A DNA stretch of 64,000 bases from an uncultured Bacteroidales bacterium (GTDB lineage Bacteria; Bacteroidota; Bacteroidia; Bacteroidales; Paludibacteraceae): positions 1 through 64,000 of the forward strand of contig CAIWCC010000246.1 of assembly GCA_903911085.1 (NCBI GenBank), read 5' to 3'. Positions 1-64,000 of the stretch are shown here, piece by piece. A program made the position numbers and the translations under genes. The notes under the pieces are model-generated. The model searched no databases, was not told the origin of the DNA, and saw nothing but the letters and a program-made list of their open reading frames with translations. Positions within the stretch are counted from its first letter, which is position 1. The number at the start of each line of letters is the position of its first letter.

Positions 1-341
1 GTAGAAGTCATAATTTAGAATAAATTGTGGTAAATATTCTTCTAAGTTACTGATATTTACTGATATATCAAAATATTTTAAGTGTTATTTTGCTGTTAAT
101 CAGCATATTTTTTAATTGGGTTCTACCCTTAATTCGCATTACTAACTAAATTCTATCCTTGCCTGTTCAGCCCACTTCGGGGCTGGAATATTAGAGGGTT
201 CTGCCATCCCCCAGTTACACTTCGTTTACTGGTGGTTACTCATATTTAGCCACTCCGTGGCATATAGTCATTTTATAATTAGTTTTCATTTTCAATTTAT
301 ATTATCGAACGATACATATTGCAAATAGAAACTATTACATG
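1..341. other. Non-coding left edge with small hairpins
   Basis: I see no gene here. It lies downstream of the minus-strand primase. Short hairpin-forming sequences are present: CAGCCC and GGGCTG around an ACTTCG loop near 168-186, and CCAC/GTGG near 251-261. They look like remnants of the hairpin-rich repeats also found inside the neighbouring primase gene. No tRNA, integrase or attachment core is recognisable. Confidence 0.5.
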
Positions 342-2504
342 TTACCCATGCCCAATTATAAAATAATTTGCTTTTGAGGGGTCTTTGAGGATAATGTCTT
401 TTTCGCGCATGAATTTGATATAGCCTTTAGCGGTGCGTTCTTTTACGTCCAAATATTCTTGGAGTTTATCGGTTAGTTCCTGATAAGTGTAGTAGCGTTT
501 CTGTGTGAAGATTGTTTTGGCGGCAGCATTCAATTCGTTTTCTTTGCGTTTTTCTTTTTCTTCCTTGGTTTTCTCACCCAGATAAACGTGCATTTCTTCT
601 TTTTTATCCCATGCAAATTGTATTAATGGTACATCCAGAGGACTGCCATCACGTACTTTGAGTACCTTTACGACAGAAACTCCGGGTTGGTCGTCTTTTT
701 CAATGGAGAGAATACCAGCGGATTTTCGCTGGAGTTCTGAGCCTAAATGACCACGAAGCTTTAACCCGTTAGGAATAAAGTGAAGCACACAGACAATGCA
801 AGTTTGGTATATTCCGGCTAGTCGATAGAGTTCATCCACAATGCGGATACTTTCAGCTTCATCGTTGGCTGAATGGATTAAATCAGCTATACCGTCAATA
901 ATTACCAAATGGATTCCGCTAAACTCATAAAAGAATTTATCCATACTTTGGATAATTGCTTGCAATCTTTCTTTTCGGGACATTCCAGTAAGGCAATAGG
1001 CTCTGAAGCTGTCAGGGAAATGTTTCTGCTTTGCCCGTTTGAGACTATTCATGGTATTTTTATAAAGCTGTAATTCTGATTGTTCGGTATCGTAAAGTAG
1101 AACGGCTTTACTCTGTCGGTTGGGTTTGATACGAGTTCCCAATGTGTCTATATCATCGTCTTCGGTATTCAACGTTCCTGCAACTAAGGCGCAGATATAG
1201 TTGCTTTTACCGGTACCTTCTCCTCCTGTAATGCAACATAAATTGCCTTGTGTACCAAGTGGGACTTTATTAATTGAAATTATCATTTCGGCTGATATTG
1301 GTGGTTTGGTGAAATCAATTTCGCATGATTTTAATACTGCCATGGTTTCGGCATAGATAATGTCTAAAAATTGTATGAACAATTTTTGAAAATCTTCCGT
1401 TGTATTTCCGAGTTTGAAATAATCGGAAATATCTTTCTCTTCTTTGCTTCCTTTTAAAGGAAGTACCATTCTTTTTACTCCCAAGGAAGCTAATTGTTGA
1501 ACGTGCTTTTCTGAAGCTTCTAACCCCGTTTTGTCGCAGTCGTACAAAATAACAACGTGCTTAAAGCGATAAGTCAGTTTCCGAATGGTGCTTTGTGGAA
1601 TGTTGGATGTTTCACTGTTGAAGCATATTGCCGAAAAACCTTTTGCAACCAAACTTAGCACATCTTTTTCACCACCTGTGATAAAAAGTATATTTCCTTT
1701 GGGTGGCAACTGCTCCAATCCGAAACAATATTTGTCACCCAAATCACCAGCATACTGAAACCGAACAGTCGAAAAAGGTTTGTAAAGTTTCAAGTATCGC
1801 TTCCCTTGGTATGCGAAGATTGGTTCTTTATCTGATGGCGTAAGCTTGTAGGGTTTTCCTTCGTTATTTTCGGAAGCAAATTCTTTACATGAAACAACCT
1901 GATATTTCTTTAGAAATTCGAGTGTAATTCCGTATTGTTGCCAATAAGTCAATTCAAGTTCAGAAAACGGTTTGACTTTAACGGAAAAGGGTTTGATTGG
2001 CTTGGGTAGTTCGGGGGCTCGTTCTAACATTGGGGTCATTGACGACATTGACGACTTTGGGGACAATGGTGACATTGACCTCTCCCGACCTTCGGTCACC
2101 TTCTCGACCTCTCCTGCCTTTCGGGCATCCTCTCCAAAGGAGAGGAAAAGTGGAATTGAAGAGTTTGGAGAGGGAAGTGAATTGGAGGTTGGGTTTTCCA
2201 TACCGAGACAAAGATCTTGATTTATCTTTTGGAGGATTTCAATGAAACTGTCTGAGTGACAGCAGTCAGTTCCAAGTATTTTTCCAACAAAGTGGAAACA
2301 ATCCCCGCTGTAGTTATCGTTTCCATAGTCTTTCAGTTTGTATTGATCGTTTGTTCGGTCGAAATAGACATTGCACGAAGCTTTTTTGTCTTCGTACAAT
2401 GGATTGAGAAAATTACGCCCGACACGAAAAGGAAACGGCAGATAATGTTTGAACACATTCAAGCCTTTATCGGTCCGTGCGAGTATTTCTTCTTTGCTCA
2501 ACAT
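342..2504 (-). CDS. Toprim / RecA-like primase-helicase of a mobile element
   Basis: A 720-residue replication-type protein. The N-terminus (about residues 25-80) resembles a CHC2-like primase zinc-finger region. A toprim-like stretch follows at about 270-330 (ITGGEKD, then LYDCDKTG). The C-terminal half is a RepA/DnaB-type ATPase with Walker A GGEGTGKSN near residue 423 and Walker B LVIIDG near 532-537. The last 80 residues look like a winged-helix tail. This layout is typical of bifunctional primase-helicases carried by Bacteroidetes integrative elements, where they prime or unwind the excised circle. Its ATG overlaps the upstream excisionase-like gene by 38 bases, indicating translational coupling. 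Residues about 101-158 are a low-complexity linker derived from a palindromic repeat inserted in frame. Family assignment is firm; the role in transfer is inferred. Confidence 0.8.
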   Translation of the reverse strand: MLSKEEILARTDKGLNVFKHYLPFPFRVGRNFLNPLYEDKKASCNVYFDRTNDQYKLKDYGNDNYSGDCFHFVGKILGTDCCHSDSFIEILQKINQDLCLGMENPTSNSLPSPNSSIPLFLSFGEDARKAGEVEKVTEGRERSMSPLSPKSSMSSMTPMLERAPELPKPIKPFSVKVKPFSELELTYWQQYGITLEFLKKYQVVSCKEFASENNEGKPYKLTPSDKEPIFAYQGKRYLKLYKPFSTVRFQYAGDLGDKYCFGLEQLPPKGNILFITGGEKDVLSLVAKGFSAICFNSETSNIPQSTIRKLTYRFKHVVILYDCDKTGLEASEKHVQQLASLGVKRMVLPLKGSKEEKDISDYFKLGNTTEDFQKLFIQFLDIIYAETMAVLKSCEIDFTKPPISAEMIISINKVPLGTQGNLCCITGGEGTGKSNYICALVAGTLNTEDDDIDTLGTRIKPNRQSKAVLLYDTEQSELQLYKNTMNSLKRAKQKHFPDSFRAYCLTGMSRKERLQAIIQSMDKFFYEFSGIHLVIIDGIADLIHSANDEAESIRIVDELYRLAGIYQTCIVCVLHFIPNGLKLRGHLGSELQRKSAGILSIEKDDQPGVSVVKVLKVRDGSPLDVPLIQFAWDKKEEMHVYLGEKTKEEKEKRKENELNAAAKTIFTQKRYYTYQELTDKLQEYLDVKERTAKGYIKFMREKDIILKDPSKANYFIIGHG
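2030..2200. repeat. Palindromic repeat cluster inserted in frame in the primase gene
   Basis: The stretch holds an imperfect direct repeat of GACATTGACGAC-type units (about 2037-2080) followed by hairpins: GACC-TTC-GGTC, TGCC/GGCA around TTTCG, and an 8-bp perfect arm pair TCCTCTCC-AAA-GGAGAGGA near 2130-2148. The GGAGAGG-type hairpin is a form commonly seen between genes in Bacteroidetes. Here all frames stay open, so the repeat is translated as a Ser/Pro-rich linker between the zinc-finger and toprim parts. Confidence 0.7.
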
Positions 2505-2823
2505 AGTTTTTGTGGCTTTCGATTAGATTATTAAGAGCTTCCTGATTGGTTTTCACCAATCTTTCGTTCAACATACGTTTTACCTCGGCAATGGTGTAAT
2601 AGGTTTTGCCAGAAATCAGTGAATATGAAATTAGTCCTTTGGTACGCAGCCGCTGAAGTGTACGTTCACTTATTTTTAAGAATGTACAAACTTCGTAGCC
2701 ATCTACCCAGGATTCTTCTTCGTTAACTTCTTCGGGTTGATAGTTGATTACAAATTTGGCAATGGTGTTGACCTTTTCCATGAGGTCTTTGAATGCTTTG
2801 GATTCGATTGTTATTACTTCCAT
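2467..2823 (-). CDS. Excisionase-like helix-turn-helix protein
   Basis: An 118-residue DNA-binding protein. A MerR/excisionase-type winged helix (HTH_17 style) is visible in the middle: DGYEVCTFLKISERTLQR followed by a wing, SGKTYYTIAEVKRML. The N-terminal 40 residues are charged and probably helical. A longer reading from a TTG at 2847 is possible, but the ATG at 2823 is preferred because the sequence before it is repeat-like. Such proteins sit beside primase genes in Bacteroidetes conjugative transposons and act as recombination directionality factors or local regulators. The overlap with the primase start supports one transcription unit. Whether it is a true excisionase or a repressor cannot be told from the sequence. 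Confidence 0.7.
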   Translation of the reverse strand: MEVITIESKAFKDLMEKVNTIAKFVINYQPEEVNEEESWVDGYEVCTFLKISERTLQRLRTKGLISYSLISGKTYYTIAEVKRMLNERLVKTNQEALNNLIESHKNYVEQRRNTRTDR

Positions 2824-2840
2824 GATTTTTTTAGATGTCA

Positions 2841-2863
2841 GAGCCAAGAACCAAGAGTCAAGA
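2841..2863. repeat. Short dispersed repeat (CCAAGAACCAAGAGTCAAG type)
   Basis: A run built on AAGAACCAAGAG lies just upstream of the excisionase-like ATG. The reverse complement of the same core occurs at about 62830-62848, in the gap before metH. This makes it a small dispersed non-coding repeat rather than a local regulatory site. Confidence 0.4.
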
Positions 2864-2916
2864 TAAATTCAAGACAAGTTTTCCGGCATTTACTATTTGT
2901 TTTAATTAGAAAAGTA

Positions 2917-3453
2917 TTATGAATGATATTCTAATGAGCGGATAATCCAGCCATAAAGGTATTTTTTGTTGGTGGGGCGTTTTTGGATAATGGAAATGTA
3001 GTGGTCGATTTTAGCAACCGTGAAAGCGGGTTGAAAATAACCGAAATCCAAAGAATTGAGTTTCTTGAGAGTCTGTTCTCCAATTATTCCATCTGTTTTT
3101 GTTCCGACGACAGATTGGACTATGAGGACAGTGGTTTTTATACCTGAGTTTACAGCGAAATCGAAGATAGAGTCAGCAGAAATTTGGTTCTGAATTTGGT
3201 CTGCTTTTAATGGCAGCCAAAATTCATACAGATAGAAAAGTTCGACTTGTTTTTGTAATTCGATATCCTTGTCGAGAATTGAGGGGAAACCTGAATTGGC
3301 TTTGTATTTGTCAATACAAGACCAGCCAGACCAGTTTTTGTGATTAGCACGTGAAATACCTTTGTAAGTTTCTTTGCCTAAATCGTCAGGGTCGTTGACG
3401 TGACCACCTTCGTGGGTGAGTGTTTTTTGAAATGAAATTTTGAATTCTGCCAT
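2917..3453 (-). CDS. GH108 N-acetylmuramidase
   Basis: A 178-residue lysozyme-type enzyme that would cleave glycan strands of peptidoglycan. The N-terminal GH108 domain shows the family signature with catalytic Glu15 in HEGG, followed by DPDDLGKETYKGISR. The C-terminal part (about 105-175) matches the peptidoglycan-binding domain that pairs with GH108, including the DGIIGEQTLKKLN segment. There is no obvious signal peptide, so export would need a holin or other non-Sec route, as in phage endolysins, or the protein acts locally during conjugation. It stands alone between the excisionase-like gene and rteC, in the same orientation. The family is secure; its role in an integrative element or prophage remnant is inferred. 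Confidence 0.85.
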   Translation of the reverse strand: MAEFKISFQKTLTHEGGHVNDPDDLGKETYKGISRANHKNWSGWSCIDKYKANSGFPSILDKDIELQKQVELFYLYEFWLPLKADQIQNQISADSIFDFAVNSGIKTTVLIVQSVVGTKTDGIIGEQTLKKLNSLDFGYFQPAFTVAKIDHYISIIQKRPTNKKYLYGWIIRSLEYHS

Positions 3454-3847
3454 GAAAGATTAATTAATAATTAACAATGAATAATTAATAATGAGTAACC
3501 AAATTACTCGTTATTAAGTGTTGGCAAAATTCGGTACTTTTTATGAATAAAATTTACAAGTTAAAACCAATGTAAATAAAAATTTATCAGAATATTCAAG
3601 AAAAATATGTTTTCGGAAGCAGAAAAAAAACACGCAATTTAATAATATAAAAATGTGAAATTCAATCTAATACGATTGTTATTCAACATCTTCGCGCATT
3701 AATATACTAAATTTTTAGAATTAAATATTACAAGTTGCACCCAATATGCAAAAAAAAATGATAGAGAAAATTCAATTTGAATTTTCTCTATCATTTTTAA
3801 GTTATGAAAATTAGGACACATATTCTTACGAAAAAGTAATTGAAAAT
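3454..3847. other. 394-base gap downstream of rteC
   Basis: No gene is visible. The upstream part (3454-3530) contains AT-rich direct repeats of AATTAATAAT type, a common intergenic filler in these genomes. The end nearest rteC holds a strong terminator, listed separately. Confidence 0.5.
3754..3798 (-). terminator. Rho-independent terminator of rteC
   Basis: A perfect inverted repeat with 22-base arms around a single central T. On the minus strand the stem is followed by a run of eight or more T. It lies 50 bases after the rteC stop codon. The A-run on the other side would let it work for plus-strand transcripts as well. Confidence 0.85.
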
Positions 3848-4693
3848 TTAGCAATCTTCTTCCATCTTTCGTAGCAGAGCAGTTTTAAGGGAATCAATGT
3901 ATTTGGTAGGTATTGAGCGATTTTTCAATCCTAAATAATTACGATAAATATCAGTAAATTTCATATTAAATGCTTCTTCAAAAAAAGCGGCTAAAACTTT
4001 AATTTCTAATTTACCTTTATTGATAGAACCTGCTGCATGTAGTGCATAAATTAGCTCAACCAATGCAGATTTATTATCGGTCCACTCCAGTGAGAATTTT
4101 TTTATTTCTACAATTTGCCCCCAACTTGAATGATTGACTTTTATGGACAAAGATTCTAATTCAGCTTTTAAATACACTTCCAGACGGTCATTTGCAATAA
4201 TTTCGGAGACCAAATTATCCATGCTTGTTGAAAAATCGGGATCTGTATATATAAATGGATTATCTTGATGAAAGTGGAAGTCTTCACGACCTCTGACAAA
4301 AAGTTTATCATCAAGAAAAATTGAATTCGTTCTGTAATAACGATAAAATTCAATGTGACTGTTGAAAAACAAAGTAAGTTTATCCAATTCATTCAAGAGG
4401 TATTTTTGTTGAATTTCGAAACTGCCCATTGGTCTTTTACCTTCTATATTATTTATTTTGACATGGTAAATGAGTTGACTAAATATTCCAGGTTTGATTT
4501 CTTTGAAAAACAGAATCTCTTCCTCTTCATTTTTGAAAGTGTAACTCAATATAGAGGTTCTGAGTTTACTCAAAGAACTATTTAAACATAGGATTGATTT
4601 CTGAGCTTTATCGATAAGGTTTGTTTCTTCTAAATCAATAATTTGTAATTGGTTGTTGAGGTTTTTGTTAAGTTTGGTGGTGAATGTTTGCAT
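3848..4693 (-). CDS. rteC: RteC-family regulator of mobile-element excision
   Basis: A 281-residue protein matching the RteC family along its length. Recognisable segments are the central HIEFYRYYRTNSIFLDDKLFVRG, a DPDFSTSMDNLVSEIIAND block and the C-terminal half ending in a SIPTKYIDSLKTALLRKM helix. In CTnDOT-type conjugative transposons RteC is the last step of a cascade that switches on the excision genes. Here no rteA/rteB two-component pair is nearby, so its trigger is unknown; orphan RteC homologues are common in Bacteroidetes integrative elements. It has its own strong terminator and probably its own promoter. Base composition resembles its neighbours. Confidence 0.8.
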   Translation of the reverse strand: MQTFTTKLNKNLNNQLQIIDLEETNLIDKAQKSILCLNSSLSKLRTSILSYTFKNEEEEILFFKEIKPGIFSQLIYHVKINNIEGKRPMGSFEIQQKYLLNELDKLTLFFNSHIEFYRYYRTNSIFLDDKLFVRGREDFHFHQDNPFIYTDPDFSTSMDNLVSEIIANDRLEVYLKAELESLSIKVNHSSWGQIVEIKKFSLEWTDNKSALVELIYALHAAGSINKGKLEIKVLAAFFEEAFNMKFTDIYRNYLGLKNRSIPTKYIDSLKTALLRKMEEDC

Positions 4694-5348
4694 CTGGTTT
4701 TTGATTATGAATATGATTGGTTTTGATTGTAATTAAAGAAAGAATACCTGCCTTTTTGAATATACAAACATTTTTTCTATCATAAATGATTAATAAGAAA
4801 GTTAAACTGAATGTGATTTTCTAATACTAATGTATCAAAAGTTCTTGCAAGCAAAATCACAATTATTTGCAAAGTAGAATTGTTTTTATAAAATGAAATC
4901 TTCAAAGTCTTGACTATTTGTTTCATTATTACACCAGAAATAATACAATGTTAATCCATAAAAGGTCATCCATTAGTAAGTAACGATTGAAATAATGAGG
5001 AAGATGTAAAAATTCTTATTCAGAAATTTTTAAAAGTTACGATAAGTATATTTAAATTGAAAAAAAACCTGCCAGAATTTATCTTCTGACAGGTTTAGAA
5101 AACAAACAATCCTCTTAAAAAAAACTAAAGTGAAAATTCTTTTGTTAACTCCAATTGATTTTAAACGGATCAATGTTGAAGTATTCAGGGACTAAAAAAG
5201 TAACATAGGTTTACCCGAATTACATGATTTCATTGTCGAATTGAATACGCTCAATTCGTGGTTAGCTGTGTTCTTTTTTCTGATATTGCGTTCATAATAT
5301 TATTTACTATTCAGGAAGATTTTTATAGATAGTTGGATATTTCTTTTT
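4694..5348. other. 655-base gap between the mobile segment and the glycan region
   Basis: No gene is supported on either strand. The rteC side holds a possible minus-strand promoter (CAAA at 4765-4768, AAAGAATA at 4739-4746, read as TTTG-N18-TATTCTTT on the minus strand). The middle is AT-rich with nothing recognised. A terminator at 5061-5096 closes the large secreted-protein gene. Confidence 0.5.
5061..5096 (-). terminator. Rho-independent terminator of the T9SS beta-helix gene
   Basis: AACCTG-C-CAGAA and TTCTG-A-CAGGTT arms flank a TTTATC loop. On the minus strand the stem runs into eight T. It lies about 250 bases after the stop of the 1436-residue gene and probably ends the whole minus-strand carbohydrate transcript. 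Confidence 0.8.
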
Positions 5349-8300
5349 CTATTGATTTACAATTTTTCTTGTCCAAAACTTTCCTCCAGCTTCAATTTGT
5401 ACTGTGTACATTCCTGTTGCCGAAAGATTGATTTTCAAAGTATTATTGCTTACATTTTTGTTCGCAACCATTCGTCCAATAGCATCAAAAACCCGAACAC
5501 TTGAATTTGGCGACAAATTTTTAATTGACAATTGACAATCGACAATTGACAGTTGAAAAGCATCCATATCTGTTTGAATTACACTAGCAGTTGGAATTCG
5601 TTGTGCTGAAATAGCAAAACGGGTATTGTCTGTTCCAGCAGAAGCATTAAAAGTATAATTGGAAGTCAACAAATCGGTAACTGTAGCTGGACTTGTGGCA
5701 TTATCTGTTAGTAATAGCTTTGATAAACTTTTTACTTTTGTTCCATCTACGCTGATTGTCGTGCTACCTGCTGTTTTGGTATAAATGGCCAATGGAAGTT
5801 GGGTTACACTGCTTGTGGGCAATACATTGTATGAATAATTGAGACCATCCAAAACTGTATAAACTTGTGGAATAATTGTTTCGGTAGTTATCATTTTTTC
5901 ATAATCAACGCCATTTTGATAGCTCGCACTTTGAGTATCGTCTAAAATAATATTCGTTCTATCCGTTCCAGTAGCTGTTGTGCAGTCAAGAAATACTACG
6001 TCAGCAGTATTTGCAGATACAGTTGAACGTACAGATTGACGCGAAGCCAAGTCGAATGACAAGCTACCATCGGCTGTAACTTTAGTAAAATATGCAGCAA
6101 ATGGATCGACTACAGGAAGATTTTGAACATAACTGTCATTGTAATAATCATTATATGTCAATCCGTTGAATTTCCACATATTGGTCATATTACTTCCATT
6201 ATTAGCATTGTATTTGCTCACGTAAGGCTGACCTACCAAGTTCCAACCATGATTGGTAGACGCTGCTACACCGGTGTAATTTGTAACATCAATTGTTTTC
6301 GCTGGTTCACTTAATACAATGGCTTTTGTTAAAGGAAAACTTAATGTTGCAGTGCCTGTCGCTATTCCAAAAATATAACCTTTGTAAGCTGTCAAAGTAC
6401 TACCAGAAGTAACTGAAAGCCAGTTAGAACCTGTTCCTTTTTTAGCACGAGTTAATCCATCATATTCTTTAATAAACCAACTGGAACCTAAAGTTCTACC
6501 ACCATCAATTATTATATCATTTACTGCAATATTACATGGGAATGACAGAAAATACCATTTCTTATCATCCATGGTTCTTTGATAAATAACGTTTCCGGTT
6601 ACATTAATTCCACCTGAGCCCAAATTCGCACTAAAGGTTTCTGTATCCGTGGCTTTTAGAACTAAATCACTCGTTACGTTTAAGGTTTTTGCTGCTGAGA
6701 AATTGAGTTTAGCCCCTGGTTCAACTGTTACACTATTCACTGTTTTGGTATCGGTAATGCTTAAAACTGTGGTTGCACCCGAAACTGTAACATCGGCTGT
6801 TGTACCAGGAATGTCAGCTTCAGTTTTTGTTGCGCCAATTATTGGAGTTTCAGCTGTTGTAATATCACCAGTTGCAGAACCATTGGCTAAACTATAATTT
6901 ATCCCTAAACCTCCATTTGTACCATTGGCTAATGTGTAAACTATGGTTGCAGTTTTGCTGTTTTCAACTGTTGCATCACTATAAGTTCCAACTGCTGTAG
7001 ATACAGTTACTGTTTCAGAACCAATAAAACCTGAAAGAGTGCCAGGTGTTACTGTGCCAGAAGTAGTGTTTCCATCATACATTTTGGGAGCGATAGAAGC
7101 TGCGCCAATGCTTAAAGCTTTGGCAGAAATTTCACCCGTTGCGGAGCCATTTGCCAGGTTGTAGTTTGTAGCTAAGCCTCCACCTGTACCATTAGCAAGC
7201 GTATAAACGATAGTTGCTGATTTGACTGTACCTACATTGGCATCGGGGTATGTTCCTATTGCAGAACTAACAGTTACAGTTTCTCCAATTACAAAACCAG
7301 AGAGTGAGCTCGCTGTTACAGTTCCTGATGTGGCACTGCCATCGTAAACTTTGGAAGCGATGGAAGCTGCGTCAATACTTAAGGTTTTAGGTGAAATCGT
7401 AAATGCAACTGCGCTTGAAGATGCTGAATTATAATTCAAATCAGAATTAATAGTAGCTGTAACTTGATAACTACCTGCATTCTTCGGTCTTGTTGAAGTT
7501 GGGCCATATCCAATTCCAGAATATAAATAAGTTATTGAGCTTGCCTGCGGATTTGATGGAGTAGTTAGGGAATTTGGTCCCTGTGACGAACCATTGTAGG
7601 TGTAAGTTCCAACACTTATGGTGATCGTTGGCGATGGTTTTACATCCCATGCACCCATCTGATAAGCATTTGATGTTCTGTTAGTATTTGAATAATCAAC
7701 TGCAACACTTGTACCTGTGACACCAGCAAGAGTAATGCCTGATTTATAATAAGTTGGATCACTACCACCTGAATTTAAAAATGCAGGATCAGCATTCTGA
7801 CTGTGTGTATCAGCAAAACCTCCAATAGCTTTAACTGTATATGGCAATGTGTTACCAATTGTTGCTAACATTGCACCATTACTACCATCAACGTAAAAAT
7901 CATTATTATCTATTGTATTGGTTGTTGTTACTGTACTTCTATAGGTTAAATGATTGGTAGCATCATTATTTGTTCTTGTGTTTACGAATATATTATTTTT
8001 AAAAGTCGAACCACTAGCCACATTATTATAAAGTGCTACTGACTCTCCATTTCCTGAGCCTCCGATATACACTGTATTATGATAATAATTAGCAACTGTT
8101 GCTGTCTGATATATTCCTCCTTGAATAAGTGAATTATCTGCTGGACTTAATGAAATTATATTATTGCTAACTGTACAAGCTGTGCTTGGAACAGGTCCTA
8201 CACGCATACCATACAGTTTTGCATTTCCGGATTCTGTAAGACCATAGATGAAGTTCCGGTTTATATCAATGGTATGAGCACTAGATGAATTGATATAGAT

Positions 8301-9659
8301 TCCAAGTGTTCCGCTTCCAGAGGTATTTGTTGCAGCATTATTTACATTTGCTACAGTATTTCCTTCAATCAAACTTGACCCTGAAGTTACTGTGCTATTA
8401 TAATAAATACCGACAACATTACAGCTTGTCGAAGTAACAGCACTTGCGTTAATATCTTTAGAATTAGATAGACTACCAATCGTATTATTCTTAATTGTGG
8501 CTGTACCGGCTGTAGATGTCTTAGTTATCCCAGTAATAGTATAAACAGCAGTACCGGCAGTTTCTTTCGTTACAACTGAAGAAATTGTATTGCCCTGACA
8601 TAGTACATCGCCTACTCCATTTAGAGAAATGCCTGTCCAGGTATATACTGTTGCAGTCCCTGAATTATTAGTAAAATCAAACCCTTTAATTGTATTGTTT
8701 TGAATTGTGTAAGTTGGAGTACCTGTGGGATTTGCAGCAAGAATTGCTGTGAAATTGTTTCCAGTACTTGCATTTGCCAGCTTAGTCCAAGTTCCACTAC
8801 CAGCAGCATTTCCACCTATGTAATTATCTTTTATTGAACAACTATTGACCGTTGTACCCGTATTAATAACAATATAAGATAAATTTCCTGTTGGCGTAAA
8901 GTTAGTTGTTTCATAAAAGTTATTGCCCTGTATGGTAATATTATCAGCATAATCTTTTATATAGATACCAGTGGAAGCACTTGATGTACTTAGGAAATCA
9001 TAAAAATTATTGTAACTTATTGTTGTGGCAGTAGTATTTAATTTACCAGTTGTTCCTGTTGAAAAAACAGTATATAATGGACGACCAGAGGGGTCACTTG
9101 TTATATTATTATTATTAATACTATTGCCTGAATTTGTACTACTTGATGGAGCACTAAAATATATGACACCACCAGTAGTTGTAAGTGTTGAACCTTTTAT
9201 ATTACAATACTGAATTGTATTATTTTTTGCATCTACCCCGATTCTGATTGTTGAAGTATGAGTTGAACTGGCAGTACTAGTATTAGTAATGGTAAGAGAT
9301 TTAGTACTTCCTGTTGCATTAACCCTACCATCAATTGTAACATTTTGGGCTCCAAGTAAGGAAATTATTGGTCCAGCGGAAATTGTTCCCGAAATTGTCA
9401 AATTATCAGCAGTTGGATATATCTTAAGGGTTGTCCAACTTTTATAAGTCAGACCTACAGCTGCCGTTTCAGTGGTGTTACCTGAGATAGCAACAATTAT
9501 ATTGGCATTCGTCTGGCTAGCCCCAGTAATCGCAGTAAATGCAGCATTTAAGGTAGAATATGAACCATTCCCTGAGACTGCTCCCGATACAGTTACCTGA
9601 GAAAAGGCATTAGCTGATAACAAAAATACAAAAGTAAAGAGATAAAAATATTTTTTCAT
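5349..9659 (-). CDS. Large T9SS-secreted beta-helix / YDG-repeat surface protein
   Basis: A 1436-residue exported protein of unknown exact function. Signal peptide at residues 1-20 (ending ANAFSQ). Residues about 25-670 are Asn/Thr/Ser-rich with repeating N-N-I/F turns typical of a right-handed parallel beta-helix, a fold used for glycan binding or lysis. An MBG-like domain follows (about 673-760), then two roughly 88-residue YDG repeats, each with a KVYDG or KMYDG core and ATIVYTLANGT (about 760-848 and 848-935). A further beta-rich region precedes the C-terminal sorting domain (last 80 residues, with VRVFDAIGRMV and GMYTVQIEAGGKF) that directs T9SS export and attachment. The last gene of the minus-strand run, it may be an adhesin or glycan-binding protein; no catalytic motif is seen. 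A 7-base tandem repeat just before the sorting domain is described separately. Confidence 0.7.
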   Translation of the reverse strand: MKKYFYLFTFVFLLSANAFSQVTVSGAVSGNGSYSTLNAAFTAITGASQTNANIIVAISGNTTETAAVGLTYKSWTTLKIYPTADNLTISGTISAGPIISLLGAQNVTIDGRVNATGSTKSLTITNTSTASSTHTSTIRIGVDAKNNTIQYCNIKGSTLTTTGGVIYFSAPSSSTNSGNSINNNNITSDPSGRPLYTVFSTGTTGKLNTTATTISYNNFYDFLSTSSASTGIYIKDYADNITIQGNNFYETTNFTPTGNLSYIVINTGTTVNSCSIKDNYIGGNAAGSGTWTKLANASTGNNFTAILAANPTGTPTYTIQNNTIKGFDFTNNSGTATVYTWTGISLNGVGDVLCQGNTISSVVTKETAGTAVYTITGITKTSTAGTATIKNNTIGSLSNSKDINASAVTSTSCNVVGIYYNSTVTSGSSLIEGNTVANVNNAATNTSGSGTLGIYINSSSAHTIDINRNFIYGLTESGNAKLYGMRVGPVPSTACTVSNNIISLSPADNSLIQGGIYQTATVANYYHNTVYIGGSGNGESVALYNNVASGSTFKNNIFVNTRTNNDATNHLTYRSTVTTTNTIDNNDFYVDGSNGAMLATIGNTLPYTVKAIGGFADTHSQNADPAFLNSGGSDPTYYKSGITLAGVTGTSVAVDYSNTNRTSNAYQMGAWDVKPSPTITISVGTYTYNGSSQGPNSLTTPSNPQASSITYLYSGIGYGPTSTRPKNAGSYQVTATINSDLNYNSASSSAVAFTISPKTLSIDAASIASKVYDGSATSGTVTASSLSGFVIGETVTVSSAIGTYPDANVGTVKSATIVYTLANGTGGGLATNYNLANGSATGEISAKALSIGAASIAPKMYDGNTTSGTVTPGTLSGFIGSETVTVSTAVGTYSDATVENSKTATIVYTLANGTNGGLGINYSLANGSATGDITTAETPIIGATKTEADIPGTTADVTVSGATTVLSITDTKTVNSVTVEPGAKLNFSAAKTLNVTSDLVLKATDTETFSANLGSGGINVTGNVIYQRTMDDKKWYFLSFPCNIAVNDIIIDGGRTLGSSWFIKEYDGLTRAKKGTGSNWLSVTSGSTLTAYKGYIFGIATGTATLSFPLTKAIVLSEPAKTIDVTNYTGVAASTNHGWNLVGQPYVSKYNANNGSNMTNMWKFNGLTYNDYYNDSYVQNLPVVDPFAAYFTKVTADGSLSFDLASRQSVRSTVSANTADVVFLDCTTATGTDRTNIILDDTQSASYQNGVDYEKMITTETIIPQVYTVLDGLNYSYNVLPTSSVTQLPLAIYTKTAGSTTISVDGTKVKSLSKLLLTDNATSPATVTDLLTSNYTFNASAGTDNTRFAISAQRIPTASVIQTDMDAFQLSIVDCQLSIKNLSPNSSVRVFDAIGRMVANKNVSNNTLKINLSATGMYTVQIEAGGKFWTRKIVNQ
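5525..5559. repeat. Heptanucleotide tandem repeat inside the T9SS protein gene
   Basis: Five consecutive 7-base units, TTGACAA, TTGACAA, TCGACAA, TTGACAG and TTGAAAA. On the coding strand it is translated as a QLSIVDCQLSIKN-type segment just before the C-terminal sorting domain. Because 7 is not a multiple of 3, gain or loss of one unit would shift the frame and remove the sorting domain. Confidence 0.75.
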
Positions 9660-9756
9660 AAGACATTCATTTTTTAGTTAATAATAATTGGAATGCAAAC
9701 AAACAATTTTAAAGAACACATCAACACCTATAAATAGACATTAATACTTTTAGAAG

Positions 9757-9798
9757 AATACTTTGTAAACAGACTGTTATATCTGCCTACAAAGTATT
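9757..9798. terminator. Inverted repeat between two secreted-protein genes
   Basis: AATACTTTGTA (9757-9767) pairs with TACAAAGTATT (9788-9798), and CAGA/TCTG extends the pairing into the loop. It starts 9 bases after the stop of the minus-strand gene ending at 9807. No long T-run follows on that strand, so it could be a weak terminator or an mRNA-stabilising hairpin that limits read-through into the 1436-residue gene. Confidence 0.5.
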
Positions 9799-9806
9799 TA
9801 AAAAAA

Positions 9807-10859
9807 TCACAACACAATCTTAGAAGCAAAAGCTCCAACCTTAACCAGATAAATTCCTTTGTTTTTGAGACTGATATCTGTTTTATTACCTAGAGCAATA
9901 ACTGATGTTATTTTTGTTCCACCGATCGAATAAACTTCAATTTTATCATTCTCCTTTGAATTTAAAATACTGACAGTATTGTTGTTTGAAACTATTGTAA
10001 AATACTGATTGGAACCTGAAGTATTTAGTCCAGTTGAAACAGCTTTATTCTTGATTGAGATCGCATTGATATTTATATTTGGGTCACTTGAACCCTTAGC
10101 CGTCAATAAATATTGAACATACTGAGTACCTACAGGTAAAAGAACAGCGTATCTTTTATCTGTTGTGGTAGCACTATTCAGAGGCAAATTATTACTAATA
10201 GTTCTTATCGTTGTCCAGGTTACCCCATCAGTTGATGTATTAATTGAGGCAGATAAACCTGTTTGAGCGTTGTCATTACTTGCATAAAAATTACACACTA
10301 AACTATCTGTTGCCAAACACGGATTGAAAGCCAAATAAAAAGTATTTGTTGATGTAGTTGATCCAAGTTGAGGTGCAGTAACATTATTTAACACTCTATA
10401 TCCCCAACCATTGAAGTCGGGTGTAGCAGTATTATAAGGATATGAAGAGCCAAAAGTCAAACTAAATGGAATATTCGCTTTGTTAATTTTGTGAATATAA
10501 AGTTTGAAATTATATGTACTTGCATTTGCCGTTTTTGTTGTTTGAAAACTCAAACCAGAAGTCAAAGCAGCTGAACGGTCACCCGGAAGATCAGTTGAAA
10601 TGGTGAAGCCTGTATATGCTGAAAGCGTAATACTGGATAAATTACTAATATCAAAATCTGATGCAACAATAAAATGAATGCTTTGTGTGGTACTAGATGA
10701 AGCAGTTCCTGTTGCATAAAAGGTTTGCAAACAATTACTAATAAAAAGGCGGTTAACACCCGTACTATAAGAAGCAAAAAACTGTTGTGATCCTTCTGCT
10801 TTAATGTTTAGCTGGCAGAAAAATAATGAAATGATTGAAAGGAGAATAATTTTTTTCAT
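9807..10859 (-). CDS. Secreted protein of unknown family with T9SS tail (paralogue 1)
   Basis: A 350-residue exported protein that I cannot place in a named family. Signal peptide residues 1-21. Two beta-rich halves are visible: an N-terminal one with an IVASDFDI motif, a DLPGDRSAALTS segment and ATPDFNGWGYR, and a C-terminal one with CNFYASNDNAQTGLSASI and LPVGTQYVQYLLTAKGSSD, resembling the F5/8-type or discoidin-like modules seen in T9SS cargo. The last 65 residues are a T9SS sorting domain (IEVYSIGGTKI, GIYLVKVGAFASKIVL). It is the first of three consecutive homologues and shares an 80-base identical DNA tract with paralogue 2. No catalytic signature is seen. Proximity to the lyase genes suggests a surface glycan-binding role, as inference only. 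Confidence 0.6.
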   Translation of the reverse strand: MKKIILLSIISLFFCQLNIKAEGSQQFFASYSTGVNRLFISNCLQTFYATGTASSSTTQSIHFIVASDFDISNLSSITLSAYTGFTISTDLPGDRSAALTSGLSFQTTKTANASTYNFKLYIHKINKANIPFSLTFGSSYPYNTATPDFNGWGYRVLNNVTAPQLGSTTSTNTFYLAFNPCLATDSLVCNFYASNDNAQTGLSASINTSTDGVTWTTIRTISNNLPLNSATTTDKRYAVLLPVGTQYVQYLLTAKGSSDPNININAISIKNKAVSTGLNTSGSNQYFTIVSNNNTVSILNSKENDKIEVYSIGGTKITSVIALGNKTDISLKNKGIYLVKVGAFASKIVL

Positions 10860-10907
10860 TTTGTTTTTTTTAAATGGTGAAAATAATTGGCAAGAGCAAT
10901 TAATAAG

Positions 10908-11969
10908 TTAATTAAGCATGAATTTTCCGATACAATTAGTTCCGTCAGCCTTCTTAATGAGAGCAAGATATATGCCATTCGGAAGATTGGAAAGGATAAG
11001 TTGTTGTGAATTTAGTGTATTATAGTTGTGAACAATAGATCCCTGCAATGACATTATCACTATTGATTTGGCTGTGTTAATATTATTTATTATCATTCTT
11101 TTTCCTGAGATATAGAACAAGCCATTATCAGTATGAATATCAGTAATAGCTGTAGGCCCTTCATGTTTAATACTAAAACCATTAATATTTATATTTGGGT
11201 CACTTGAACCCTTAGCCGTCAATAAATATTGAACATACTGAGTACCTACAGGTAAAAGAACAGCATATCTTTTATCAGCTGCCGGGGCACTATTAAGAGG
11301 AAGATTGTTATTTATGCTGTGAATTGTTGACCATGTGATCCCATCATTCGAGAACTGAATATTAGCACTCAATCCAGTTTGTGTATTATTATTACTTGCA
11401 TAAAAGTTACAAACTAAACTATCGGTAGCCAATGCTGGATTAAAAGCTAAGAAGAATGAATTGTTTGAAGTTGCTGAAGTTAGTTGAGGTGTTGTAGTAT
11501 TATTTGATACTCTGTATCCCCAGCCATTAAAATCAGGAGTAGCTGTATTGTACTGAATGTACTGAGATGAAGACCCAAAATTCAAACTATAAGGAATCGT
11601 GGCTTTTTTGATTTTATGAATATACAATATATAGTTACCTGTAGTCGTTCCATTAGTGACAGCAAAACTTAGCCCTGTAGGTGTAAGTGCAGCAGATCTA
11701 TCGGCAGGAAGGTCAGTAGTAATTGTGAAACCTGTATTTGGAACGAGTTCTATACTATTAGCATTTGTAATATCAAAATCTGATGCTACAATAAAATGTA
11801 TAGCTATTGAACCTGTACCTGTATTGTAGGGTGTTTGCAAACAATTCTGAACTGTCAAACTTTTAACACCATTGGTATACGATGCAAATAATTGTGGTGA
11901 ACCTTCTGCATGAATATTCAATTGACTAAAAATAAGTCCTAGAAATGTGAGTTGTACTAATCTTTTCAT
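10908..11969 (-). CDS. Secreted protein of unknown family with T9SS tail (paralogue 2)
   Basis: A 353-residue homologue of the neighbouring protein with the same order: signal peptide, IVASDFDI block, DLPADRSAAL, ATPDFNGWGYR, then CNFYASNNNTQTGLSANI and LPVGTQYVQYLLTAKGSSDP. Its own C-terminal sorting domain (SIVIMSLQGSIVH, NGIYLALIKKADG) differs clearly from that of paralogue 1, as if bodies and tails evolve separately. It is spaced 48 bases from paralogue 1 and 46 from paralogue 3, so all three are probably co-transcribed. Function unknown. Confidence 0.6.
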   Translation of the reverse strand: MKRLVQLTFLGLIFSQLNIHAEGSPQLFASYTNGVKSLTVQNCLQTPYNTGTGSIAIHFIVASDFDITNANSIELVPNTGFTITTDLPADRSAALTPTGLSFAVTNGTTTGNYILYIHKIKKATIPYSLNFGSSSQYIQYNTATPDFNGWGYRVSNNTTTPQLTSATSNNSFFLAFNPALATDSLVCNFYASNNNTQTGLSANIQFSNDGITWSTIHSINNNLPLNSAPAADKRYAVLLPVGTQYVQYLLTAKGSSDPNININGFSIKHEGPTAITDIHTDNGLFYISGKRMIINNINTAKSIVIMSLQGSIVHNYNTLNSQQLILSNLPNGIYLALIKKADGTNCIGKFMLN

Positions 11970-12015
11970 AATATTTCAATTTAATAATTATTTATTACTT
12001 TTCGAAATGTTTAAA

Positions 12016-12828
12016 TTATTTCCTTTTTATTGATATCATATTTATATTAATATTCGGATCATTCTGTCCTTTAGCAATTAAAAAATATTTCACATATTGA
12101 GTGCCAACAGGAAGTAGCAACGAAATTCTTTTCTCATCTATAGTTGCATTGTTAGATGGTACAGTGTTTGTAAAATCCTTTATACTTGTCCAACTAATAC
12201 CATCGGGCGATGCTAAGATTGAAGTATTTAATCCGGTTTGAGAATTATTATTGCTTGCATAATAGTTACAAATCAAACTATCATTAGCCTGTGATGGATT
12301 AAAAGCAAGGAAGAATGCATTTCTGGATGTGGTTGCAGCTAATTGCGGATCGATTCCATTATTTAACTCGCGGTAACCCCAACCATTGAAATCAGGAGTA
12401 GCAGTATTGTAAGGAAATGCAGATCCAAAATTCAAACTATATGGTATTGTTGCCTTATTTATTTTATGGATATATAATACAAAATCGCAAGTACTACCAT
12501 CTGCCGTTTTGGTTGTTTGAATCTTTAATCCCTCAGAGGTCAGTGCAGATGTACGATCAACAGGAAGATCGACAGTCAACGTAAAACCGGTCTGAGGAAT
12601 AAGCGTAATGCTGCCAGGTTTATTGATATCAAAATCTGATGCTACAATAGCATATATTTTATCTATTGAAGTTCTTTGATTTCTTGAATAATAAATTGGC
12701 ATCAAAGAATTTTGAATAAATAATCTATTTATCCCCAAAGAATAAGTAGCAAATAATTGTTGTGTACCTTCAGCTCTAAGATTTAGAGTAGAAAAAAAGA
12801 TAATTGAAATTAGGAATAATTTTTTCAT
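12016..12828 (-). CDS. Secreted protein of unknown family, no T9SS tail (paralogue 3)
   Basis: A 270-residue homologue of the two genes that follow it. The signal peptide (1-19), IVASDFDI block, DLPVDRTSALTS, ATPDFNGWGYR, CNYYASNNNSQTGLNTSI and LPVGTQYVKYFLIAKGQND are all present. The protein stops at the end of the second beta domain (NMISIKRK), exactly where the others continue into the sorting domain. It should therefore reach only the periplasm unless another signal is used. A strong TAnnTTTG element 37 bases upstream suggests that it heads the transcript of the trio. Function unknown. Confidence 0.6.
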   Translation of the reverse strand: MKKLFLISIIFFSTLNLRAEGTQQLFATYSLGINRLFIQNSLMPIYYSRNQRTSIDKIYAIVASDFDINKPGSITLIPQTGFTLTVDLPVDRTSALTSEGLKIQTTKTADGSTCDFVLYIHKINKATIPYSLNFGSAFPYNTATPDFNGWGYRELNNGIDPQLAATTSRNAFFLAFNPSQANDSLICNYYASNNNSQTGLNTSILASPDGISWTSIKDFTNTVPSNNATIDEKRISLLLPVGTQYVKYFLIAKGQNDPNININMISIKRK

Positions 12829-12864
12829 GATTTATATTTTTAAATGATTTGAAATTTCATAATG

Positions 12865-12872
12865 CAAAGATA
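12865..12872 (-). promoter_or_regulatory. Bacteroidetes -7 element upstream of the three paralogues
   Basis: Reads TATCTTTG on the minus strand, a perfect match to TAnnTTTG, 37 bases upstream of the ATG at 12828. No clear -33 TTTG is seen at the usual distance. It would give the secreted trio a start site separate from the upstream lyase gene. Confidence 0.6.
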
Positions 12873-12953
12873 CAATGCAACAAGAAATAATACTTATTGA
12901 TATATTTCAAAAGTTTATTCGAAAATCTCAAAGTTGCTGTAAACAAGTATTTT

Positions 12954-15209
12954 TTAATAAAGTATTATTTTATGAGTATCTATCTGCATTCCATTAATCA
13001 CTTTCAACAGGTAAACTCCAGCCGGACATTTTTCCGGATTTATCCATAATTTATTGCTTTCGATATTGACAGTTTTCATACAAATTCCATTAATTGAATA
13101 TAACTTAGCAGTTGCTCCTTGTACAATATCGTTACGTAGTATTAATTCAATTGTTCTAATTCCTGTGCCAGATTGAGGAATTAGCGAAACGAAACTTCTT
13201 TTATTTTCAAACGGGGATTTTACGTCGGTAACATTTAAAACAGCCGTTTTATTAGCCCAATCGTAAGACAACAATTTCGCACCAATTTTAAATATCCATA
13301 CATTGCTATTTTGACTTACAATGCTTACATCAGTTGAGGTAATATTTTTATCATTCCATGAAAATGCTACTGCATTGCGCCATGTTTTGGTCGTTTTTTT
13401 CAAATCTATCACATAGGTGGTATAGGCTGTACCTACGCCATTACGTGCTGTATTGTACCTGTCAGCAGTAACAATACTTACATTAGAAGTAGTTAGTGGA
13501 TTTATTATCATTTCTGAATAATCACCTTTAATTTTGAATTTATTATTCGATGCTACTACACTATCGGCAGTCTGTTGGGCATGAAAAAGCAATTCAAAAT
13601 TATGCACCGACGTACTAGCGATGGTATCCATTACCAAAGCCACACTTTCCGACTTGAGGTAAATCAAAGTCCGCTCATATTTGTTCACCGCCGGATAGCT
13701 GAGTGTAGCATCGCCTACCATAATATCAAAATCGGAGTTTGACTCCACCTTTACCATGGTGGGATATTTTTTGTCTACGCCTTGTGAGGTGTATGTCCAG
13801 TAGCTCAGCGAATAGGGTTGATCCAGCTGGCCTTTGGTATCTACGAGCAAGGTATTTTCGTACTGTGTCCGGCGCTGGATATAGCCGGCATTGCGAATCA
13901 GAAACTCCCCATTGCTAAAAATACTGAAACTGTTGGCATTGGGGTGTCCATGACTTGCCGTTCCTTCAAAAGCATTGTTTTGCACAAACTGAAGTCCTGC
14001 TGCCGGTCCACAGGTAAACGAAACCACAGAATTACCATTGACCCAGCTATCGCGGGCTGTGACAATACCATAATTGTCAAAGTGATGCCACGTAGGCAGG
14101 TTGGTGAATGCTTTGGAAACCACCGTGGCATCATATCTTAGAAGATTGAATGCAATGGCAGAATTTTCATAATTTACACCTTTGGCATCTGCCAGGTCTG
14201 CTTGCTGCTGGGCATATCCATCCCTTTTTTCTTTAGCTATTCCCCGGAGCAAATAATTAGGGCCATACCACAGGTACCTTGGACAGTCGCCTATATCAAT
14301 AACTTGCAAATTGCTGGTCCAGAAACTCGAAGGCAAGGCCATGTATATCTGGAACATGGAACTGTTGTTCCACCAAGCGCTGTTGTAGAAATTGTACGAA
14401 AGCAACGACTTGGTCAAATCAAAAAAGCGCATTTGAAAATCCATGTCGTACCCTCCGTAACTTACCCCTTCCGAAAAACCGCCATCGCTTCCCCGAACAC
14501 TGTCCAGAAACATAAATTTTTGCATAGCAGTATTAATCCATGGTTTAGTATCAAAACACTCATAAAATGCAAGCGATGCAACTCCCAATCCAGAGACTCT
14601 ACTACTAAATTGATTGGATAGGTAATAGTCCGTCCCTTTAGCAGAGGAACTCAACCATGTATTAAAAAGGTTTCCCTTTGTATTTAAAAATGCTATTATG
14701 TTAGATTTCAGCGTCGCATCCATTTCATTGTAACACCAGTCAAAGAACACACTCAGCCCTGTAAGATGGTGACCCGGCTCCAACCCCGGGGTAGAATAAA
14801 AAGAATCTGGAGCAGTCATTAAATAGGTGGCATAACCCTGTGCCTTAGATAGATAGGCTGCGTTACCCGATAATTTGTACACGATTGACAAATTCAGCAA
14901 CCTATCACCCCAAAAGCGCAAATCCGCACCTGCAGCTAAATCTGCAGCTACATTTGTAGTGGGTGGACTGGGGTATCTATTCACCGCATTAATAACATAA
15001 GTGTATAGGGATTTTAATTTGCCAGACGTTATTTGACTTTTCAATTGGTTGATACCCGCTTGCTCCAAATACAATCTGGGGTGAATGTTTTTTTTACTCT
15101 CAATAACAGTAGTTGTATAGGAAGTTTGGGCGAGTATCGTATTTTTATATAAAAAAGAAAAAATAAGAAGAAGTAAAAATACTAAAGTATGTTTTTTTTT
15201 CATTTTCAT
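12954..15209 (-). CDS. Heparinase II/III-family polysaccharide lyase with T9SS tail
   Basis: A 751-residue exported lyase candidate. Signal peptide residues 1-28. An N-terminal alpha-toroid domain (about 35-390, beginning HPRLYLEQAGINQLKSQI) is followed by a beta-sandwich carrying the family motif GHPNANSFSIFSNGEFLIRN and RTQYENTLLVD. The C-terminus is a T9SS sorting domain (KLYSINGICMKTVNIE, AGVYLLKVINGMQ), so the enzyme is probably surface-bound or released. Heparinase II/III proteins beta-eliminate uronic-acid-containing polysaccharides; alginate, heparin-type or other backbones are possible and the substrate cannot be fixed here. It is paralogous to the 640-residue protein at 33064-34986, which has no sorting tail. 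The middle of the gene is clearly richer in G+C than its ends. Confidence 0.8.
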   Translation of the reverse strand: MKMKKKHTLVFLLLLIFSFLYKNTILAQTSYTTTVIESKKNIHPRLYLEQAGINQLKSQITSGKLKSLYTYVINAVNRYPSPPTTNVAADLAAGADLRFWGDRLLNLSIVYKLSGNAAYLSKAQGYATYLMTAPDSFYSTPGLEPGHHLTGLSVFFDWCYNEMDATLKSNIIAFLNTKGNLFNTWLSSSAKGTDYYLSNQFSSRVSGLGVASLAFYECFDTKPWINTAMQKFMFLDSVRGSDGGFSEGVSYGGYDMDFQMRFFDLTKSLLSYNFYNSAWWNNSSMFQIYMALPSSFWTSNLQVIDIGDCPRYLWYGPNYLLRGIAKEKRDGYAQQQADLADAKGVNYENSAIAFNLLRYDATVVSKAFTNLPTWHHFDNYGIVTARDSWVNGNSVVSFTCGPAAGLQFVQNNAFEGTASHGHPNANSFSIFSNGEFLIRNAGYIQRRTQYENTLLVDTKGQLDQPYSLSYWTYTSQGVDKKYPTMVKVESNSDFDIMVGDATLSYPAVNKYERTLIYLKSESVALVMDTIASTSVHNFELLFHAQQTADSVVASNNKFKIKGDYSEMIINPLTTSNVSIVTADRYNTARNGVGTAYTTYVIDLKKTTKTWRNAVAFSWNDKNITSTDVSIVSQNSNVWIFKIGAKLLSYDWANKTAVLNVTDVKSPFENKRSFVSLIPQSGTGIRTIELILRNDIVQGATAKLYSINGICMKTVNIESNKLWINPEKCPAGVYLLKVINGMQIDTHKIILY

Positions 15210-15626
15210 AACTTATGCTTACTAATTGATTATTGATGTGATTTCATAAATGAATTTACTCAATGCAAAAAAAATACAGTATTAGTGAGATTTACATAAC
15301 CTATAGTGAAGCAATCTCAACTTTTGTATTGATCATAATTTCGCTCCTAACGGAGCTCTTAATACACAATTGACAATTATGCTACCATAATTGCGCTTCT
15401 CCGAAGCTTAATAAATGCTCCATTAGGAGGTAAATTATGGTAGTAATTATTAGTTCACAAGAATAAAAAGCTCCGTTAGGAGCGACATTATAAAAAGTCA
15501 AGACGACTTCAGTATCAAAATATTATTCAAAAATTCAATTTTGCATTAACATTTCATGTTTCTATAAAACTTTTTTCTTATTCGAAGAAACTAAGTATTA
15601 TTAAACCAATTTCACGCTTCTATAAT
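15210..15626. other. 417-base gap holding a fold-back element
   Basis: No gene is seen between the GH115 gene and the heparinase gene. Most of the gap is occupied by the nested inverted repeat listed at 15342-15484. The remaining bases are AT-rich without recognisable signals. Confidence 0.6.
15342..15484. repeat. Fold-back (MITE-like) element with nested inverted repeats
   Basis: Outer arms CGCTCCTAACGGAGCT (15342-15357) and AGCTCCGTTAGGAGCG (15469-15484) are perfect 16-base complements. Nested inside, CTACCATAATT (15382-15392) pairs perfectly with AATTATGGTAG (15433-15443), and the centre holds CTTCTCCGAAG and CTCC-ATTA-GGAG hairpins. The whole can fold into one long cruciform. The GCTCCGTTAGGAGC-type core is a form I associate with intergenic repeats of Bacteroidetes. 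It carries no gene, so it would be a non-autonomous or structural repeat. Confidence 0.75.
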
Positions 15627-18464
15627 TTAATTCAAATCAGGAATCTGATAAAATTTTCTATCAGCTTTAAAATCAACAAACAACTGATCAAGTATTATAT
15701 CCGGATCAATGGCGTAGAACTTCAGAACATGTTTTCCTGCTTTTTCTATTTTATGAGTAGTTGTCGTTCGTGACTGATTCCTCAAAACATTTACCTTCCA
15801 GTTCTCTTTAAATATATCTGATTCTGTTTCAATTATCTGAGGTTCTTCCTCATCAATGGCAACGGCATATCGCTTGTTTCGTCCATTGGCAGGATGATTG
15901 GGATACAAGGCGATACACACAGAAACTTCACCGATTTTTGTACTGTTAAACGCGTATTCTAATGCTGATTTTTTATTACCTGAGTCTACTTTTAAAACCA
16001 TAAAACTATGCCCTAATCCAGGAATTTCAGTTACGTGAACACTGTTCCGATTTTGACATTCATTTGCATTAAATGAAACAAAACCATCAGTCATAGGTTT
16101 TCCAATTTGATTGGGTAAGGTTTTAAATACCTCCAAATTAAAAATAAATTTTTCTGAACCGCTTTGAATAACAAAATGTCCTTTTTGTGAACTTCCGGAA
16201 ACTTTATCCCAATTTATTTTCAATTGAATCCTTTCCTCACCATTTAAGAGTTGTTTTTCTACCAATGATGTAACCCAAATCGGTTTTTGAGCAATGCTCC
16301 ACGTTACTATTTTTTCCGCTTTCTGATAAATCGTAAAAACATAATTATTATTAGTTGATTGAACGAAAGCAGGAGTATTATAAGTTTTTTGTGGTTGAAT
16401 AGGAGCGTTATGTCCATCCGCAAAAACTACAATTCCCTGCTGATTTGCAATGTTGACTTTCGGCAATTCCAAGCGTTGATAAACAGGCAATTTTCGTGGG
16501 TTACAATCCATCATTTCATTCCATTTCCCATCAGCTATTTGATGATTGAACACGTCTGTCAATTGTTCAATTTTATCAAGAGATAATTGACTTAACTTTG
16601 CGTATTCATTCGCACTGGGTAAATTCAAGGGTGCAAGCTCTCTATACATTTGGGCATAAAGCAACTTCTTATTTAGCAAAGATGCTCCCTGAACCGGATA
16701 TTTTACAAGTTCAAAAAAGGCATCTTTCCGGTTTACTGCCATCTTTTTTGATAATTCTTCTACCTTATCTTCAATAGTCTGATACTCCGAAATTCTTTTC
16801 TGTAACTCATTTCCAAAAGCAAATGGAGTAAACTCAGTGTTAATGACAGGAGTAAAACCTTTGGGAAATCCACTTGTTTGGATTCGACTCCACCCCATGT
16901 GTTCTGGTTTTCGTATAGTTGCCAAATGGTAATACTCTTTCATTATACATGATATTTCTGAAGCATATTTTTTTCCAAATTGTTGCGAAATCCAATTCTG
17001 AGTATGTGCCTGAACCGTTTTCTGATTGACGCTTTCAATATTCCATGCCAAGTCCAAAAACAACTCGGTAATGTATTCGGCAGGCTTCAGGTCACCAACA
17101 TTGAGAATCCACAATTTACGAGCATTGTATTCCCATGCCCTTTTCATTTCGGTAACAACCTGAGCTGGTGGGGTTGTACAAAGCCACAAATAGTCGTGTG
17201 GCGAGCCCCAGTATGAAGCGTGATAATAAACGCCACTTCCGCCACTTCGTGCTTGCTCCACTGGTGTTGATAAACGGCTAATATACCCAAAATTGTCGTC
17301 ACACCAAATCAAAGAAACATCTTCAGGAAGCTCTAATTTTCCGGTATTATAAATATCTAAAACCTCTTTGTATGGAATAAATACTTGCGGAATTTTGGAT
17401 GGCGTAGGATTTAAATAATTGCCGATAATTCCCCGTTGACTTTTCAGCACTTTATTGGTTAGTGTTACCTGTTCGTCCACAGTAGTTGCGCCCAGCATAT
17501 TTCCGTCGTGAAGCCCACGCATTCCAAGAGTATAAATATTTTCTGAGGAAGACAATTGTTTAACCCGGTCTATCCAGTAGTTGTCAACATTTTGAGCATT
17601 TACAGCATAGTTGTACTCACCAACTCCTTTCAAATGCCATTCGCTTGCACTGCAACGCATCATTGGCTCGCAATGCGATGTCCCCACTACAATACCATAG
17701 CGATCTGCCATCTCTTTATTCCCTTTTACAAGGAAAAATGGGACAGTGCTTTCGTGCATAGCCGGCCAAATTGTATTGGCACGAAGACGTAGTAGCAATT
17801 CGAAAACTTTTTGATATGCCATGGGGCCAATTACCCCTTTTTTGCTGGATTTGTCAAGTGTTTTGTTTGCCCAGGGCTCAATACCCCAATCTTCATCGTT
17901 AAGAAATATGCCACGATATTGTACAGAAGGAGCTTGAACTATATTTATAGTTGAATTTAGAGTAATCGTTTTTCTTTTATCCGGAATAACGTCAGCCCAC
18001 CAATTCCATGGTGAAACACCTGCCATGCGCGATAATTCGAGAATGCCATAAGCCGTTCCTCTGCTATCACTCCCTACGACTAATAACAATTTCTGTTTCC
18101 CATTCTTTTGAGAAATACACTTAATCCTGAATGCTTCCCACTTATTTTTGATATCTTCCGCAGAAAATTCACCTTTAGAGATTAGAGAATCAATGATGTT
18201 ATTAGAGCCAATTGTACCCGCAACGATAAGGTAAGACGGAGTCTTTGAAAAATTATTATACTGCTTTACAACCGCATCACCAATCGTTTTCATATCCGTT
18301 GAAAATAGCTCAATTGCAGTTTTTACCACTTCCTTTTCCCTTGAGTCAAATTGAATGGAGGTAGTGTGGTCTGTTCCAATTAAATAAAATGCATCAGATT
18401 TTTGAGAGAATACTACAGTTGAAAACAGGATAAATAGTAATGAAAGAATGTGTTTTGTTTGCAT
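15627..18464 (-). CDS. GH115 alpha-glucuronidase
   Basis: A 945-residue exported enzyme. Signal peptide residues 1-20 (ending VVFSQ). The family GH115 layout is clear: an N-terminal Rossmann-like part, then LSRMAGVSPWNWWADVIPDK, YRGIFLNDEDWGIEPW, the barrel with MRGLHDGNMLG and LIWCDDNFGYISRL, a helical region and a C-terminal beta-sandwich. Characterised GH115 enzymes remove alpha-1,2-linked glucuronic or 4-O-methylglucuronic acid from xylan-type or arabinogalactan-type chains. Length is normal. It lies 56 bases after the SASA-type esterase gene in the same orientation, so debranching and deacetylation are probably co-expressed. A T9SS tail is not evident. Confidence 0.88.
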   Translation of the reverse strand: MQTKHILSLLFILFSTVVFSQKSDAFYLIGTDHTTSIQFDSREKEVVKTAIELFSTDMKTIGDAVVKQYNNFSKTPSYLIVAGTIGSNNIIDSLISKGEFSAEDIKNKWEAFRIKCISQKNGKQKLLLVVGSDSRGTAYGILELSRMAGVSPWNWWADVIPDKRKTITLNSTINIVQAPSVQYRGIFLNDEDWGIEPWANKTLDKSSKKGVIGPMAYQKVFELLLRLRANTIWPAMHESTVPFFLVKGNKEMADRYGIVVGTSHCEPMMRCSASEWHLKGVGEYNYAVNAQNVDNYWIDRVKQLSSSENIYTLGMRGLHDGNMLGATTVDEQVTLTNKVLKSQRGIIGNYLNPTPSKIPQVFIPYKEVLDIYNTGKLELPEDVSLIWCDDNFGYISRLSTPVEQARSGGSGVYYHASYWGSPHDYLWLCTTPPAQVVTEMKRAWEYNARKLWILNVGDLKPAEYITELFLDLAWNIESVNQKTVQAHTQNWISQQFGKKYASEISCIMKEYYHLATIRKPEHMGWSRIQTSGFPKGFTPVINTEFTPFAFGNELQKRISEYQTIEDKVEELSKKMAVNRKDAFFELVKYPVQGASLLNKKLLYAQMYRELAPLNLPSANEYAKLSQLSLDKIEQLTDVFNHQIADGKWNEMMDCNPRKLPVYQRLELPKVNIANQQGIVVFADGHNAPIQPQKTYNTPAFVQSTNNNYVFTIYQKAEKIVTWSIAQKPIWVTSLVEKQLLNGEERIQLKINWDKVSGSSQKGHFVIQSGSEKFIFNLEVFKTLPNQIGKPMTDGFVSFNANECQNRNSVHVTEIPGLGHSFMVLKVDSGNKKSALEYAFNSTKIGEVSVCIALYPNHPANGRNKRYAVAIDEEEPQIIETESDIFKENWKVNVLRNQSRTTTTHKIEKAGKHVLKFYAIDPDIILDQLFVDFKADRKFYQIPDLN

Positions 18465-18520
18465 AGTAAATGTTGTTGAAACGGAGAAATAACATGAAGG
18501 AACGAATATTTACCCGATCT

Positions 18521-20077
18521 TTATTTGTTGATTTTATACACTTCACATCTCTTCCCGGCTGTGATCATAGGGAAATTATCGGTTCGGAAAGGAGATGCAG
18601 GAAGATCGGCACTGTTGAACAGATTACCTTCACTCCAGTTTGCCCAACCGTAACGAACAGCAATGGGTTTTACAACAGCATCTGCACTAACGATAATTTG
18701 ATTTCCTTTTATTTCGGCTTTGGCTGACACAAATTTCTTGTCTTCACCACAAATAGTAAATCCCATTAATTCTCCTTCCGATTTTAATCTATCGTAAACA
18801 TAATCAAATGACAAAAGTGCTTGATTGTTATTGAATTTTACGCTTTTATAGATCGGACCAGAGAAGGGAATATTGAAACCATAAACATTATTCAATGCGA
18901 TGTATGCCAATCGTTTCCCAACAGGTTCTTTTCTGGGTGGATGGATATTCTCCTTTTCTCCATTATCCATGGTGACAGCCATTCCGGTATGTTTTATCTT
19001 TTGCCATGTCAAGAGCTGAGCTTCGCGAAGTTCTGGCCAAATGGGTCTGTTTCTGGCATCTGCTCTTCCGTAATTGGCCAATTGAACAAAAAAGAAAGGC
19101 ATATCGGGATTTTTGAAATCGTTTCGCCACTCGCTAATTAAAGCCGGGAAAAGAGTACGATATTGTTCCGCTCTCCCGGAGTTATATTCACCCTGATACC
19201 ATATTGCGCCCTTTACAGAGTAAGGGATGCATCGCTCCAACATGGTGTGATAGAGTCCGGCAGGACGATTGAAGTTGTGTTCTCCCATTGGCATTTGCGG
19301 TCTGACTATATTTCTTACGCCAGCTTTTATGGAGTCTTCATACGTTTTTGTATCGACTTCGAATTTCGCAATAAGTTGACTTCCAAATTTGAGTGAAAAA
19401 TCGTCATAATTAGCCACAATTGGAGATGTGATTGTATCTTTCATTAGCCACTCACGTGTCATCCACGTTTCGGCACCAGATCCTCCTTTATAACAACAGA
19501 TTACCCCCACCGGGACATTTAATTTTTCCTGAAGATCCTTAGCGAAATAGTAGGCAACGGCAGACATTTCAGACACCCTGTTTTCGGCTGTCGCTGTGCG
19601 CCAATTCATATCACCTTTTGTAACGGCACCATCATATGGTTTGAACGGCACCATCACATAATGTATATTCTTATTGGTTGCATTAGCAGCTGCCTCTTTG
19701 CCTCCAAGAGATTCTCTTATCATAAAAGCCATATTGGATTGGCCTCCAGCCAACCAAACTTCACCCACATAAATTTCTTTGATTTTTATGGTTTCATTGG
19801 CTGAAACGACACTCATACTAAAAGGACCTCCCTCTTTTAAAGAACGAAGTTCAACGCTCCACTTGCCCGTTTCATCGCTTTTCGATTGTACCTGTTTCCC
19901 CTGAATATTAACTGAAACGCTTGTTGATGGAGAAGTTGTTCCCCAAACTAAAACTTTTGCATTTCGTTGAAGAACAGCACCTTCATTGAACAGTTCACCC
20001 AACTTAAGATTTTGAGCACCAGCACTAAAGCACAGAAGTGAAATAAAGCATGCTGCTATAAACGATTTTATTTTCAT
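18521..20077 (-). CDS. SASA-family carbohydrate O-acetylesterase
   Basis: A 518-residue exported esterase of the sialate O-acetylesterase (SASA, SGNH-like) type. Signal peptide residues 1-21 (ending AGAQN). The catalytic Ser motif VWLAGGQSNMAF, the Gly block YKGGSGAETWM and the downstream GAIWYQGEYNSGRA are all present. Despite the family name, members inside polysaccharide loci mostly deacetylate plant or microbial glycans, such as 4-O-methylglucuronoxylan. It sits between the CE12-type esterase and the GH115 gene; the order CE12, SASA, GH115 suggests a set that strips acetyl groups before glucuronate removal. Confidence 0.85.
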   Translation of the reverse strand: MKIKSFIAACFISLLCFSAGAQNLKLGELFNEGAVLQRNAKVLVWGTTSPSTSVSVNIQGKQVQSKSDETGKWSVELRSLKEGGPFSMSVVSANETIKIKEIYVGEVWLAGGQSNMAFMIRESLGGKEAAANATNKNIHYVMVPFKPYDGAVTKGDMNWRTATAENRVSEMSAVAYYFAKDLQEKLNVPVGVICCYKGGSGAETWMTREWLMKDTITSPIVANYDDFSLKFGSQLIAKFEVDTKTYEDSIKAGVRNIVRPQMPMGEHNFNRPAGLYHTMLERCIPYSVKGAIWYQGEYNSGRAEQYRTLFPALISEWRNDFKNPDMPFFFVQLANYGRADARNRPIWPELREAQLLTWQKIKHTGMAVTMDNGEKENIHPPRKEPVGKRLAYIALNNVYGFNIPFSGPIYKSVKFNNNQALLSFDYVYDRLKSEGELMGFTICGEDKKFVSAKAEIKGNQIIVSADAVVKPIAVRYGWANWSEGNLFNSADLPASPFRTDNFPMITAGKRCEVYKINK

Positions 20078-20111
20078 TGATTTGTATTTTTAGAATATGG
20101 TATTATATTTC

Positions 20112-20891
20112 CTACTTCAAATATTTTGTCAATGGTTTGACTTGCAGTTCACGAAGGCCTTTCACAAATTCTTCAGCCATTACAGTTGCACCTGTTTCGT
20201 TGAAATGTGTCATTTCTTTGATACCATTTGGGAAATTTTTGTTGACACCAGGCTCAAGAGTGGTAAATAGTTTTGTTGAACCTTCTTCACCCAGTTCTGC
20301 AATAATCTTCTCGCTCTTCAACTCCATGTCCACAAATAATAGTTTAGTATCCTCCGCCGCAATTTTACGACAAACTTCTGTATAACGTTTAAGGGTATGA
20401 ACCACTCTCCCATTTTCAAATTTACGTCTCGAAACAGGAGTACAAAGAATGGGGATTGCCCCTTTTGTTCTGACATCATTGATAAAGCTGCGGAGATTGG
20501 CTTCATATTGTTCCGGAGTAGTATGGCGATCTGGTTTAGAATTAGAATCATTGTGTCCAAATTGGATAACAACATAATCATTTGGCTGCACTTTGTCCAT
20601 TATCTTTTTCCATACCCCTTCAGTTTGAAAGGAGAGCGTGCTTCTTCCGCTCAGTGCATAATTGTCAATTGTGACTTCTGATTTAAAGAAATTGTGCAAC
20701 ATTTGACCCCATCCACGTGTAGGAAATGGTTCATCAAATGTTTTTCCGGTAATGGAATCCGTTACACGTTTTGAAAGCGGCTGATTTGTCATTGTAGAGT
20801 CGCCAGCCATATAAATGGTTACTTTCTTTTGTTCGGCTACAAATGCACAAAGTGTAATAATTGACAACAGTGATAAAATAAGTTTTTTCAT
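20112..20891 (-). CDS. CE12-type rhamnogalacturonan acetylesterase-like protein
   Basis: A 259-residue secreted GDSL/SGNH hydrolase. Signal peptide residues 1-19. Block I is MAGDSTMTNQ (nucleophile Ser), block II SGRSTLSF, block III VIQFGHNDSN, and block V EMTHFNETGATVMAEEF with the catalytic His. In relatives I know, the residue three before that His is Asp; here it is Glu, a conservative but unusual change. CE12 enzymes remove acetyl groups from rhamnogalacturonan or related pectic and algal glycans. It follows the GH2 gene by 48 bases and precedes the SASA esterase by 34. Confidence 0.85.
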   Translation of the reverse strand: MKKLILSLLSIITLCAFVAEQKKVTIYMAGDSTMTNQPLSKRVTDSITGKTFDEPFPTRGWGQMLHNFFKSEVTIDNYALSGRSTLSFQTEGVWKKIMDKVQPNDYVVIQFGHNDSNSKPDRHTTPEQYEANLRSFINDVRTKGAIPILCTPVSRRKFENGRVVHTLKRYTEVCRKIAAEDTKLLFVDMELKSEKIIAELGEEGSTKLFTTLEPGVNKNFPNGIKEMTHFNETGATVMAEEFVKGLRELQVKPLTKYLK

Positions 20892-20939
20892 GATTGATAT
20901 TTTTTGTTTTAAATTAGAAATTCCGTTTGAAATATCAGA

Positions 20940-23900
20940 TTACTTTTCGTTTCCAGCAAACTGAATAAAGTTGCAGAGAAGTTTACGAGCCACATCAGCA
21001 GTAGATTCAGGGCTTCTCAGGTTATTGTATATTTCGAGCGTTGAGAAAACAATTTTTCCTTTTCCACAAGGAATAACGCCAACAGCTGTCCCCAACTTTT
21101 GAGGAAAACAGTGGTAGGCTCCAGCTACCAATTCTTCGCCGTCCATGATTAATCCAATGCGTTCTGACCCAATAGAAACCACCGCCTCATACGGCCAATC
21201 CATCCCCTGATTAACAGGCAAATCTTTGAATAGCGGATGCGCTTTCACAAAATGAACCCCACCTAACCAGTTTGTTCCTACAGTGAAATCGCCTTTGTAT
21301 TTCACATTTGTATTTTTGGTAATGATATCCATCCATGATGATGCATTTGACAGAATAATAAGTGTTGTTCCATCGTTTTTCACCCGGTCGATTATTTGTT
21401 GAGGGTCAAAAAGCTCTTTTTCAGGCACTGACCATTTCAATAGCGTTAATGCTGTTGAACGTCTAACGTGACGAAGTTCTACAAGAAGTTTAACGGGTTT
21501 TCCAGCCTCCAGATTCAATGCTAATTTGCAATGAGAGTCAATTATTGTATCACATTTCTGACCATTTACATAGAAACTCGCCTGATCACCGGGTGTAAAT
21601 TCTAAATCAAATTTGTATTTGCCCGTAGTGGCAGGAACGACATGTCCCTCCCAGCGGATACTATAATTCAGTGTAGTAGTTACATTTGGGTGTGGTGTAG
21701 CTCCATCTTTCAACGTGAAATTGATCAACGACTTATTCTGTTGTGCAACAAGTTTCTCAAAGTTGCCACCCATAAAATAGCTCACTGTCACACCTTGCTT
21801 TGCGTTTAAATCAAGCAATTGTTCGGTAGGAATATAGCCCAACTCTCCGCTTTTAGGAGAACGGGCGGCAATCATCCAATCAAGTTTCGGTAATTTAGGG
21901 CTATATGCCTGAACTTTCGCATCTGTTTGATTAGCAAGAAATTCGCGCACAACTAAACTTGGCTCCCAAACAGCACCATTTCCTTGAAGCTTTTCATCTT
22001 TCCAATTTACCACCAGAATTTGATCACGCCCTTTAGCTACAATCTCTCCTCTTGAGTTGGATAATTCAGCCTCAATACTCACCATTCCGGTTACTTTACT
22101 GTTAGGAATAGTGATAGCTTCAGCAATCAGTTCTCCGAAAACATCACTCCCTGAGATAGTAACAGCAATATCTTTAGAGAAAATTTCTTCCCCGATTGAA
22201 TTCTTCGCTTTAATGTGCAAAGTGTGTGCTCCTTTAAGATCTTTCTCATTTACAATATAGAAATCAGTTTCTACCGGAGTAAGGGTATTTGCAACTTGTT
22301 TGCGCGTTTTTACTGCAATGTAAAGTGGCTGATTATAATATGCCAAAATCTCCGGATCACCTTTCGGATTTCGATAACAATCTACTACTCCTGAATGGTT
22401 TTCTAATATCTCTGACTCCCAGCCGTTTATTGCATAGCCATCTGTCAGGTTGTTTATTCTGGAATGTTCGATTTTTCTTCCCTGATGCTCAAACGATATA
22501 TTGCCCATTGATTTAGTCAGAGCATCCACGTTACTAAATCCGGTATTTAGTTTTTTGGACTCAAAAAAACTTTTAAAATCGTTGTACTGATCCAAATACA
22601 TAACCCCATCCCATCCTGTTGTTGGGTTTTTATCTAATGAAGATTTTATCATTTCAACTCGCCCCGGTGTTGATAAAGCTCCTTCTTCACCCCAATAGAC
22701 AATCTCACGTTTGTTGGATGTAATGCTGTAATAGTTCTTTGGACTATTGTAGAAGGACTGCATCCACGTATGAGGTCCACCAGCTCTGTGGAAATCGTAC
22801 CATCCTTTCAAATAAGGAATAGTATCAAAAGGGCGCATATGTAATTTAAATGGATCATCGAGATCGACAACCTTTGCCCACCCTGATGTACGAACGATTG
22901 TTCGGGAAGGGTCAATTTCATGTGCCATTTTCATATCTTTTCTATAAATATCAACTGCTGTCGCTTTTACCTCTTGTGCTTCGTTTTGCATGCAATAGAC
23001 GACCAAACTTGGATGGCTTCTGTCCCGATAAACCATTCTCTTCAATTTTTCCTGCAACATTTTGTGGGCTATCGGATAATCAATGCTTTTCCCGTAATTA
23101 CCTGGCTCTTCGAAGTAAAGCAACCCAAGTTCGTCAGCCAAATCTAAGAGTAACGGCTGACCAATGCACCGATGAAAGTTCAGCATATTCAGGCCAAGTT
23201 TTTTGGCTAATCGAATTTGTTTTTCGGCCAATTCAGGTGTTGGAACCATTCCACTTACCGGCCAGAATCCCCAGCTTATTGCAGTTCGCAATACAATTCG
23301 CTTTCCATTTAATCTGAGCATTGCATCTGAGCCAATTCCTGACAGCTCAAACCAACGAAAACCAAAATTCTTTTTGTCTGAATCGCTTACAATGCCTTTA
23401 TCATTCAAGCTTATCTGACAGGTATATAGATTTGGATGGTCAATGTCCCATAATTTTGCATTAGCGACCTCTATTTTTTGATTGATTACATTTTTACCTG
23501 GTTTAAGTTTGACAGATTTCAATATCCGGGTATAAACCTGTGCTTCTTCATTTTTTCTTTCAACAATACGTAAAAACAGATCACGAATTACCACTTTATT
23601 TGAGGTGTTGTTTATCGTAATGATAGCATTGACAGATGTAGCCACAGGTATATTTTGCATGTAAATATCATCAATATAGACTCCATTACATGTCAATAGT
23701 TTTACGTTTCCGGTAATACCACCAAAACCAAGACTGCCGGCAACGATACGATTGTCCCATTTAATGTTTCCATCTTTCCAATCGAAAATCCCCCCCGGAT
23801 TTGTGATTCTTACTGCTAGCTGGGCAGTTTCTCCCGGTTTCACAAAGTTGGTAATGTCAACTTCAAATGGGGTATTTCCAATTATGTCGTATCCCACTAA

Positions 23901-24311
23901 TTTTTGATTTATGAATATCTCTGATCTGTATCTGGTGGATTCGAAACGTAAGATTATTTTTTGAGAATTTTTGGACGTTGGAATTTGAATATTGCGATAC
24001 CACCACCATACGCCAGTCATATTCGCATCGGGACCAGAAATTTGTTGAAAAAACTGCTCGTTAGTTCCAGGCACACATACCTCTTTCGCACTTGCAGTAT
24101 TTAGAAACTCCCATCCTCCCGTAGGAGAATGAACGGGTAATTTCTCGATGTTGACAGGTGGAAGATAAAATGAATCTTTTTTCCAACTTTGGTCTTTATC
24201 TTTAATAAGTTTCCAACCCTTACCAGAAAGATCGGTTTCAATTCTTGATTGAGAAAACATATTTACCGATATGGTAAAAAAGCAAAATATAAAACTGATG
24301 ATGTAATTCAT
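20940..24311 (-). CDS. GH2 glycosidase with PA14 module and glutaminase-like tail
   Basis: A 1123-residue exported glycoside hydrolase. Signal peptide residues 1-21. Sugar-binding jelly roll (about 30-200), immunoglobulin-like domain, then a TIM barrel with LNMLNFHRCIGQPLLLDLAD, the acid/base motif VVYCMQNEAQE and a probable nucleophile in VYWGEEGALSTPGR. After further beta domains there is a PA14-like module (RWEGHVVPATTGKYKFDLEF, then FYVNGQKCD) and a C-terminal domain resembling the glutamine-amidotransferase-like fold of some bacterial beta-galactosidases. Family GH2 covers beta-galactosidase, beta-glucuronidase and beta-mannosidase; the specificity cannot be chosen from sequence alone. 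It begins 19 bases after the upstream lyase-like lipoprotein gene. Confidence 0.8.
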   Translation of the reverse strand: MNYIISFIFCFFTISVNMFSQSRIETDLSGKGWKLIKDKDQSWKKDSFYLPPVNIEKLPVHSPTGGWEFLNTASAKEVCVPGTNEQFFQQISGPDANMTGVWWWYRNIQIPTSKNSQKIILRFESTRYRSEIFINQKLVGYDIIGNTPFEVDITNFVKPGETAQLAVRITNPGGIFDWKDGNIKWDNRIVAGSLGFGGITGNVKLLTCNGVYIDDIYMQNIPVATSVNAIITINNTSNKVVIRDLFLRIVERKNEEAQVYTRILKSVKLKPGKNVINQKIEVANAKLWDIDHPNLYTCQISLNDKGIVSDSDKKNFGFRWFELSGIGSDAMLRLNGKRIVLRTAISWGFWPVSGMVPTPELAEKQIRLAKKLGLNMLNFHRCIGQPLLLDLADELGLLYFEEPGNYGKSIDYPIAHKMLQEKLKRMVYRDRSHPSLVVYCMQNEAQEVKATAVDIYRKDMKMAHEIDPSRTIVRTSGWAKVVDLDDPFKLHMRPFDTIPYLKGWYDFHRAGGPHTWMQSFYNSPKNYYSITSNKREIVYWGEEGALSTPGRVEMIKSSLDKNPTTGWDGVMYLDQYNDFKSFFESKKLNTGFSNVDALTKSMGNISFEHQGRKIEHSRINNLTDGYAINGWESEILENHSGVVDCYRNPKGDPEILAYYNQPLYIAVKTRKQVANTLTPVETDFYIVNEKDLKGAHTLHIKAKNSIGEEIFSKDIAVTISGSDVFGELIAEAITIPNSKVTGMVSIEAELSNSRGEIVAKGRDQILVVNWKDEKLQGNGAVWEPSLVVREFLANQTDAKVQAYSPKLPKLDWMIAARSPKSGELGYIPTEQLLDLNAKQGVTVSYFMGGNFEKLVAQQNKSLINFTLKDGATPHPNVTTTLNYSIRWEGHVVPATTGKYKFDLEFTPGDQASFYVNGQKCDTIIDSHCKLALNLEAGKPVKLLVELRHVRRSTALTLLKWSVPEKELFDPQQIIDRVKNDGTTLIILSNASSWMDIITKNTNVKYKGDFTVGTNWLGGVHFVKAHPLFKDLPVNQGMDWPYEAVVSIGSERIGLIMDGEELVAGAYHCFPQKLGTAVGVIPCGKGKIVFSTLEIYNNLRSPESTADVARKLLCNFIQFAGNEK

Positions 24312-24330
24312 TAAATTTGTATTGAAACGG

Positions 24331-25554
24331 TTATTTTATCTGAGTAATTTTCACATTGTCGTAGGTTACAGCATGAAATGAATTCACATTTACGTGAGTA
24401 CTTTGGTATAAGCCCTGTTGTTCCCGAATATTTCGGCTTAATGGTTCCATTTCACTTGCAGGTTTTCCTACCAAAGTAAAGCCAATTCTACCTTTGTAGT
24501 CACACCAGATATCAGAGTCATTCATTTGAGCTCCCTTGCGACTATCACTGACCCATATCTTGCAATAACTATTATCTGTACCCGGGTCAATACGCCATTC
24601 ATATCTAAAGTGATACCATCTGCCTAACTGTAATGTTTTCTCTGAAGTTCTGTATGATTTATTACCGGAGCCTGCTTTGTAGGTTCCTGATAAAAAGTTT
24701 GTGGTTACTACATTATTTGTACCTTTTTTCAGCTCCAAAGCCATTGGCGGTGATTCAGGTGAACTTTGGTGCCATTGACGCAAACAACACCAAGATGGTC
24801 CACCATCTATTCTTACTAAGTCAATGGGAGTAAAATCGGGATGTAGTTTGAGACTAAACTCCGAAACATACGTTTTCTTAAAGTCTTCAATAACCAAATA
24901 ATGTTCTGCTCTTGCTTTCAAATCTGTAGGCAATTGAGAACCAAGTGTATATTGCAAGGCATTACCACTGTTGGGCAGTTGCGAATTTACTACGGTAACT
25001 CGTGGGGTATTGCTACTGCTTGAACCTTCAATTTTGATTGTTGGAACATACCAAATTGTTCCATTATAGTCATAGCCTGTTTTTTTATAACCGTTGTCAG
25101 TAAAATCAAAGCTGCCGTATAATGCGAAGTCCGGACCATCAAAATCAAGATTCAAGAGCGTAATATTTCCTAATGAAACAGTTATAATATACTTTCTCTG
25201 GCTTCCATCTTCAGCGGTTACCACATACATTAATGGTTTACTAAAATCATTCAGGGTTTTTCCGCTAACCTGAGCAACATCTGCAACTTTAACATCTGAT
25301 TTATTATAAACCGAAAAAGTTGCCGGAATATCAATCAATTTTGTTCCGGAAGGAACAATAACATGGATTGAATCATTATTTGATGTAATAATTCCATTGA
25401 ATGATTGGATGCTAAAATCCTGAATGATATTGTCACTGCTTAGATCAACTGTATTTTTACACGAACCCAATAATAGAATAATCGCAAATAGACATAAGTT
25501 ACCAGAAATGCATAACAATCTATATAATCCAATATAACAAGTATTTACTTTCAT
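24331..25554 (-). CDS. Lipoprotein jelly-roll polysaccharide lyase candidate
   Basis: A 407-residue lipoprotein (lipobox LLLGSC near residue 32). Residues about 40-130 form an N-terminal domain like the beta-sandwich modules (DUF5018 type) found before Bacteroidetes enzymes. The C-terminal 270 residues form a jelly roll with the conserved block WCCLRQWHQSSPESPPMAL, then GRWYHFRYEWRIDPG and NSYCKIWVSD. This resembles heparin lyase I / PL13- or PL20-like folds, but no exact family is recognised. It is clearly homologous to the next upstream gene (25573-26472), which has only the jelly roll. Position directly after SusC/SusD is typical of a surface glycan-binding protein or surface lyase. Confidence 0.6.
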   Translation of the reverse strand: MKVNTCYIGLYRLLCISGNLCLFAIILLLGSCKNTVDLSSDNIIQDFSIQSFNGIITSNNDSIHVIVPSGTKLIDIPATFSVYNKSDVKVADVAQVSGKTLNDFSKPLMYVVTAEDGSQRKYIITVSLGNITLLNLDFDGPDFALYGSFDFTDNGYKKTGYDYNGTIWYVPTIKIEGSSSSNTPRVTVVNSQLPNSGNALQYTLGSQLPTDLKARAEHYLVIEDFKKTYVSEFSLKLHPDFTPIDLVRIDGGPSWCCLRQWHQSSPESPPMALELKKGTNNVVTTNFLSGTYKAGSGNKSYRTSEKTLQLGRWYHFRYEWRIDPGTDNSYCKIWVSDSRKGAQMNDSDIWCDYKGRIGFTLVGKPASEMEPLSRNIREQQGLYQSTHVNVNSFHAVTYDNVKITQIK

Positions 25555-25572
25555 ATTTAAAATTCCATTTTA

Positions 25573-26472
25573 CTATTGTTTAAGGTATATCTTCACATTA
25601 TCATAAATAACCGCATGAAATGCCTTAGGGTCAAAATCAGAATTTTGATACAACCCCTGTTGTTCGCGAATTTTCTGACTGAGTGGTTCCATTTCACTTT
25701 CAGGTTTACCCTCCAAAGTATAACCAATTTGGCCCAAATAATTGCACCACAACTCTGAGGGATCTGGAATCTTAGATAGTTTGTTTTCGCTTACCCATAC
25801 CTTACAATAGCTATTAATACTACCTGGAACAATACGCCATTCGTAACGGAAATGATACCATTTATCAGGAATAAGAACCTTTTCGGTTGATGTGAATCTT
25901 TTAATTTTTCCGTGTTTATGTGTACCATACTGAAATTCAGTTACAATCACATTATTTGATCCCTCCTTTAAATTTAAAGCCATAGGAGGTGATTCAGGAG
26001 AACTTTGATGCCATTGGCGCAAACAGCACCATGCAGCACCTCCATCAGCTCTTTTTAAAAGTATTGGTGTAAAATTCGGATGAAGTTTTAAACTAAACTC
26101 TGAAATATAAGTCTTGCCAAAATCAGCGACAAATAAATAATGTTCTGATCTTGCCTTGAGATCTCCTTCTTTTTGAGGGCCTAAAGTATATTGAATAGCA
26201 TTATTATCATCTTTAGTGAATGTATGCACAACAGAAACTCTTTCAAAGTTTGTTAAACTGCTACCTTCTGACCTAAAACGTGGTAACAAACCATGGGTAT
26301 AACTAACTATTTTATAACCATTATCCAGAATATTTAATTTTTTATCTAAAGAAAAATCATTTCCATCAAAATCCCAATTGATAATTATTGAATCTTTTTT
26401 TAAATTATTTTGAGAAAATAGAAAACAAATATTGAACACAAAATAAATTGCAATTATTAGCTTTCTTTTCAT
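25573..26472 (-). CDS. Secreted jelly-roll polysaccharide lyase candidate
   Basis: A 299-residue protein with signal peptide 1-21 and a single jelly-roll domain. It shares with its neighbour the blocks DLKARSEHYLFVADFGKTYISEFSLKLHP (shown here as pieces KARSEHYL and EFSLKLHP), WCCLRQWHQSSPESPPMAL and DKWYHFRYEWRIVPG. The double Cys and the Arg/His/Ser cluster are invariant between the two and are the likely active or binding surface. A heparin-lyase-I-like fold is inferred. The gene follows the SusD gene and a strong hairpin and is followed by its lipoprotein paralogue after 18 bases. One soluble and one membrane-anchored copy would let the same activity work in two places. Confidence 0.6.
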   Translation of the reverse strand: MKRKLIIAIYFVFNICFLFSQNNLKKDSIIINWDFDGNDFSLDKKLNILDNGYKIVSYTHGLLPRFRSEGSSLTNFERVSVVHTFTKDDNNAIQYTLGPQKEGDLKARSEHYLFVADFGKTYISEFSLKLHPNFTPILLKRADGGAAWCCLRQWHQSSPESPPMALNLKEGSNNVIVTEFQYGTHKHGKIKRFTSTEKVLIPDKWYHFRYEWRIVPGSINSYCKVWVSENKLSKIPDPSELWCNYLGQIGYTLEGKPESEMEPLSQKIREQQGLYQNSDFDPKAFHAVIYDNVKIYLKQ

Positions 26473-26534
26473 GTGTTTTATTAAGTATTTAGTATATAAT
26501 AATTAGAAAATTGATAAAAGCTCTATTAAATCAA

Positions 26535-26560
26535 GCGGGTGAACAACTTTATTCACCCGC
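26535..26560. terminator. Hairpin after susD
   Basis: GCGGGTGAA and TTCACCCGC, perfect 9-base arms around CAACTTTA. It lies 30 bases after the SusD stop codon on the minus strand. The T-run that follows is poor, so it is more likely an attenuating or mRNA-protecting hairpin that keeps susCD transcript above that of the downstream enzymes than a full terminator. Confidence 0.6.
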
Positions 26561-26589
26561 ATGTATTATGATTTAGGAGAAAAAAGTCA

Positions 26590-28224
26590 CTACCAACCTG
26601 GATTATTTTCTCCGTTCAAAGCTTTATTGACAGTCATTTCAGCTGTCGGTATCGGGCATAATGCGTTACGTTTGTCGAAATTAGCATATGGAGCAACCGC
26701 AAACGTAATACCAGGGAAATAACTTTGTGCACCTACTAAATCGGTAGCAGGTGTATTCTCAATTATCGTTTTTACAGATTTCATTTGGTCGTAAAATATC
26801 CCCCATCTGCTAAGGTCCATTTTTCGAATCGCTTCAAAAGCTAACTCTCGCATTCTTTCATCTTTTAAATAGACAAAGAAATCATCTTTTGATGTAAATA
26901 TTTTATCTATTGTAGGATTTTTAATGCTTGGATCAACACCAAAAGCACGTCTACGAACCATATTAACATATTCAATTGCCTCAGGTTGAGGTCCTCCATT
27001 TACTTCGTTATCTGCTTCAGCAAACATTAACAGCACATCCGAGTAACGAAGTAATGGCCAGTTCGTAGAGTTTCCCCATTTATATAAAGGGAAGTTTATT
27101 TCATACTCCCTACGAAACTTACCAATAAATCTGAATTTGTATGTTGGCTTTTCAGGAACTACAGTTAAGGTATTATAGCTTTTATAAGTATATGGTTGTA
27201 AAGTCCAGTCTCTTCGTAAGTCACCAGCTTCATATTTATCATAAAGATACGAAGTCCCGAAATGTAATCCGCTGCCAACTGATAAAAAGTTACCTTGACC
27301 ATATTGACCTGGAGTTCCAATATAGTTTAGCGTATTTGAAGCAGGGAAACTTGTTCTTGCTGCCAATCCACTTGCAAAGGCATTACATTTATAGTTTGAA
27401 TCATACGTGCTACCCCAAAATCCAACTTCAAATATTGATTCCTTTACATCATATTTATCTTGCATCAGATTAACAAATATGTTCTGATATGAAGGATTTA
27501 ATGCATGTTTTCCGCTCTGAATAACTTTTAATGACCAGTTCCGTGCTTTTTCATAATAGCTCCTGTCGCTTGTTCGTCCTGCGGCAAATAAGCATACTCT
27601 CGCTAAAATACCCTGTACGGCAGATTTGCTTATTTTTTCAGAGTAATTGAATTTATTAATATCAGCCACCATACCTTCTGCTTGTTCCATATCCTTCACT
27701 ATTTGAGCATATAGTTCAGGTTCCGGTGTGCGTGGGACATTTAGTATTTTAGGATCTTTGCTTGATTCTAAGTGCATAGGTACAGATCCCCAATAGGTTG
27801 CAATAACAAAATGGTAATATGCTCTTAAAAAAAGTGCTTCCCCCTTAAGATTCATTTTTATAGAGTCAGAACAATCAGCTCTATCCACATTTTCAATAAA
27901 CTCATTAGCTCTGTCAACACCTTTATAAAGACTTGTCCAAATCCAACCAAGATCCGAATTTCCTGCATCATAATTATAAACCCGAAGATCTGGATTTGAT
28001 ATTTTATAAAATCCTTCATCTGTACAATTAGGAAGTTGTTCGGACAAATACCTTGTATACATCCCCAGCCCCGAAGAATAAACAGTAGAAATTGAGCGGT
28101 TTAAATCTGTCAAATTGCTGTAATAATTAACGGGTGAAATAAAATCTTTTGGCGTTAACTCTAAAAAATCATCACATGATATTATAAATATCGATACTAT
28201 AAATAAAATTATTGTCTTTTTCAT
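26590..28224 (-). CDS. susD: SusD-family outer-membrane glycan-binding lipoprotein
   Basis: A 544-residue surface lipoprotein (lipobox IFIISC, Cys17). It has the SusD signature: N-terminal DDFLELTPKDFISPVNYY, four TPR-like helical pairs with a KGEALFLRAYYHFVIATYWG block, and the C-terminal RYSDVLLMFAEADNEVNG and ERMRELAFEAIRKMDLSRWG motifs. SusD binds the polysaccharide at the cell surface and closes over SusC. The gene begins 27 bases after susC, the standard arrangement. Sequence of the binding loops does not reveal the ligand. Confidence 0.95.
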   Translation of the reverse strand: MKKTIILFIVSIFIISCDDFLELTPKDFISPVNYYSNLTDLNRSISTVYSSGLGMYTRYLSEQLPNCTDEGFYKISNPDLRVYNYDAGNSDLGWIWTSLYKGVDRANEFIENVDRADCSDSIKMNLKGEALFLRAYYHFVIATYWGSVPMHLESSKDPKILNVPRTPEPELYAQIVKDMEQAEGMVADINKFNYSEKISKSAVQGILARVCLFAAGRTSDRSYYEKARNWSLKVIQSGKHALNPSYQNIFVNLMQDKYDVKESIFEVGFWGSTYDSNYKCNAFASGLAARTSFPASNTLNYIGTPGQYGQGNFLSVGSGLHFGTSYLYDKYEAGDLRRDWTLQPYTYKSYNTLTVVPEKPTYKFRFIGKFRREYEINFPLYKWGNSTNWPLLRYSDVLLMFAEADNEVNGGPQPEAIEYVNMVRRRAFGVDPSIKNPTIDKIFTSKDDFFVYLKDERMRELAFEAIRKMDLSRWGIFYDQMKSVKTIIENTPATDLVGAQSYFPGITFAVAPYANFDKRNALCPIPTAEMTVNKALNGENNPGW

Positions 28225-28251
28225 ATTCTCTTTTCTAAATGTGTTATTTTA

Positions 28252-31200
28252 TTAAAATTTCGCATTGACCCCAAGCGTAATCGTCAAACTCCTTGGATAA
28301 GCTAGATAATCAAAACCTGGAGTTAAGGCGCTGTTATTTATTGAAACTTCAGGATCCATTCCGCTGTAACGTGTGAGAGTATAAATATTCTGTGCCGACG
28401 AATAAAACCTTAAACTTTCTATTTTGAGTGTTTTTGAAATAGTACTAGGCAATGTATACCCTATCTGTACAGTCTTTAATCTAAGGTACGATCCATCTTC
28501 AACGGTTCTATCTGAATAAACATTCGGTCCATTACCACCTGGTGCATAATTTTTTGATCCTTGATTCTCTGGAGTCCAATGGTCAGCATAAGAAGCAAAC
28601 TGATTAATGTCTGATCTATATGTTCCTTCGAATAACATCCTACTTGCATTCATGATTTGGCCGCCCACTGAAAATTGGAAGAATAGATTTATATCAAAAT
28701 TTTTATATGTGAAATTATTGTTAAAACCGCCCGTAAAAACAGGATTTGGGTTTCCAATAACCGTTAGATCATTGCTGTCAATATGTTTATCCCCTGTTTG
28801 GTCTACATATTTAATATGTCCCGGTTTAATTGTACTTCTGGCATTTCCATTGTCTGTCACATCACCTTTCAAAGTATAGATTCTACGGCTATATGGAATG
28901 GTTGGATCGTTATCCGGCAATTTAACTGTTACATCGGTTACATTGTCTATCCATGTAAAATCATCTATCTGATACATTCCATCCCACTTGTAGCCATAAA
29001 ACTGAGCAATTGGTTGTCCCACTTTTGCTATATATAAAGGAGTTCCGTTAAATCCCTGATTCCATTGCATAGTAGATTGCATGTCGGATTGACCATCGTT
29101 AAGTGCAACTATCTGATTTCTATTCCATGAAGTATTTAAACTTGATGTCCAAGAAAAATCTTTACTGTTTATATTTATCGTATTTAGAGTTAGCTCCAAC
29201 CCCGAATTCTGTACTTGTCCAATATTCATTTTTGCTCTTGTAAACCCAGATGAGGGTGATACATTTGCATTTAACAATAAGTTACTAGTGTTCTTGTTGT
29301 AATAATCAGCTGTTAATGAAATACGGTTTTTAAATAAGCTTAGGTCAACACCGCCGTTATAAGATTTGGTTGTCTCCCACATTAAGCTTGAATTTCCTAA
29401 GGTGGTAACTGTCGCACCTGGTTGGTATACATTATTAAATGGGTATCCAGAAATTGTGCTCAGATCAAGATAACTTAAATAATCATAACTACCTACACGG
29501 TTATTGCCAATTTCTCCATAACCCAAACGTAATTTCGCATCAGAAATAAACTTCAGAGATTTCATGAAGGTTTCCCCAGATACCCGCCAAGCTAATGAAG
29601 CCGATGGAAAGTAACCCCAACGATTTTTTGTTGGAAATTTGGACGAGCCATCGGCTCGCATAGTAATAGTAGCATATATTTTCTGTTTATAATTATAATT
29701 TACTCTTCCAAGATATGAAAGAAGACGACTGTCCTGATAATTAGTTACCAATGGTTGTTGTACACCTTGTTTCAATCCATAAACACCTAGAACATCTATT
29801 GGAAGCATATACGCAGTACCTCCAAATGTATTCAGCCAATAGTTATTGATTGTAAACCCAGCCATTACATTAAATGAGTGAACCTTATTAAAAACCCGAT
29901 TATAATTTAATGTGTTTTCATTCAGGAAGGTTTGATCTTGTACATAACTTTGAGAGCCATTAGCACCTTTAATCATCCCACCCACAAGCTGAGCACTTGG
30001 GTGAAAACTATTATAAAAGGTCAGAACGTTATTAAAGTTGTTGTTTAATCCAACTGTTGATCTTAATTTTAAATATCTTGTAAAAGCATATTCAGCATAG
30101 AAATTTGCCAGTACATTAGTTTGATTTGTGTTTTTGAACTCATTTTTAAGATACTGTACAGGATTATAAGCAATAAGTCCACTTGTGGAATTTACGGGGT
30201 TTTCGATAGAATTATTTAAGAATTCATCCATACTTACAGTTGCGCTGATAGGACGGAATCCATATACATTGTATAGTAAACTAAAAGACGGATCAGAACC
30301 TGTTTGGTCATTAAATCGCATAGCTGTTCCATACTTAAGAGTTTGGCTATAATTAAAATTCACACCTACTTTTAGTTTGTCATTTACAACTTGATCGAGC
30401 TTAATACGACCTTGAAACCTGTTAAAACCTGAATTGAGGATTACACCTTGTTGGTCAAGATAATTGATGGAGACTGCATATTTAGTGGCCTTTGTACCAC
30501 CACTTAATGATAATGTATGACTTTGCATGGGCGCAAGTTGCATAATCTTTGACTGCCAGTCAACACCTTGAACATTTTTATAATCCTCAATTGTCATTGT
30601 TGGTACTCCATTGGCATCGGGATGTAAATAGGGATTTGCATACGAAAAACCAGTAGTGGAAACCGGATTCAAGTCAAATTGCAATTTGACAAATTCGTAA
30701 GGAGTAAGAAGCTCCATCCGCTTTATGTCCTTAGAATAACCGATATACCCATCATAGCTTACCACCGGTCGTCCTTCTTTACCACTTTTAGTTGTTATCA
30801 AAATCACTCCATTTGCTGCACGAGCACCATAAATTGAGGTAGCAGATGCATCCTTTAATACATCTATTGATGCAATATCAGAAGAATTCAGTGTGTTTGC
30901 ATTAAAATTTTCTATTGCAAAACCATCAATCACATAAAGCGGAGAGTTGCTTTGTGTAATTGAACTTTGCCCTCGAATATTAATATTCATTGCACTTCCC
31001 GGATCACCCTCAGACGATGATACGTTTACCCCAGCAACTCTTCCTTGCAATGCCTGTTCGAAAGATACAACTGGAGCTTTTGCTAAGTCGGCTGTTTTTA
31101 CTGAACCCACAGCCCCTGTAATATCCATACGTTTTTGTTCGCCATATCCTACTACCACTACTTCATTTAAGTTCTTAGCATCTTCAGATAGTACAACTTT

Positions 31201-31473
31201 TATGTAATTGTTTTTAGTTATTTCCACCTCTTTTTTCTCATACCCAATGTATGAAAAAACCAAAATGGATTTTAAGGATGTTGAATTGATAGTAAATTCA
31301 CCTTTCAAATTTGTCAAAGTGCCAGTTTTCGTTCCTTTTACAATAATGTTTACTCCAATAATTGGTTGTCCATCTTCGTCAAATACTTTTCCACTTATGG
31401 TTCTACTTTGAGCCAAAATATTTAAGGCAAAGGAGATTAAAAATAGGAAACTTAATAATTTTTCTTTTCTCAT
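28252..31473 (-). CDS. susC: SusC-family TonB-dependent oligosaccharide transporter
   Basis: A 1073-residue outer-membrane channel. Signal peptide residues 1-21, a carboxypeptidase-regulatory-like domain (RTISGKVFDEDGQPIIGVN), a TonB box and plug domain beginning VVVVGYGEQKRMDITGAV, with ALQGRVAGVNVSSSEGDPGS and NIRGQSSI, then a 22-strand barrel ending in an aromatic NAKF. There is no N-terminal secretin/STN extension, so it is not coupled to an anti-sigma factor; control by the nearby HTCS fits. It imports oligosaccharides released at the surface and bound by SusD. Confidence 0.95.
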   Translation of the reverse strand: MRKEKLLSFLFLISFALNILAQSRTISGKVFDEDGQPIIGVNIIVKGTKTGTLTNLKGEFTINSTSLKSILVFSYIGYEKKEVEITKNNYIKVVLSEDAKNLNEVVVVGYGEQKRMDITGAVGSVKTADLAKAPVVSFEQALQGRVAGVNVSSSEGDPGSAMNINIRGQSSITQSNSPLYVIDGFAIENFNANTLNSSDIASIDVLKDASATSIYGARAANGVILITTKSGKEGRPVVSYDGYIGYSKDIKRMELLTPYEFVKLQFDLNPVSTTGFSYANPYLHPDANGVPTMTIEDYKNVQGVDWQSKIMQLAPMQSHTLSLSGGTKATKYAVSINYLDQQGVILNSGFNRFQGRIKLDQVVNDKLKVGVNFNYSQTLKYGTAMRFNDQTGSDPSFSLLYNVYGFRPISATVSMDEFLNNSIENPVNSTSGLIAYNPVQYLKNEFKNTNQTNVLANFYAEYAFTRYLKLRSTVGLNNNFNNVLTFYNSFHPSAQLVGGMIKGANGSQSYVQDQTFLNENTLNYNRVFNKVHSFNVMAGFTINNYWLNTFGGTAYMLPIDVLGVYGLKQGVQQPLVTNYQDSRLLSYLGRVNYNYKQKIYATITMRADGSSKFPTKNRWGYFPSASLAWRVSGETFMKSLKFISDAKLRLGYGEIGNNRVGSYDYLSYLDLSTISGYPFNNVYQPGATVTTLGNSSLMWETTKSYNGGVDLSLFKNRISLTADYYNKNTSNLLLNANVSPSSGFTRAKMNIGQVQNSGLELTLNTININSKDFSWTSSLNTSWNRNQIVALNDGQSDMQSTMQWNQGFNGTPLYIAKVGQPIAQFYGYKWDGMYQIDDFTWIDNVTDVTVKLPDNDPTIPYSRRIYTLKGDVTDNGNARSTIKPGHIKYVDQTGDKHIDSNDLTVIGNPNPVFTGGFNNNFTYKNFDINLFFQFSVGGQIMNASRMLFEGTYRSDINQFASYADHWTPENQGSKNYAPGGNGPNVYSDRTVEDGSYLRLKTVQIGYTLPSTISKTLKIESLRFYSSAQNIYTLTRYSGMDPEVSINNSALTPGFDYLAYPRSLTITLGVNAKF

Positions 31474-31512
31474 TTCTTCTGATATTTAAAGTTAATACTG
31501 ATTTATATTTAT

Positions 31513-33048
31513 TTATTTATAGTTTAATAGTGTGCGAATTATGTTATGTGATTTTGTTCCAATCTTAAGGATAATGAAATAATCATTTGTAGTAATTTGC
31601 AAGTCTGTTAAACTCTGATTTATAATGTACTTACCTAATGACACACCTAAAATACTGAATATTTCAACTGTACTTATTGTGTCAGGTGAATCAATTCTTA
31701 TATTGTTATTATGCATATAACATTTTATTAAACTATCGTAATTATTATCTACATTCGTCAATGGAATGGGCTGATATGCTCCAATAGCAGGCTGAAGAAT
31801 TCGGTTAATATTATTTTGTGAAATTCGACACTTAATATAAATTGATTGGGACTCATTTGTATTTAAATGTATAATATCTCCTGCATTTATAGCTGGATTT
31901 GTCAGGGTATTAACCAATTCAAGGGTTGGTGTAGCATTTGACAGATATTTCCATGTACTATAATTAAGATATTCAAGTAACGTAGCCGGAAATGAAGTGC
32001 TTGCATCTATCGTAGTGTTGTTCAAGTATTTCTTATTGTAAATAATTGAATTGTTACATTTAATATAAGGCATTGCATTTGGATTGCTTGAACTTTTGTA
32101 TACTAAATCGTAACCATTAGAATTTCCGGATAAAAGTACGTTATCTAATAAAATTGTTGTATCTGCATAGACTCCACCACCCTTTATTGCTGAATTAGAA
32201 TTTATGGTACAAAAGTAAGAGCTAAATTGCAAATTGGTTGAAGTCGGTTTGTAAACACATATACCTCCTCCATACGAAGTTGCAGCTTTGTTAAATGCAA
32301 CAGTGGAATTTATTAACTCAACCTGTGTTGCCAGGCTGGTTTTTGAACTTCCACAGATAGAAATGCCACCACCACCAAATGCATATGAGGTAGAAGTACA
32401 GGTATTATTACAGATAGTTGTTTTGTTAATATTTACAATTGCTGATGGTGATACAAAAATACCTGCACCTCCTATAGCTGCTGTATTTGCAATTATTTGA
32501 CAGTTTGAAATATTTACATTAAAAGTACTGTCTGCAATATAGACACCAGCTCCTTTACCATCTTCAGAGGTTCCTGATGCAAATCCCTCTCTAACAACTA
32601 CTCCATCTAAAGTTCCACCTAGAACTCCATTGAAAACAACAACATGATTACTGTTTGGGCTGCAACCCATATTACCTGAAAAAGTTGTAATGTACTGATT
32701 AATATCATGTATATCCAAGTTTAAACCCGTGCTTAGTTTACTAAATCCACCATAAAGTGTAACACCTTTACTTATCAAGAAACTACAATCTTTATTATAT
32801 CTCAAAGTAGTTCCGTCCCATTTAACACTTGAGAAAAATGGATTGTAAACACCTTCAGACACATAAATAGTGTCACCTTGAATAGCATTTTCAAGAGTTG
32901 TTACCAAATCAGTCCCGTTAATTGCATTATCCCAGTTTTTACCTGTGAAATCTCCGATGCCAAATTCCTTAACAAAAATACTCTTAGCCAAAAGGTTTGA
33001 CGTAAATAGAATTGGCAATACTAAAATTAATAATATATATTTTTTCAT
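31513..33048 (-). CDS. T9SS-secreted right-handed beta-helix protein
   Basis: A 511-residue exported protein. The ATG at 33048 (MKKYILLILV) is preferred over a TTG at 33057. Signal peptide about 1-22. The body is a parallel beta-helix with Gly-rich turns (GAGVYIADSTFNVNISN, GGAGIFVSPSA, FGGGGISICG, KGGGVYAD), of the kind found in polysaccharide lyases and in choice-of-anchor surface proteins. The final 70 residues are a T9SS sorting domain (STVEIFSILGVSLGKYI). No clear lyase residues (Asp/Arg/Lys triad) could be assigned, so it may be either a lyase or a binding protein. It lies between the heparinase gene (about 15 bases after it) and susC. Confidence 0.65.
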   Translation of the reverse strand: MKKYILLILVLPILFTSNLLAKSIFVKEFGIGDFTGKNWDNAINGTDLVTTLENAIQGDTIYVSEGVYNPFFSSVKWDGTTLRYNKDCSFLISKGVTLYGGFSKLSTGLNLDIHDINQYITTFSGNMGCSPNSNHVVVFNGVLGGTLDGVVVREGFASGTSEDGKGAGVYIADSTFNVNISNCQIIANTAAIGGAGIFVSPSAIVNINKTTICNNTCTSTSYAFGGGGISICGSSKTSLATQVELINSTVAFNKAATSYGGGICVYKPTSTNLQFSSYFCTINSNSAIKGGGVYADTTILLDNVLLSGNSNGYDLVYKSSSNPNAMPYIKCNNSIIYNKKYLNNTTIDASTSFPATLLEYLNYSTWKYLSNATPTLELVNTLTNPAINAGDIIHLNTNESQSIYIKCRISQNNINRILQPAIGAYQPIPLTNVDNNYDSLIKCYMHNNNIRIDSPDTISTVEIFSILGVSLGKYIINQSLTDLQITTNDYFIILKIGTKSHNIIRTLLNYK

Positions 33049-33063
33049 TTGAATCAAATATGG

Positions 33064-34986
33064 CTAATTAATTGAATAGGATATGCCGTTAACAATGGCT
33101 TGTTGTGATGTGCCAGTTCCAGTTAATGTGACAATTGGTGGATTTGTTTCGGTTATTTTACACCAGCTAAATGCAGTTATTTGTTTGAATTTAAGTTTAG
33201 TGGATGATAGTTTCAAAAGCTGAGTTGTTGTACTTCCGCCACCACTTCGTGCTGCAATTGTCTGAGTAGTCAAGATGTTACTTGTTTCAGAAGGTGTCAA
33301 ATTTTCAATTCGGAATTTACTTTTCGTTGTTGTATTTGTAAACAAATTTGAGTTGGTGCTTGATTGTATAAGATTTGTTTCTGGAAAAATATTCAATACA
33401 CTATTATGAGATGAAGAAACCTCAATATCGTCAACTACAATCAGAACATTTGGTTTTACATAAATTAGTTTCCTGATATATGTTTTTAAATTACATGCAT
33501 CAATATACGCAGTCGATGCATCTCCAACTATTACATCGTAGGTAGAATTTGAAATTGCACTTAAAATTTTGGGATCACGAGATGCTGTATAAGGCCATGC
33601 TGCAAAATAACCTTTCTTTTCGTCCCATTGCCCTACATTGTCAACTAACAATGTGTTATGGTATTTTGTTTGACGTTGAACATATCCATTGTTCTTGATT
33701 AAAAACTCACCATTGGCAAAAATTACAAAGTGGTTGGCATCTGGATGTACGTGCCCCATGTCATCTGAATTTTTCAAACTATCAGCAACTGTGTTCATTA
33801 ATAAACCCATAGGAGCACCTGATTTGAATACTACCATCGATTCTGTGCCCGACCAATCGCTTCGGGCGGATACAATTCCGAGGTTATCAAAGTACTTTAA
33901 AGTCGGTGTTGAACTTGATGCTGGAGATTTAGCAACAATTGCAGGATTATGGGATATTAAATTAAACCAATGAGTAAAATTAGTTGAAGCTATATTATTC
34001 TGATCAGCAAACCATTGTGAAACTGGATCATTATTAAGTCTGGCAAGTTCACGAAATAAATGCTCAGGCCCATTCCATGCAAAACGACGAGAATCACCCA
34101 AATCAACAATATTAAGACTTGAGCTCCAGGTACTTCTGGGAGTCATTAAATACATGCCATATTGTGCATTATTTTTCCACCAGGTTGAATTTGAATAATA
34201 ATCATTGTTCAATGCTTGTTTTGACAGGTAAAAATCAAGAATTAAGAATTGCATTCCATACGTCCAATATCCAAAGCCTTCCTGACTAGCGCCATCTGGC
34301 ATTAATACTTTTGAAACATCAAGCAGATAGCGTTGAGTAAAATCGACCCATTGTTTGGCTGCAGGATATTCTGATTGTAAGGCGATACCTGACGATAGCA
34401 TACCACAAAAGCTGATCCAATCTTGATTTTGCAGGTATGAGTAATTGAATGTTTGGTAAAAATTGTACTGACGAGTAGCTCTTTTAATCAAGGTTTTTTT
34501 GATTAATTGTCGCATGTTATCACAAAGATATCCTTCACTATAGTCATATAACATGGCAAGTCCCAACAATTGATGCCCATAACAAAGACCATATTCATAG
34601 CCATCAGATGTGGTGTCGAATCCCCATGTTGGATAATTACATGAAGCTCTAGCCCATGCGGCTGCTCCGTCAAAGTATTTTTGTTCACCACTAATTAATC
34701 CAACAAATGCTAACATAGCAATATTATCGCCGACTTCTCTCTGCCAAAGCTGCGCACCATAATCTTTCTGATAATTATTTGGGGTAATATTAACCCGGGA
34801 ATCAGCTTTACTTTTTATATCGACCCATATAGCCGCATGACTTGTCAATATTTTTGATCTTAAATCAAGAACTTGCTGTGAATTTAGAAATAATGTTGGC
34901 CTTTGAACAGCTCCTTCAGCAAAATTCAAATAAGAAAATAGTAGAGAGATTGATACAATTATTACAACTATTAATTTGTTTTTCAT
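33064..34986 (-). CDS. Heparinase II/III-family polysaccharide lyase
   Basis: A 640-residue exported lyase candidate with signal peptide residues 1-25. The alpha-toroid domain (about 30-360) contains FNYSYLQNQDWISFCGMLS, and the beta-sandwich has GHVHPDANHFVIFANGEFL followed by RQTKYHNTLLVDNVGQWD. The HVHPDANHF motif is the best conserved part of this superfamily and carries residues used in beta-elimination. It shares its plan with the 751-residue protein at 12954-15209, but ends after the sandwich without a T9SS tail, so it is probably periplasmic. The pair may act in sequence: surface endo-cleavage first, periplasmic cleavage of imported pieces later. Confidence 0.82.
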   Translation of the reverse strand: MKNKLIVVIIVSISLLFSYLNFAEGAVQRPTLFLNSQQVLDLRSKILTSHAAIWVDIKSKADSRVNITPNNYQKDYGAQLWQREVGDNIAMLAFVGLISGEQKYFDGAAAWARASCNYPTWGFDTTSDGYEYGLCYGHQLLGLAMLYDYSEGYLCDNMRQLIKKTLIKRATRQYNFYQTFNYSYLQNQDWISFCGMLSSGIALQSEYPAAKQWVDFTQRYLLDVSKVLMPDGASQEGFGYWTYGMQFLILDFYLSKQALNNDYYSNSTWWKNNAQYGMYLMTPRSTWSSSLNIVDLGDSRRFAWNGPEHLFRELARLNNDPVSQWFADQNNIASTNFTHWFNLISHNPAIVAKSPASSSTPTLKYFDNLGIVSARSDWSGTESMVVFKSGAPMGLLMNTVADSLKNSDDMGHVHPDANHFVIFANGEFLIKNNGYVQRQTKYHNTLLVDNVGQWDEKKGYFAAWPYTASRDPKILSAISNSTYDVIVGDASTAYIDACNLKTYIRKLIYVKPNVLIVVDDIEVSSSHNSVLNIFPETNLIQSSTNSNLFTNTTTKSKFRIENLTPSETSNILTTQTIAARSGGGSTTTQLLKLSSTKLKFKQITAFSWCKITETNPPIVTLTGTGTSQQAIVNGISYSIN

Positions 34987-35106
34987 TATCAGAATGTATA
35001 TTTAAATTATATTAGATTTTAGGCATTAAAGGATCAATTGGAATAGTTTATCAAGTCCTTTCAAGCGATATTAATTATGCATTAAAAGTGTATAGATACA
35101 ATCAAT

Positions 35107-37644
35107 TCATTCCCAAATAATTTTCAAAGTATTTTGATTGTTAGCATCCTGTATATCTATTATGTTTTTTGCCGATATTGAGAATTTATCAGTATTTATT
35201 TTAATTTTCTTTGCTTCTGAAGGTATCCTGATTTTTAAACTAGAGGTCGCACCTAAAGTTATTGTAAGTTGTTTTTCATCTAACTTTACTGAATCAATCC
35301 AACCTGTTGATTTTAAAATTGAAACCCCCTTTCCATTGTTACCAATCAAAAAGGCTTCACGTGTATCATCAGGGATTGTAAATTGAAAATTAAAACTCAG
35401 AGTATCATTATCTAAGCAGTAAGATTGATTCAGAGCACAAAGTAAATTTTCTCCATATATCTTCACTTTGTGTACATAATCTTTTGCAGATCCACTAAAT
35501 CCAATAACCTGACCAAATGCACTCATTCTATCTATTTGTTCGTACATTTCAGGAGAATCACCCACCTTTCCGATTATTTTCAACTGTTGTCCTTCAATAT
35601 AAGAGGAAACCATTTTAGCTTTCGACACTGATTTCCCTACCGTTTCTCTGTCTTTATTTGATAACATTTTAAGATCGCCCCAAAAACCATTACCTGCAAT
35701 CAAAGAAGTATTTATGTTGTAACGCTGAGCATAAAAAGGTGCAATATTCTGAGGATACTGAGCATAAGTAAGTACTTCTGGAGTAAGAACATTTCCCAGT
35801 TGGTTTATTATTGTTCTCATCGATTTAGTTCTAAACGTGCTATAATCTCCATATCCTGATGCACCATTGTTCATCCAAAATAATTTACCTTCTTGCAGCG
35901 GCATCAAGCCTATCATACAGCGTTCCGGTTCTGTTATATCGATTTCAATTTTTACATCCGGATTGTATTCTCTTAGTTGCTTCATACAATTAGTTACAAC
36001 AAAAGGAAGTAAATAATTATACCTATCAATAATATCTTTTCTATTAAAACTACTATCGCCATGCCTAAGGTTTGGTTGTGCACTATTGAAAGTATTTATT
36101 GCATCCCATTTAAAATATCTGATTCCCTGGTCAATAAGTTTTTTATGATCTTCAACTATTAATTTTGAAAAATCACTTACAATATCAAAAACCGGATTAT
36201 CCCATTGTCCAATAGCAGGAGTACCATCTATTGACCTTATTACCCACTCGGGATGTTGTTTATATCGTAATGTAGTAGTATCAATTCCTATTAGCGAAAA
36301 CCAGACTCCGAGTTTCATATTCTTTTCTTTTGCCTTTTCAAGGAATGGTTTTAAACCATTCGGAAGCCGAGTTTTGTTATACTCCCACTGCCCTAATTTC
36401 TGCTGCCAACCATCATCCAATATAAAATAATCCATTTTCATTTGTGATGCATAATCCATTTCTTCTAAAATCCGCGATTCTGTAAATACTTCCCTTACGT
36501 CCTTTCCTATTAACTGCGCATTCCGTTGCATACCCCATGTATTATAATAGAAGCTTGGTTTCCGTGCAACTTTACTTTCGGTAATTTGATTATTCAAATA
36601 GTTTCGAATCATCTCACCAGGATTTGCACTTTTATTTATAAAACCCAATGCGCTCCATACGGTTTCATAACATCCAACTGTAGGTATACTTTCATTCTCC
36701 AGATATCCACCTCTAATTATTTCATTTGAAATAGATGTATAAGATTTAGTTTTGCAATGATTAATTCCAATAAAAAAGAAATCCTCATCTTTCATTGTAT
36801 AGCCTTGATTATAAGTAGCACCTTGCTGTACATCTATCATGCTTGCAAATTCACAGCTTCCTCCCATTTGATTTGATCTAAGACCTTTTATTCCATCTTG
36901 CGAGGCATGTTCATATGTTGAAAGAATAGTATATTTATCTAGTGTAGTTAAATCAAAAGGACCTTTTACAATTAGATTCTGACCAATAGATATAGAATGT
37001 GGGATAGTGGCGGTGTGAAACATATGACACGCAGCCAAATTTCTATCCTTTACACGATTATCATATGTCCTGTTTGGATCTAACTTGTTAAGTATCTCAT
37101 TGCCATAACTGGCAATTCTTATTTCGGTTACCGTATCGCTTGCTGCTATATCAGAGAATGAGTATTGAGGGAAAACAAAGTGCAACTTATTTTTCACTTT
37201 GTTGAATTTAAACTTATCAGCTTTGATTGATTTTAATAAAAGCTGTTCTCTTATGAGTGTTGAGTTTGAAAAATATTGCTGTAAAATGACAACTTCAAGA
37301 TCTTTAATTTCATTTCTTCCACAAATTGAAATTGAGAGTTCTGTGCCACCATTATCCATTTTTCGTGTTTGGACATCTCGAAACTGCCACAAAGGATCAT
37401 TTGCTGTTATTTTCTTGTTGTTGATTATGAACTCGAAATATGGTTTTTCTATTGCAAATTTTAGCAGTTCCCTTTGTCCCTGCTTATCAAATAATGACGA
37501 AACCTGAACAGTATTATGTTCAAAACAGAATTCTTTTTTTAATAACTCGTTTTCAATTAAAACTGTTTTTTTGATCCCAAAGAGAGTAGGAGAATTAAAA
37601 AAAAATGACAACAGCAATAGATTTCTACAAATTGATTTTTTCAT
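35107..37644 (-). CDS. GH36-like (clan D) alpha-glycosidase
   Basis: An 845-residue exported glycosidase, first gene of the long minus-strand run. Signal peptide residues 1-23. After an N-terminal beta-sandwich, a (beta/alpha)8 barrel shows the clan-D features DYFILDDGWQQKLG, MKLGVWFSLIGID, the nucleophile region YFKWDAINTF and a later acidic EIDITEPERCMIG containing a candidate acid/base. It ends in a C-terminal beta-domain. GH36/GH27 enzymes remove alpha-linked galactose or N-acetylgalactosamine; a divergent specificity is likely because only the core motifs match. A promoter-like element and an inverted repeat lie directly upstream. Confidence 0.7.
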   Translation of the reverse strand: MKKSICRNLLLLSFFFNSPTLFGIKKTVLIENELLKKEFCFEHNTVQVSSLFDKQGQRELLKFAIEKPYFEFIINNKKITANDPLWQFRDVQTRKMDNGGTELSISICGRNEIKDLEVVILQQYFSNSTLIREQLLLKSIKADKFKFNKVKNKLHFVFPQYSFSDIAASDTVTEIRIASYGNEILNKLDPNRTYDNRVKDRNLAACHMFHTATIPHSISIGQNLIVKGPFDLTTLDKYTILSTYEHASQDGIKGLRSNQMGGSCEFASMIDVQQGATYNQGYTMKDEDFFFIGINHCKTKSYTSISNEIIRGGYLENESIPTVGCYETVWSALGFINKSANPGEMIRNYLNNQITESKVARKPSFYYNTWGMQRNAQLIGKDVREVFTESRILEEMDYASQMKMDYFILDDGWQQKLGQWEYNKTRLPNGLKPFLEKAKEKNMKLGVWFSLIGIDTTTLRYKQHPEWVIRSIDGTPAIGQWDNPVFDIVSDFSKLIVEDHKKLIDQGIRYFKWDAINTFNSAQPNLRHGDSSFNRKDIIDRYNYLLPFVVTNCMKQLREYNPDVKIEIDITEPERCMIGLMPLQEGKLFWMNNGASGYGDYSTFRTKSMRTIINQLGNVLTPEVLTYAQYPQNIAPFYAQRYNINTSLIAGNGFWGDLKMLSNKDRETVGKSVSKAKMVSSYIEGQQLKIIGKVGDSPEMYEQIDRMSAFGQVIGFSGSAKDYVHKVKIYGENLLCALNQSYCLDNDTLSFNFQFTIPDDTREAFLIGNNGKGVSILKSTGWIDSVKLDEKQLTITLGATSSLKIRIPSEAKKIKINTDKFSISAKNIIDIQDANNQNTLKIIWE

Positions 37645-37649
37645 ATTTT

Positions 37650-37709
37650 TTTGATGATATTTTTATGCTGCAAAGTAAGGGTTTTATACTTACTACTACT
37701 ATCATCAAA
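37650..37709. promoter_or_regulatory. Inverted repeat flanking the operon promoter
   Basis: TTTGATGATA (37650-37659) and TATCATCAAA (37700-37709) are perfect 10-base complements placed on either side of the -7-like element at 37671-37678, in the 76-base gap between the HTCS stop and the first operon gene. A looped or dimeric operator for the HTCS is a reasonable guess; a folded leader is the alternative. Confidence 0.45.
37671..37678 (-). promoter_or_regulatory. -7-like element of the main glycan operon
   Basis: Reads TTACTTTG, then CAGC, on the minus strand, one base off TAnnTTTG. It lies 27 bases before the ATG at 37644. Gaps between the following genes are short down to about 15.6 kb, so this may drive a very long transcript. 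Confidence 0.5.
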
Positions 37710-37720
37710 ATTTCAAATAA

Positions 37721-40700
37721 TTAATCAGGATTATCGGATATATGTTTTTTCTCATTATTTACGTATTTGGTAGGCGAAAATCCAAAATGTTTACGGAATG
37801 TAGATGAAAAATGTATTAAACTATTGAACCCAACTTTTTCAGAAACTTCAGTTATTGAAAGATCAGTCTCCATTAGCATTTTAGCTGCTAATTGCATCCT
37901 TACGGACTTGACATACTCCAAGGGAGAGAGGTTCGTAACAGCCTTGATTTTTCGATATAAATTGGCACTACTCATATTTATCTCATCACAAAACTTTTCA
38001 ATATTTAAATCGGGGTTGTCAATATGCTTTTCAACAACTTTGTAAAGTTTCTGCATAAACCTGTCATCTGCCGAAATAACTTCAACCCCCATAGATTCCA
38101 ATGAAAATTGTTTTCCATACAAATTCTTCAGATTTTCTCTAGACAAAAGTATATTCTTAATTTTCAACAATAAAATATTGCTGCTAAATGGCTTTGTAAT
38201 ATAATCGTCAGCTCCAAGTTCAAGTCCTTCTTTCATTTGCAACATCGTAACACGTGCTGTAAGTAGTATAATTGGAATATGGCTTGTATGAATATCCTCT
38301 TTTAGCTTTTTGCATAATTGGAGTCCATTCATTTCAGGCATCATAATATCACTAATAATCATATCAGGCATATGGTTGATGGCAAGTTCAACGCCTTCTT
38401 TGCCATTTGAGGCTTCTAATACCCTATTATTACCCAAACACGATTTGATATAAGTTCTGAGTTCTTTGTTATCTTCTACAACAAGAATAGTATATTTTTT
38501 AGATTTAACATCTGTCAAATCAACTTGGTCTTCTAATAATACCTCAGGATACAATTTTATATTTTCACTATCCTGATAATTCTCAATTATTTCATTAGAT
38601 TCTAAATGATTATTCCCATAAGGGATAATCATTTTAAACGTTGCCCCAGAGTTACTCTCAAATTCTGCCCAAATGCTTCCACGATGTAAATCAACTAATC
38701 CTTTAGTCAAACTTAAACCAATTCCAGAACTGCTTTCTGTTTGTTCATTTGGATTGTATATTTGATAAAACGGGTTAAAAATGTTATCAATTTCATTTTC
38801 TGGGATTCCTTCACCGCTATCACGAAGTGTAATTAACAAATATTTTTCAGCCCTAAGATACACATTAGAATTATGCGTCAAAGCACTCTTTTTTAAATTC
38901 TCATCTATACTTATATATTCAAGCTTTAATTCAATTTTACCTTTATTTGGAGTGTGTTTAAATGCATTTGATAATAAATTCAATAATATCTTTTCGAATA
39001 ATCCTCTGTCATACCATAAAGGTTGTGACTCTGTTATAATGTCTAATTTTAATTGTATCTCTTTTTTTGCAGCGAGTTCACTAAATGCTAATATTATTTC
39101 TTCAGTAAATTTTTCGAAATGACCAGCTGCTGCCCTTAACACAAATTGACCCGTTTCTTGTTTTCTAAAGTCCATAAGCTCATTAACCAATAACAATAAC
39201 CTTTTTGCATTCTGATACATTAGAGTCAATTGCTTATTAAGAAAAGATGGGGTGGTTGATTTCTCTAAAATATCTTCCAAAGGTCCAATTATTAGAGATA
39301 GTGGAGTTCGTAGTTCGTGTGAGAAGTATGTAAAAAGATTAAGCTTTGCCTGATGTAATTCCTCTTGCTGACCTTTTAAAGCAAGTTGATATTCTAAATC
39401 ATGCTTAATACGATAATATCGAATAATAAAATATGCTATAAACACTAAAATAGACATGTAAAAAAGAATTGCCCACCATGTCCACCAGAATGGCGAAGAA
39501 ATATTTATTATCATTGATGTACCAACCTCATTCCATTTTCCATCACTATTTGACCCTTTAACTTTAAAAACATATTTGCCCGGACTTAAATTTGCGTAAT
39601 TGACAGTTCGGATATCATTTATATGATTCCATGTATTATCAACTCCAACCAACATATACGCATATTTGTTTCTACCTGAATTTATATAGCTTAATGCACT
39701 ATACGTTATTGTAATATTATTTTCATTATGCTTTAAATTAAGGACTTGATTATTATCAATATCCATTTTAAGGGGCGTATTGTTAATTTTCACATTATTT
39801 ATTACAACAGGAGGAATAAATTTATTTGGTTTAATATTATCTGGATTAAAAGAAATAAACCCATTATCTCCACCAACGTAAATAGTAGTATTATCTCTCG
39901 TAACTATTATAGAATTTTGTGAGAACTCTTGAATGTTGATTCCATTCGTGTAGTCAAACGTTTTACACACTCCTTTAAAAAAGTCAACCTGAGAAATGCC
40001 TTTGCGTGTAACCACCCAAATTCGTCCACGTTTATCCTCCGTTATACTACAAACTTTATTGTCTTTAAGCCCATTCTTTACAGTGAATATTTTTGCCATA
40101 TTAGATTTAAATCTTATTGCATTAAGACCTCCATCTGCTGTTCCAATCCAAACAATCTGGTTTTTATCTATATAAATTGCCGAAATCTTATTTCCTGATA
40201 ACTTATTTTTTTCTGACAATGAATTATATTCAAGGACTTGTCCATTTTTATAAAAGTATAAACCATTGCTACGTGTTCCAATATAAACACCTCCCGTCTT
40301 ATCATACTCCAAACATGTAATTTGGGCTACATTAAATTTTTTATCATTTTTTAGCGGTAAATCTAATGCTGAAATTTTACCATTTTGAATTTTCTGTAAT
40401 CCATGAGAAGAATAGGTGCCAAATGTTAAAATTCCATTAAAATCACGTTTAATTGAATAAATAGCACTCCCAATATTATAGGACTTTATATATTTTTTGG
40501 CGTTTGTATCAAATTCAAAAAGTTTACCACGAAAAAGTCCAATATATAATTTATTATCTTCTGCAAACAGACTTTTCACATTATTTTCTGGAAAAACATC
40601 TGGATTAGATGTTTTAATACATGGAAAGTATTGATATGAGTTATCTCCAGTATTATAATGAATAATACCATTGGCTTCAGTTCCAATCCATAATCCGTCA

Positions 40701-41788
40701 TTGGATTCTTGCATTGGGCCAATAATCCCCAAAACTTGCTTGTTTAAATGTGTGTCGTAAAAACGAAATGAATTACCTTGATAGTTAAAATAATTTATAC
40801 CTCCTGAATACGTTCCCACCCAAACACCTCCAGCATTATCAACACATAAGGCTTCGACAGCATAATTACTCAGTCCACCTTGCCCAAACCCTTTCTGATT
40901 ATACACTTTAAATGTTTCACTTTTAGGATTAAAAATATTGAGTCCATTATAGGTTCCTATTAGCAAATTTCCCTCATGATCAAGGCATATTGCTTTTATT
41001 GAGTTACTACTTAATCCTTTTGTAGTTGAAGTTGAATAATACTTTAGTATTTTTTTTGTTTTCAAATCCAAAAGTCCAAAACCCTGATCTGAAGTACCAA
41101 ACCATAAATTTCCACTTTTATCTTTAGTGATTAGTTTTATTGACAATTTTCTAGAAGTACCGTTTTCATTTAAGATAATTTCTGATACTTTATTTGATAA
41201 AATACTGTAAAACACTAAATTTGAAATGCCAGTTCCTAATAAAAGTTGTTCATTATTTTGAATAATACTATTTACTCTAATTGATAAAACTTTTCTCAGA
41301 TTAGTTTGTTCCTTTGAGTAATCCAGAAGAAATAATCCATCTTTCTTCCCAATCCAAATTTTTTTATCGGACGTAGGCAAGATACAGTCAATTTCATTCA
41401 AATCTGCTGTATTACTTTTTAAATTAATAATGTAATGTCTAAAAGTTTTCGTATTTCTATCAAAACAATTCAATCCATTTGTTGTTCCAACCCATATATT
41501 CTGATTACTATCTTCTGAAATACAACGAATATATCCATCGCTAATTGATGTAGAATCCGATTTATCATGTTGAAATACTTCAAAATCATAACCATTAAAA
41601 CGATTTAAACCATCTCTTGTGCCAAACCACATATATCCTTTACTGTCTTGGTAAATGGCAATCACTGATAACTGTGAAAGACCATCTTTGACAGAAATAT
41701 TCTTAAAAATAATATCATTCTGATTTACAGCATTTAGCCCAATAATAAAACCAAAAATGATAATGAGGAATAAAAATTTGGGATGCAT
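37721..41788 (-). CDS. Hybrid two-component system (HTCS) regulator
   Basis: A 1355-residue one-protein sensor and transcription factor. The ATG at 41788 is chosen because a perfect -7 element (TATATTTG) lies just upstream at 41808-41815, inside the longer reading from 41848. Signal anchor 1-20; periplasmic two-component beta-propeller repeats (SVKDGLSQLSVIAIYQDSKG and many DGLxxFN blades) to about 690; a Y_Y_Y domain; a membrane span (WAILFYMSILVFIAYFIIRY); histidine kinase with FSHELRTPLSLI (phospho-His near residue 823), N box and GIGLSLTKGL; receiver domain with Asp in ISDIMMPEMNG (near 1146); AraC-type HTH at the C-terminus. All key residues are intact. HTCSs bind a breakdown oligosaccharide in the periplasm and activate the adjacent locus. 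Confidence 0.92.
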   Translation of the reverse strand: MHPKFLFLIIIFGFIIGLNAVNQNDIIFKNISVKDGLSQLSVIAIYQDSKGYMWFGTRDGLNRFNGYDFEVFQHDKSDSTSISDGYIRCISEDSNQNIWVGTTNGLNCFDRNTKTFRHYIINLKSNTADLNEIDCILPTSDKKIWIGKKDGLFLLDYSKEQTNLRKVLSIRVNSIIQNNEQLLLGTGISNLVFYSILSNKVSEIILNENGTSRKLSIKLITKDKSGNLWFGTSDQGFGLLDLKTKKILKYYSTSTTKGLSSNSIKAICLDHEGNLLIGTYNGLNIFNPKSETFKVYNQKGFGQGGLSNYAVEALCVDNAGGVWVGTYSGGINYFNYQGNSFRFYDTHLNKQVLGIIGPMQESNDGLWIGTEANGIIHYNTGDNSYQYFPCIKTSNPDVFPENNVKSLFAEDNKLYIGLFRGKLFEFDTNAKKYIKSYNIGSAIYSIKRDFNGILTFGTYSSHGLQKIQNGKISALDLPLKNDKKFNVAQITCLEYDKTGGVYIGTRSNGLYFYKNGQVLEYNSLSEKNKLSGNKISAIYIDKNQIVWIGTADGGLNAIRFKSNMAKIFTVKNGLKDNKVCSITEDKRGRIWVVTRKGISQVDFFKGVCKTFDYTNGINIQEFSQNSIIVTRDNTTIYVGGDNGFISFNPDNIKPNKFIPPVVINNVKINNTPLKMDIDNNQVLNLKHNENNITITYSALSYINSGRNKYAYMLVGVDNTWNHINDIRTVNYANLSPGKYVFKVKGSNSDGKWNEVGTSMIINISSPFWWTWWAILFYMSILVFIAYFIIRYYRIKHDLEYQLALKGQQEELHQAKLNLFTYFSHELRTPLSLIIGPLEDILEKSTTPSFLNKQLTLMYQNAKRLLLLVNELMDFRKQETGQFVLRAAAGHFEKFTEEIILAFSELAAKKEIQLKLDIITESQPLWYDRGLFEKILLNLLSNAFKHTPNKGKIELKLEYISIDENLKKSALTHNSNVYLRAEKYLLITLRDSGEGIPENEIDNIFNPFYQIYNPNEQTESSSGIGLSLTKGLVDLHRGSIWAEFESNSGATFKMIIPYGNNHLESNEIIENYQDSENIKLYPEVLLEDQVDLTDVKSKKYTILVVEDNKELRTYIKSCLGNNRVLEASNGKEGVELAINHMPDMIISDIMMPEMNGLQLCKKLKEDIHTSHIPIILLTARVTMLQMKEGLELGADDYITKPFSSNILLLKIKNILLSRENLKNLYGKQFSLESMGVEVISADDRFMQKLYKVVEKHIDNPDLNIEKFCDEINMSSANLYRKIKAVTNLSPLEYVKSVRMQLAAKMLMETDLSITEVSEKVGFNSLIHFSSTFRKHFGFSPTKYVNNEKKHISDNPD

Positions 41789-41807
41789 AGAAAATTGTTT
41801 TTTTTTG

Positions 41808-41815
41808 CAAATATA
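41808..41815 (-). promoter_or_regulatory. -7 element of the HTCS gene
   Basis: Reads TATATTTG on the minus strand, a perfect TAnnTTTG. It implies a very short 5' leader (about 15 bases) before the ATG at 41788 and argues against the upstream ATG at 41848. Confidence 0.55.
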
Positions 41816-41932
41816 TAAATAATCAGACTTAAAACAGATAAAAACCATGAAAATATTCTTAATTAATACTTTTTGATATTTTGGTATAATAAAATGATAT
41901 TTTGAAATAGTATATTTTGTTACATTTAAGTT

Positions 41933-41940
41933 TAATTTTG
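41933..41940 (+). promoter_or_regulatory. -7 element of the GH105-CE7 operon
   Basis: TAATTTTG on the plus strand matches TAnnTTTG and is followed by CAG. The leader before the GH105 ATG would be about 85 bases. No -33 TTTG sits at the usual 19-21 base spacing, which is common for activator-dependent promoters. Confidence 0.45.
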
Positions 41941-42028
41941 CAGTATCATAAAAGTGAATAAATATGAGATATTCTGATATACTAATTCTATTTTTTTTTA
42001 AGTTTAAATATTTAAATCAAATACATTA

Positions 42029-43267
42029 ATGGTAAAAATAATTATTAATAGCTCTGTGATGTTAATTCTATTTCTGTCTCAATCTTTTTACGTTCAAAGT
42101 CAGGATGATATGAGTATTGTAAAAGGTATTGCAGATAAAATATTAAAGGAAAATGAAATAGGTTTCATTGGTAAAACTACAAAGACTTACTACCCTTCAA
42201 CTGAATCAATTCCTGCTGATGAAGATGTCTTTTGCAAAAGTAAATATGCTGATTGGCATTATAGCATGGGAGTGCTTGATATGGCCATGCTTAATCTGAG
42301 TAGAATGACAAATAATCACGCATATTCACAGTTTGTACTCAATCATATTGATTATTGCTTTGCAAACAAACCGTACTTTGCCAACAGAAAAACAAAATTT
42401 CCTGGTGGTCCATTCAATTCACTATTACGTTCTGATGAACTTGATGACTTTGGTGCAATGGGAGCGGCGATTATTGATGTAAATAAAATTTCTTCCAAAA
42501 AAGAATATACAGATTTTATTCAACTTGCAGCATCACATATAATGAAAAAACAACCCCGTTTAACGGATGGAACACTTGTACGGACTTGGCCTTACAAATT
42601 CACACTTTGGGCTGACGACCTTTATATGGGTGTATCATTTCTAGCAAGAATGGGCAAATATAGTCAAAATAATATTTATTATGATGATGCCATTAAGCAG
42701 GTTCTTAACTTTAATAAATATCTATGGAATCCAACTAAGGAATTATATTGCCATGCATATTATGCTGACTTAGATTGTGTTGGAGGGGCACATTGGGGAA
42801 GATGCAATGGATGGGTAATGCTGGCAACTGTTCATTTGTTGAATTCATTACCAGAGAATTATCCAAACCAATCGAAAATTATTGACTTGTTGAAACGTCA
42901 TATAACGGGCGTTTCGCACTATCAGGATAGTGAAGGGCTTTGGCATCAATTGCTTGATAAAAGTGATTCATACAGCGAAACATCCTGTTCAACCATTTTT
43001 GTATATAGTATTGCTCGCGCCATTAATCAGGGGTGGTTGGATAAACGATATGCATCTATTGCACTCAAGGGTTGGGATGGTCTTAGAAAACAAAAAATCA
43101 CATCAGATTTTATTATTAAAGATATTTGCATTGGTACGGGAATTGGAACGGATCTTACTTATTATTATTTAAGACCCAAGAAAGACAATGATATTCATGG
43201 TATGGGATTAATAATAGATGCCGGATTAGAAATCATTAATCTAAAGAAAACATTAAATTTAAAATAA
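42029..43267 (+). CDS. GH105 unsaturated glucuronyl/galacturonyl hydrolase
   Basis: A 412-residue exported enzyme (signal peptide residues 1-25, ending YVQSQ). The alpha6/alpha6 barrel of GH88/GH105 is evident: SKYADWHYSMGVLDMAML, SDELDDFGAMGAAIID with the catalytic-type Asp, LWADDLYMGVSFLARMG, the GGAHWGRCNGWVMLATVHLL block and HYQDSEGLWHQLLDKSDSYSETSCS. These enzymes remove the 4,5-unsaturated uronic acid left at the non-reducing end by polysaccharide lyases. That makes it the natural partner of the lyases on the other strand. It is divergent from the HTCS and 5 bases upstream of the CE7 gene. Confidence 0.9.
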   Translation: MVKIIINSSVMLILFLSQSFYVQSQDDMSIVKGIADKILKENEIGFIGKTTKTYYPSTESIPADEDVFCKSKYADWHYSMGVLDMAMLNLSRMTNNHAYSQFVLNHIDYCFANKPYFANRKTKFPGGPFNSLLRSDELDDFGAMGAAIIDVNKISSKKEYTDFIQLAASHIMKKQPRLTDGTLVRTWPYKFTLWADDLYMGVSFLARMGKYSQNNIYYDDAIKQVLNFNKYLWNPTKELYCHAYYADLDCVGGAHWGRCNGWVMLATVHLLNSLPENYPNQSKIIDLLKRHITGVSHYQDSEGLWHQLLDKSDSYSETSCSTIFVYSIARAINQGWLDKRYASIALKGWDGLRKQKITSDFIIKDICIGTGIGTDLTYYYLRPKKDNDIHGMGLIIDAGLEIINLKKTLNLK

Positions 43268-43272
43268 AACTT

Positions 43273-44589
43273 ATGAAACTGAAAACATCGTATTTGCTGA
43301 TTATTTTCTTATTGTTAAACACTTTATTGCTTCAAGCAGCAGGTAAACCTCTAATTATGATTACTCCCGATCATTCTGATTGGAGGTATAAAGTGGGTGA
43401 AAAAGCATTATTTGACATAAGCATTACTCAGGATAATAAACCACTTAATGATATTAACATCAAATATACTATTGGATTTGAAAAACAAGCACCCTATATT
43501 ACAAAAGAAATAATATTAAAAGATGGAACTCTAAGGGTTGAAGCAGAAGGAATGAAAGTTCCCGGATTCCTTACTTGTAGGGTTTACCTGACTTTTGAAG
43601 GTGAGCGACTGAATAACCTAACCCAAATAGCATACGATCCTGAAAAAATCGTTCCAATTACTACTGTTCCAAAAGATTTCAATGATTTTTGGAACAAAGC
43701 TCTGAATGAAAATAAAAAGATTCCAATGGATCCGCTTCTTACATTAATGCCCGAGTATTGCTCAGAAAAAGTAAATGTTTATCAGGTTGGAATTCAAAGT
43801 TACCGCCTCAATGAGAGAATATATGGGATTCTATCTGTTCCAAAAAAAGAAGGCAAATATCCTGTTGTTCTTCAACTGCCCGGAGCGGGTGTACATAAAA
43901 TCAAACCAGACTTTGCACCAATAAATTCTCTGGTAGAAAAAGGGTTTATTACTTTGCAGATAGGTATACATGGTTTGTCACTGACACAAGACGAGAAAGT
44001 GTATTCAGATTTATTTGCCGGTTCAATGAAAAATTACATGTATTCTAATCTCGACAATAAAGATGATTATTATTATAAGCGTGTGCTGGTTGGATGTGTA
44101 CGGGCTATCGATTATTTAGAAACCATACCTCAGTATGATGGAAAAAATGTGGTAGTTTGGGGCGGAAGTCAAGGGGGCGGTCTAACATTAGCAACCACCG
44201 GTCTTGACTCACGTGTAAAATGTTATGTTTGTTTCTATCCTGCACTTTGTGATCATTTGGGATACACTGTTGGAAGAGCAGGTGGATGGCCTCACATGTT
44301 TTCTGCAGAACATCCCGAAAATCTAAACGATCCAAAAAAAATGGAAACATCCCGATACTACGATGCAATTAATTTTGCACGAAATATTAAAGTTCCCGGA
44401 TTTATTTCGTTTGGATACAATGATTTGTCATGTCCAATTACATCAATGTATGCAGCTTACAATACAATAACTGCTCCTAAGGATTTACTCATTGTAAAGG
44501 AAAATGGACATAAACGTTCACCAATTCAAAATGCTGAATCAGAAAAATGGTTATTTTCTAAACTATTGTTGCCTGTTAAAAGTTTTTAG
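43273..44589 (+). CDS. CE7-type acetyl (xylan) esterase
   Basis: A 438-residue exported alpha/beta hydrolase, signal peptide residues 1-22. An N-terminal beta domain (about 25-125) precedes the AXE1/CE7 domain beginning TTVPKDFNDFWNKALNENKK. The nucleophile elbow VVWGGSQGGGLTLATT, the acid in GYNDLSCPITSMYAAYN and the His in KENGHKRSP form the triad. CE7 enzymes deacetylate short acetylated oligosaccharides; a periplasmic role on imported fragments is likely. Transcribed with GH105. Confidence 0.88.
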   Translation: MKLKTSYLLIIFLLLNTLLLQAAGKPLIMITPDHSDWRYKVGEKALFDISITQDNKPLNDINIKYTIGFEKQAPYITKEIILKDGTLRVEAEGMKVPGFLTCRVYLTFEGERLNNLTQIAYDPEKIVPITTVPKDFNDFWNKALNENKKIPMDPLLTLMPEYCSEKVNVYQVGIQSYRLNERIYGILSVPKKEGKYPVVLQLPGAGVHKIKPDFAPINSLVEKGFITLQIGIHGLSLTQDEKVYSDLFAGSMKNYMYSNLDNKDDYYYKRVLVGCVRAIDYLETIPQYDGKNVVVWGGSQGGGLTLATTGLDSRVKCYVCFYPALCDHLGYTVGRAGGWPHMFSAEHPENLNDPKKMETSRYYDAINFARNIKVPGFISFGYNDLSCPITSMYAAYNTITAPKDLLIVKENGHKRSPIQNAESEKWLFSKLLLPVKSF

Positions 44590-44881
44590 ATAAAATAAAA
44601 AGAAGCATTCTTTTCGGATCGGTTCCAAAGATGTATATTTGAATTTATCACACTTTAAAAATTTAATTATGAGTAAAGTTAAACATATTATCTGACTGAC
44701 GATAATTGATTGAATGAAAAAAACGTTAATTAAGAAGTTGTTTGACGTTATTGAATAGTTTTAAAGTGTTAATAAATTCTCAAATAAACTCAATGATTTG
44801 ACACATTTCATTACATTGCTCAATGCATTTAAATGTGAAATACTTTAGCAAAATTGTAATCATATTAATAAGCTCTAAATT

Positions 44882-44929
44882 TAGTGCAAGGTGCAAGTGT
44901 TTCTATATAGAAACTTGCACCTTGCACTA
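44882..44929. repeat. 48-base hairpin with 16-base perfect stem
   Basis: TAGTGCAAGGTGCAAG pairs perfectly with CTTGCACCTTGCACTA. The centre is the palindrome TTTCTATATAGAAA, offset by a 2-base TG bulge. No T-run follows either arm closely, so it is not a standard terminator. Each arm contains a direct repeat of GTGCAAG. Confidence 0.8.
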
Positions 44930-44954
44930 TGTATAAATATTTAGTAATATGTTA

Positions 44955-44986
44955 CTTGCGTATGTCGAAATAATTGTGTATTTTTG
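44955..44986 (+). promoter_or_regulatory. Strong promoter of a probable small RNA
   Basis: A -33 element CTTG (44955-44958), a 20-base spacer and a perfect -7 element TATTTTTG (44979-44986) fit the Bacteroidetes housekeeping promoter. No start codon with a meaningful reading frame follows. Confidence 0.6.
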
Positions 44987-44989
44987 AAC

Positions 44990-45209
44990 CTGAAAGTTAA
45001 GCAGACAACCATAAGTCATTGACAGTCAAAAAGTGTTCTTTTTAGTATATTTCCTAATTCGTACCCCATAAGGGCGTATTGAAGGGTAAGTGTCTGAATA
45101 TAAATAGGTTATCAAAAGAGGTTCACAAACCTTTTTCTCCGCAATCAACATTGATATTCAATTAATAATAAAACGGACTAAAGAAGTATATGCTTCCTTA
45201 GTCCGTTTT
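44990..45209 (+). ncRNA. Candidate structured small RNA (6S-like?)
   Basis: About 220 bases from the promoter to a terminator, with no reading frame. Internal complementary segments support a folded RNA: CAGACA (45002-45007) with TGTCTG (45091-45096), TACCC (45062-45066) with GGGTA (45084-45088), and a small AGGTT-CACA-AACCT hairpin near 45119-45132. Size and a large central loop closed by a long-range stem would suit a 6S RNA (Bacteroidales-1 type), but I do not recognise a diagnostic sequence, so the identity is a guess. Confidence 0.45.
45170..45209 (+). terminator. Rho-independent terminator of the candidate small RNA
   Basis: AAAACGGACTAAAGAAG and CTTCCTTAGTCCGTTTT pair with one mismatch around TATATG, then TTTTATTTTA follows on the plus strand. 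The A-rich left side could also serve aroA transcripts from the other strand, although it is 148 bases beyond the aroA stop codon. Confidence 0.8.
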
Positions 45210-45356
45210 ATTTTACTATTAATTGAAGGAAAATCTAATAACCCATTTTGAAACAAATTCTTTAAAAAATGGATAAATTAGGTCAATTTTATGGCCCAAA
45301 TTGTTCATTTAAATTGATAAATTGATGCAAAATGGGTTAAAGCATTTATTTTATTA

Positions 45357-46571
45357 TCATTTCCCAATTTTGTCAAAGTCTTCCCAAAATCCAGGATATG
45401 ATTTACTTACAACATGAGGATTTTCAATTTCAATTGGAGTTGTTAATGACACAGGTGCAAAGGCCATTGCCATTCGATGATCGTCGTAAGTTGCAATGCA
45501 AATTTTTGAAGCGGCTTCGCAGCGTTCACCATCCCACGCTAACTGACTGTCGTTAGGTTCGTAGACAACGTAACCAATTTTTGACAACTCATTTATTAAT
45601 GCTGCTATTCTATCTGTTTCTTTAATTTTTAAACTTTCAAGCCCTGAGAATTTAAACGGAATACCTTTCATACAGCAAGTTACTGCAAAAGTTTGAGCTA
45701 AATCGGGCTCATTAGTGAAATCGTATTCCATTTTAGTTGTCGACTTGTCATTTGGAGATAGTAGCACTCCATCTTCTAAATATGAGGTCATTACTCCCAA
45801 TTGTTCAAACAAATCAGCCACTTTACTATCGCCTTGATAGCTATTTTTGTTCAATCCTTTTAGAAAAATACCTCCATTTCCTACCAATGAAAGTACTTCA
45901 TACCAATAAGATGCTGCCGACCAATCGGATTCTACAGTGTAGGGAACTGGAGTAAAGCTTTGTGATTTTATTTCTATGGTATTGTCTATAAAATCTACTT
46001 CAATTCCATAATCATTCATCATTTGCATGGTCATTTGAATATATGGTTTTGAAATAATTTTACCATCCAATACAATTTTTAAACCGTTTTGCATGCATGG
46101 TGCAACCATCATTAATGCCGATATATATTGACTGCTCACATTGCCTTTTAAATGAATTTCACCACCAGTAAGGGCACTACCAAAAATCCTTAAAGGAGGA
46201 AAACCTTCTTTTTCAACATATTCAATTCTAGCACCCAAATAGTTCAATGCTTCTACCAACAACTTGATAGGGCGTTGTTTCATTCGTTCGCTGCCAGTAA
46301 TAATCCATTCGCCAACTGTTTTGGATAAAAAAGCAGTTAGAAATCGCATGGAAGTACCTGCAGCACCAATATCAAATGTTGTATTGTTTGAATCCAAAGC
46401 ATCAACTAATACGTTTGTGTCATCGCAATCCGATAAATTTTCAATATCATAGGGACTGTACGACAGCGCATCCAAAATTAATGCTCTATTGCTAATGCTT
46501 TTAGATGCGGGGAGGTTGATGCGAATTTTTACGCTTTGGGCTGTAGTATTTAGCTGTTTGTTTATTGTCAT
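45357..46571 (-). CDS. aroA: 3-phosphoshikimate 1-carboxyvinyltransferase (EPSP synthase)
   Basis: A 404-residue cytoplasmic enzyme of the shikimate pathway, joining shikimate-3-phosphate and phosphoenolpyruvate. Start at the ATG at 46571 (MTINKQLN) is preferred; the reading frame extends 29 codons further upstream, but that part is AT-rich and unlike the family. The substrate motif LPASKSISNRALIL, GAAGTSMRFLTAF and the C-terminal KETDRIAALINELSKIG and YDDHRMAMAFAP are present. It lies 104 bases after parE in the same orientation. Confidence 0.93.
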   Translation of the reverse strand: MTINKQLNTTAQSVKIRINLPASKSISNRALILDALSYSPYDIENLSDCDDTNVLVDALDSNNTTFDIGAAGTSMRFLTAFLSKTVGEWIITGSERMKQRPIKLLVEALNYLGARIEYVEKEGFPPLRIFGSALTGGEIHLKGNVSSQYISALMMVAPCMQNGLKIVLDGKIISKPYIQMTMQMMNDYGIEVDFIDNTIEIKSQSFTPVPYTVESDWSAASYWYEVLSLVGNGGIFLKGLNKNSYQGDSKVADLFEQLGVMTSYLEDGVLLSPNDKSTTKMEYDFTNEPDLAQTFAVTCCMKGIPFKFSGLESLKIKETDRIAALINELSKIGYVVYEPNDSQLAWDGERCEAASKICIATYDDHRMAMAFAPVSLTTPIEIENPHVVSKSYPGFWEDFDKIGK

Positions 46572-46675
46572 TATTAAATGAAATAAGTTGTAATAAATTT
46601 TGTGTGAAAAATATTTGATAATAAAAAATCGAAATGCATATAACGTCTTAATTATCAATTATTAATTGTCAATTA

Positions 46676-48550
46676 TCAAATATCTTCTTCCACCACAAGA
46701 TTATCAATAATAAAATTTTGTCGTTCGGGCGTGTTTTTGCCCATATAGAATGAAAGTAAGTCGGATACAGCATCTTCTTTTTTGAGTGTTACTTGATCCA
46801 TTCTCATATCCTTTCCAATAAAATGTTTAAATTCGTCGGGCGAAATTTCTCCCAAACCTTTAAATCGTGTTATTTCTGGATTTGAACCTAGTTTTGATAA
46901 TGCAGATAAACGTTCTTCTTCCGAATAACAATACAAAGTTTCCTTTTTGTTACGCACACGAAAAAGTGGAGTTTGAAGTATGTAAACATGCCCTTTTTTT
47001 ATTAAATCGGGGAAAAATTGAAGAAAGAAAGTTATTAATAACAATCTAATATGCATACCGTCCACATCGGCATCTGTAGCCACAATCACTTTGTTGTAAC
47101 GCAAATTGTCAACGCCATCTTCTATATTTAAAGCAGCCTGAAGTAAGTTGAATTCTTCATTTTCGTACACTACTTTTTTTGTTAGCCCATAGCTATTCAG
47201 CGGTTTACCTTTTAGACTAAACACCGCTTGCGTATTTACATCTCGGCTTTTGGTAATAGAACCACTTGCCGAATCGCCCTCGGTAATGAAGATGCTCGAG
47301 TTTTCAATAGCCAAATTTTTTGCTTCGTCTTTAGTTAACGAATCATTGAAATGAACACGACAATCTCTAAGTTTTTTGTTATGCAAGTTCACTTTTTTAG
47401 CACGCTCGCGCGCCAATTTTGTAACACCAGCTATGGCTTTTCGTTCTTTTTCGGAATCCTGAATTTTTTGTAGTAAGATATTTGCCGTTTCCGAATTGCG
47501 GTGCATGTAGTTATCAAGCTCTTTCTTCAAAAAATCGGAAATAAATTTATTGACAGAAATACCATCTTTGCACATATCGCGTGAACCAAGTTTTGTTTTG
47601 GTTTGCGACTCAAAAATGGGCTCTTCTACACTGATAGAAACAGCTGCAATCACACCATTTCTGATGTCGGCCAACTCCATGTTTTTGGAATAAAACTCTT
47701 TTATTGTTCGTGCCAATGCTTCACGAAATGCGCTTTGATGTGTACCACCTTGAGTAGTATGTTGCCCATTTACAAACGAATAGTACTCCTCACCATATTG
47801 GTCGCTATGTGTAAAAGCGATTTCAATATCCTCACCCTTGAGATGGATTATTGGATACAGCGGTTGTGCTGTCATATTTTCATTCAAAAGGTCGGTCAAT
47901 CCATTTTTTGAAAGAATTTTTTTTCCATTAAAGTTAATAGTTAACCCAGTGTTGAGGTACGCATAATTGCGCAACATGGTTTCGATATATTCATCTTTGT
48001 AAATGTAATTTTCGAACAATGTATTATCAGGAACAAAATAAATATAGGTTCCACGTTCTGAGTTGTCCAAAAAAACATCGGTGTCCGATATCAATTTTCC
48101 TTGTCCAAATTCAGCTTTTCGGCTTTGTCCCTCACGAAAACTTTGCACAATAAATGTTGACGATAAAGCATTAACCGCTTTTGTACCAACACCGTTGAGT
48201 CCTACCGATTTCTTAAAAGCTTTGGAATCGTATTTTCCACCAGTATTCATAATAGAAACTGCTTCTACCATTTTTCCTAACGGAATACCACGGCCAAAAT
48301 CACGCACTTCTACATGTCCATTTTTTACGCGCACATCTACTGCTTTACCAGCACCCATGCGGTATTCGTCTATACAGTTATCGAGTACTTCTTTTAATAA
48401 TACATATATTCCATCATCAACATGTGTACCATCGCCAAGTTTCCCGATATACATACCTGGGCGGCGACGAACATGCTCTAGTCCTTCGAGGGTAATAATG
48501 TTGCTATCGCCGTAATCTACTGTTTGTGGTTCAATTACAAATTCTTCCAT
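46676..48550 (-). CDS. parE: DNA topoisomerase IV subunit B
   Basis: A 624-residue type II topoisomerase ATPase subunit that decatenates daughter chromosomes with ParC. Start at ATG 48550 (MEEFVIEPQ) is preferred over a reading from 48574. GHKL ATPase: [57 protein letters not shown]. Toprim: [13 protein letters not shown] and [21 protein letters not shown]. The C-terminal [18 protein letters not shown] closes the domain. The short form and the missing insert fit ParE rather than GyrB. No parC is adjacent inside the window. Confidence 0.92.
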
Positions 48551-48645
48551 AAATATTTTATAATGAGAATTCAAAGCTTCTTAGCGAAACTTAGTTGTTA
48601 TTGTTCGAATTGAAATTAGGCTTTTTCAATTCAAGTATAATTTTA

Positions 48646-50154
48646 TTATCTCGATATCCAGCTTTCTGGATTTAGAATACTTTTGCCATTCCAAACCTGA
48701 AAATACAACTCTGTTTTATTATCGTTTTCATTATCAGTATATATTTTACCAATACTTTGCTTACTGCTGATATGATCTCCTGCTTTTACATATATTTGAG
48801 TGAGGTTAGCATATACCGTTCTGTAATTTCCGTGTTGTACAATGACTCCATTATTGCCCTGAATATAAAATACTTGACTAACAACGCCATCGAATACTGC
48901 ACGAGCATTGCTACCACTTGGAGTTTGAATATAGATACCCTTATTGTTGGTGGTCACAAATTTCAATACGGGGTGCGGTTGTACCCCAAAATGTCCACGA
49001 ATAAATCCATTGGAAGTTGGCCAAGGTAAACGCCCAGCATTGCGCTGAAAATCGCCAGAAATTAAGTTTTCTTCTTTTGTCATTGCCGACACCGATTGAG
49101 ATGTACTGACCTCTTTTTCGTCTTCCGCAGGCGCTGATGTAATAACAGGTACTTCCTTAGGTACTACAAGTGGGATTGGTGCAGCTTTAGCTACTTGTTT
49201 TGCAGCACTTTTCGCCTTATTTTCTTTTTCTATGCGCTTATTTTCTTCGGCTATTCGTTTATTTTGCTCATTGATGCGCTGATTTTGTTCAGCAATTCGT
49301 TTGTTTTCTTCAATTATTCGTTTGGCTTCTTCGGCTTTTCGTTTGTTTTCGGCAGCCAATCGTACACGGTGTTCTTCTTGTTTCTGTTTTTGCTCGGCTT
49401 GTCGTTTGGCATCTGCTTTACGTATTTCCTCTGCTATAATCCGTTCAATTTTATTGTTTAAATCATTTGCTTTCTTCTGTTGAATTTTCAAATCGGCACG
49501 CAATTTACCTTCTTTCTTTTTTAGGTCAGTCAGTAGTATTTTTTCTTTCTGTTCGTCTTTAGTAAGTTTCTGTGTTTCATTTTGTTTTTGAGTTACCACT
49601 TCTACTTTCGTAGTTTTGTTATCATTCAAACTGTCATTCTTCATTTTAATATCAGTTGTAACTTTCTGTATGCTCCGAACCTGCTGCTTTCTGTAGTTTG
49701 TATATTCTTGCATATATCGTAGTCGCCTTAACGACTGATCGAAGGTTTCGGCAGATAAAACAAACATGATTCTGGAATACATACTTCTGTTATTATGTGC
49801 TTCACGTACCAACTTCACATAATTTTTTTTAAGTATTATCAATTGATTTTCAAGTAGATTTCTTTCTTGTTCCAATTGTAGCATCTGACTATCCAATTTG
49901 CCAATTTCTGACCCAATATTTTTGATAAGTGTTTTGCGCTCGTTAATATTTTTGTTGATAATAGTCAGTTTATTCAACGAACTTTTCTGTGACTTTTTAG
50001 TCTCATTCAGAATTTTGTTTGTAATTTCTAATTTTTTTAGTGCAAGCTTTCGTTGTGTTTCAAGCTCTTTTACTGTTTGTGCTTGGGTGCCCAAAACTAT
50101 GGTAATTAGCAGAAAAACAGTTGCAAAAAATCGTGTTATAGTTTGGAAATTCAT
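48646..50154 (-). CDS. EnvC-like murein hydrolase activator with degenerate LytM domain
   Basis: A 502-residue exported protein; ATG at 50154 (MNFQTITRFF) is chosen over a TTG at 50163. Signal peptide about 1-26, then two long coiled coils (about 27-240 and 240-330, very Lys/Glu/Gln-rich), and a C-terminal M23/LytM domain (about 380-502). The zinc-binding residues of active LytM enzymes are missing: the first His and Asp are replaced (TTNNKGIYIQ) and the HxH motif reads YFQ (ELYFQVWNGKS). It is therefore predicted to activate amidases rather than cut peptidoglycan, like E. coli EnvC. It lies in the conserved dut-TPR-DUF4292 block. Confidence 0.85.
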   Translation of the reverse strand: MNFQTITRFFATVFLLITIVLGTQAQTVKELETQRKLALKKLEITNKILNETKKSQKSSLNKLTIINKNINERKTLIKNIGSEIGKLDSQMLQLEQERNLLENQLIILKKNYVKLVREAHNNRSMYSRIMFVLSAETFDQSLRRLRYMQEYTNYRKQQVRSIQKVTTDIKMKNDSLNDNKTTKVEVVTQKQNETQKLTKDEQKEKILLTDLKKKEGKLRADLKIQQKKANDLNNKIERIIAEEIRKADAKRQAEQKQKQEEHRVRLAAENKRKAEEAKRIIEENKRIAEQNQRINEQNKRIAEENKRIEKENKAKSAAKQVAKAAPIPLVVPKEVPVITSAPAEDEKEVSTSQSVSAMTKEENLISGDFQRNAGRLPWPTSNGFIRGHFGVQPHPVLKFVTTNNKGIYIQTPSGSNARAVFDGVVSQVFYIQGNNGVIVQHGNYRTVYANLTQIYVKAGDHISSKQSIGKIYTDNENDNKTELYFQVWNGKSILNPESWISR

Positions 50155-50197
50155 TATTTTCAATTTTGTATGATAAGTTAATATTATCGTTGAACTA

Positions 50198-50998
50198 TTA
50201 TTTCTTCAACAATTGGTCGATGTTTACTCGTGTAAAACGATTGCTATTTGTTGGAGTTAATTTGATTTCACCATTAAATTCAATTTTTAAAATATCAAAA
50301 TCACATGAAGCACTGGTCTTTTGATTTGTTGCTATCATATTAATTCTTTTTGGAAATGTAATTCCATTTTCTGTTTGAAAATCTGAGTAATTTGTGAGTA
50401 ATTGAGAATTGTTACTTTTCGATTTTAGTGCTACTTGCGTTATTGCATTATTGGTGGCTACATTTGTAGTTTGAGCAATTGACTCCGTGTCGAAATTAAT
50501 TTGACTATTTCCAGTTGGCAAAGTTACTAATTTACAACTATCTATCACAATCTTATTTTGTCCAATGCAAAAAAACTGATTAAGTATCAATGATTGTAGA
50601 CTTAAATAGTCGACATTGATACCAATTTTTTTACTTAAATTTATATAGTCCGATATATATAATCTTTTGTTCAATTTATCGAAAACACGTATTGTATCAG
50701 CTGTAATCTCAGCTTTAAACATCTCGATACCCATAAACGGTTGAACTGAAATATAAAGTGCTGAGTCTTTTTTTATTTTGCAAGACAGTGAAACATTGTA
50801 TTTGTTGTTTTTGTAATCCAACGCCATTGTCATTTTTCCTATATTTGCAGTTTTGAATTGGGGCTGAGTTTCTTGTACTTTTTGTATCAATTGCTCTATT
50901 GCTCCAGATTTTACTGCATTAGTTTTTGTTACAGTACGAGTCGATTTACACGAAACAAGCATTACACATGCTATTAGAATTGATATTTTGAATTTCAT
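50198..50998 (-). CDS. DUF4292 lipoprotein
   Basis: A 266-residue lipoprotein (lipobox VMLVSC, Cys17). The sequence is a beta-rich fold with SGAIEQLIQKVQETQPQF at the start and VQPFMGIEMFKAEITADTIRVFDKLNKRLY in the middle (pieces SVQPFMGIEMF and ADTIRVFDK), the recognisable features of DUF4292. It is distantly like LolA-type lipid or lipoprotein carriers, so a role at the outer membrane is possible. It lies between the TPR lipoprotein (32 bases) and the EnvC-like gene, an order kept in many Bacteroidetes. Exact function unknown. Confidence 0.8.
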   Translation of the reverse strand: MKFKISILIACVMLVSCKSTRTVTKTNAVKSGAIEQLIQKVQETQPQFKTANIGKMTMALDYKNNKYNVSLSCKIKKDSALYISVQPFMGIEMFKAEITADTIRVFDKLNKRLYISDYINLSKKIGINVDYLSLQSLILNQFFCIGQNKIVIDSCKLVTLPTGNSQINFDTESIAQTTNVATNNAITQVALKSKSNNSQLLTNYSDFQTENGITFPKRINMIATNQKTSASCDFDILKIEFNGEIKLTPTNSNRFTRVNIDQLLKK

Positions 50999-51030
50999 TA
51001 TTTTGAATTATTAATTATGAAGTTGTGTGT

Positions 51031-52788
51031 TTACAAATCTCTTTTCCACCCTTTATCTTTTATTTTTAACTTTAATTCTTCGGTTTTATTACCAGCGTCA
51101 AAAGATTTTTGCCACATTTCCAGTGCTTTATCGTCTTCTTTTTGGTCATTTTTACTATTCATCCATAAAATGTCGCCGTAATGTTCAAGTACTACGCTAG
51201 AGTCGTCCGATTTGGGTAAGTTATCCACGGCTTTTTCAATATAAAATTTTGCTAAAGAATAATTGCCCTGTTGATACAAAATCCAAGCATAAGTGTCTAA
51301 ATAGGTGCTATTCTTAGGTTCTAACTCAACCGTTTTGGCACTCATTCGCTCAGCTTTTCTTAAGTCTGATTTTTCTAACGAAAGATAATATGCATAATTA
51401 TTCATTACCATCATATTCTTCGAATTGGCTGAAAGCGAGTATTCATAATTTACAAAAGCGGAATCTTTTTTTTCTAATTTAAAATAAATATCCCCAATTT
51501 GTGCATAAAAATCACTTTTCAAGGCTTGCTGTTCTGGTTTTAAAAGTGGCAATGCAGTTTTATAAGTGGCTAATGCGTCATTATATTCGCTCAACTGAAA
51601 TTGTGCAATTCCTCGATAAAAATACCATGTTGGAACTGTTGGCAAGTTATCAATTGCATTTTTTGTCACGGTTAATACTTGTTTGAAATTTTGTTCCGAA
51701 AGAAACAATTGAATCAAACGAACCCAAGTTTGTTCATTTTTGGGATTGATATTGAGCATAGTTTCAAGTTCAGCAATTGCTTCAGTATTTCTTTTTCTAA
51801 ACTGAAGAAATACTGCATAATATCCGTGTACTTGTTCTTCGAGTGGATACCTGTCAACCAATAATTTAAATAGCGATTCCGTTTCGGCAAACTTAGTAGA
51901 ATCTTGCACTAGTTTTTCGACATATTGACCCAATACGTCCATTTTAGTTTCTACTGCCAATTGATCATTTTTCAATGCACTAACAATGGACTCCATAGCC
52001 TTTTGTGGCTCATTTACCGATTTATAATACTCCGAAAGTGATACATAAACAAAAGCATTGGATGGGTCGCTGGCTAATACTTTTTGATATTCTTCAAATG
52101 CTTGTGCCGGCATTTTTTGTTGCATAAAAATATCTCCTCTAAGTACCTGGTAACGGCTTTCAGTTGGATATTTATTTATCAATTTGTCGATTTCTGCTAC
52201 CGCTTTTTTGGGCTTATTGCATAATAGATATAATTGAAATTTCTCAACAGAAAGTGACTCTTCAATTCCGGTGAGCAATTCTAATTGATCATTTGCGGCT
52301 ATTGCTTTTTCATTTTCCTTCGTTTCTTTATAAAGCAAGGCAAGCATGGAATAAACTTCTTCTTTGTTTGGATATTTTTTTTGTAATTCGGTGGTCAATT
52401 CAATTGCACGCTTCCAATTTTTTAAACTTGAATGAATGGTAATTAATTGGACATTATACCACCAATTATATGGGTCTAATCTCACTGCATTTTCGAGATG
52501 TTTTATAGTGGGTTCGGTCATATCAATAGACGCATACAACAATCCCAATTCAGATTGAAGACCTGCATCTAATGAATCGATTGCTAAACATAAACGAAAA
52601 GTTTCAATGGCTTGATCATATTTTCCATCTTCTTTCTGGCGTAAACCCTCGTAGAAATAATAATCGAACTGAGGATTTCTATCAGTTTTGACAACTTCGT
52701 CCGTTTGGTTAACAATTAAAGGACGTGAAACGCCACAAGAAATAAAACTAATAATAAACAAAAAAGATAGAAAATATATTTTGCGCAT
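51031..52788 (-). CDS. TPR-repeat lipoprotein
   Basis: A 585-residue lipoprotein (lipobox FIISFISC, Cys18) made almost wholly of tetratricopeptide repeats, with consensus pieces such as GKYDQAIETFRLCLAIDSLDAG and YNDALATYKTALPLLKPEQ, about 12-14 repeats. TPR scaffolds hold protein complexes; together with the EnvC-like protein and the DUF4292 lipoprotein it probably serves envelope assembly or division. The gene follows dut by 81 bases, so it is likely in the same transcript. Confidence 0.85.
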   Translation of the reverse strand: MRKIYFLSFLFIISFISCGVSRPLIVNQTDEVVKTDRNPQFDYYFYEGLRQKEDGKYDQAIETFRLCLAIDSLDAGLQSELGLLYASIDMTEPTIKHLENAVRLDPYNWWYNVQLITIHSSLKNWKRAIELTTELQKKYPNKEEVYSMLALLYKETKENEKAIAANDQLELLTGIEESLSVEKFQLYLLCNKPKKAVAEIDKLINKYPTESRYQVLRGDIFMQQKMPAQAFEEYQKVLASDPSNAFVYVSLSEYYKSVNEPQKAMESIVSALKNDQLAVETKMDVLGQYVEKLVQDSTKFAETESLFKLLVDRYPLEEQVHGYYAVFLQFRKRNTEAIAELETMLNINPKNEQTWVRLIQLFLSEQNFKQVLTVTKNAIDNLPTVPTWYFYRGIAQFQLSEYNDALATYKTALPLLKPEQQALKSDFYAQIGDIYFKLEKKDSAFVNYEYSLSANSKNMMVMNNYAYYLSLEKSDLRKAERMSAKTVELEPKNSTYLDTYAWILYQQGNYSLAKFYIEKAVDNLPKSDDSSVVLEHYGDILWMNSKNDQKEDDKALEMWQKSFDAGNKTEELKLKIKDKGWKRDL

Positions 52789-52869
52789 AGTTCAGTGTCC
52801 ATTAACAACTACTAAAGTCTATTTGATATCCTTTGCCCGAATAAAAAAGACCTCATTTTATCAAATCAA

Positions 52870-53304
52870 TTATTTTTTTCCAGTATGTCCAAAACCGCCT
52901 GCGCCACGTTCTGTTTCGCCAAGTTCTTGCACCTCAATTAATTCTGCTTGTATGTGCGATGCTATTACCATTTGACAGATTCTTTCACCATCAATGATAA
53001 CAAAATCTTCGGACGATAAATTGACTAGAATTACACAAATTTCGCCTCTGTAATCGGCATCAATTGTACCTGGTGAATTGAGTACGGTAATGCCTTTTTT
53101 TATTGCCAAACCGCTTCGAGGACGAATTTGAGCTTCGTATCCAGCAGGCAATTCAATATATAAACCTGTTGGAATCAATTTTCGTTCCATTGGTTTTAAA
53201 ATAATTTCTTCGCTAATGTTAGCCCTTAAATCCATGCCTGCTGAGTGAATTGTAGCATATTCTGGAAGGGGATGTTTTGAAACGTTGACGATGTTAACTT
53301 TCAT
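52870..53304 (-). CDS. dut: Deoxyuridine triphosphatase
   Basis: A 144-residue trimeric dUTPase that splits dUTP to dUMP and pyrophosphate, keeping uracil out of DNA. All five motifs are visible: [26 protein letters not shown] with the catalytic Asp, GERICQMVI and the C-terminal [10 protein letters not shown] that covers the active site. Length is typical. First gene of the conserved four-gene block, with a good -7 element 77 bases upstream. Confidence 0.95.
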
Positions 53305-53380
53305 GGAAATGAGATTTTTATTTAACTCTATCTTATTAGAATTGAGAATTATAAAATTTGAATGTAAATTAGTTTAGCTA

Positions 53381-53388
53381 CAAAAATA
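53381..53388 (-). promoter_or_regulatory. -7 element of the dut operon
   Basis: Reads TATTTTTG on the minus strand, a perfect TAnnTTTG, 77 bases upstream of the dut ATG. The four following genes run in the same direction with short gaps. Confidence 0.5.
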
Positions 53389-53532
53389 CGAAATTTATAG
53401 GTAAAGTGTTTGATTTGCGATAGAAAAAAAACTAAATTTACAGAAAAACTTAAATAAAGATTAGAATAACCAACATCTAATGCGCAGCTATCTAATCTTT
53501 ATTTAGTTTAATAATAGTAGTAGTACCTTAAC

Positions 53533-53680
53533 TTTCTAATTCGTTTCATTTGGCAGAATAATTAAATATCTATCATATTATCAACGAATTGAAGTGTTTT
53601 AAAAACACTAGAATTGTCAGTCTTTATTTGCGTCTATTTGCGTAATTTGCGTTCGAAATTTTTTGTTCAGACTTATGCAA
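53533..53680. repeat. Dispersed repeat, copy A
   Basis: Begins TTTCTAATTCGT, contains TTTGGCA, TTAAATAT, TATCAT, AATTGAAGTGT and ends with TTTGCGTAATTTGCGTTCGAA and TTTTTGTT. A second copy with the same order of blocks lies at 62512-62663. The two are clearly related but diverged. Confidence 0.6.
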
Positions 53681-53824
53681 ACTTGGTATTAAAATCATTC
53701 CGATTTATCGGAATTCTTATCCATTCCGATAGCTATCGTGTCCAGCGTAAATCTGCGTTCCATTCGATATTTTGGCATGATCAGGTTAGTGTAGTGAAAA
53801 TTTCAATCAATAATCTGAAATTCA

Positions 53825-55456
53825 CTAGCAAACCATACTCGGCTTAATCAGTTTAAAGAAATCATTTCCTTTGTCGTCGACCAAAATAAAAGCAGGGAAA
53901 TTTTCAACTTCAATTTTCCAAATAGCTTCCATACCTAATTCAGGATATTCCAAACACTCTACTTTTTTGATGTTTTGCTCGGCAAGAATTGCAGCAGGAC
54001 CACCAATTGAACCAAGATAAAAACCGCCATACTTTTTGCATGCATCTGTAACTTGTTGAGTGCGATTACCTTTTGCTATCATTATCATGCTACCACCATT
54101 TTGCTGAAATAAATCTACGTACGAATCCATACGTCCGGCAGTAGTTGGCCCAAAAGAGCCTGAAGCCATACCTTTTGGTGTTTTGGCAGGACCAGCATAA
54201 TAAATCGGATGGTCTTTTAAGTATTGTGGAAGTGGCTTGCCTGCATCAATAAGTTCTTTGAGTTTGGCATGCGCAATATCGCGCCCTACAACTATTGTTC
54301 CATTGAGCGACAAACGTGTTGAAACTGGATATTTTGATAAAGTAGCTAATATTTCTGTCATTGGCAAGTTTAAATCAATTTTCACGGCATCGCCTTCGCC
54401 TTGATTTCTCAGTTCTTCAGGAATGAAGCGACCTGGATTGTCTTCCATTTTTTCGAGCCAAACGCCATCTTTATTAATTTTACCTTTAATATTTCTATCG
54501 GCTGAGCAAGAAACGGCCATGCCCACAAAACATGAAGCACCATGGCGTGAAAGACGAACAATTCGAATATCGTGTGCAAAATATCGACCACCAAATTGAG
54601 CTCCAAAACCTGAAGCCTGAGCTTGTTTGAGAATTTTTTGCTCCATTTCTACATCGCGAAAAGCTTGTCCTAATTCGTTTCCTACAGTTGGTAGTTCGTC
54701 GTAGTATTTTGTAGATGCCAATTTCACAGTTTTCATACATGCATCTGCCGATGTACCGCCAATCACAAAAGCAATATGGTAAGGTGGACAGGCAGCTGTA
54801 CCCAATGTTTTCATTTTTTCGGTCAAGAATTTTTCCAATGATACTGGATTAAGCAATGCCTTAGTTTCTTGAAATAAATACGATTTATTGGCCGAGCCAC
54901 CACCTTTGGCAATAAATAAAAATTTATATTCGTTACCATGTCCAGCCACAAGGTCTATTTGAGCTGGTAAATTGGTTCCAGTATTCACTTCATCGTACAT
55001 ATTGAGCGCAGCATTCTGTGAATATCGAAGGTTTTCTTGTGTGTAGGTTTCGTAAATTCCTTTTGATAAAGCTTCTTCATCGTCTCCGTCAGTCCACACA
55101 TTGTTGCCTTTTTTAGCATAAACAGTGGCTGTGCCAGTATCTTGACAAAATGGTAAAATTCCTTTTGCTGCAATTTCGGCATTGCGAAGCATGGTTAATG
55201 CCACATATTTGTCGTTCTCACTTGCCTGAGGGTCAGCTAAAATTGCTGCTACTTGAGCTTGGTGTGAGGGACGAAGTAAAAAAGAACAATCGCGTAATGC
55301 CGTTTTTGCCAATAATGCAAGTGCTTCTTGCTCAACTTTTAGAAGTTCATGTCCTTCAAATTCAGAAACCGATACATTCTCTTTTGAGAGTAAATAATAT
55401 TCAGTTTTGTCGGTTCCGAGGGGAAATGTTTCTTGGAATTCAAATTCTTTTGCCAT
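53825..55456 (-). CDS. fumB: Fumarate hydratase, class I (iron-sulphur)
   Basis: A 543-residue enzyme interconverting fumarate and malate with a [4Fe-4S] cluster. The N-terminal domain has [17 protein letters not shown] with a cluster Cys, [20 protein letters not shown] and [20 protein letters not shown]. The C-terminal domain begins near residue 375 with the swivelling [19 protein letters not shown] and [20 protein letters not shown]. One chain carries both halves, as in E. coli FumA/FumB. In anaerobic Bacteroidetes it works in the fumarate-reducing branch to succinate and propionate. Monocistronic, with a good -7 element at 55507. The choice of symbol between fumA and fumB is arbitrary. Confidence 0.92.
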
Positions 55457-55506
55457 ATCTTATATTTACAATTTTAAAATTAAATTTTCGTATTAAAAAA
55501 ACGGTA

Positions 55507-55514
55507 CAAAATTA
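55507..55514 (-). promoter_or_regulatory. -7 element of the fumarase gene
   Basis: Reads TAATTTTG on the minus strand, a perfect TAnnTTTG, about 50 bases before the ATG at 55456. Confidence 0.5.
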
Positions 55515-55720
55515 CTGAAATTTTTCTGTAATTTATTTCAATATCAAATAAAAACATAGTTATATCAACCATAAATATATTAATTTTTTCTATCCAAATT
55601 TAACTAACGCTGATTGACTTTATGCAGAAAAGTTTGGTATTCATTATTAGAACAAAAATGAATGACGATTATTCTTTAAGGTATATTGAAATATCCATCA
55701 ATTAAGATTATTTTGCAAAA

Positions 55721-55756
55721 TTTAGCCGCCATTCCAATTTTGGAACGACGGCTAAA
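55721..55756 (-). terminator. Terminator of the E2-like gene
   Basis: TTTAGCCG pairs with CGGCTAAA, and inside it TTCC with GGAA around AATTTT, separated by a 3-by-3 internal loop. TTTTGC follows on the minus strand. It starts 17 bases after the stop at 55773. Confidence 0.65.
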
Positions 55757-55772
55757 CGTAAGTGCATTTTAA

Positions 55773-56693
55773 TTAATTAGATTTCAATAAAGGTTTTCCA
55801 ACACCTTCATCGATATTTACATTTTCAGGCGGAAGTAAAAGAACTTCGGGATTAGATAATATTTTGTTCAATAGACGCATTGACGAAGCGTAGTAAAATC
55901 CATCACAAATTCTTTCGTCCATTACAAATTTCAGTAGGATGCTTTTTAGTGGCTTTACCTGAGCTTCTTTGTCGAGTACAAATTCTTTACTTTTTTTACC
56001 CATGGCGCAAAACATACTACATGTGCCAAATTCGTATAAATGATGGTAAATAGATTCTACACCAATAGAGCCAATATTTGTTAGAAAAATGCTTGAATGC
56101 CAAGGACTTGCTTTGTTTATAAATTTGGGCATTATACCCACTTTGTCCATGTGTAGCAGCATAAATACCACAAATCGCAATAGAAATTCAGGCAATAGAC
56201 CAAGCACTTTAGAGATGGTATCCGAAGAGTTTTGCTGTCCAGTTTTTTGGTTGTTATCAAGTTCCAATTTTGTTTTTCGTACTATATCTTGCAATGTGTC
56301 CGAAGGCATAAAAAATGGTTTGATAAGCGTTTCTTCGCCATTATCAGAAAGTGAACGTTTTACGGCAATTGAAAAATTTACGTGATTGCGAGCAAATATT
56401 TTGTTCCAAATCACAAACCGATTGAGATGCGGACGTTGAGATATAAGCCTTACCAATGAGGCCATTACCACATGCATAATGGATAAATCGGGAATTTCGT
56501 CTTTGTGTTTACGAATAAATGCTTCGATTTCGTCTATTGGCAATTTTTCTTCAAAAAAGTTTTGTGCATCAATTCTTGTTCGAAGAAAATAGGGAATCAC
56601 CGAGAAAACGGCATCGACTTTCCGCACTCGCCAACCATCGTAACGATCGCCCAAACTCCACTTGAAATACTTAAGTTTATTTAAATCATTCAT
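55773..56693 (-). CDS. Degenerate 2-oxoacid dehydrogenase E2-like acyltransferase domain protein
   Basis: A 306-residue stand-alone protein of the chloramphenicol-acetyltransferase / 2-oxoacid dehydrogenase E2 fold. The N-terminal lipoyl and subunit-binding domains of true E2 are absent. The catalytic motif of the family, DHRxxDG, reads DERICDG here (about residues 259-265), so the His that acts as base is Glu while Asp and Gly are kept. The core LSIMHVVMASLVRLISQRP and WHSSIFLTNIGSIG are otherwise well conserved. No other dehydrogenase genes are adjacent. Active-site loss suggests a non-catalytic, binding or altered-chemistry role. Its own promoter (TATCTTTG at 56720) and terminator make it monocistronic. 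Confidence 0.7.
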   Translation of the reverse strand: MNDLNKLKYFKWSLGDRYDGWRVRKVDAVFSVIPYFLRTRIDAQNFFEEKLPIDEIEAFIRKHKDEIPDLSIMHVVMASLVRLISQRPHLNRFVIWNKIFARNHVNFSIAVKRSLSDNGEETLIKPFFMPSDTLQDIVRKTKLELDNNQKTGQQNSSDTISKVLGLLPEFLLRFVVFMLLHMDKVGIMPKFINKASPWHSSIFLTNIGSIGVESIYHHLYEFGTCSMFCAMGKKSKEFVLDKEAQVKPLKSILLKFVMDERICDGFYYASSMRLLNKILSNPEVLLLPPENVNIDEGVGKPLLKSN

Positions 56694-56719
56694 TTGTATT
56701 ATGTTTAAGATGAACGTGA

Positions 56720-56727
56720 CAAAGATA
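56720..56727 (-). promoter_or_regulatory. -7 element of the E2-like gene
   Basis: Reads TATCTTTG on the minus strand, the best form of TAnnTTTG, 27 bases before the ATG at 56693. Confidence 0.6.
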
Positions 56728-56821
56728 CATAAAAATATATCGAATTATAATCATCAATTCTTGTAAACCGTTATTAATAAATGATATTGCAGAAATTGCT
56801 CATGTACAATTATTTAGCTAT

Positions 56822-58438
56822 TTATTTGGATTTGTTCCACTTGTCAATAGTCGATGGCTTATCGGCACTTTTTGCAAAATTAATTCCGTAACGAGTCATT
56901 CTTTCATAATGGGCATGTACTTTTTGCTCAAAAAAAGCATAATTTTTATTGTTTGGTTGCGACCACAAGCATTCGCTGATAGCCAAAGCACGTGGATAAA
57001 CCATATATTCAACTTGCATGGTAGTAGGAATAAATTCAGACCATACATTGGCTTGACCACCCAAAATATATTTGGCTTGTTCGGGGGTCAGTTCAGCCGG
57101 GGTGGGTTCAAAAGTATAAACTTTTTGCAAAGGTAAAAATCTGTTGTGTGGAAACGCTGGAGGCTCTTCGGCCTCAACACCTTGATAATAATCGAAATAG
57201 CAATGTGTTGAAGGAGTCATAATTACATAGTTGCCATTTTTTGCTGCCTCTATACCACCTTTTGTGCCTCGCCACGACATGATAGTTGCTGTTTTGGTAA
57301 CGCCTCCTTCAAGAATTTCGTCCCACCCAATAATTTGTTTTCCTTTGGATTGAAGGAATTTTTCCATTCTGTTGATAAAATAGCTTTGTAATTTATGTTC
57401 GTTAGCTAAATTTTCGGTTTTCATTTTTTCTTGGCATTTCATACAGCGTTCCCAGCGAGTTTTCATACATTCGTCGCCTCCAACATGAATAAATTTTCCT
57501 GGAAAAAGTGGAACAATTTCAGTCAATACATTTTCGATAAATTCATAAGTTTTGTCGTTCCCGGCACAAAACACATCGTGAAAAATACCCCAAGTTGTTG
57601 GTACACTAAATGGTCCTCCACTACACGAAAGTTCAGGATATGAAGCCAATACTGCCACAGCATGACCTGGCATTTCAATTTCTGGAATAACAGTTATAAA
57701 ACGTTCGGCAGCATAAGCCACCACTTCTTTGATGTCATCTTGGGTATAGAATCCACCTGTGGTATCGCCACCACACTCTTTTCTAAATGCACTTTTTTTT
57801 GTTAGTAATGGATATTTGTTAATTTGAATTCGCCAGCCTTGATCGTCGGTTAAATGCCAATGAAAATTATTAAATTTATACATCGCCATCATGTCTATAT
57901 ACTTCATTACAAATTTTTTATCAAAAAAATGTCGCGAAACGTCCAAATGCAATCCTCTGTATGAATATCGTGGCGCATCTTCAATTTGTAAACAAGGAAC
58001 AGTCCAAGTTGATTGTGCAACACTTTGACTTTCGATCAATGGTGGAAAAAGTTGCCTCAATGTTTGCAAGCCATTAAAAAGACCATGAGCCGACGAAGCT
58101 GAAACTATAATTTGCTTTGATTTAACGTATAAACTATAAGCCTCTGAATTTGTGCGCATTTTAGTTTCTAAAACAAATAAAATGGACGAATTTGAATTGG
58201 ATTTGTTGGTTGTGTCGAATTGAAATCCAGATGATTGGTTTAATAATGCAGCAAGTCTTTGAGCAATTGACTTGGCTTCAACACTGCCTTTGTATATAAT
58301 AGTTGTTTTGTTTGTTAATGAGAAAACGCCTTTATTTACAATAATTTTTTCTGGCTGGGGAATTAAATGAACTGCATTTTGAGAATTCAAATCAAAGAAT
58401 GTCAGAAATAAAATGAATAAAAAGATGGATTTCTTCAT
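56822..58438 (-). CDS. GH20 beta-N-acetylhexosaminidase
   Basis: A 538-residue exported enzyme that removes terminal beta-linked N-acetylglucosamine or N-acetylgalactosamine. Signal peptide residues 1-19 (ending LNSQ). The GH20b-type N-terminal domain (about 22-150) is followed by the barrel: YRGLHLDVSRHFFDKKFVM, NNFHWHLTDDQGWRIQI, IPEIEMPGHAVAVL, and the catalytic Asp-Glu pair in FIHVGGDECMKTRW. Ends normally after AISECLWSQP. It stands alone and has a perfect -7 element, so it is probably a general recycling or host-glycan enzyme and not part of the 5-44 kb locus. Confidence 0.93.
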   Translation of the reverse strand: MKKSIFLFILFLTFFDLNSQNAVHLIPQPEKIIVNKGVFSLTNKTTIIYKGSVEAKSIAQRLAALLNQSSGFQFDTTNKSNSNSSILFVLETKMRTNSEAYSLYVKSKQIIVSASSAHGLFNGLQTLRQLFPPLIESQSVAQSTWTVPCLQIEDAPRYSYRGLHLDVSRHFFDKKFVMKYIDMMAMYKFNNFHWHLTDDQGWRIQINKYPLLTKKSAFRKECGGDTTGGFYTQDDIKEVVAYAAERFITVIPEIEMPGHAVAVLASYPELSCSGGPFSVPTTWGIFHDVFCAGNDKTYEFIENVLTEIVPLFPGKFIHVGGDECMKTRWERCMKCQEKMKTENLANEHKLQSYFINRMEKFLQSKGKQIIGWDEILEGGVTKTATIMSWRGTKGGIEAAKNGNYVIMTPSTHCYFDYYQGVEAEEPPAFPHNRFLPLQKVYTFEPTPAELTPEQAKYILGGQANVWSEFIPTTMQVEYMVYPRALAISECLWSQPNNKNYAFFEQKVHAHYERMTRYGINFAKSADKPSTIDKWNKSK

Positions 58439-58473
58439 AAGTTTCTTATTTGAAAGATTATTTTTTTTTAATA

Positions 58474-58481
58474 CAAAAATA
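58474..58481 (-). promoter_or_regulatory. -7 element of the GH20 gene
   Basis: Reads TATTTTTG on the minus strand, a perfect TAnnTTTG, 36 bases before the ATG at 58438. Confidence 0.5.
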
Positions 58482-58613
58482 CGATTTTATTTTTCATATT
58501 ATCTTTATTAGAATGAATTAAATATCAATTACTTATAATTGTCGAATAAAGATAAGTAAGATGATGATTTCAATCTACTATGAAATGAGGTTAACCAAAC
58601 GTTCTGTTCTTTT

Positions 58614-59105
58614 TTAATTTACTTTTGTAATAGCTTCAAGTACCTCATACACAACTGGGCAAGTTGAGGCATTTTTAATTGATAATTTGTAAATCTGATA
58701 AAAACGTTTTCTGTCGGTGTGGGGATATTCTCTACAAGCTTTGGGGCGTGCCTCATAAATGGAACAATAATTATCCACTCCCAAAAAAGGACATGGCATT
58801 GTCAAAAAAATCAAATCGCCGTCTTCGTCTATTTTCAAATATTTGGCACTAAAATCTACAGTTTTCATACGCAGTGCTTTTGCCATTTTTTCGAGATCTT
58901 TATCGGTTATACGTGGGCCAAGTGTTCTACAACAATTGGCACAATTTAAGCAATTGGTATGCTTAAATATATTGTCATGTAAAGTATGTATTTGCACATC
59001 CATACTTTCCAATTTTTTTTTGTTTTTCACAAAATAACGATTCCATTGTGCTTCCGATTTCGCTGCCAACAAAGGCAATAATTTATAATCTATTTGTTTG
59101 CTCAC
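58614..59105 (-). CDS. YkgJ-family cysteine-cluster protein
   Basis: A 163-residue cytoplasmic protein with the metal-binding CxxCxxCC arrangement (NCLNCANCCR) and the downstream MPCPFLGVDNYCSIYEARPKACREYP, together a probable zinc or iron-sulphur site. The start is a GTG at 59105, since no ATG lies near the conserved N-terminus; a TACTTTTG element 29 bases upstream supports it. Biochemical role of the family is unknown. Divergent from serine palmitoyltransferase, sharing a 128-base intergenic region. Confidence 0.85.
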   Translation of the reverse strand: MSKQIDYKLLPLLAAKSEAQWNRYFVKNKKKLESMDVQIHTLHDNIFKHTNCLNCANCCRTLGPRITDKDLEKMAKALRMKTVDFSAKYLKIDEDGDLIFLTMPCPFLGVDNYCSIYEARPKACREYPHTDRKRFYQIYKLSIKNASTCPVVYEVLEAITKVN

Positions 59106-59133
59106 GTGTATATTATGTAAAGTTTTAAAGTTA

Positions 59134-59141
59134 CAAAAGTA
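59134..59141 (-). promoter_or_regulatory. -7 element of the YkgJ-family gene
   Basis: Reads TACTTTTG on the minus strand, a perfect TAnnTTTG, in the divergent region shared with serine palmitoyltransferase. Confidence 0.5.
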
Positions 59142-59193
59142 GATAATTATAGCTTAAAATTAAAACGATATGCAGTTTTTCATAAAAAAAGCG

Positions 59194-59201
59194 TATCTTT
59201 G
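59194..59201 (+). promoter_or_regulatory. -7 element of the serine palmitoyltransferase gene
   Basis: TATCTTTG followed by CAGCCG, the typical strong Bacteroidetes start region, 32 bases upstream of the ATG at 59234. Confidence 0.6.
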
Positions 59202-59233
59202 CAGCCGTTTTTATTTAATTACACATATTTTAT

Positions 59234-60421
59234 ATGAGTCTACTAAGTAATGTTTTGGGGCAATATGATGCGCCCCAGCAAGCAAAGGCAAATGGTCTTT
59301 ATCCTTATTTTCGTGCCATTGAATCAGATCAAGACACCGTAGTCAGTATTGATGGAAAACCAGTTTTGATGTTTGGTTCTAATAGTTATCTCGGATTGAC
59401 TAATCACCCCAGACTAAAAGAAGCATCAATAAAAGCAATTGAAAAATATGGTACTGGATGTGCTGGTTCTCGTTTTTTGAACGGAACACTGGATATTCAT
59501 CTTGAACTCGAAGACCGTTTGGCAAAACTTGTTCACAAAGAAGCAGCCTTAATATATGCTACAGGATTCTCGGTAAATGCTGGTGTTGTGCCATGTGTAA
59601 CTGGTCGCGAAGATTACTTGATATTTGATGAATATGATCATGCCTCAATAATCGAAGGCAAAAGATTGTCTTTTTCAAAACAATTAAAATATCGTCATAA
59701 CGATATGGATTCACTTGAAAAAGTACTTCAAAAATGTGATCCAAATAAAATTAAACTTATTGTAGTTGATGGTGTATTCAGCATGGAAGGTGATGTTGCA
59801 AAACTACCTGAAATTGTTGAGCTTTCAAAAAAATACAACGCTTCAATTTATGTCGACGAAGCACATTCTCTTGGTGTTTTTGGAAAAACTGGAGCTGGTA
59901 TATGTGAACATTTTGATGTGTCTAACGATGTAGATTTGATAATGGGAACTTTCAGTAAATCGCTAGGTACTATTGGTGGATTTATTGCAGCTGATGAAAA
60001 CATTATCAATTATTTAAAACACAATTCAAGAACTTTGATTTTTAGTGCCTCTATCACTCCAGCGTCAACAGGTTGTGTGTTGGCAGCTTTGGATGTAATG
60101 GCCGAAGAACCTTGGAGAAAAGATGCTTTGTGGGCAAATACTAACCGCGCCAAAGAAGGTTTCTTGAAAGCTGGATTTGAAATAGGACCAACCGAAACAC
60201 CAATTATTCCCCTTTTTGTGCGCGATAATACAAATACATTTAAATTGACACGAATGTTAATGGATGATGGCGTATTTGTAAATCCTGTTGTTTCACCTGC
60301 TGTACCGTCGGAAGATTCACTTATTCGTTATTCGTTAATGGCAACTCACACGTTTGATCAAATTGACGAATCAATTGAGAAAATTTCAAGAGATGCACGC
60401 AAACTCGGAATTATCAAATAA
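59234..60421 (+). CDS. spt: Serine palmitoyltransferase (alpha-oxoamine synthase family)
   Basis: A 395-residue PLP enzyme condensing an acyl-CoA with an amino acid. The family marks are MFGSNSYLGLTNHPRLKEA, GCAGSRFLNGTLDIHLELE, IYVDEAHSLGVFGKTGAG, and the PLP Lys in MGTFSKSLGTIGGF (near residue 242). The N-terminal LYPYFRAIESDQDTVVSIDGK is the form seen in the Bacteroidetes serine palmitoyltransferases that start sphingolipid synthesis. Glycine C-acetyltransferase and 8-amino-7-oxononanoate synthase are close relatives and remain possible, but no biotin or threonine genes are adjacent. Free-standing and cytoplasmic. Confidence 0.8.
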   Translation: MSLLSNVLGQYDAPQQAKANGLYPYFRAIESDQDTVVSIDGKPVLMFGSNSYLGLTNHPRLKEASIKAIEKYGTGCAGSRFLNGTLDIHLELEDRLAKLVHKEAALIYATGFSVNAGVVPCVTGREDYLIFDEYDHASIIEGKRLSFSKQLKYRHNDMDSLEKVLQKCDPNKIKLIVVDGVFSMEGDVAKLPEIVELSKKYNASIYVDEAHSLGVFGKTGAGICEHFDVSNDVDLIMGTFSKSLGTIGGFIAADENIINYLKHNSRTLIFSASITPASTGCVLAALDVMAEEPWRKDALWANTNRAKEGFLKAGFEIGPTETPIIPLFVRDNTNTFKLTRMLMDDGVFVNPVVSPAVPSEDSLIRYSLMATHTFDQIDESIEKISRDARKLGIIK

Positions 60422-60483
60422 TAGAATACCACTAACCTCTTTAGGGGAATTTTGATTTATACATAAATGTCTTATATACTGAT

Positions 60484-60520
60484 GAATAGAACGGGTTTGA
60501 ATAACAAGCTAGTTCTATTC
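60484..60520 (+). terminator. Possible terminator of the serine palmitoyltransferase gene
   Basis: GAATAGAAC and GTTCTATTC are perfect 9-base arms around a 19-base loop, followed by TTCATTTAGTTTTG on the plus strand. The loop is long and the T-run poor. A direct repeat of AGACTAGT follows at about 60547-60580. The rest of the 269-base gap before the ABC-F gene shows nothing else. Confidence 0.4.
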
Positions 60521-60687
60521 TTCATTTAGTTTTGATCGAAACAAGCAGACTAGTTAACTGATAAACAATTAGACTAGTAAAGAATTTACATACTGCGTGT
60601 CAACTCGTTTACCATTCTACTTGTTTACTATTTCAACACAAAATACGGAACTTTCAAACTTCTCAAACTTTTCAAAACTTCAAATAA

Positions 60688-62307
<1,620 letters not shown>

Positions 62308-63025
62308 AATAATAAAAATATAATTCAGTTTACTGCTTGTGCTTGAAGCTTATTTAAAATTTGGTTTTTTCAAAAGTAGTGAGTGAATATAGTTTTTTGC
62401 GAGTTGCTATTATATAATGTTTTGTGAACCTTTGTGCTGATGTTTGTGTTTGTTTGGGGTGTGTTTTATTTCAAAATACTTTATTACCCACAAACACACT
62501 TAGTATCTTATTTTTCTAATTCGTGCATTTTTTGGCACAATATTTAAATATATATCATTATATCAGCTAATTAAAGTGTACGAAAAATCCGAGATTTAGC
62601 AGCCTTAATTTGCGATAATTTGTGTAATTTGCGTTCAAGCCTTTTGTTTCGAAAATAAGCAAGATTAGTCATAGTATCAAAATACGAAGTATTTTAAAAA
62701 TCAGTTTTTAATCCGCTAAATCAGTGTATCCCGCGTGCTATTTCTTTTTGGTTCTGGCTTGTACTATAATAAACGTCATTTATAACCGACACTTTGAATT
62801 TGATAAAGTGTTGATAAACTAGGTCTTGTCTTTGCTCTTGGTTCTTTGTTCTAATGTCTTTTATTATACTTAGGTTTAAGATTTAAAATCCTAAAAGAAA
62901 TATACAATATCAATACGATATAGTAATTGGCTGATTAATTTATTGCACCACAAGATAAAATACCGAATACAAAGTCTTTTTTATAGCAACCTTTTGATTA
63001 CTAGCATCTCTAAAAAAATAAACCA
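62308..63025. other. 718-base gap before metH with a dispersed repeat
   Basis: No gene is supported. A diverged repeat copy lies at 62512-62663, a TGTGTTTGT/ACAAACACA-like inverted stretch at about 62440-62505, and the reverse of the AAGAACCAAGAG repeat near 62830-62848. I looked for a SAM or cobalamin riboswitch ahead of metH and could not recognise one. Confidence 0.5.
62512..62663. repeat. Dispersed repeat, copy B
   Basis: Has the same block order as copy A at 53533-53680: TTTCTAATTCGT, TTTGGCAC, TTAAATAT, TATATCA, AATTAAAGTGT, TAATTTGCG, GTAATTTGCGTTC and CTTTTGTTTCG. Divergence is considerable, with small insertions and deletions. Confidence 0.6.
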
Positions 63026-64000
63026 ATGTCAATAAAAACTGAACTCAAACACCGTATCTTAGTTTTAGATGGTGCAATGGGAACAATGATTCAACGTTAT
63101 AAACTTAATGAATCTGATTACCGTGGCGAACGTTTTGCCCAATGGGACAGTCATTTAAAAGGTAACAATGATTTGTTGGTACTTACTCAACCAGAAATTA
63201 TTTACTCCATTCATAGCGAATATTTGGAAGCTGGCGCAGATATTATCGAAACCAATACTTTCAATGCTCAATCTATTTCAATGGAAGACTATGGAATGAG
63301 TTCATTGGTTCGCGAAATTAATTTGTCTGGAGCTCGATTAGCGCGTCAAGCTGCAGATGATTTTACTGCAAAAAATCCCACTAAACCAAGATTTGTAGCT
63401 GGTGCTATAGGTCCAACCAACAAAACGGCCTCAATGTCGCCCGATGTTCATAATCCCGATTTTAGAGCTGTTAGCTTCGATGATTTGGTTTTGGCATACA
63501 AAGAACAAATTTTGGCATTAATTGAAGGTGGCGTAGATGCGCTTCTTATTGAAACGATATTTGATACATTAAACGCCAAAGCGGCAATATTTGCTGCCGA
63601 AGAAGCTATGACTTTGCTCGGAAAGCGAGTGGAAATTATGTTATCAGCAACTGTTGCCGACAAAAGTGGTAGAACTTTATCTGGACAAACTATTCGTGCA
63701 TTTTTAGCATCTATAGGACATGCCAATATATTGTCGGTGGGATTGAATTGCTCATTTGGCGCACACGATTTAAAACCCTACTTACAGGAAATTGGTGCAC
63801 ATGCTCCATGGTTTGTCAGTGCATATCCCAATGCCGGTTTGCCTAATCAGTTTGGTGAATATGATGAATCGCCAGAAAAAATGGCGGCGCAGGTGAAAGA
63901 ATATTTTGATGAAAAACTAGTAAATATTATTGGTGGATGTTGTGGAACAACGCCCGAACATATTGCGGCTTATGGTGCTTTGATTGCCGATGCTGAAGTG
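63026..64000 (+). CDS. metH: Methionine synthase, cobalamin-dependent (N-terminal part, cut by the window)
   Basis: The first 325 codons of MetH, running off the right edge. The frame from the ATG at 63026 is open to the end and encodes the homocysteine-binding S-methyltransferase barrel: [54 protein letters not shown], and [18 protein letters not shown]. Three zinc-ligand cysteines are visible: one in [10 protein letters not shown] and two in [17 protein letters not shown] near residue 312. The folate, cobalamin and reactivation domains lie outside the window. It transfers the methyl group from methyltetrahydrofolate to homocysteine. No upstream partner gene. Confidence 0.92.

Follow-up and report, generated by a model that had tools for sequence, protein, structure and literature searches.

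Polysaccharide utilization loci (PULs) serve to read which glycans bacteria eat, and the locus at positions 12,954–44,589 of the window (the whole 64,000-nucleotide stretch analyzed here, from an uncultured Bacteroidales bacterium) raises the question of which glycan it acts on and what opens the chain. Its transport proteins and its accessory enzymes belong to known kinds, whereas none of the libraries searched gives the presumed chain-opening enzymes a score above cut-off. Two small jelly-roll proteins could thus yield both a new lyase family and the identity of the glycan.

Gene content of the locus

Fifteen ORFs (259–1375 aa) span the locus in two divergent runs. The minus strand holds 13 genes separated by 6–120 bp, except for a 417-bp gap before the last, and the plus strand holds two, which diverge 180 bp from the regulator gene; two extra ORFs of 139 and 155 aa, antisense within the HepII/III and GH2 genes, were treated as spurious. 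The SusC and SusD genes are adjacent, with CAZyme genes alongside, as is expected of a PUL, and by its predicted gene content the locus is a well-organized PUL built on lyase-type enzymes. The parts list and the predicted family memberships are what sequence establishes for it:

12954..15209, minus strand: heparinase II/III (HepII/III) protein, presumably a secreted lyase, with a sorting tail for type IX secretion (PF07940, 4.8e-9)
15627..18464, minus strand: predicted GH115 alpha-glucuronidase, BtGH115A-like (PF15979, 1.8e-128; 5by3, 3.8e-214)
18521..20077, minus strand: predicted SASA-type acetylesterase (PF03629, 1.3e-19)
20112..20891, minus strand: predicted GDSL/CE12-like acetylesterase (PF00657, 1e-17)
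20940..24311, minus strand: predicted GH2 glycosidase with PA14 domain (PF02837/PF00703/PF02836, PA14)
24331..25554, minus strand: lipoprotein jelly-roll protein, candidate surface endo-lyase, with DUF5018-like N-terminal stretch (58% identity to its neighbor)
25573..26472, minus strand: jelly-roll protein, candidate periplasmic lyase (PF14099, 29.2 bits, below the cut-off of 29.9)
26590..28224, minus strand: SusD-like binding protein (PF07980, 2.8e-31)
28252..31473, minus strand: SusC-like TonB-dependent transporter (PF13715; PF07715, plug, 2.9e-20)
31513..33057, minus strand: putative parallel beta-helix protein (sequence reading only)
33064..34986, minus strand: predicted HepII/III (PL15/PL35-like) lyase (PF07940, 5.7e-11; DUF4962, 6.6e-11)
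35107..37644, minus strand: GH36-like glycosidase with possibly altered acid/base region (PF02065, melibiase, 3.1e-19)
37721..41848, minus strand: hybrid two-component regulator, HTCS (Reg_prop, Y_Y_Y, HisKA, HATPase, Response_reg, AraC-type HTH)
42029..43267, plus strand: predicted GH105 unsaturated uronyl hydrolase (PF07470, GH88/GH105, 1.3e-74)
43273..44589, plus strand: predicted CE7 (AXE1) acetylesterase (PF05448, 1.5e-45)

The 15 genes are present and are of the classes that an earlier sequence-only reading had named across this span; an NCBIfam scan covered 10 of the 15 proteins. Two calls of that reading came out weak: the jelly-roll lyases, discussed below, and the beta-helix protein, whose ORF is present and whose fold, with no Pfam match at E ≤ 1, comes from reading the sequence.

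Both HepII/III proteins, 32% identical to each other, fall within their superfamily, with PF07940 scores of 36.5 bits (12954–15209) and 42.8 bits (33064–34986) against a cut-off of 24; the tail of the former matches TIGR04183 at 5.3e-7, and the nearest chains to the latter are 3a0o (4.5e-19) and the PL35 chain 9o3q (1.8e-16). They match PL35/PL15 lyases (9o3q, 8khw, 3a0o) in sequence and share the catalytic Tyr and His, aligned to Tyr365 and His531 of 3a0o, but neither retains His311 or Arg314 of 3a0o. The PL35 residue set, as given in the residue table of PMC12088678, is likewise incomplete in both, its neutralizing Asn aligning to Asp in 33064–34986 and to Gln in 12954–15209, a position that is uncertain because it was placed by numbering offset and phmmer alignment. 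Because His311 and Arg314 are not kept and 12954–15209 lacks the neutralizing Asn, one or both proteins may be inactive.

GH105 enzymes act on lyase products. The uronyl hydrolase here is, by sequence comparison, nearer to GH105 than to GH88 chains and YteR-like (3k11, 5.8e-64; YteR, 5.5e-34; GH88 5noa, 3e-11). The GDSL esterase resembles the pectin acetylesterase PaeY at 4.4e-13, far under that model's cut-off, and from this likeness we presume its CE12 label. For the GH2 protein the best chain is the beta-glucuronidase 7xyr (4.4e-27), with beta-galactosidases ranking lower. The GH36-like protein retains the KWD nucleophile motif, and all three full-length members of its group have an FWMNNGASxYxDY-type sequence at the acid/base region; WxSDxTD, which we take to be the GH36 acid/base motif, occurs in two of four sampled GH36-like proteins, the other two giving no match to the pattern. 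Only two full-length relatives of this protein were found in 294 other genomes (at most 2–4 candidates scored per genome). The earlier suggestion of galactose-like side chains, which depends on this GH36-like protein, is accordingly weak, the nearest chains of the GH2 protein being mixed.

The jelly-roll pair

The jelly-roll pair is, by gene content, what sets the locus apart, the remaining gene set not being unique. Its two copies are 58% identical. Both genes called as lyase candidates by the sequence-only reading are present, but a lyase model is touched by 25573–26472 alone, which narrowly misses the PF14099 cut-off (29.2 against 29.9 bits); 24331–25554 and the Verrucomicrobial relative described below match no Pfam lyase model at E up to 1, so that one of three members reaches PF14099, below cut-off. 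By reading, 24331–25554 has a lipobox-like LLGSC and the second copy has none; a DUF5018 match in the former (0.005) is also below cut-off.

With no clear match in the libraries searched, the family appears to be very rare: it was absent from 59 relatives and from 394 other genomes of the phylum, and a scan of 84,980 species genomes with two 7-residue patterns, which sees only relatives carrying them, found a single relative (54%) in a Verrucomicrobia MAG. Because sulfatases lie on the contig of that relative, its target may be sulfated.

We modeled the homologous domain of the Verrucomicrobial relative; a first AlphaFold model, from the full-length alignment, reached a pLDDT of 35.8 and was not used for fold search. 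Foldseek placed the PL20 glucuronan lyase 2zzj first (E 6.9e-5, probability 1.00), about 200-fold better in E than the runner-up, likewise a lyase. The domain model is of low confidence (pLDDT 47.8), and 2zzj, although the best fold match, aligns to it at a TM of 0.31 and 16% identity; neither a single sequence nor a 3-row profile found 2zzj by sequence in the PDB. Kinship to the PF14099 lyases of the same genome found no support (hhalign against four proteins, probability 5.7%), and aligning the three members to ten PF14099 proteins in MAFFT gave compatible ends, although an alignment forced in this way is no test. Together, the weak PL20 fold match and the near-cut-off PF14099 score suggest lyase activity, and we favor reading the two proteins as a candidate new lyase family akin to PL20/PL13.

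The jelly-roll proteins could instead bind glycan or be GH131-like, leaving only the HepII/III proteins to cut the chain, an arrangement compatible with any of the substrates considered below. Surface glycan-binding proteins usually sit directly downstream of SusD, exactly where this pair lies, GH131 ranks third by E-value in the Foldseek list (0.016), and the sub-cut-off PF14099 score and the hhalign result give a lyase little help. We nonetheless regard this as unlikely, given that the two leading fold matches are lyases and that the genes stand in tandem, with a lipobox read in only one of the two products. For the candidate lyase family, a further proposal is possible, if doubtful: that the pair and its single Verrucomicrobial relative are a new lyase family specific for an acetylated glucuronate polymer whose breakdown has no described pathway, exchanged between Bacteroidota-like and Verrucomicrobial bacteria.

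Candidate substrates and a proposed pathway

The predicted enzyme set supports the earlier proposal that a lyase-type PUL here targets an acetylated uronate glycan bearing glucuronate branches. We give somewhat better than even credence to the locus being one PUL that acts on an O-acetylated, unsulfated heteropolysaccharide containing glucuronic acid, with a candidate new lyase family opening the chain; the polymer is more likely bacterial or algal extracellular material than xylan, alginate or a glycosaminoglycan (GAG). Pfam, which lumps some PL families, matched no ulvan, alginate, xylan or RG-I backbone enzyme among the 15 proteins, and on this ground alginate and ulvan were dropped as targets. 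Xylan was dropped for the same lack and because of the GH115 of the locus, which is, by E-value, closer to BtGH115A (5by3, 3.8e-214) than to other solved GH115 (7e-131 to 2e-85 for five chains). Because passages of PMC9063842 describe BtGH115A as inactive on xylan-linked glucuronate, this nearness argues against xylan.

The SusC/D pair has kin outside the genome whose neighborhoods bear on the substrate. PL8 or HepII/III lyases adjoin three of five such loci, two of which also encode a PF07470 protein, and are absent from the other two fetched 20-kb loci; a paralogous pair on contig C250 of the same genome lies in a stretch with PF07470, PL8, PF14099 and HepII/III proteins that looks GAG-like. 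As in the GH115 and GH36-like searches, at most 2–4 candidates were scored per genome, and the genome sets behind these and the jelly-roll searches overlap.

A rival target is a plant fraction of the RG-I or arabinogalactan type capped with (4-O-methyl)glucuronate, in which case the jelly-roll proteins would be binding or side-chain enzymes; it would suit several proteins of the locus. Passages of PMC9063842 and PMC13059095 describe BtGH115A as acting on arabinogalactan, the GH105 is nearest to 3k11 and YteR, a PaeY-like esterase and a GH2 are present, and the nearest outside full-length GH115 among the scored candidates (genome G297, 46%) lies with RGL11 and PcRGLX-type lyases, GH35 and a GH88/105-GDSL-GH43 fusion. 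BtGH115A is, however, the best chain over residues 31–667 of 945 only, and its substrate, decorated arabinogalactan, need not apply here; RG lyase, GH28, GH78 and GH106 models have no Pfam match among the 15 proteins, two HepII/III proteins are present, and the SusC/D kin are mostly of the lyase kind, all of which makes such a plant target quite unlikely. We consider very unlikely an ordinary GAG or heparosan-type PUL with a PL13-like jelly-roll enzyme, HepII/III lyases and esterases replacing sulfatases. Heparinase I (9grw) does appear in the Foldseek list (E 0.022), the HepII/III proteins resemble PL35 and dermatan sulfate epimerase, and the SusC/D kin and C250 point the same way, but the uronyl hydrolase is nearest to GH105 rather than GH88 chains, the 15 proteins include no sulfatase by Pfam and no hexosaminidase (one GH20 lies outside, at 56822–58438), and we know of no role for GH115 in GAGs.

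For the favored acetylated glucuronate heteropolysaccharide, the HTCS would sense an oligosaccharide and switch on the operon, probably together with the divergent GH105–CE7 pair. At the cell surface, the lipoprotein jelly-roll enzyme would cleave within the chain by beta-elimination, and SusC/D would import the oligomers. The CE7, SASA and GDSL esterases would then remove acetyl groups and GH115 alpha-glucuronate branches, while shortening of the chain would fall to the HepII/III lyases together with the other jelly-roll enzyme, GH105 would remove the unsaturated uronate, and GH2 and the GH36-like enzyme would finish the leftover residues.

Genomic setting and related loci

Since the GC content of the locus (35.1%) resembles that of its surroundings (34.8–35.9%), composition gives no sign of lateral gain. 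The neighboring parE is present in 38 of 39 other genomes of the genus, and the locus is absent from one flank (about 14–15 kb) of parE in 12 of them. One such flank carries a different SusC/D pair (29%/23% identity), another a GH2 at 23% identity, and by reading 11 of the 12 have tadA there, several with genes in between, which hints that the parE–tadA flank is an exchange site.

Literature searches found no published description of this gene set. The earlier statement that the combination matches no locus was nevertheless too strong, as contig C12 of genome G592, from another family of the same order, groups GH115, HepII/III, GH2, CE7, GH105-type and GH5 genes; one beta-helix match there falls just short of cut-off. 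Identities to the window are 43% for GH115, 43% for CE7 and 31% for the GH105-type protein, and a SusC-like gene lies further along. That stretch, known from genes alone, differs in having neither the jelly-roll pair nor a GH36-like match, and its HepII/III is barely alignable to those of the window. A BtGH115A-type GH115 adjoins HepII/III in both places, a caution against taking GH115 as a xylan marker.

Bacteroides PULs for heparan sulfate and other GAGs combine an HTCS, SusC/D, jelly-roll and HepII/III lyases and an unsaturated uronyl hydrolase, and the locus shares this architecture as predicted. Unlike them, it has no sulfatase by Pfam and carries GH115, GH105, acetylesterases and a GH36-like protein.

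Gene content and layout of the locus

ORF calling placed 15 complete genes within 12,954-44,589. Thirteen form a minus-strand run, in which the HTCS regulator is followed by genes for a GH36-like protein, HepII/III, a putative beta-helix protein, SusC, SusD, a jelly-roll protein, a jelly-roll lipoprotein, GH2, a GDSL esterase, SASA, GH115 and a second HepII/III protein with a T9SS tail. Intergenic gaps are 6-120 bp, except for 417 bp ahead of this final gene. The GH105 and CE7 genes run in the opposite direction, with 180 bp between them and the HTCS. The SusC/D, HTCS and T9SS genes suggest a host in the Bacteroidota.

12954-15209, minus strand: HepII/III protein with T9SS tail
24331-25554, minus strand: jelly-roll lipoprotein, candidate lyase
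25573-26472, minus strand: jelly-roll protein, candidate lyase
33064-34986, minus strand: HepII/III protein

Pfam upheld the gene classes of the sequence-only reading with two exceptions: the putative beta-helix protein matched nothing at E up to 1, while the single match of the jelly-roll pair, at 29.2 bits, fell below the 29.9 cut-off.

Three tandem genes of 350, 353 and 270 aa, similar-looking by reading, directly adjoin the PUL at 9807-12828; the second has a weak T9SS tail, and none matches a Pfam family over cut-off. The window begins at the first base of the contig, and this end, next to the PUL, carries mobile-element-like genes at 342-4693 (Toprim/AAA, RteC and, by reading, a lysozyme-like one). 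parE (46676-48574) has aroA and the PUL on its flank; in genus relatives tadA lies on that flank in 11 of 12 fetched (by reading), several with genes intervening.

The jelly-roll pair and other rare proteins

The jelly-roll protein was found in none of 59 relatives outside its own genome (35 of the same genus) and in none of 394 further genomes from the same phylum, a set that may overlap with those relatives. Scanning 84,980 species genomes with two 7-residue patterns returned one homologue locus, L011, in a Verrucomicrobia subdivision 3 MAG (54% identity); 187 other genomes from that MAG's class lacked it. PL8, GH28, GH43 and GDSL genes lie near the L011 gene, with GH28, alpha-fucosidase, arabinofuranosidase-type and sulfatase genes farther along the contig; on a separate contig of the MAG, GH115 adjoins a PF07470 (GH88/GH105) protein.

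Judged by sequence matches, HepII/III 33064-34986 is similarly isolated among order genomes, with matches at 1e-25 in 4 of 294 others (24-31% identity). Full-length relatives of the GH36-like protein occur in two of 294 other genomes (45% and 43% identity). One has a PF07470 protein and a hexuronate-type transporter (the latter by reading) in its vicinity; the second lies close to a beta-helix protein whose GH141 match falls below cut-off. Genome G602 has a Cas9-like protein, so identified by reading (L040:30-3482), close to its GH36-like gene.

The mature L011 domain, modelled from an alignment with the two window domains, came out almost entirely beta (pLDDT 47.8, pTM 0.54). The model's top Foldseek match in the PDB was the PL20 glucuronan lyase 2zzj (E 6.9e-5, probability 1.00, TM 0.31), followed by alginate lyase 7w18 (0.014), GH131 3w9a (0.016) and heparinase I 9grw (0.022). 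This weak model supports a lyase-type jelly roll for the pair. Many unrelated beta proteins were also matched, PDB sequence searches gave no credible match, and a profile comparison with the genome's own PF14099 lyases was negative. A rival reading takes these proteins to be non-lyases.

Enzymes and related loci

In both HepII/III proteins the Tyr of EGxxY and the first His of HxH align with Tyr365 and His531 of 3a0o, catalytic according to PMC12088678. His311 and Arg314 of 3a0o are not conserved in this alignment. The PL35 neutralising Asn position, set by numbering offset, is occupied by Asp in 33064-34986 and by Gln in 12954-15209, and neither protein has the His-Asn pair given for several relatives active on alginate.

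Closest matches of the GH2 protein were of mixed kinds. The GH36-like protein has KWD and lacks WxSDxTD; because WxSDxTD was seen in just 2/4 sampled GH36-like proteins, this difference is only a lead. GH105 matched 3k11 (5.8e-64), presumably a B. thetaiotaomicron RG-I PUL protein, and YteR (5.5e-34), and a chain named GH88 much more weakly (3e-11). BtGH115A was the best match of GH115 (3.8e-214); five further GH115 sequences, two of which are named xylan alpha-1,2-glucuronidase, followed at 7e-131 to 2e-85. Arabinogalactan is given as the BtGH115A substrate (PMC9063842, PMC13059095), with inactivity on xylan-linked glucuronate and the linkage questioned (PMC9063842).

SusD kin at 1e-60 or better were found at five loci, spread over 4 of 294 further genomes of the order. 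Their 20-kb neighbourhoods contain:

L062: two HepII/III, PF07470; CE7 by BLAST
L063: two PL8, PF07470; SASA by BLAST
L064: GH20, GH123, BNR
L065: PL8
L066: BNR, FGE

Within the same genome, SusD paralogues lie on contigs C250 and C10. The C250 stretch is a second large lyase locus (G000:C250:36000-88600; L017, L018, L067) encoding three Pfam-confirmed PL8 proteins, four PF14099 and four HepII/III proteins, one PF07470 protein, SusC/D and an HTCS; the C10 surroundings include, by BLAST, HepII/III, GH95 and SASA. Across the 6.25-Mb genome, the HepII/III C-terminal domain is matched 18 times.

GH115 kin at 1e-120 were present in 33 of 295 genomes, own counted; besides G687:C266 and the genome's own C230, 10 of 42 other listed places were fetched. 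L088 (G297) carries lyases of the RGL11 and PcRGLX types, GH2 is present in L090 and L091, and L092-L097, some on short contigs, gave no further shared enzyme by a small BLAST panel, a limited test. SASA accompanies GH115 in G687:C266. The C230 locus (L048) has sulfatase-like, GH28-like and GH2 genes by reading or BLAST.

Candidate targets and comparison with known loci

We lean slightly towards a PUL whose target is an acetylated uronate heteropolymer, a class-level reading; every single polymer we rate as improbable. Lyases would generate unsaturated ends for GH105 to take off, GH115 would remove alpha-glucuronate branches and the three esterases would handle acetyl groups; the locus has no sulfatase. 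The modelled fold's top match suggests glucuronan, which is O-acetylated in some bacteria; GH115, GH2 and the GH36-like protein, however, imply a branched heteropolymer. One rival is an RG-I/arabinogalactan locus, favoured by the BtGH115A and 3k11 matches and the L088 lyases. Another is a GAG-type locus, favoured by the PL8 genes beside SusD kin and disfavoured by the absence of a sulfatase.

The locus may have a new glycan target, as first proposed. The gene combination had been thought unmatched; much of it recurs elsewhere, as in L089 (C12 of G592, from another family of the order), which shares GH115, HepII/III, GH2, CE7 and GH105-type genes with the window locus. The jelly-roll pair stands apart, and novelty therefore rests on it.
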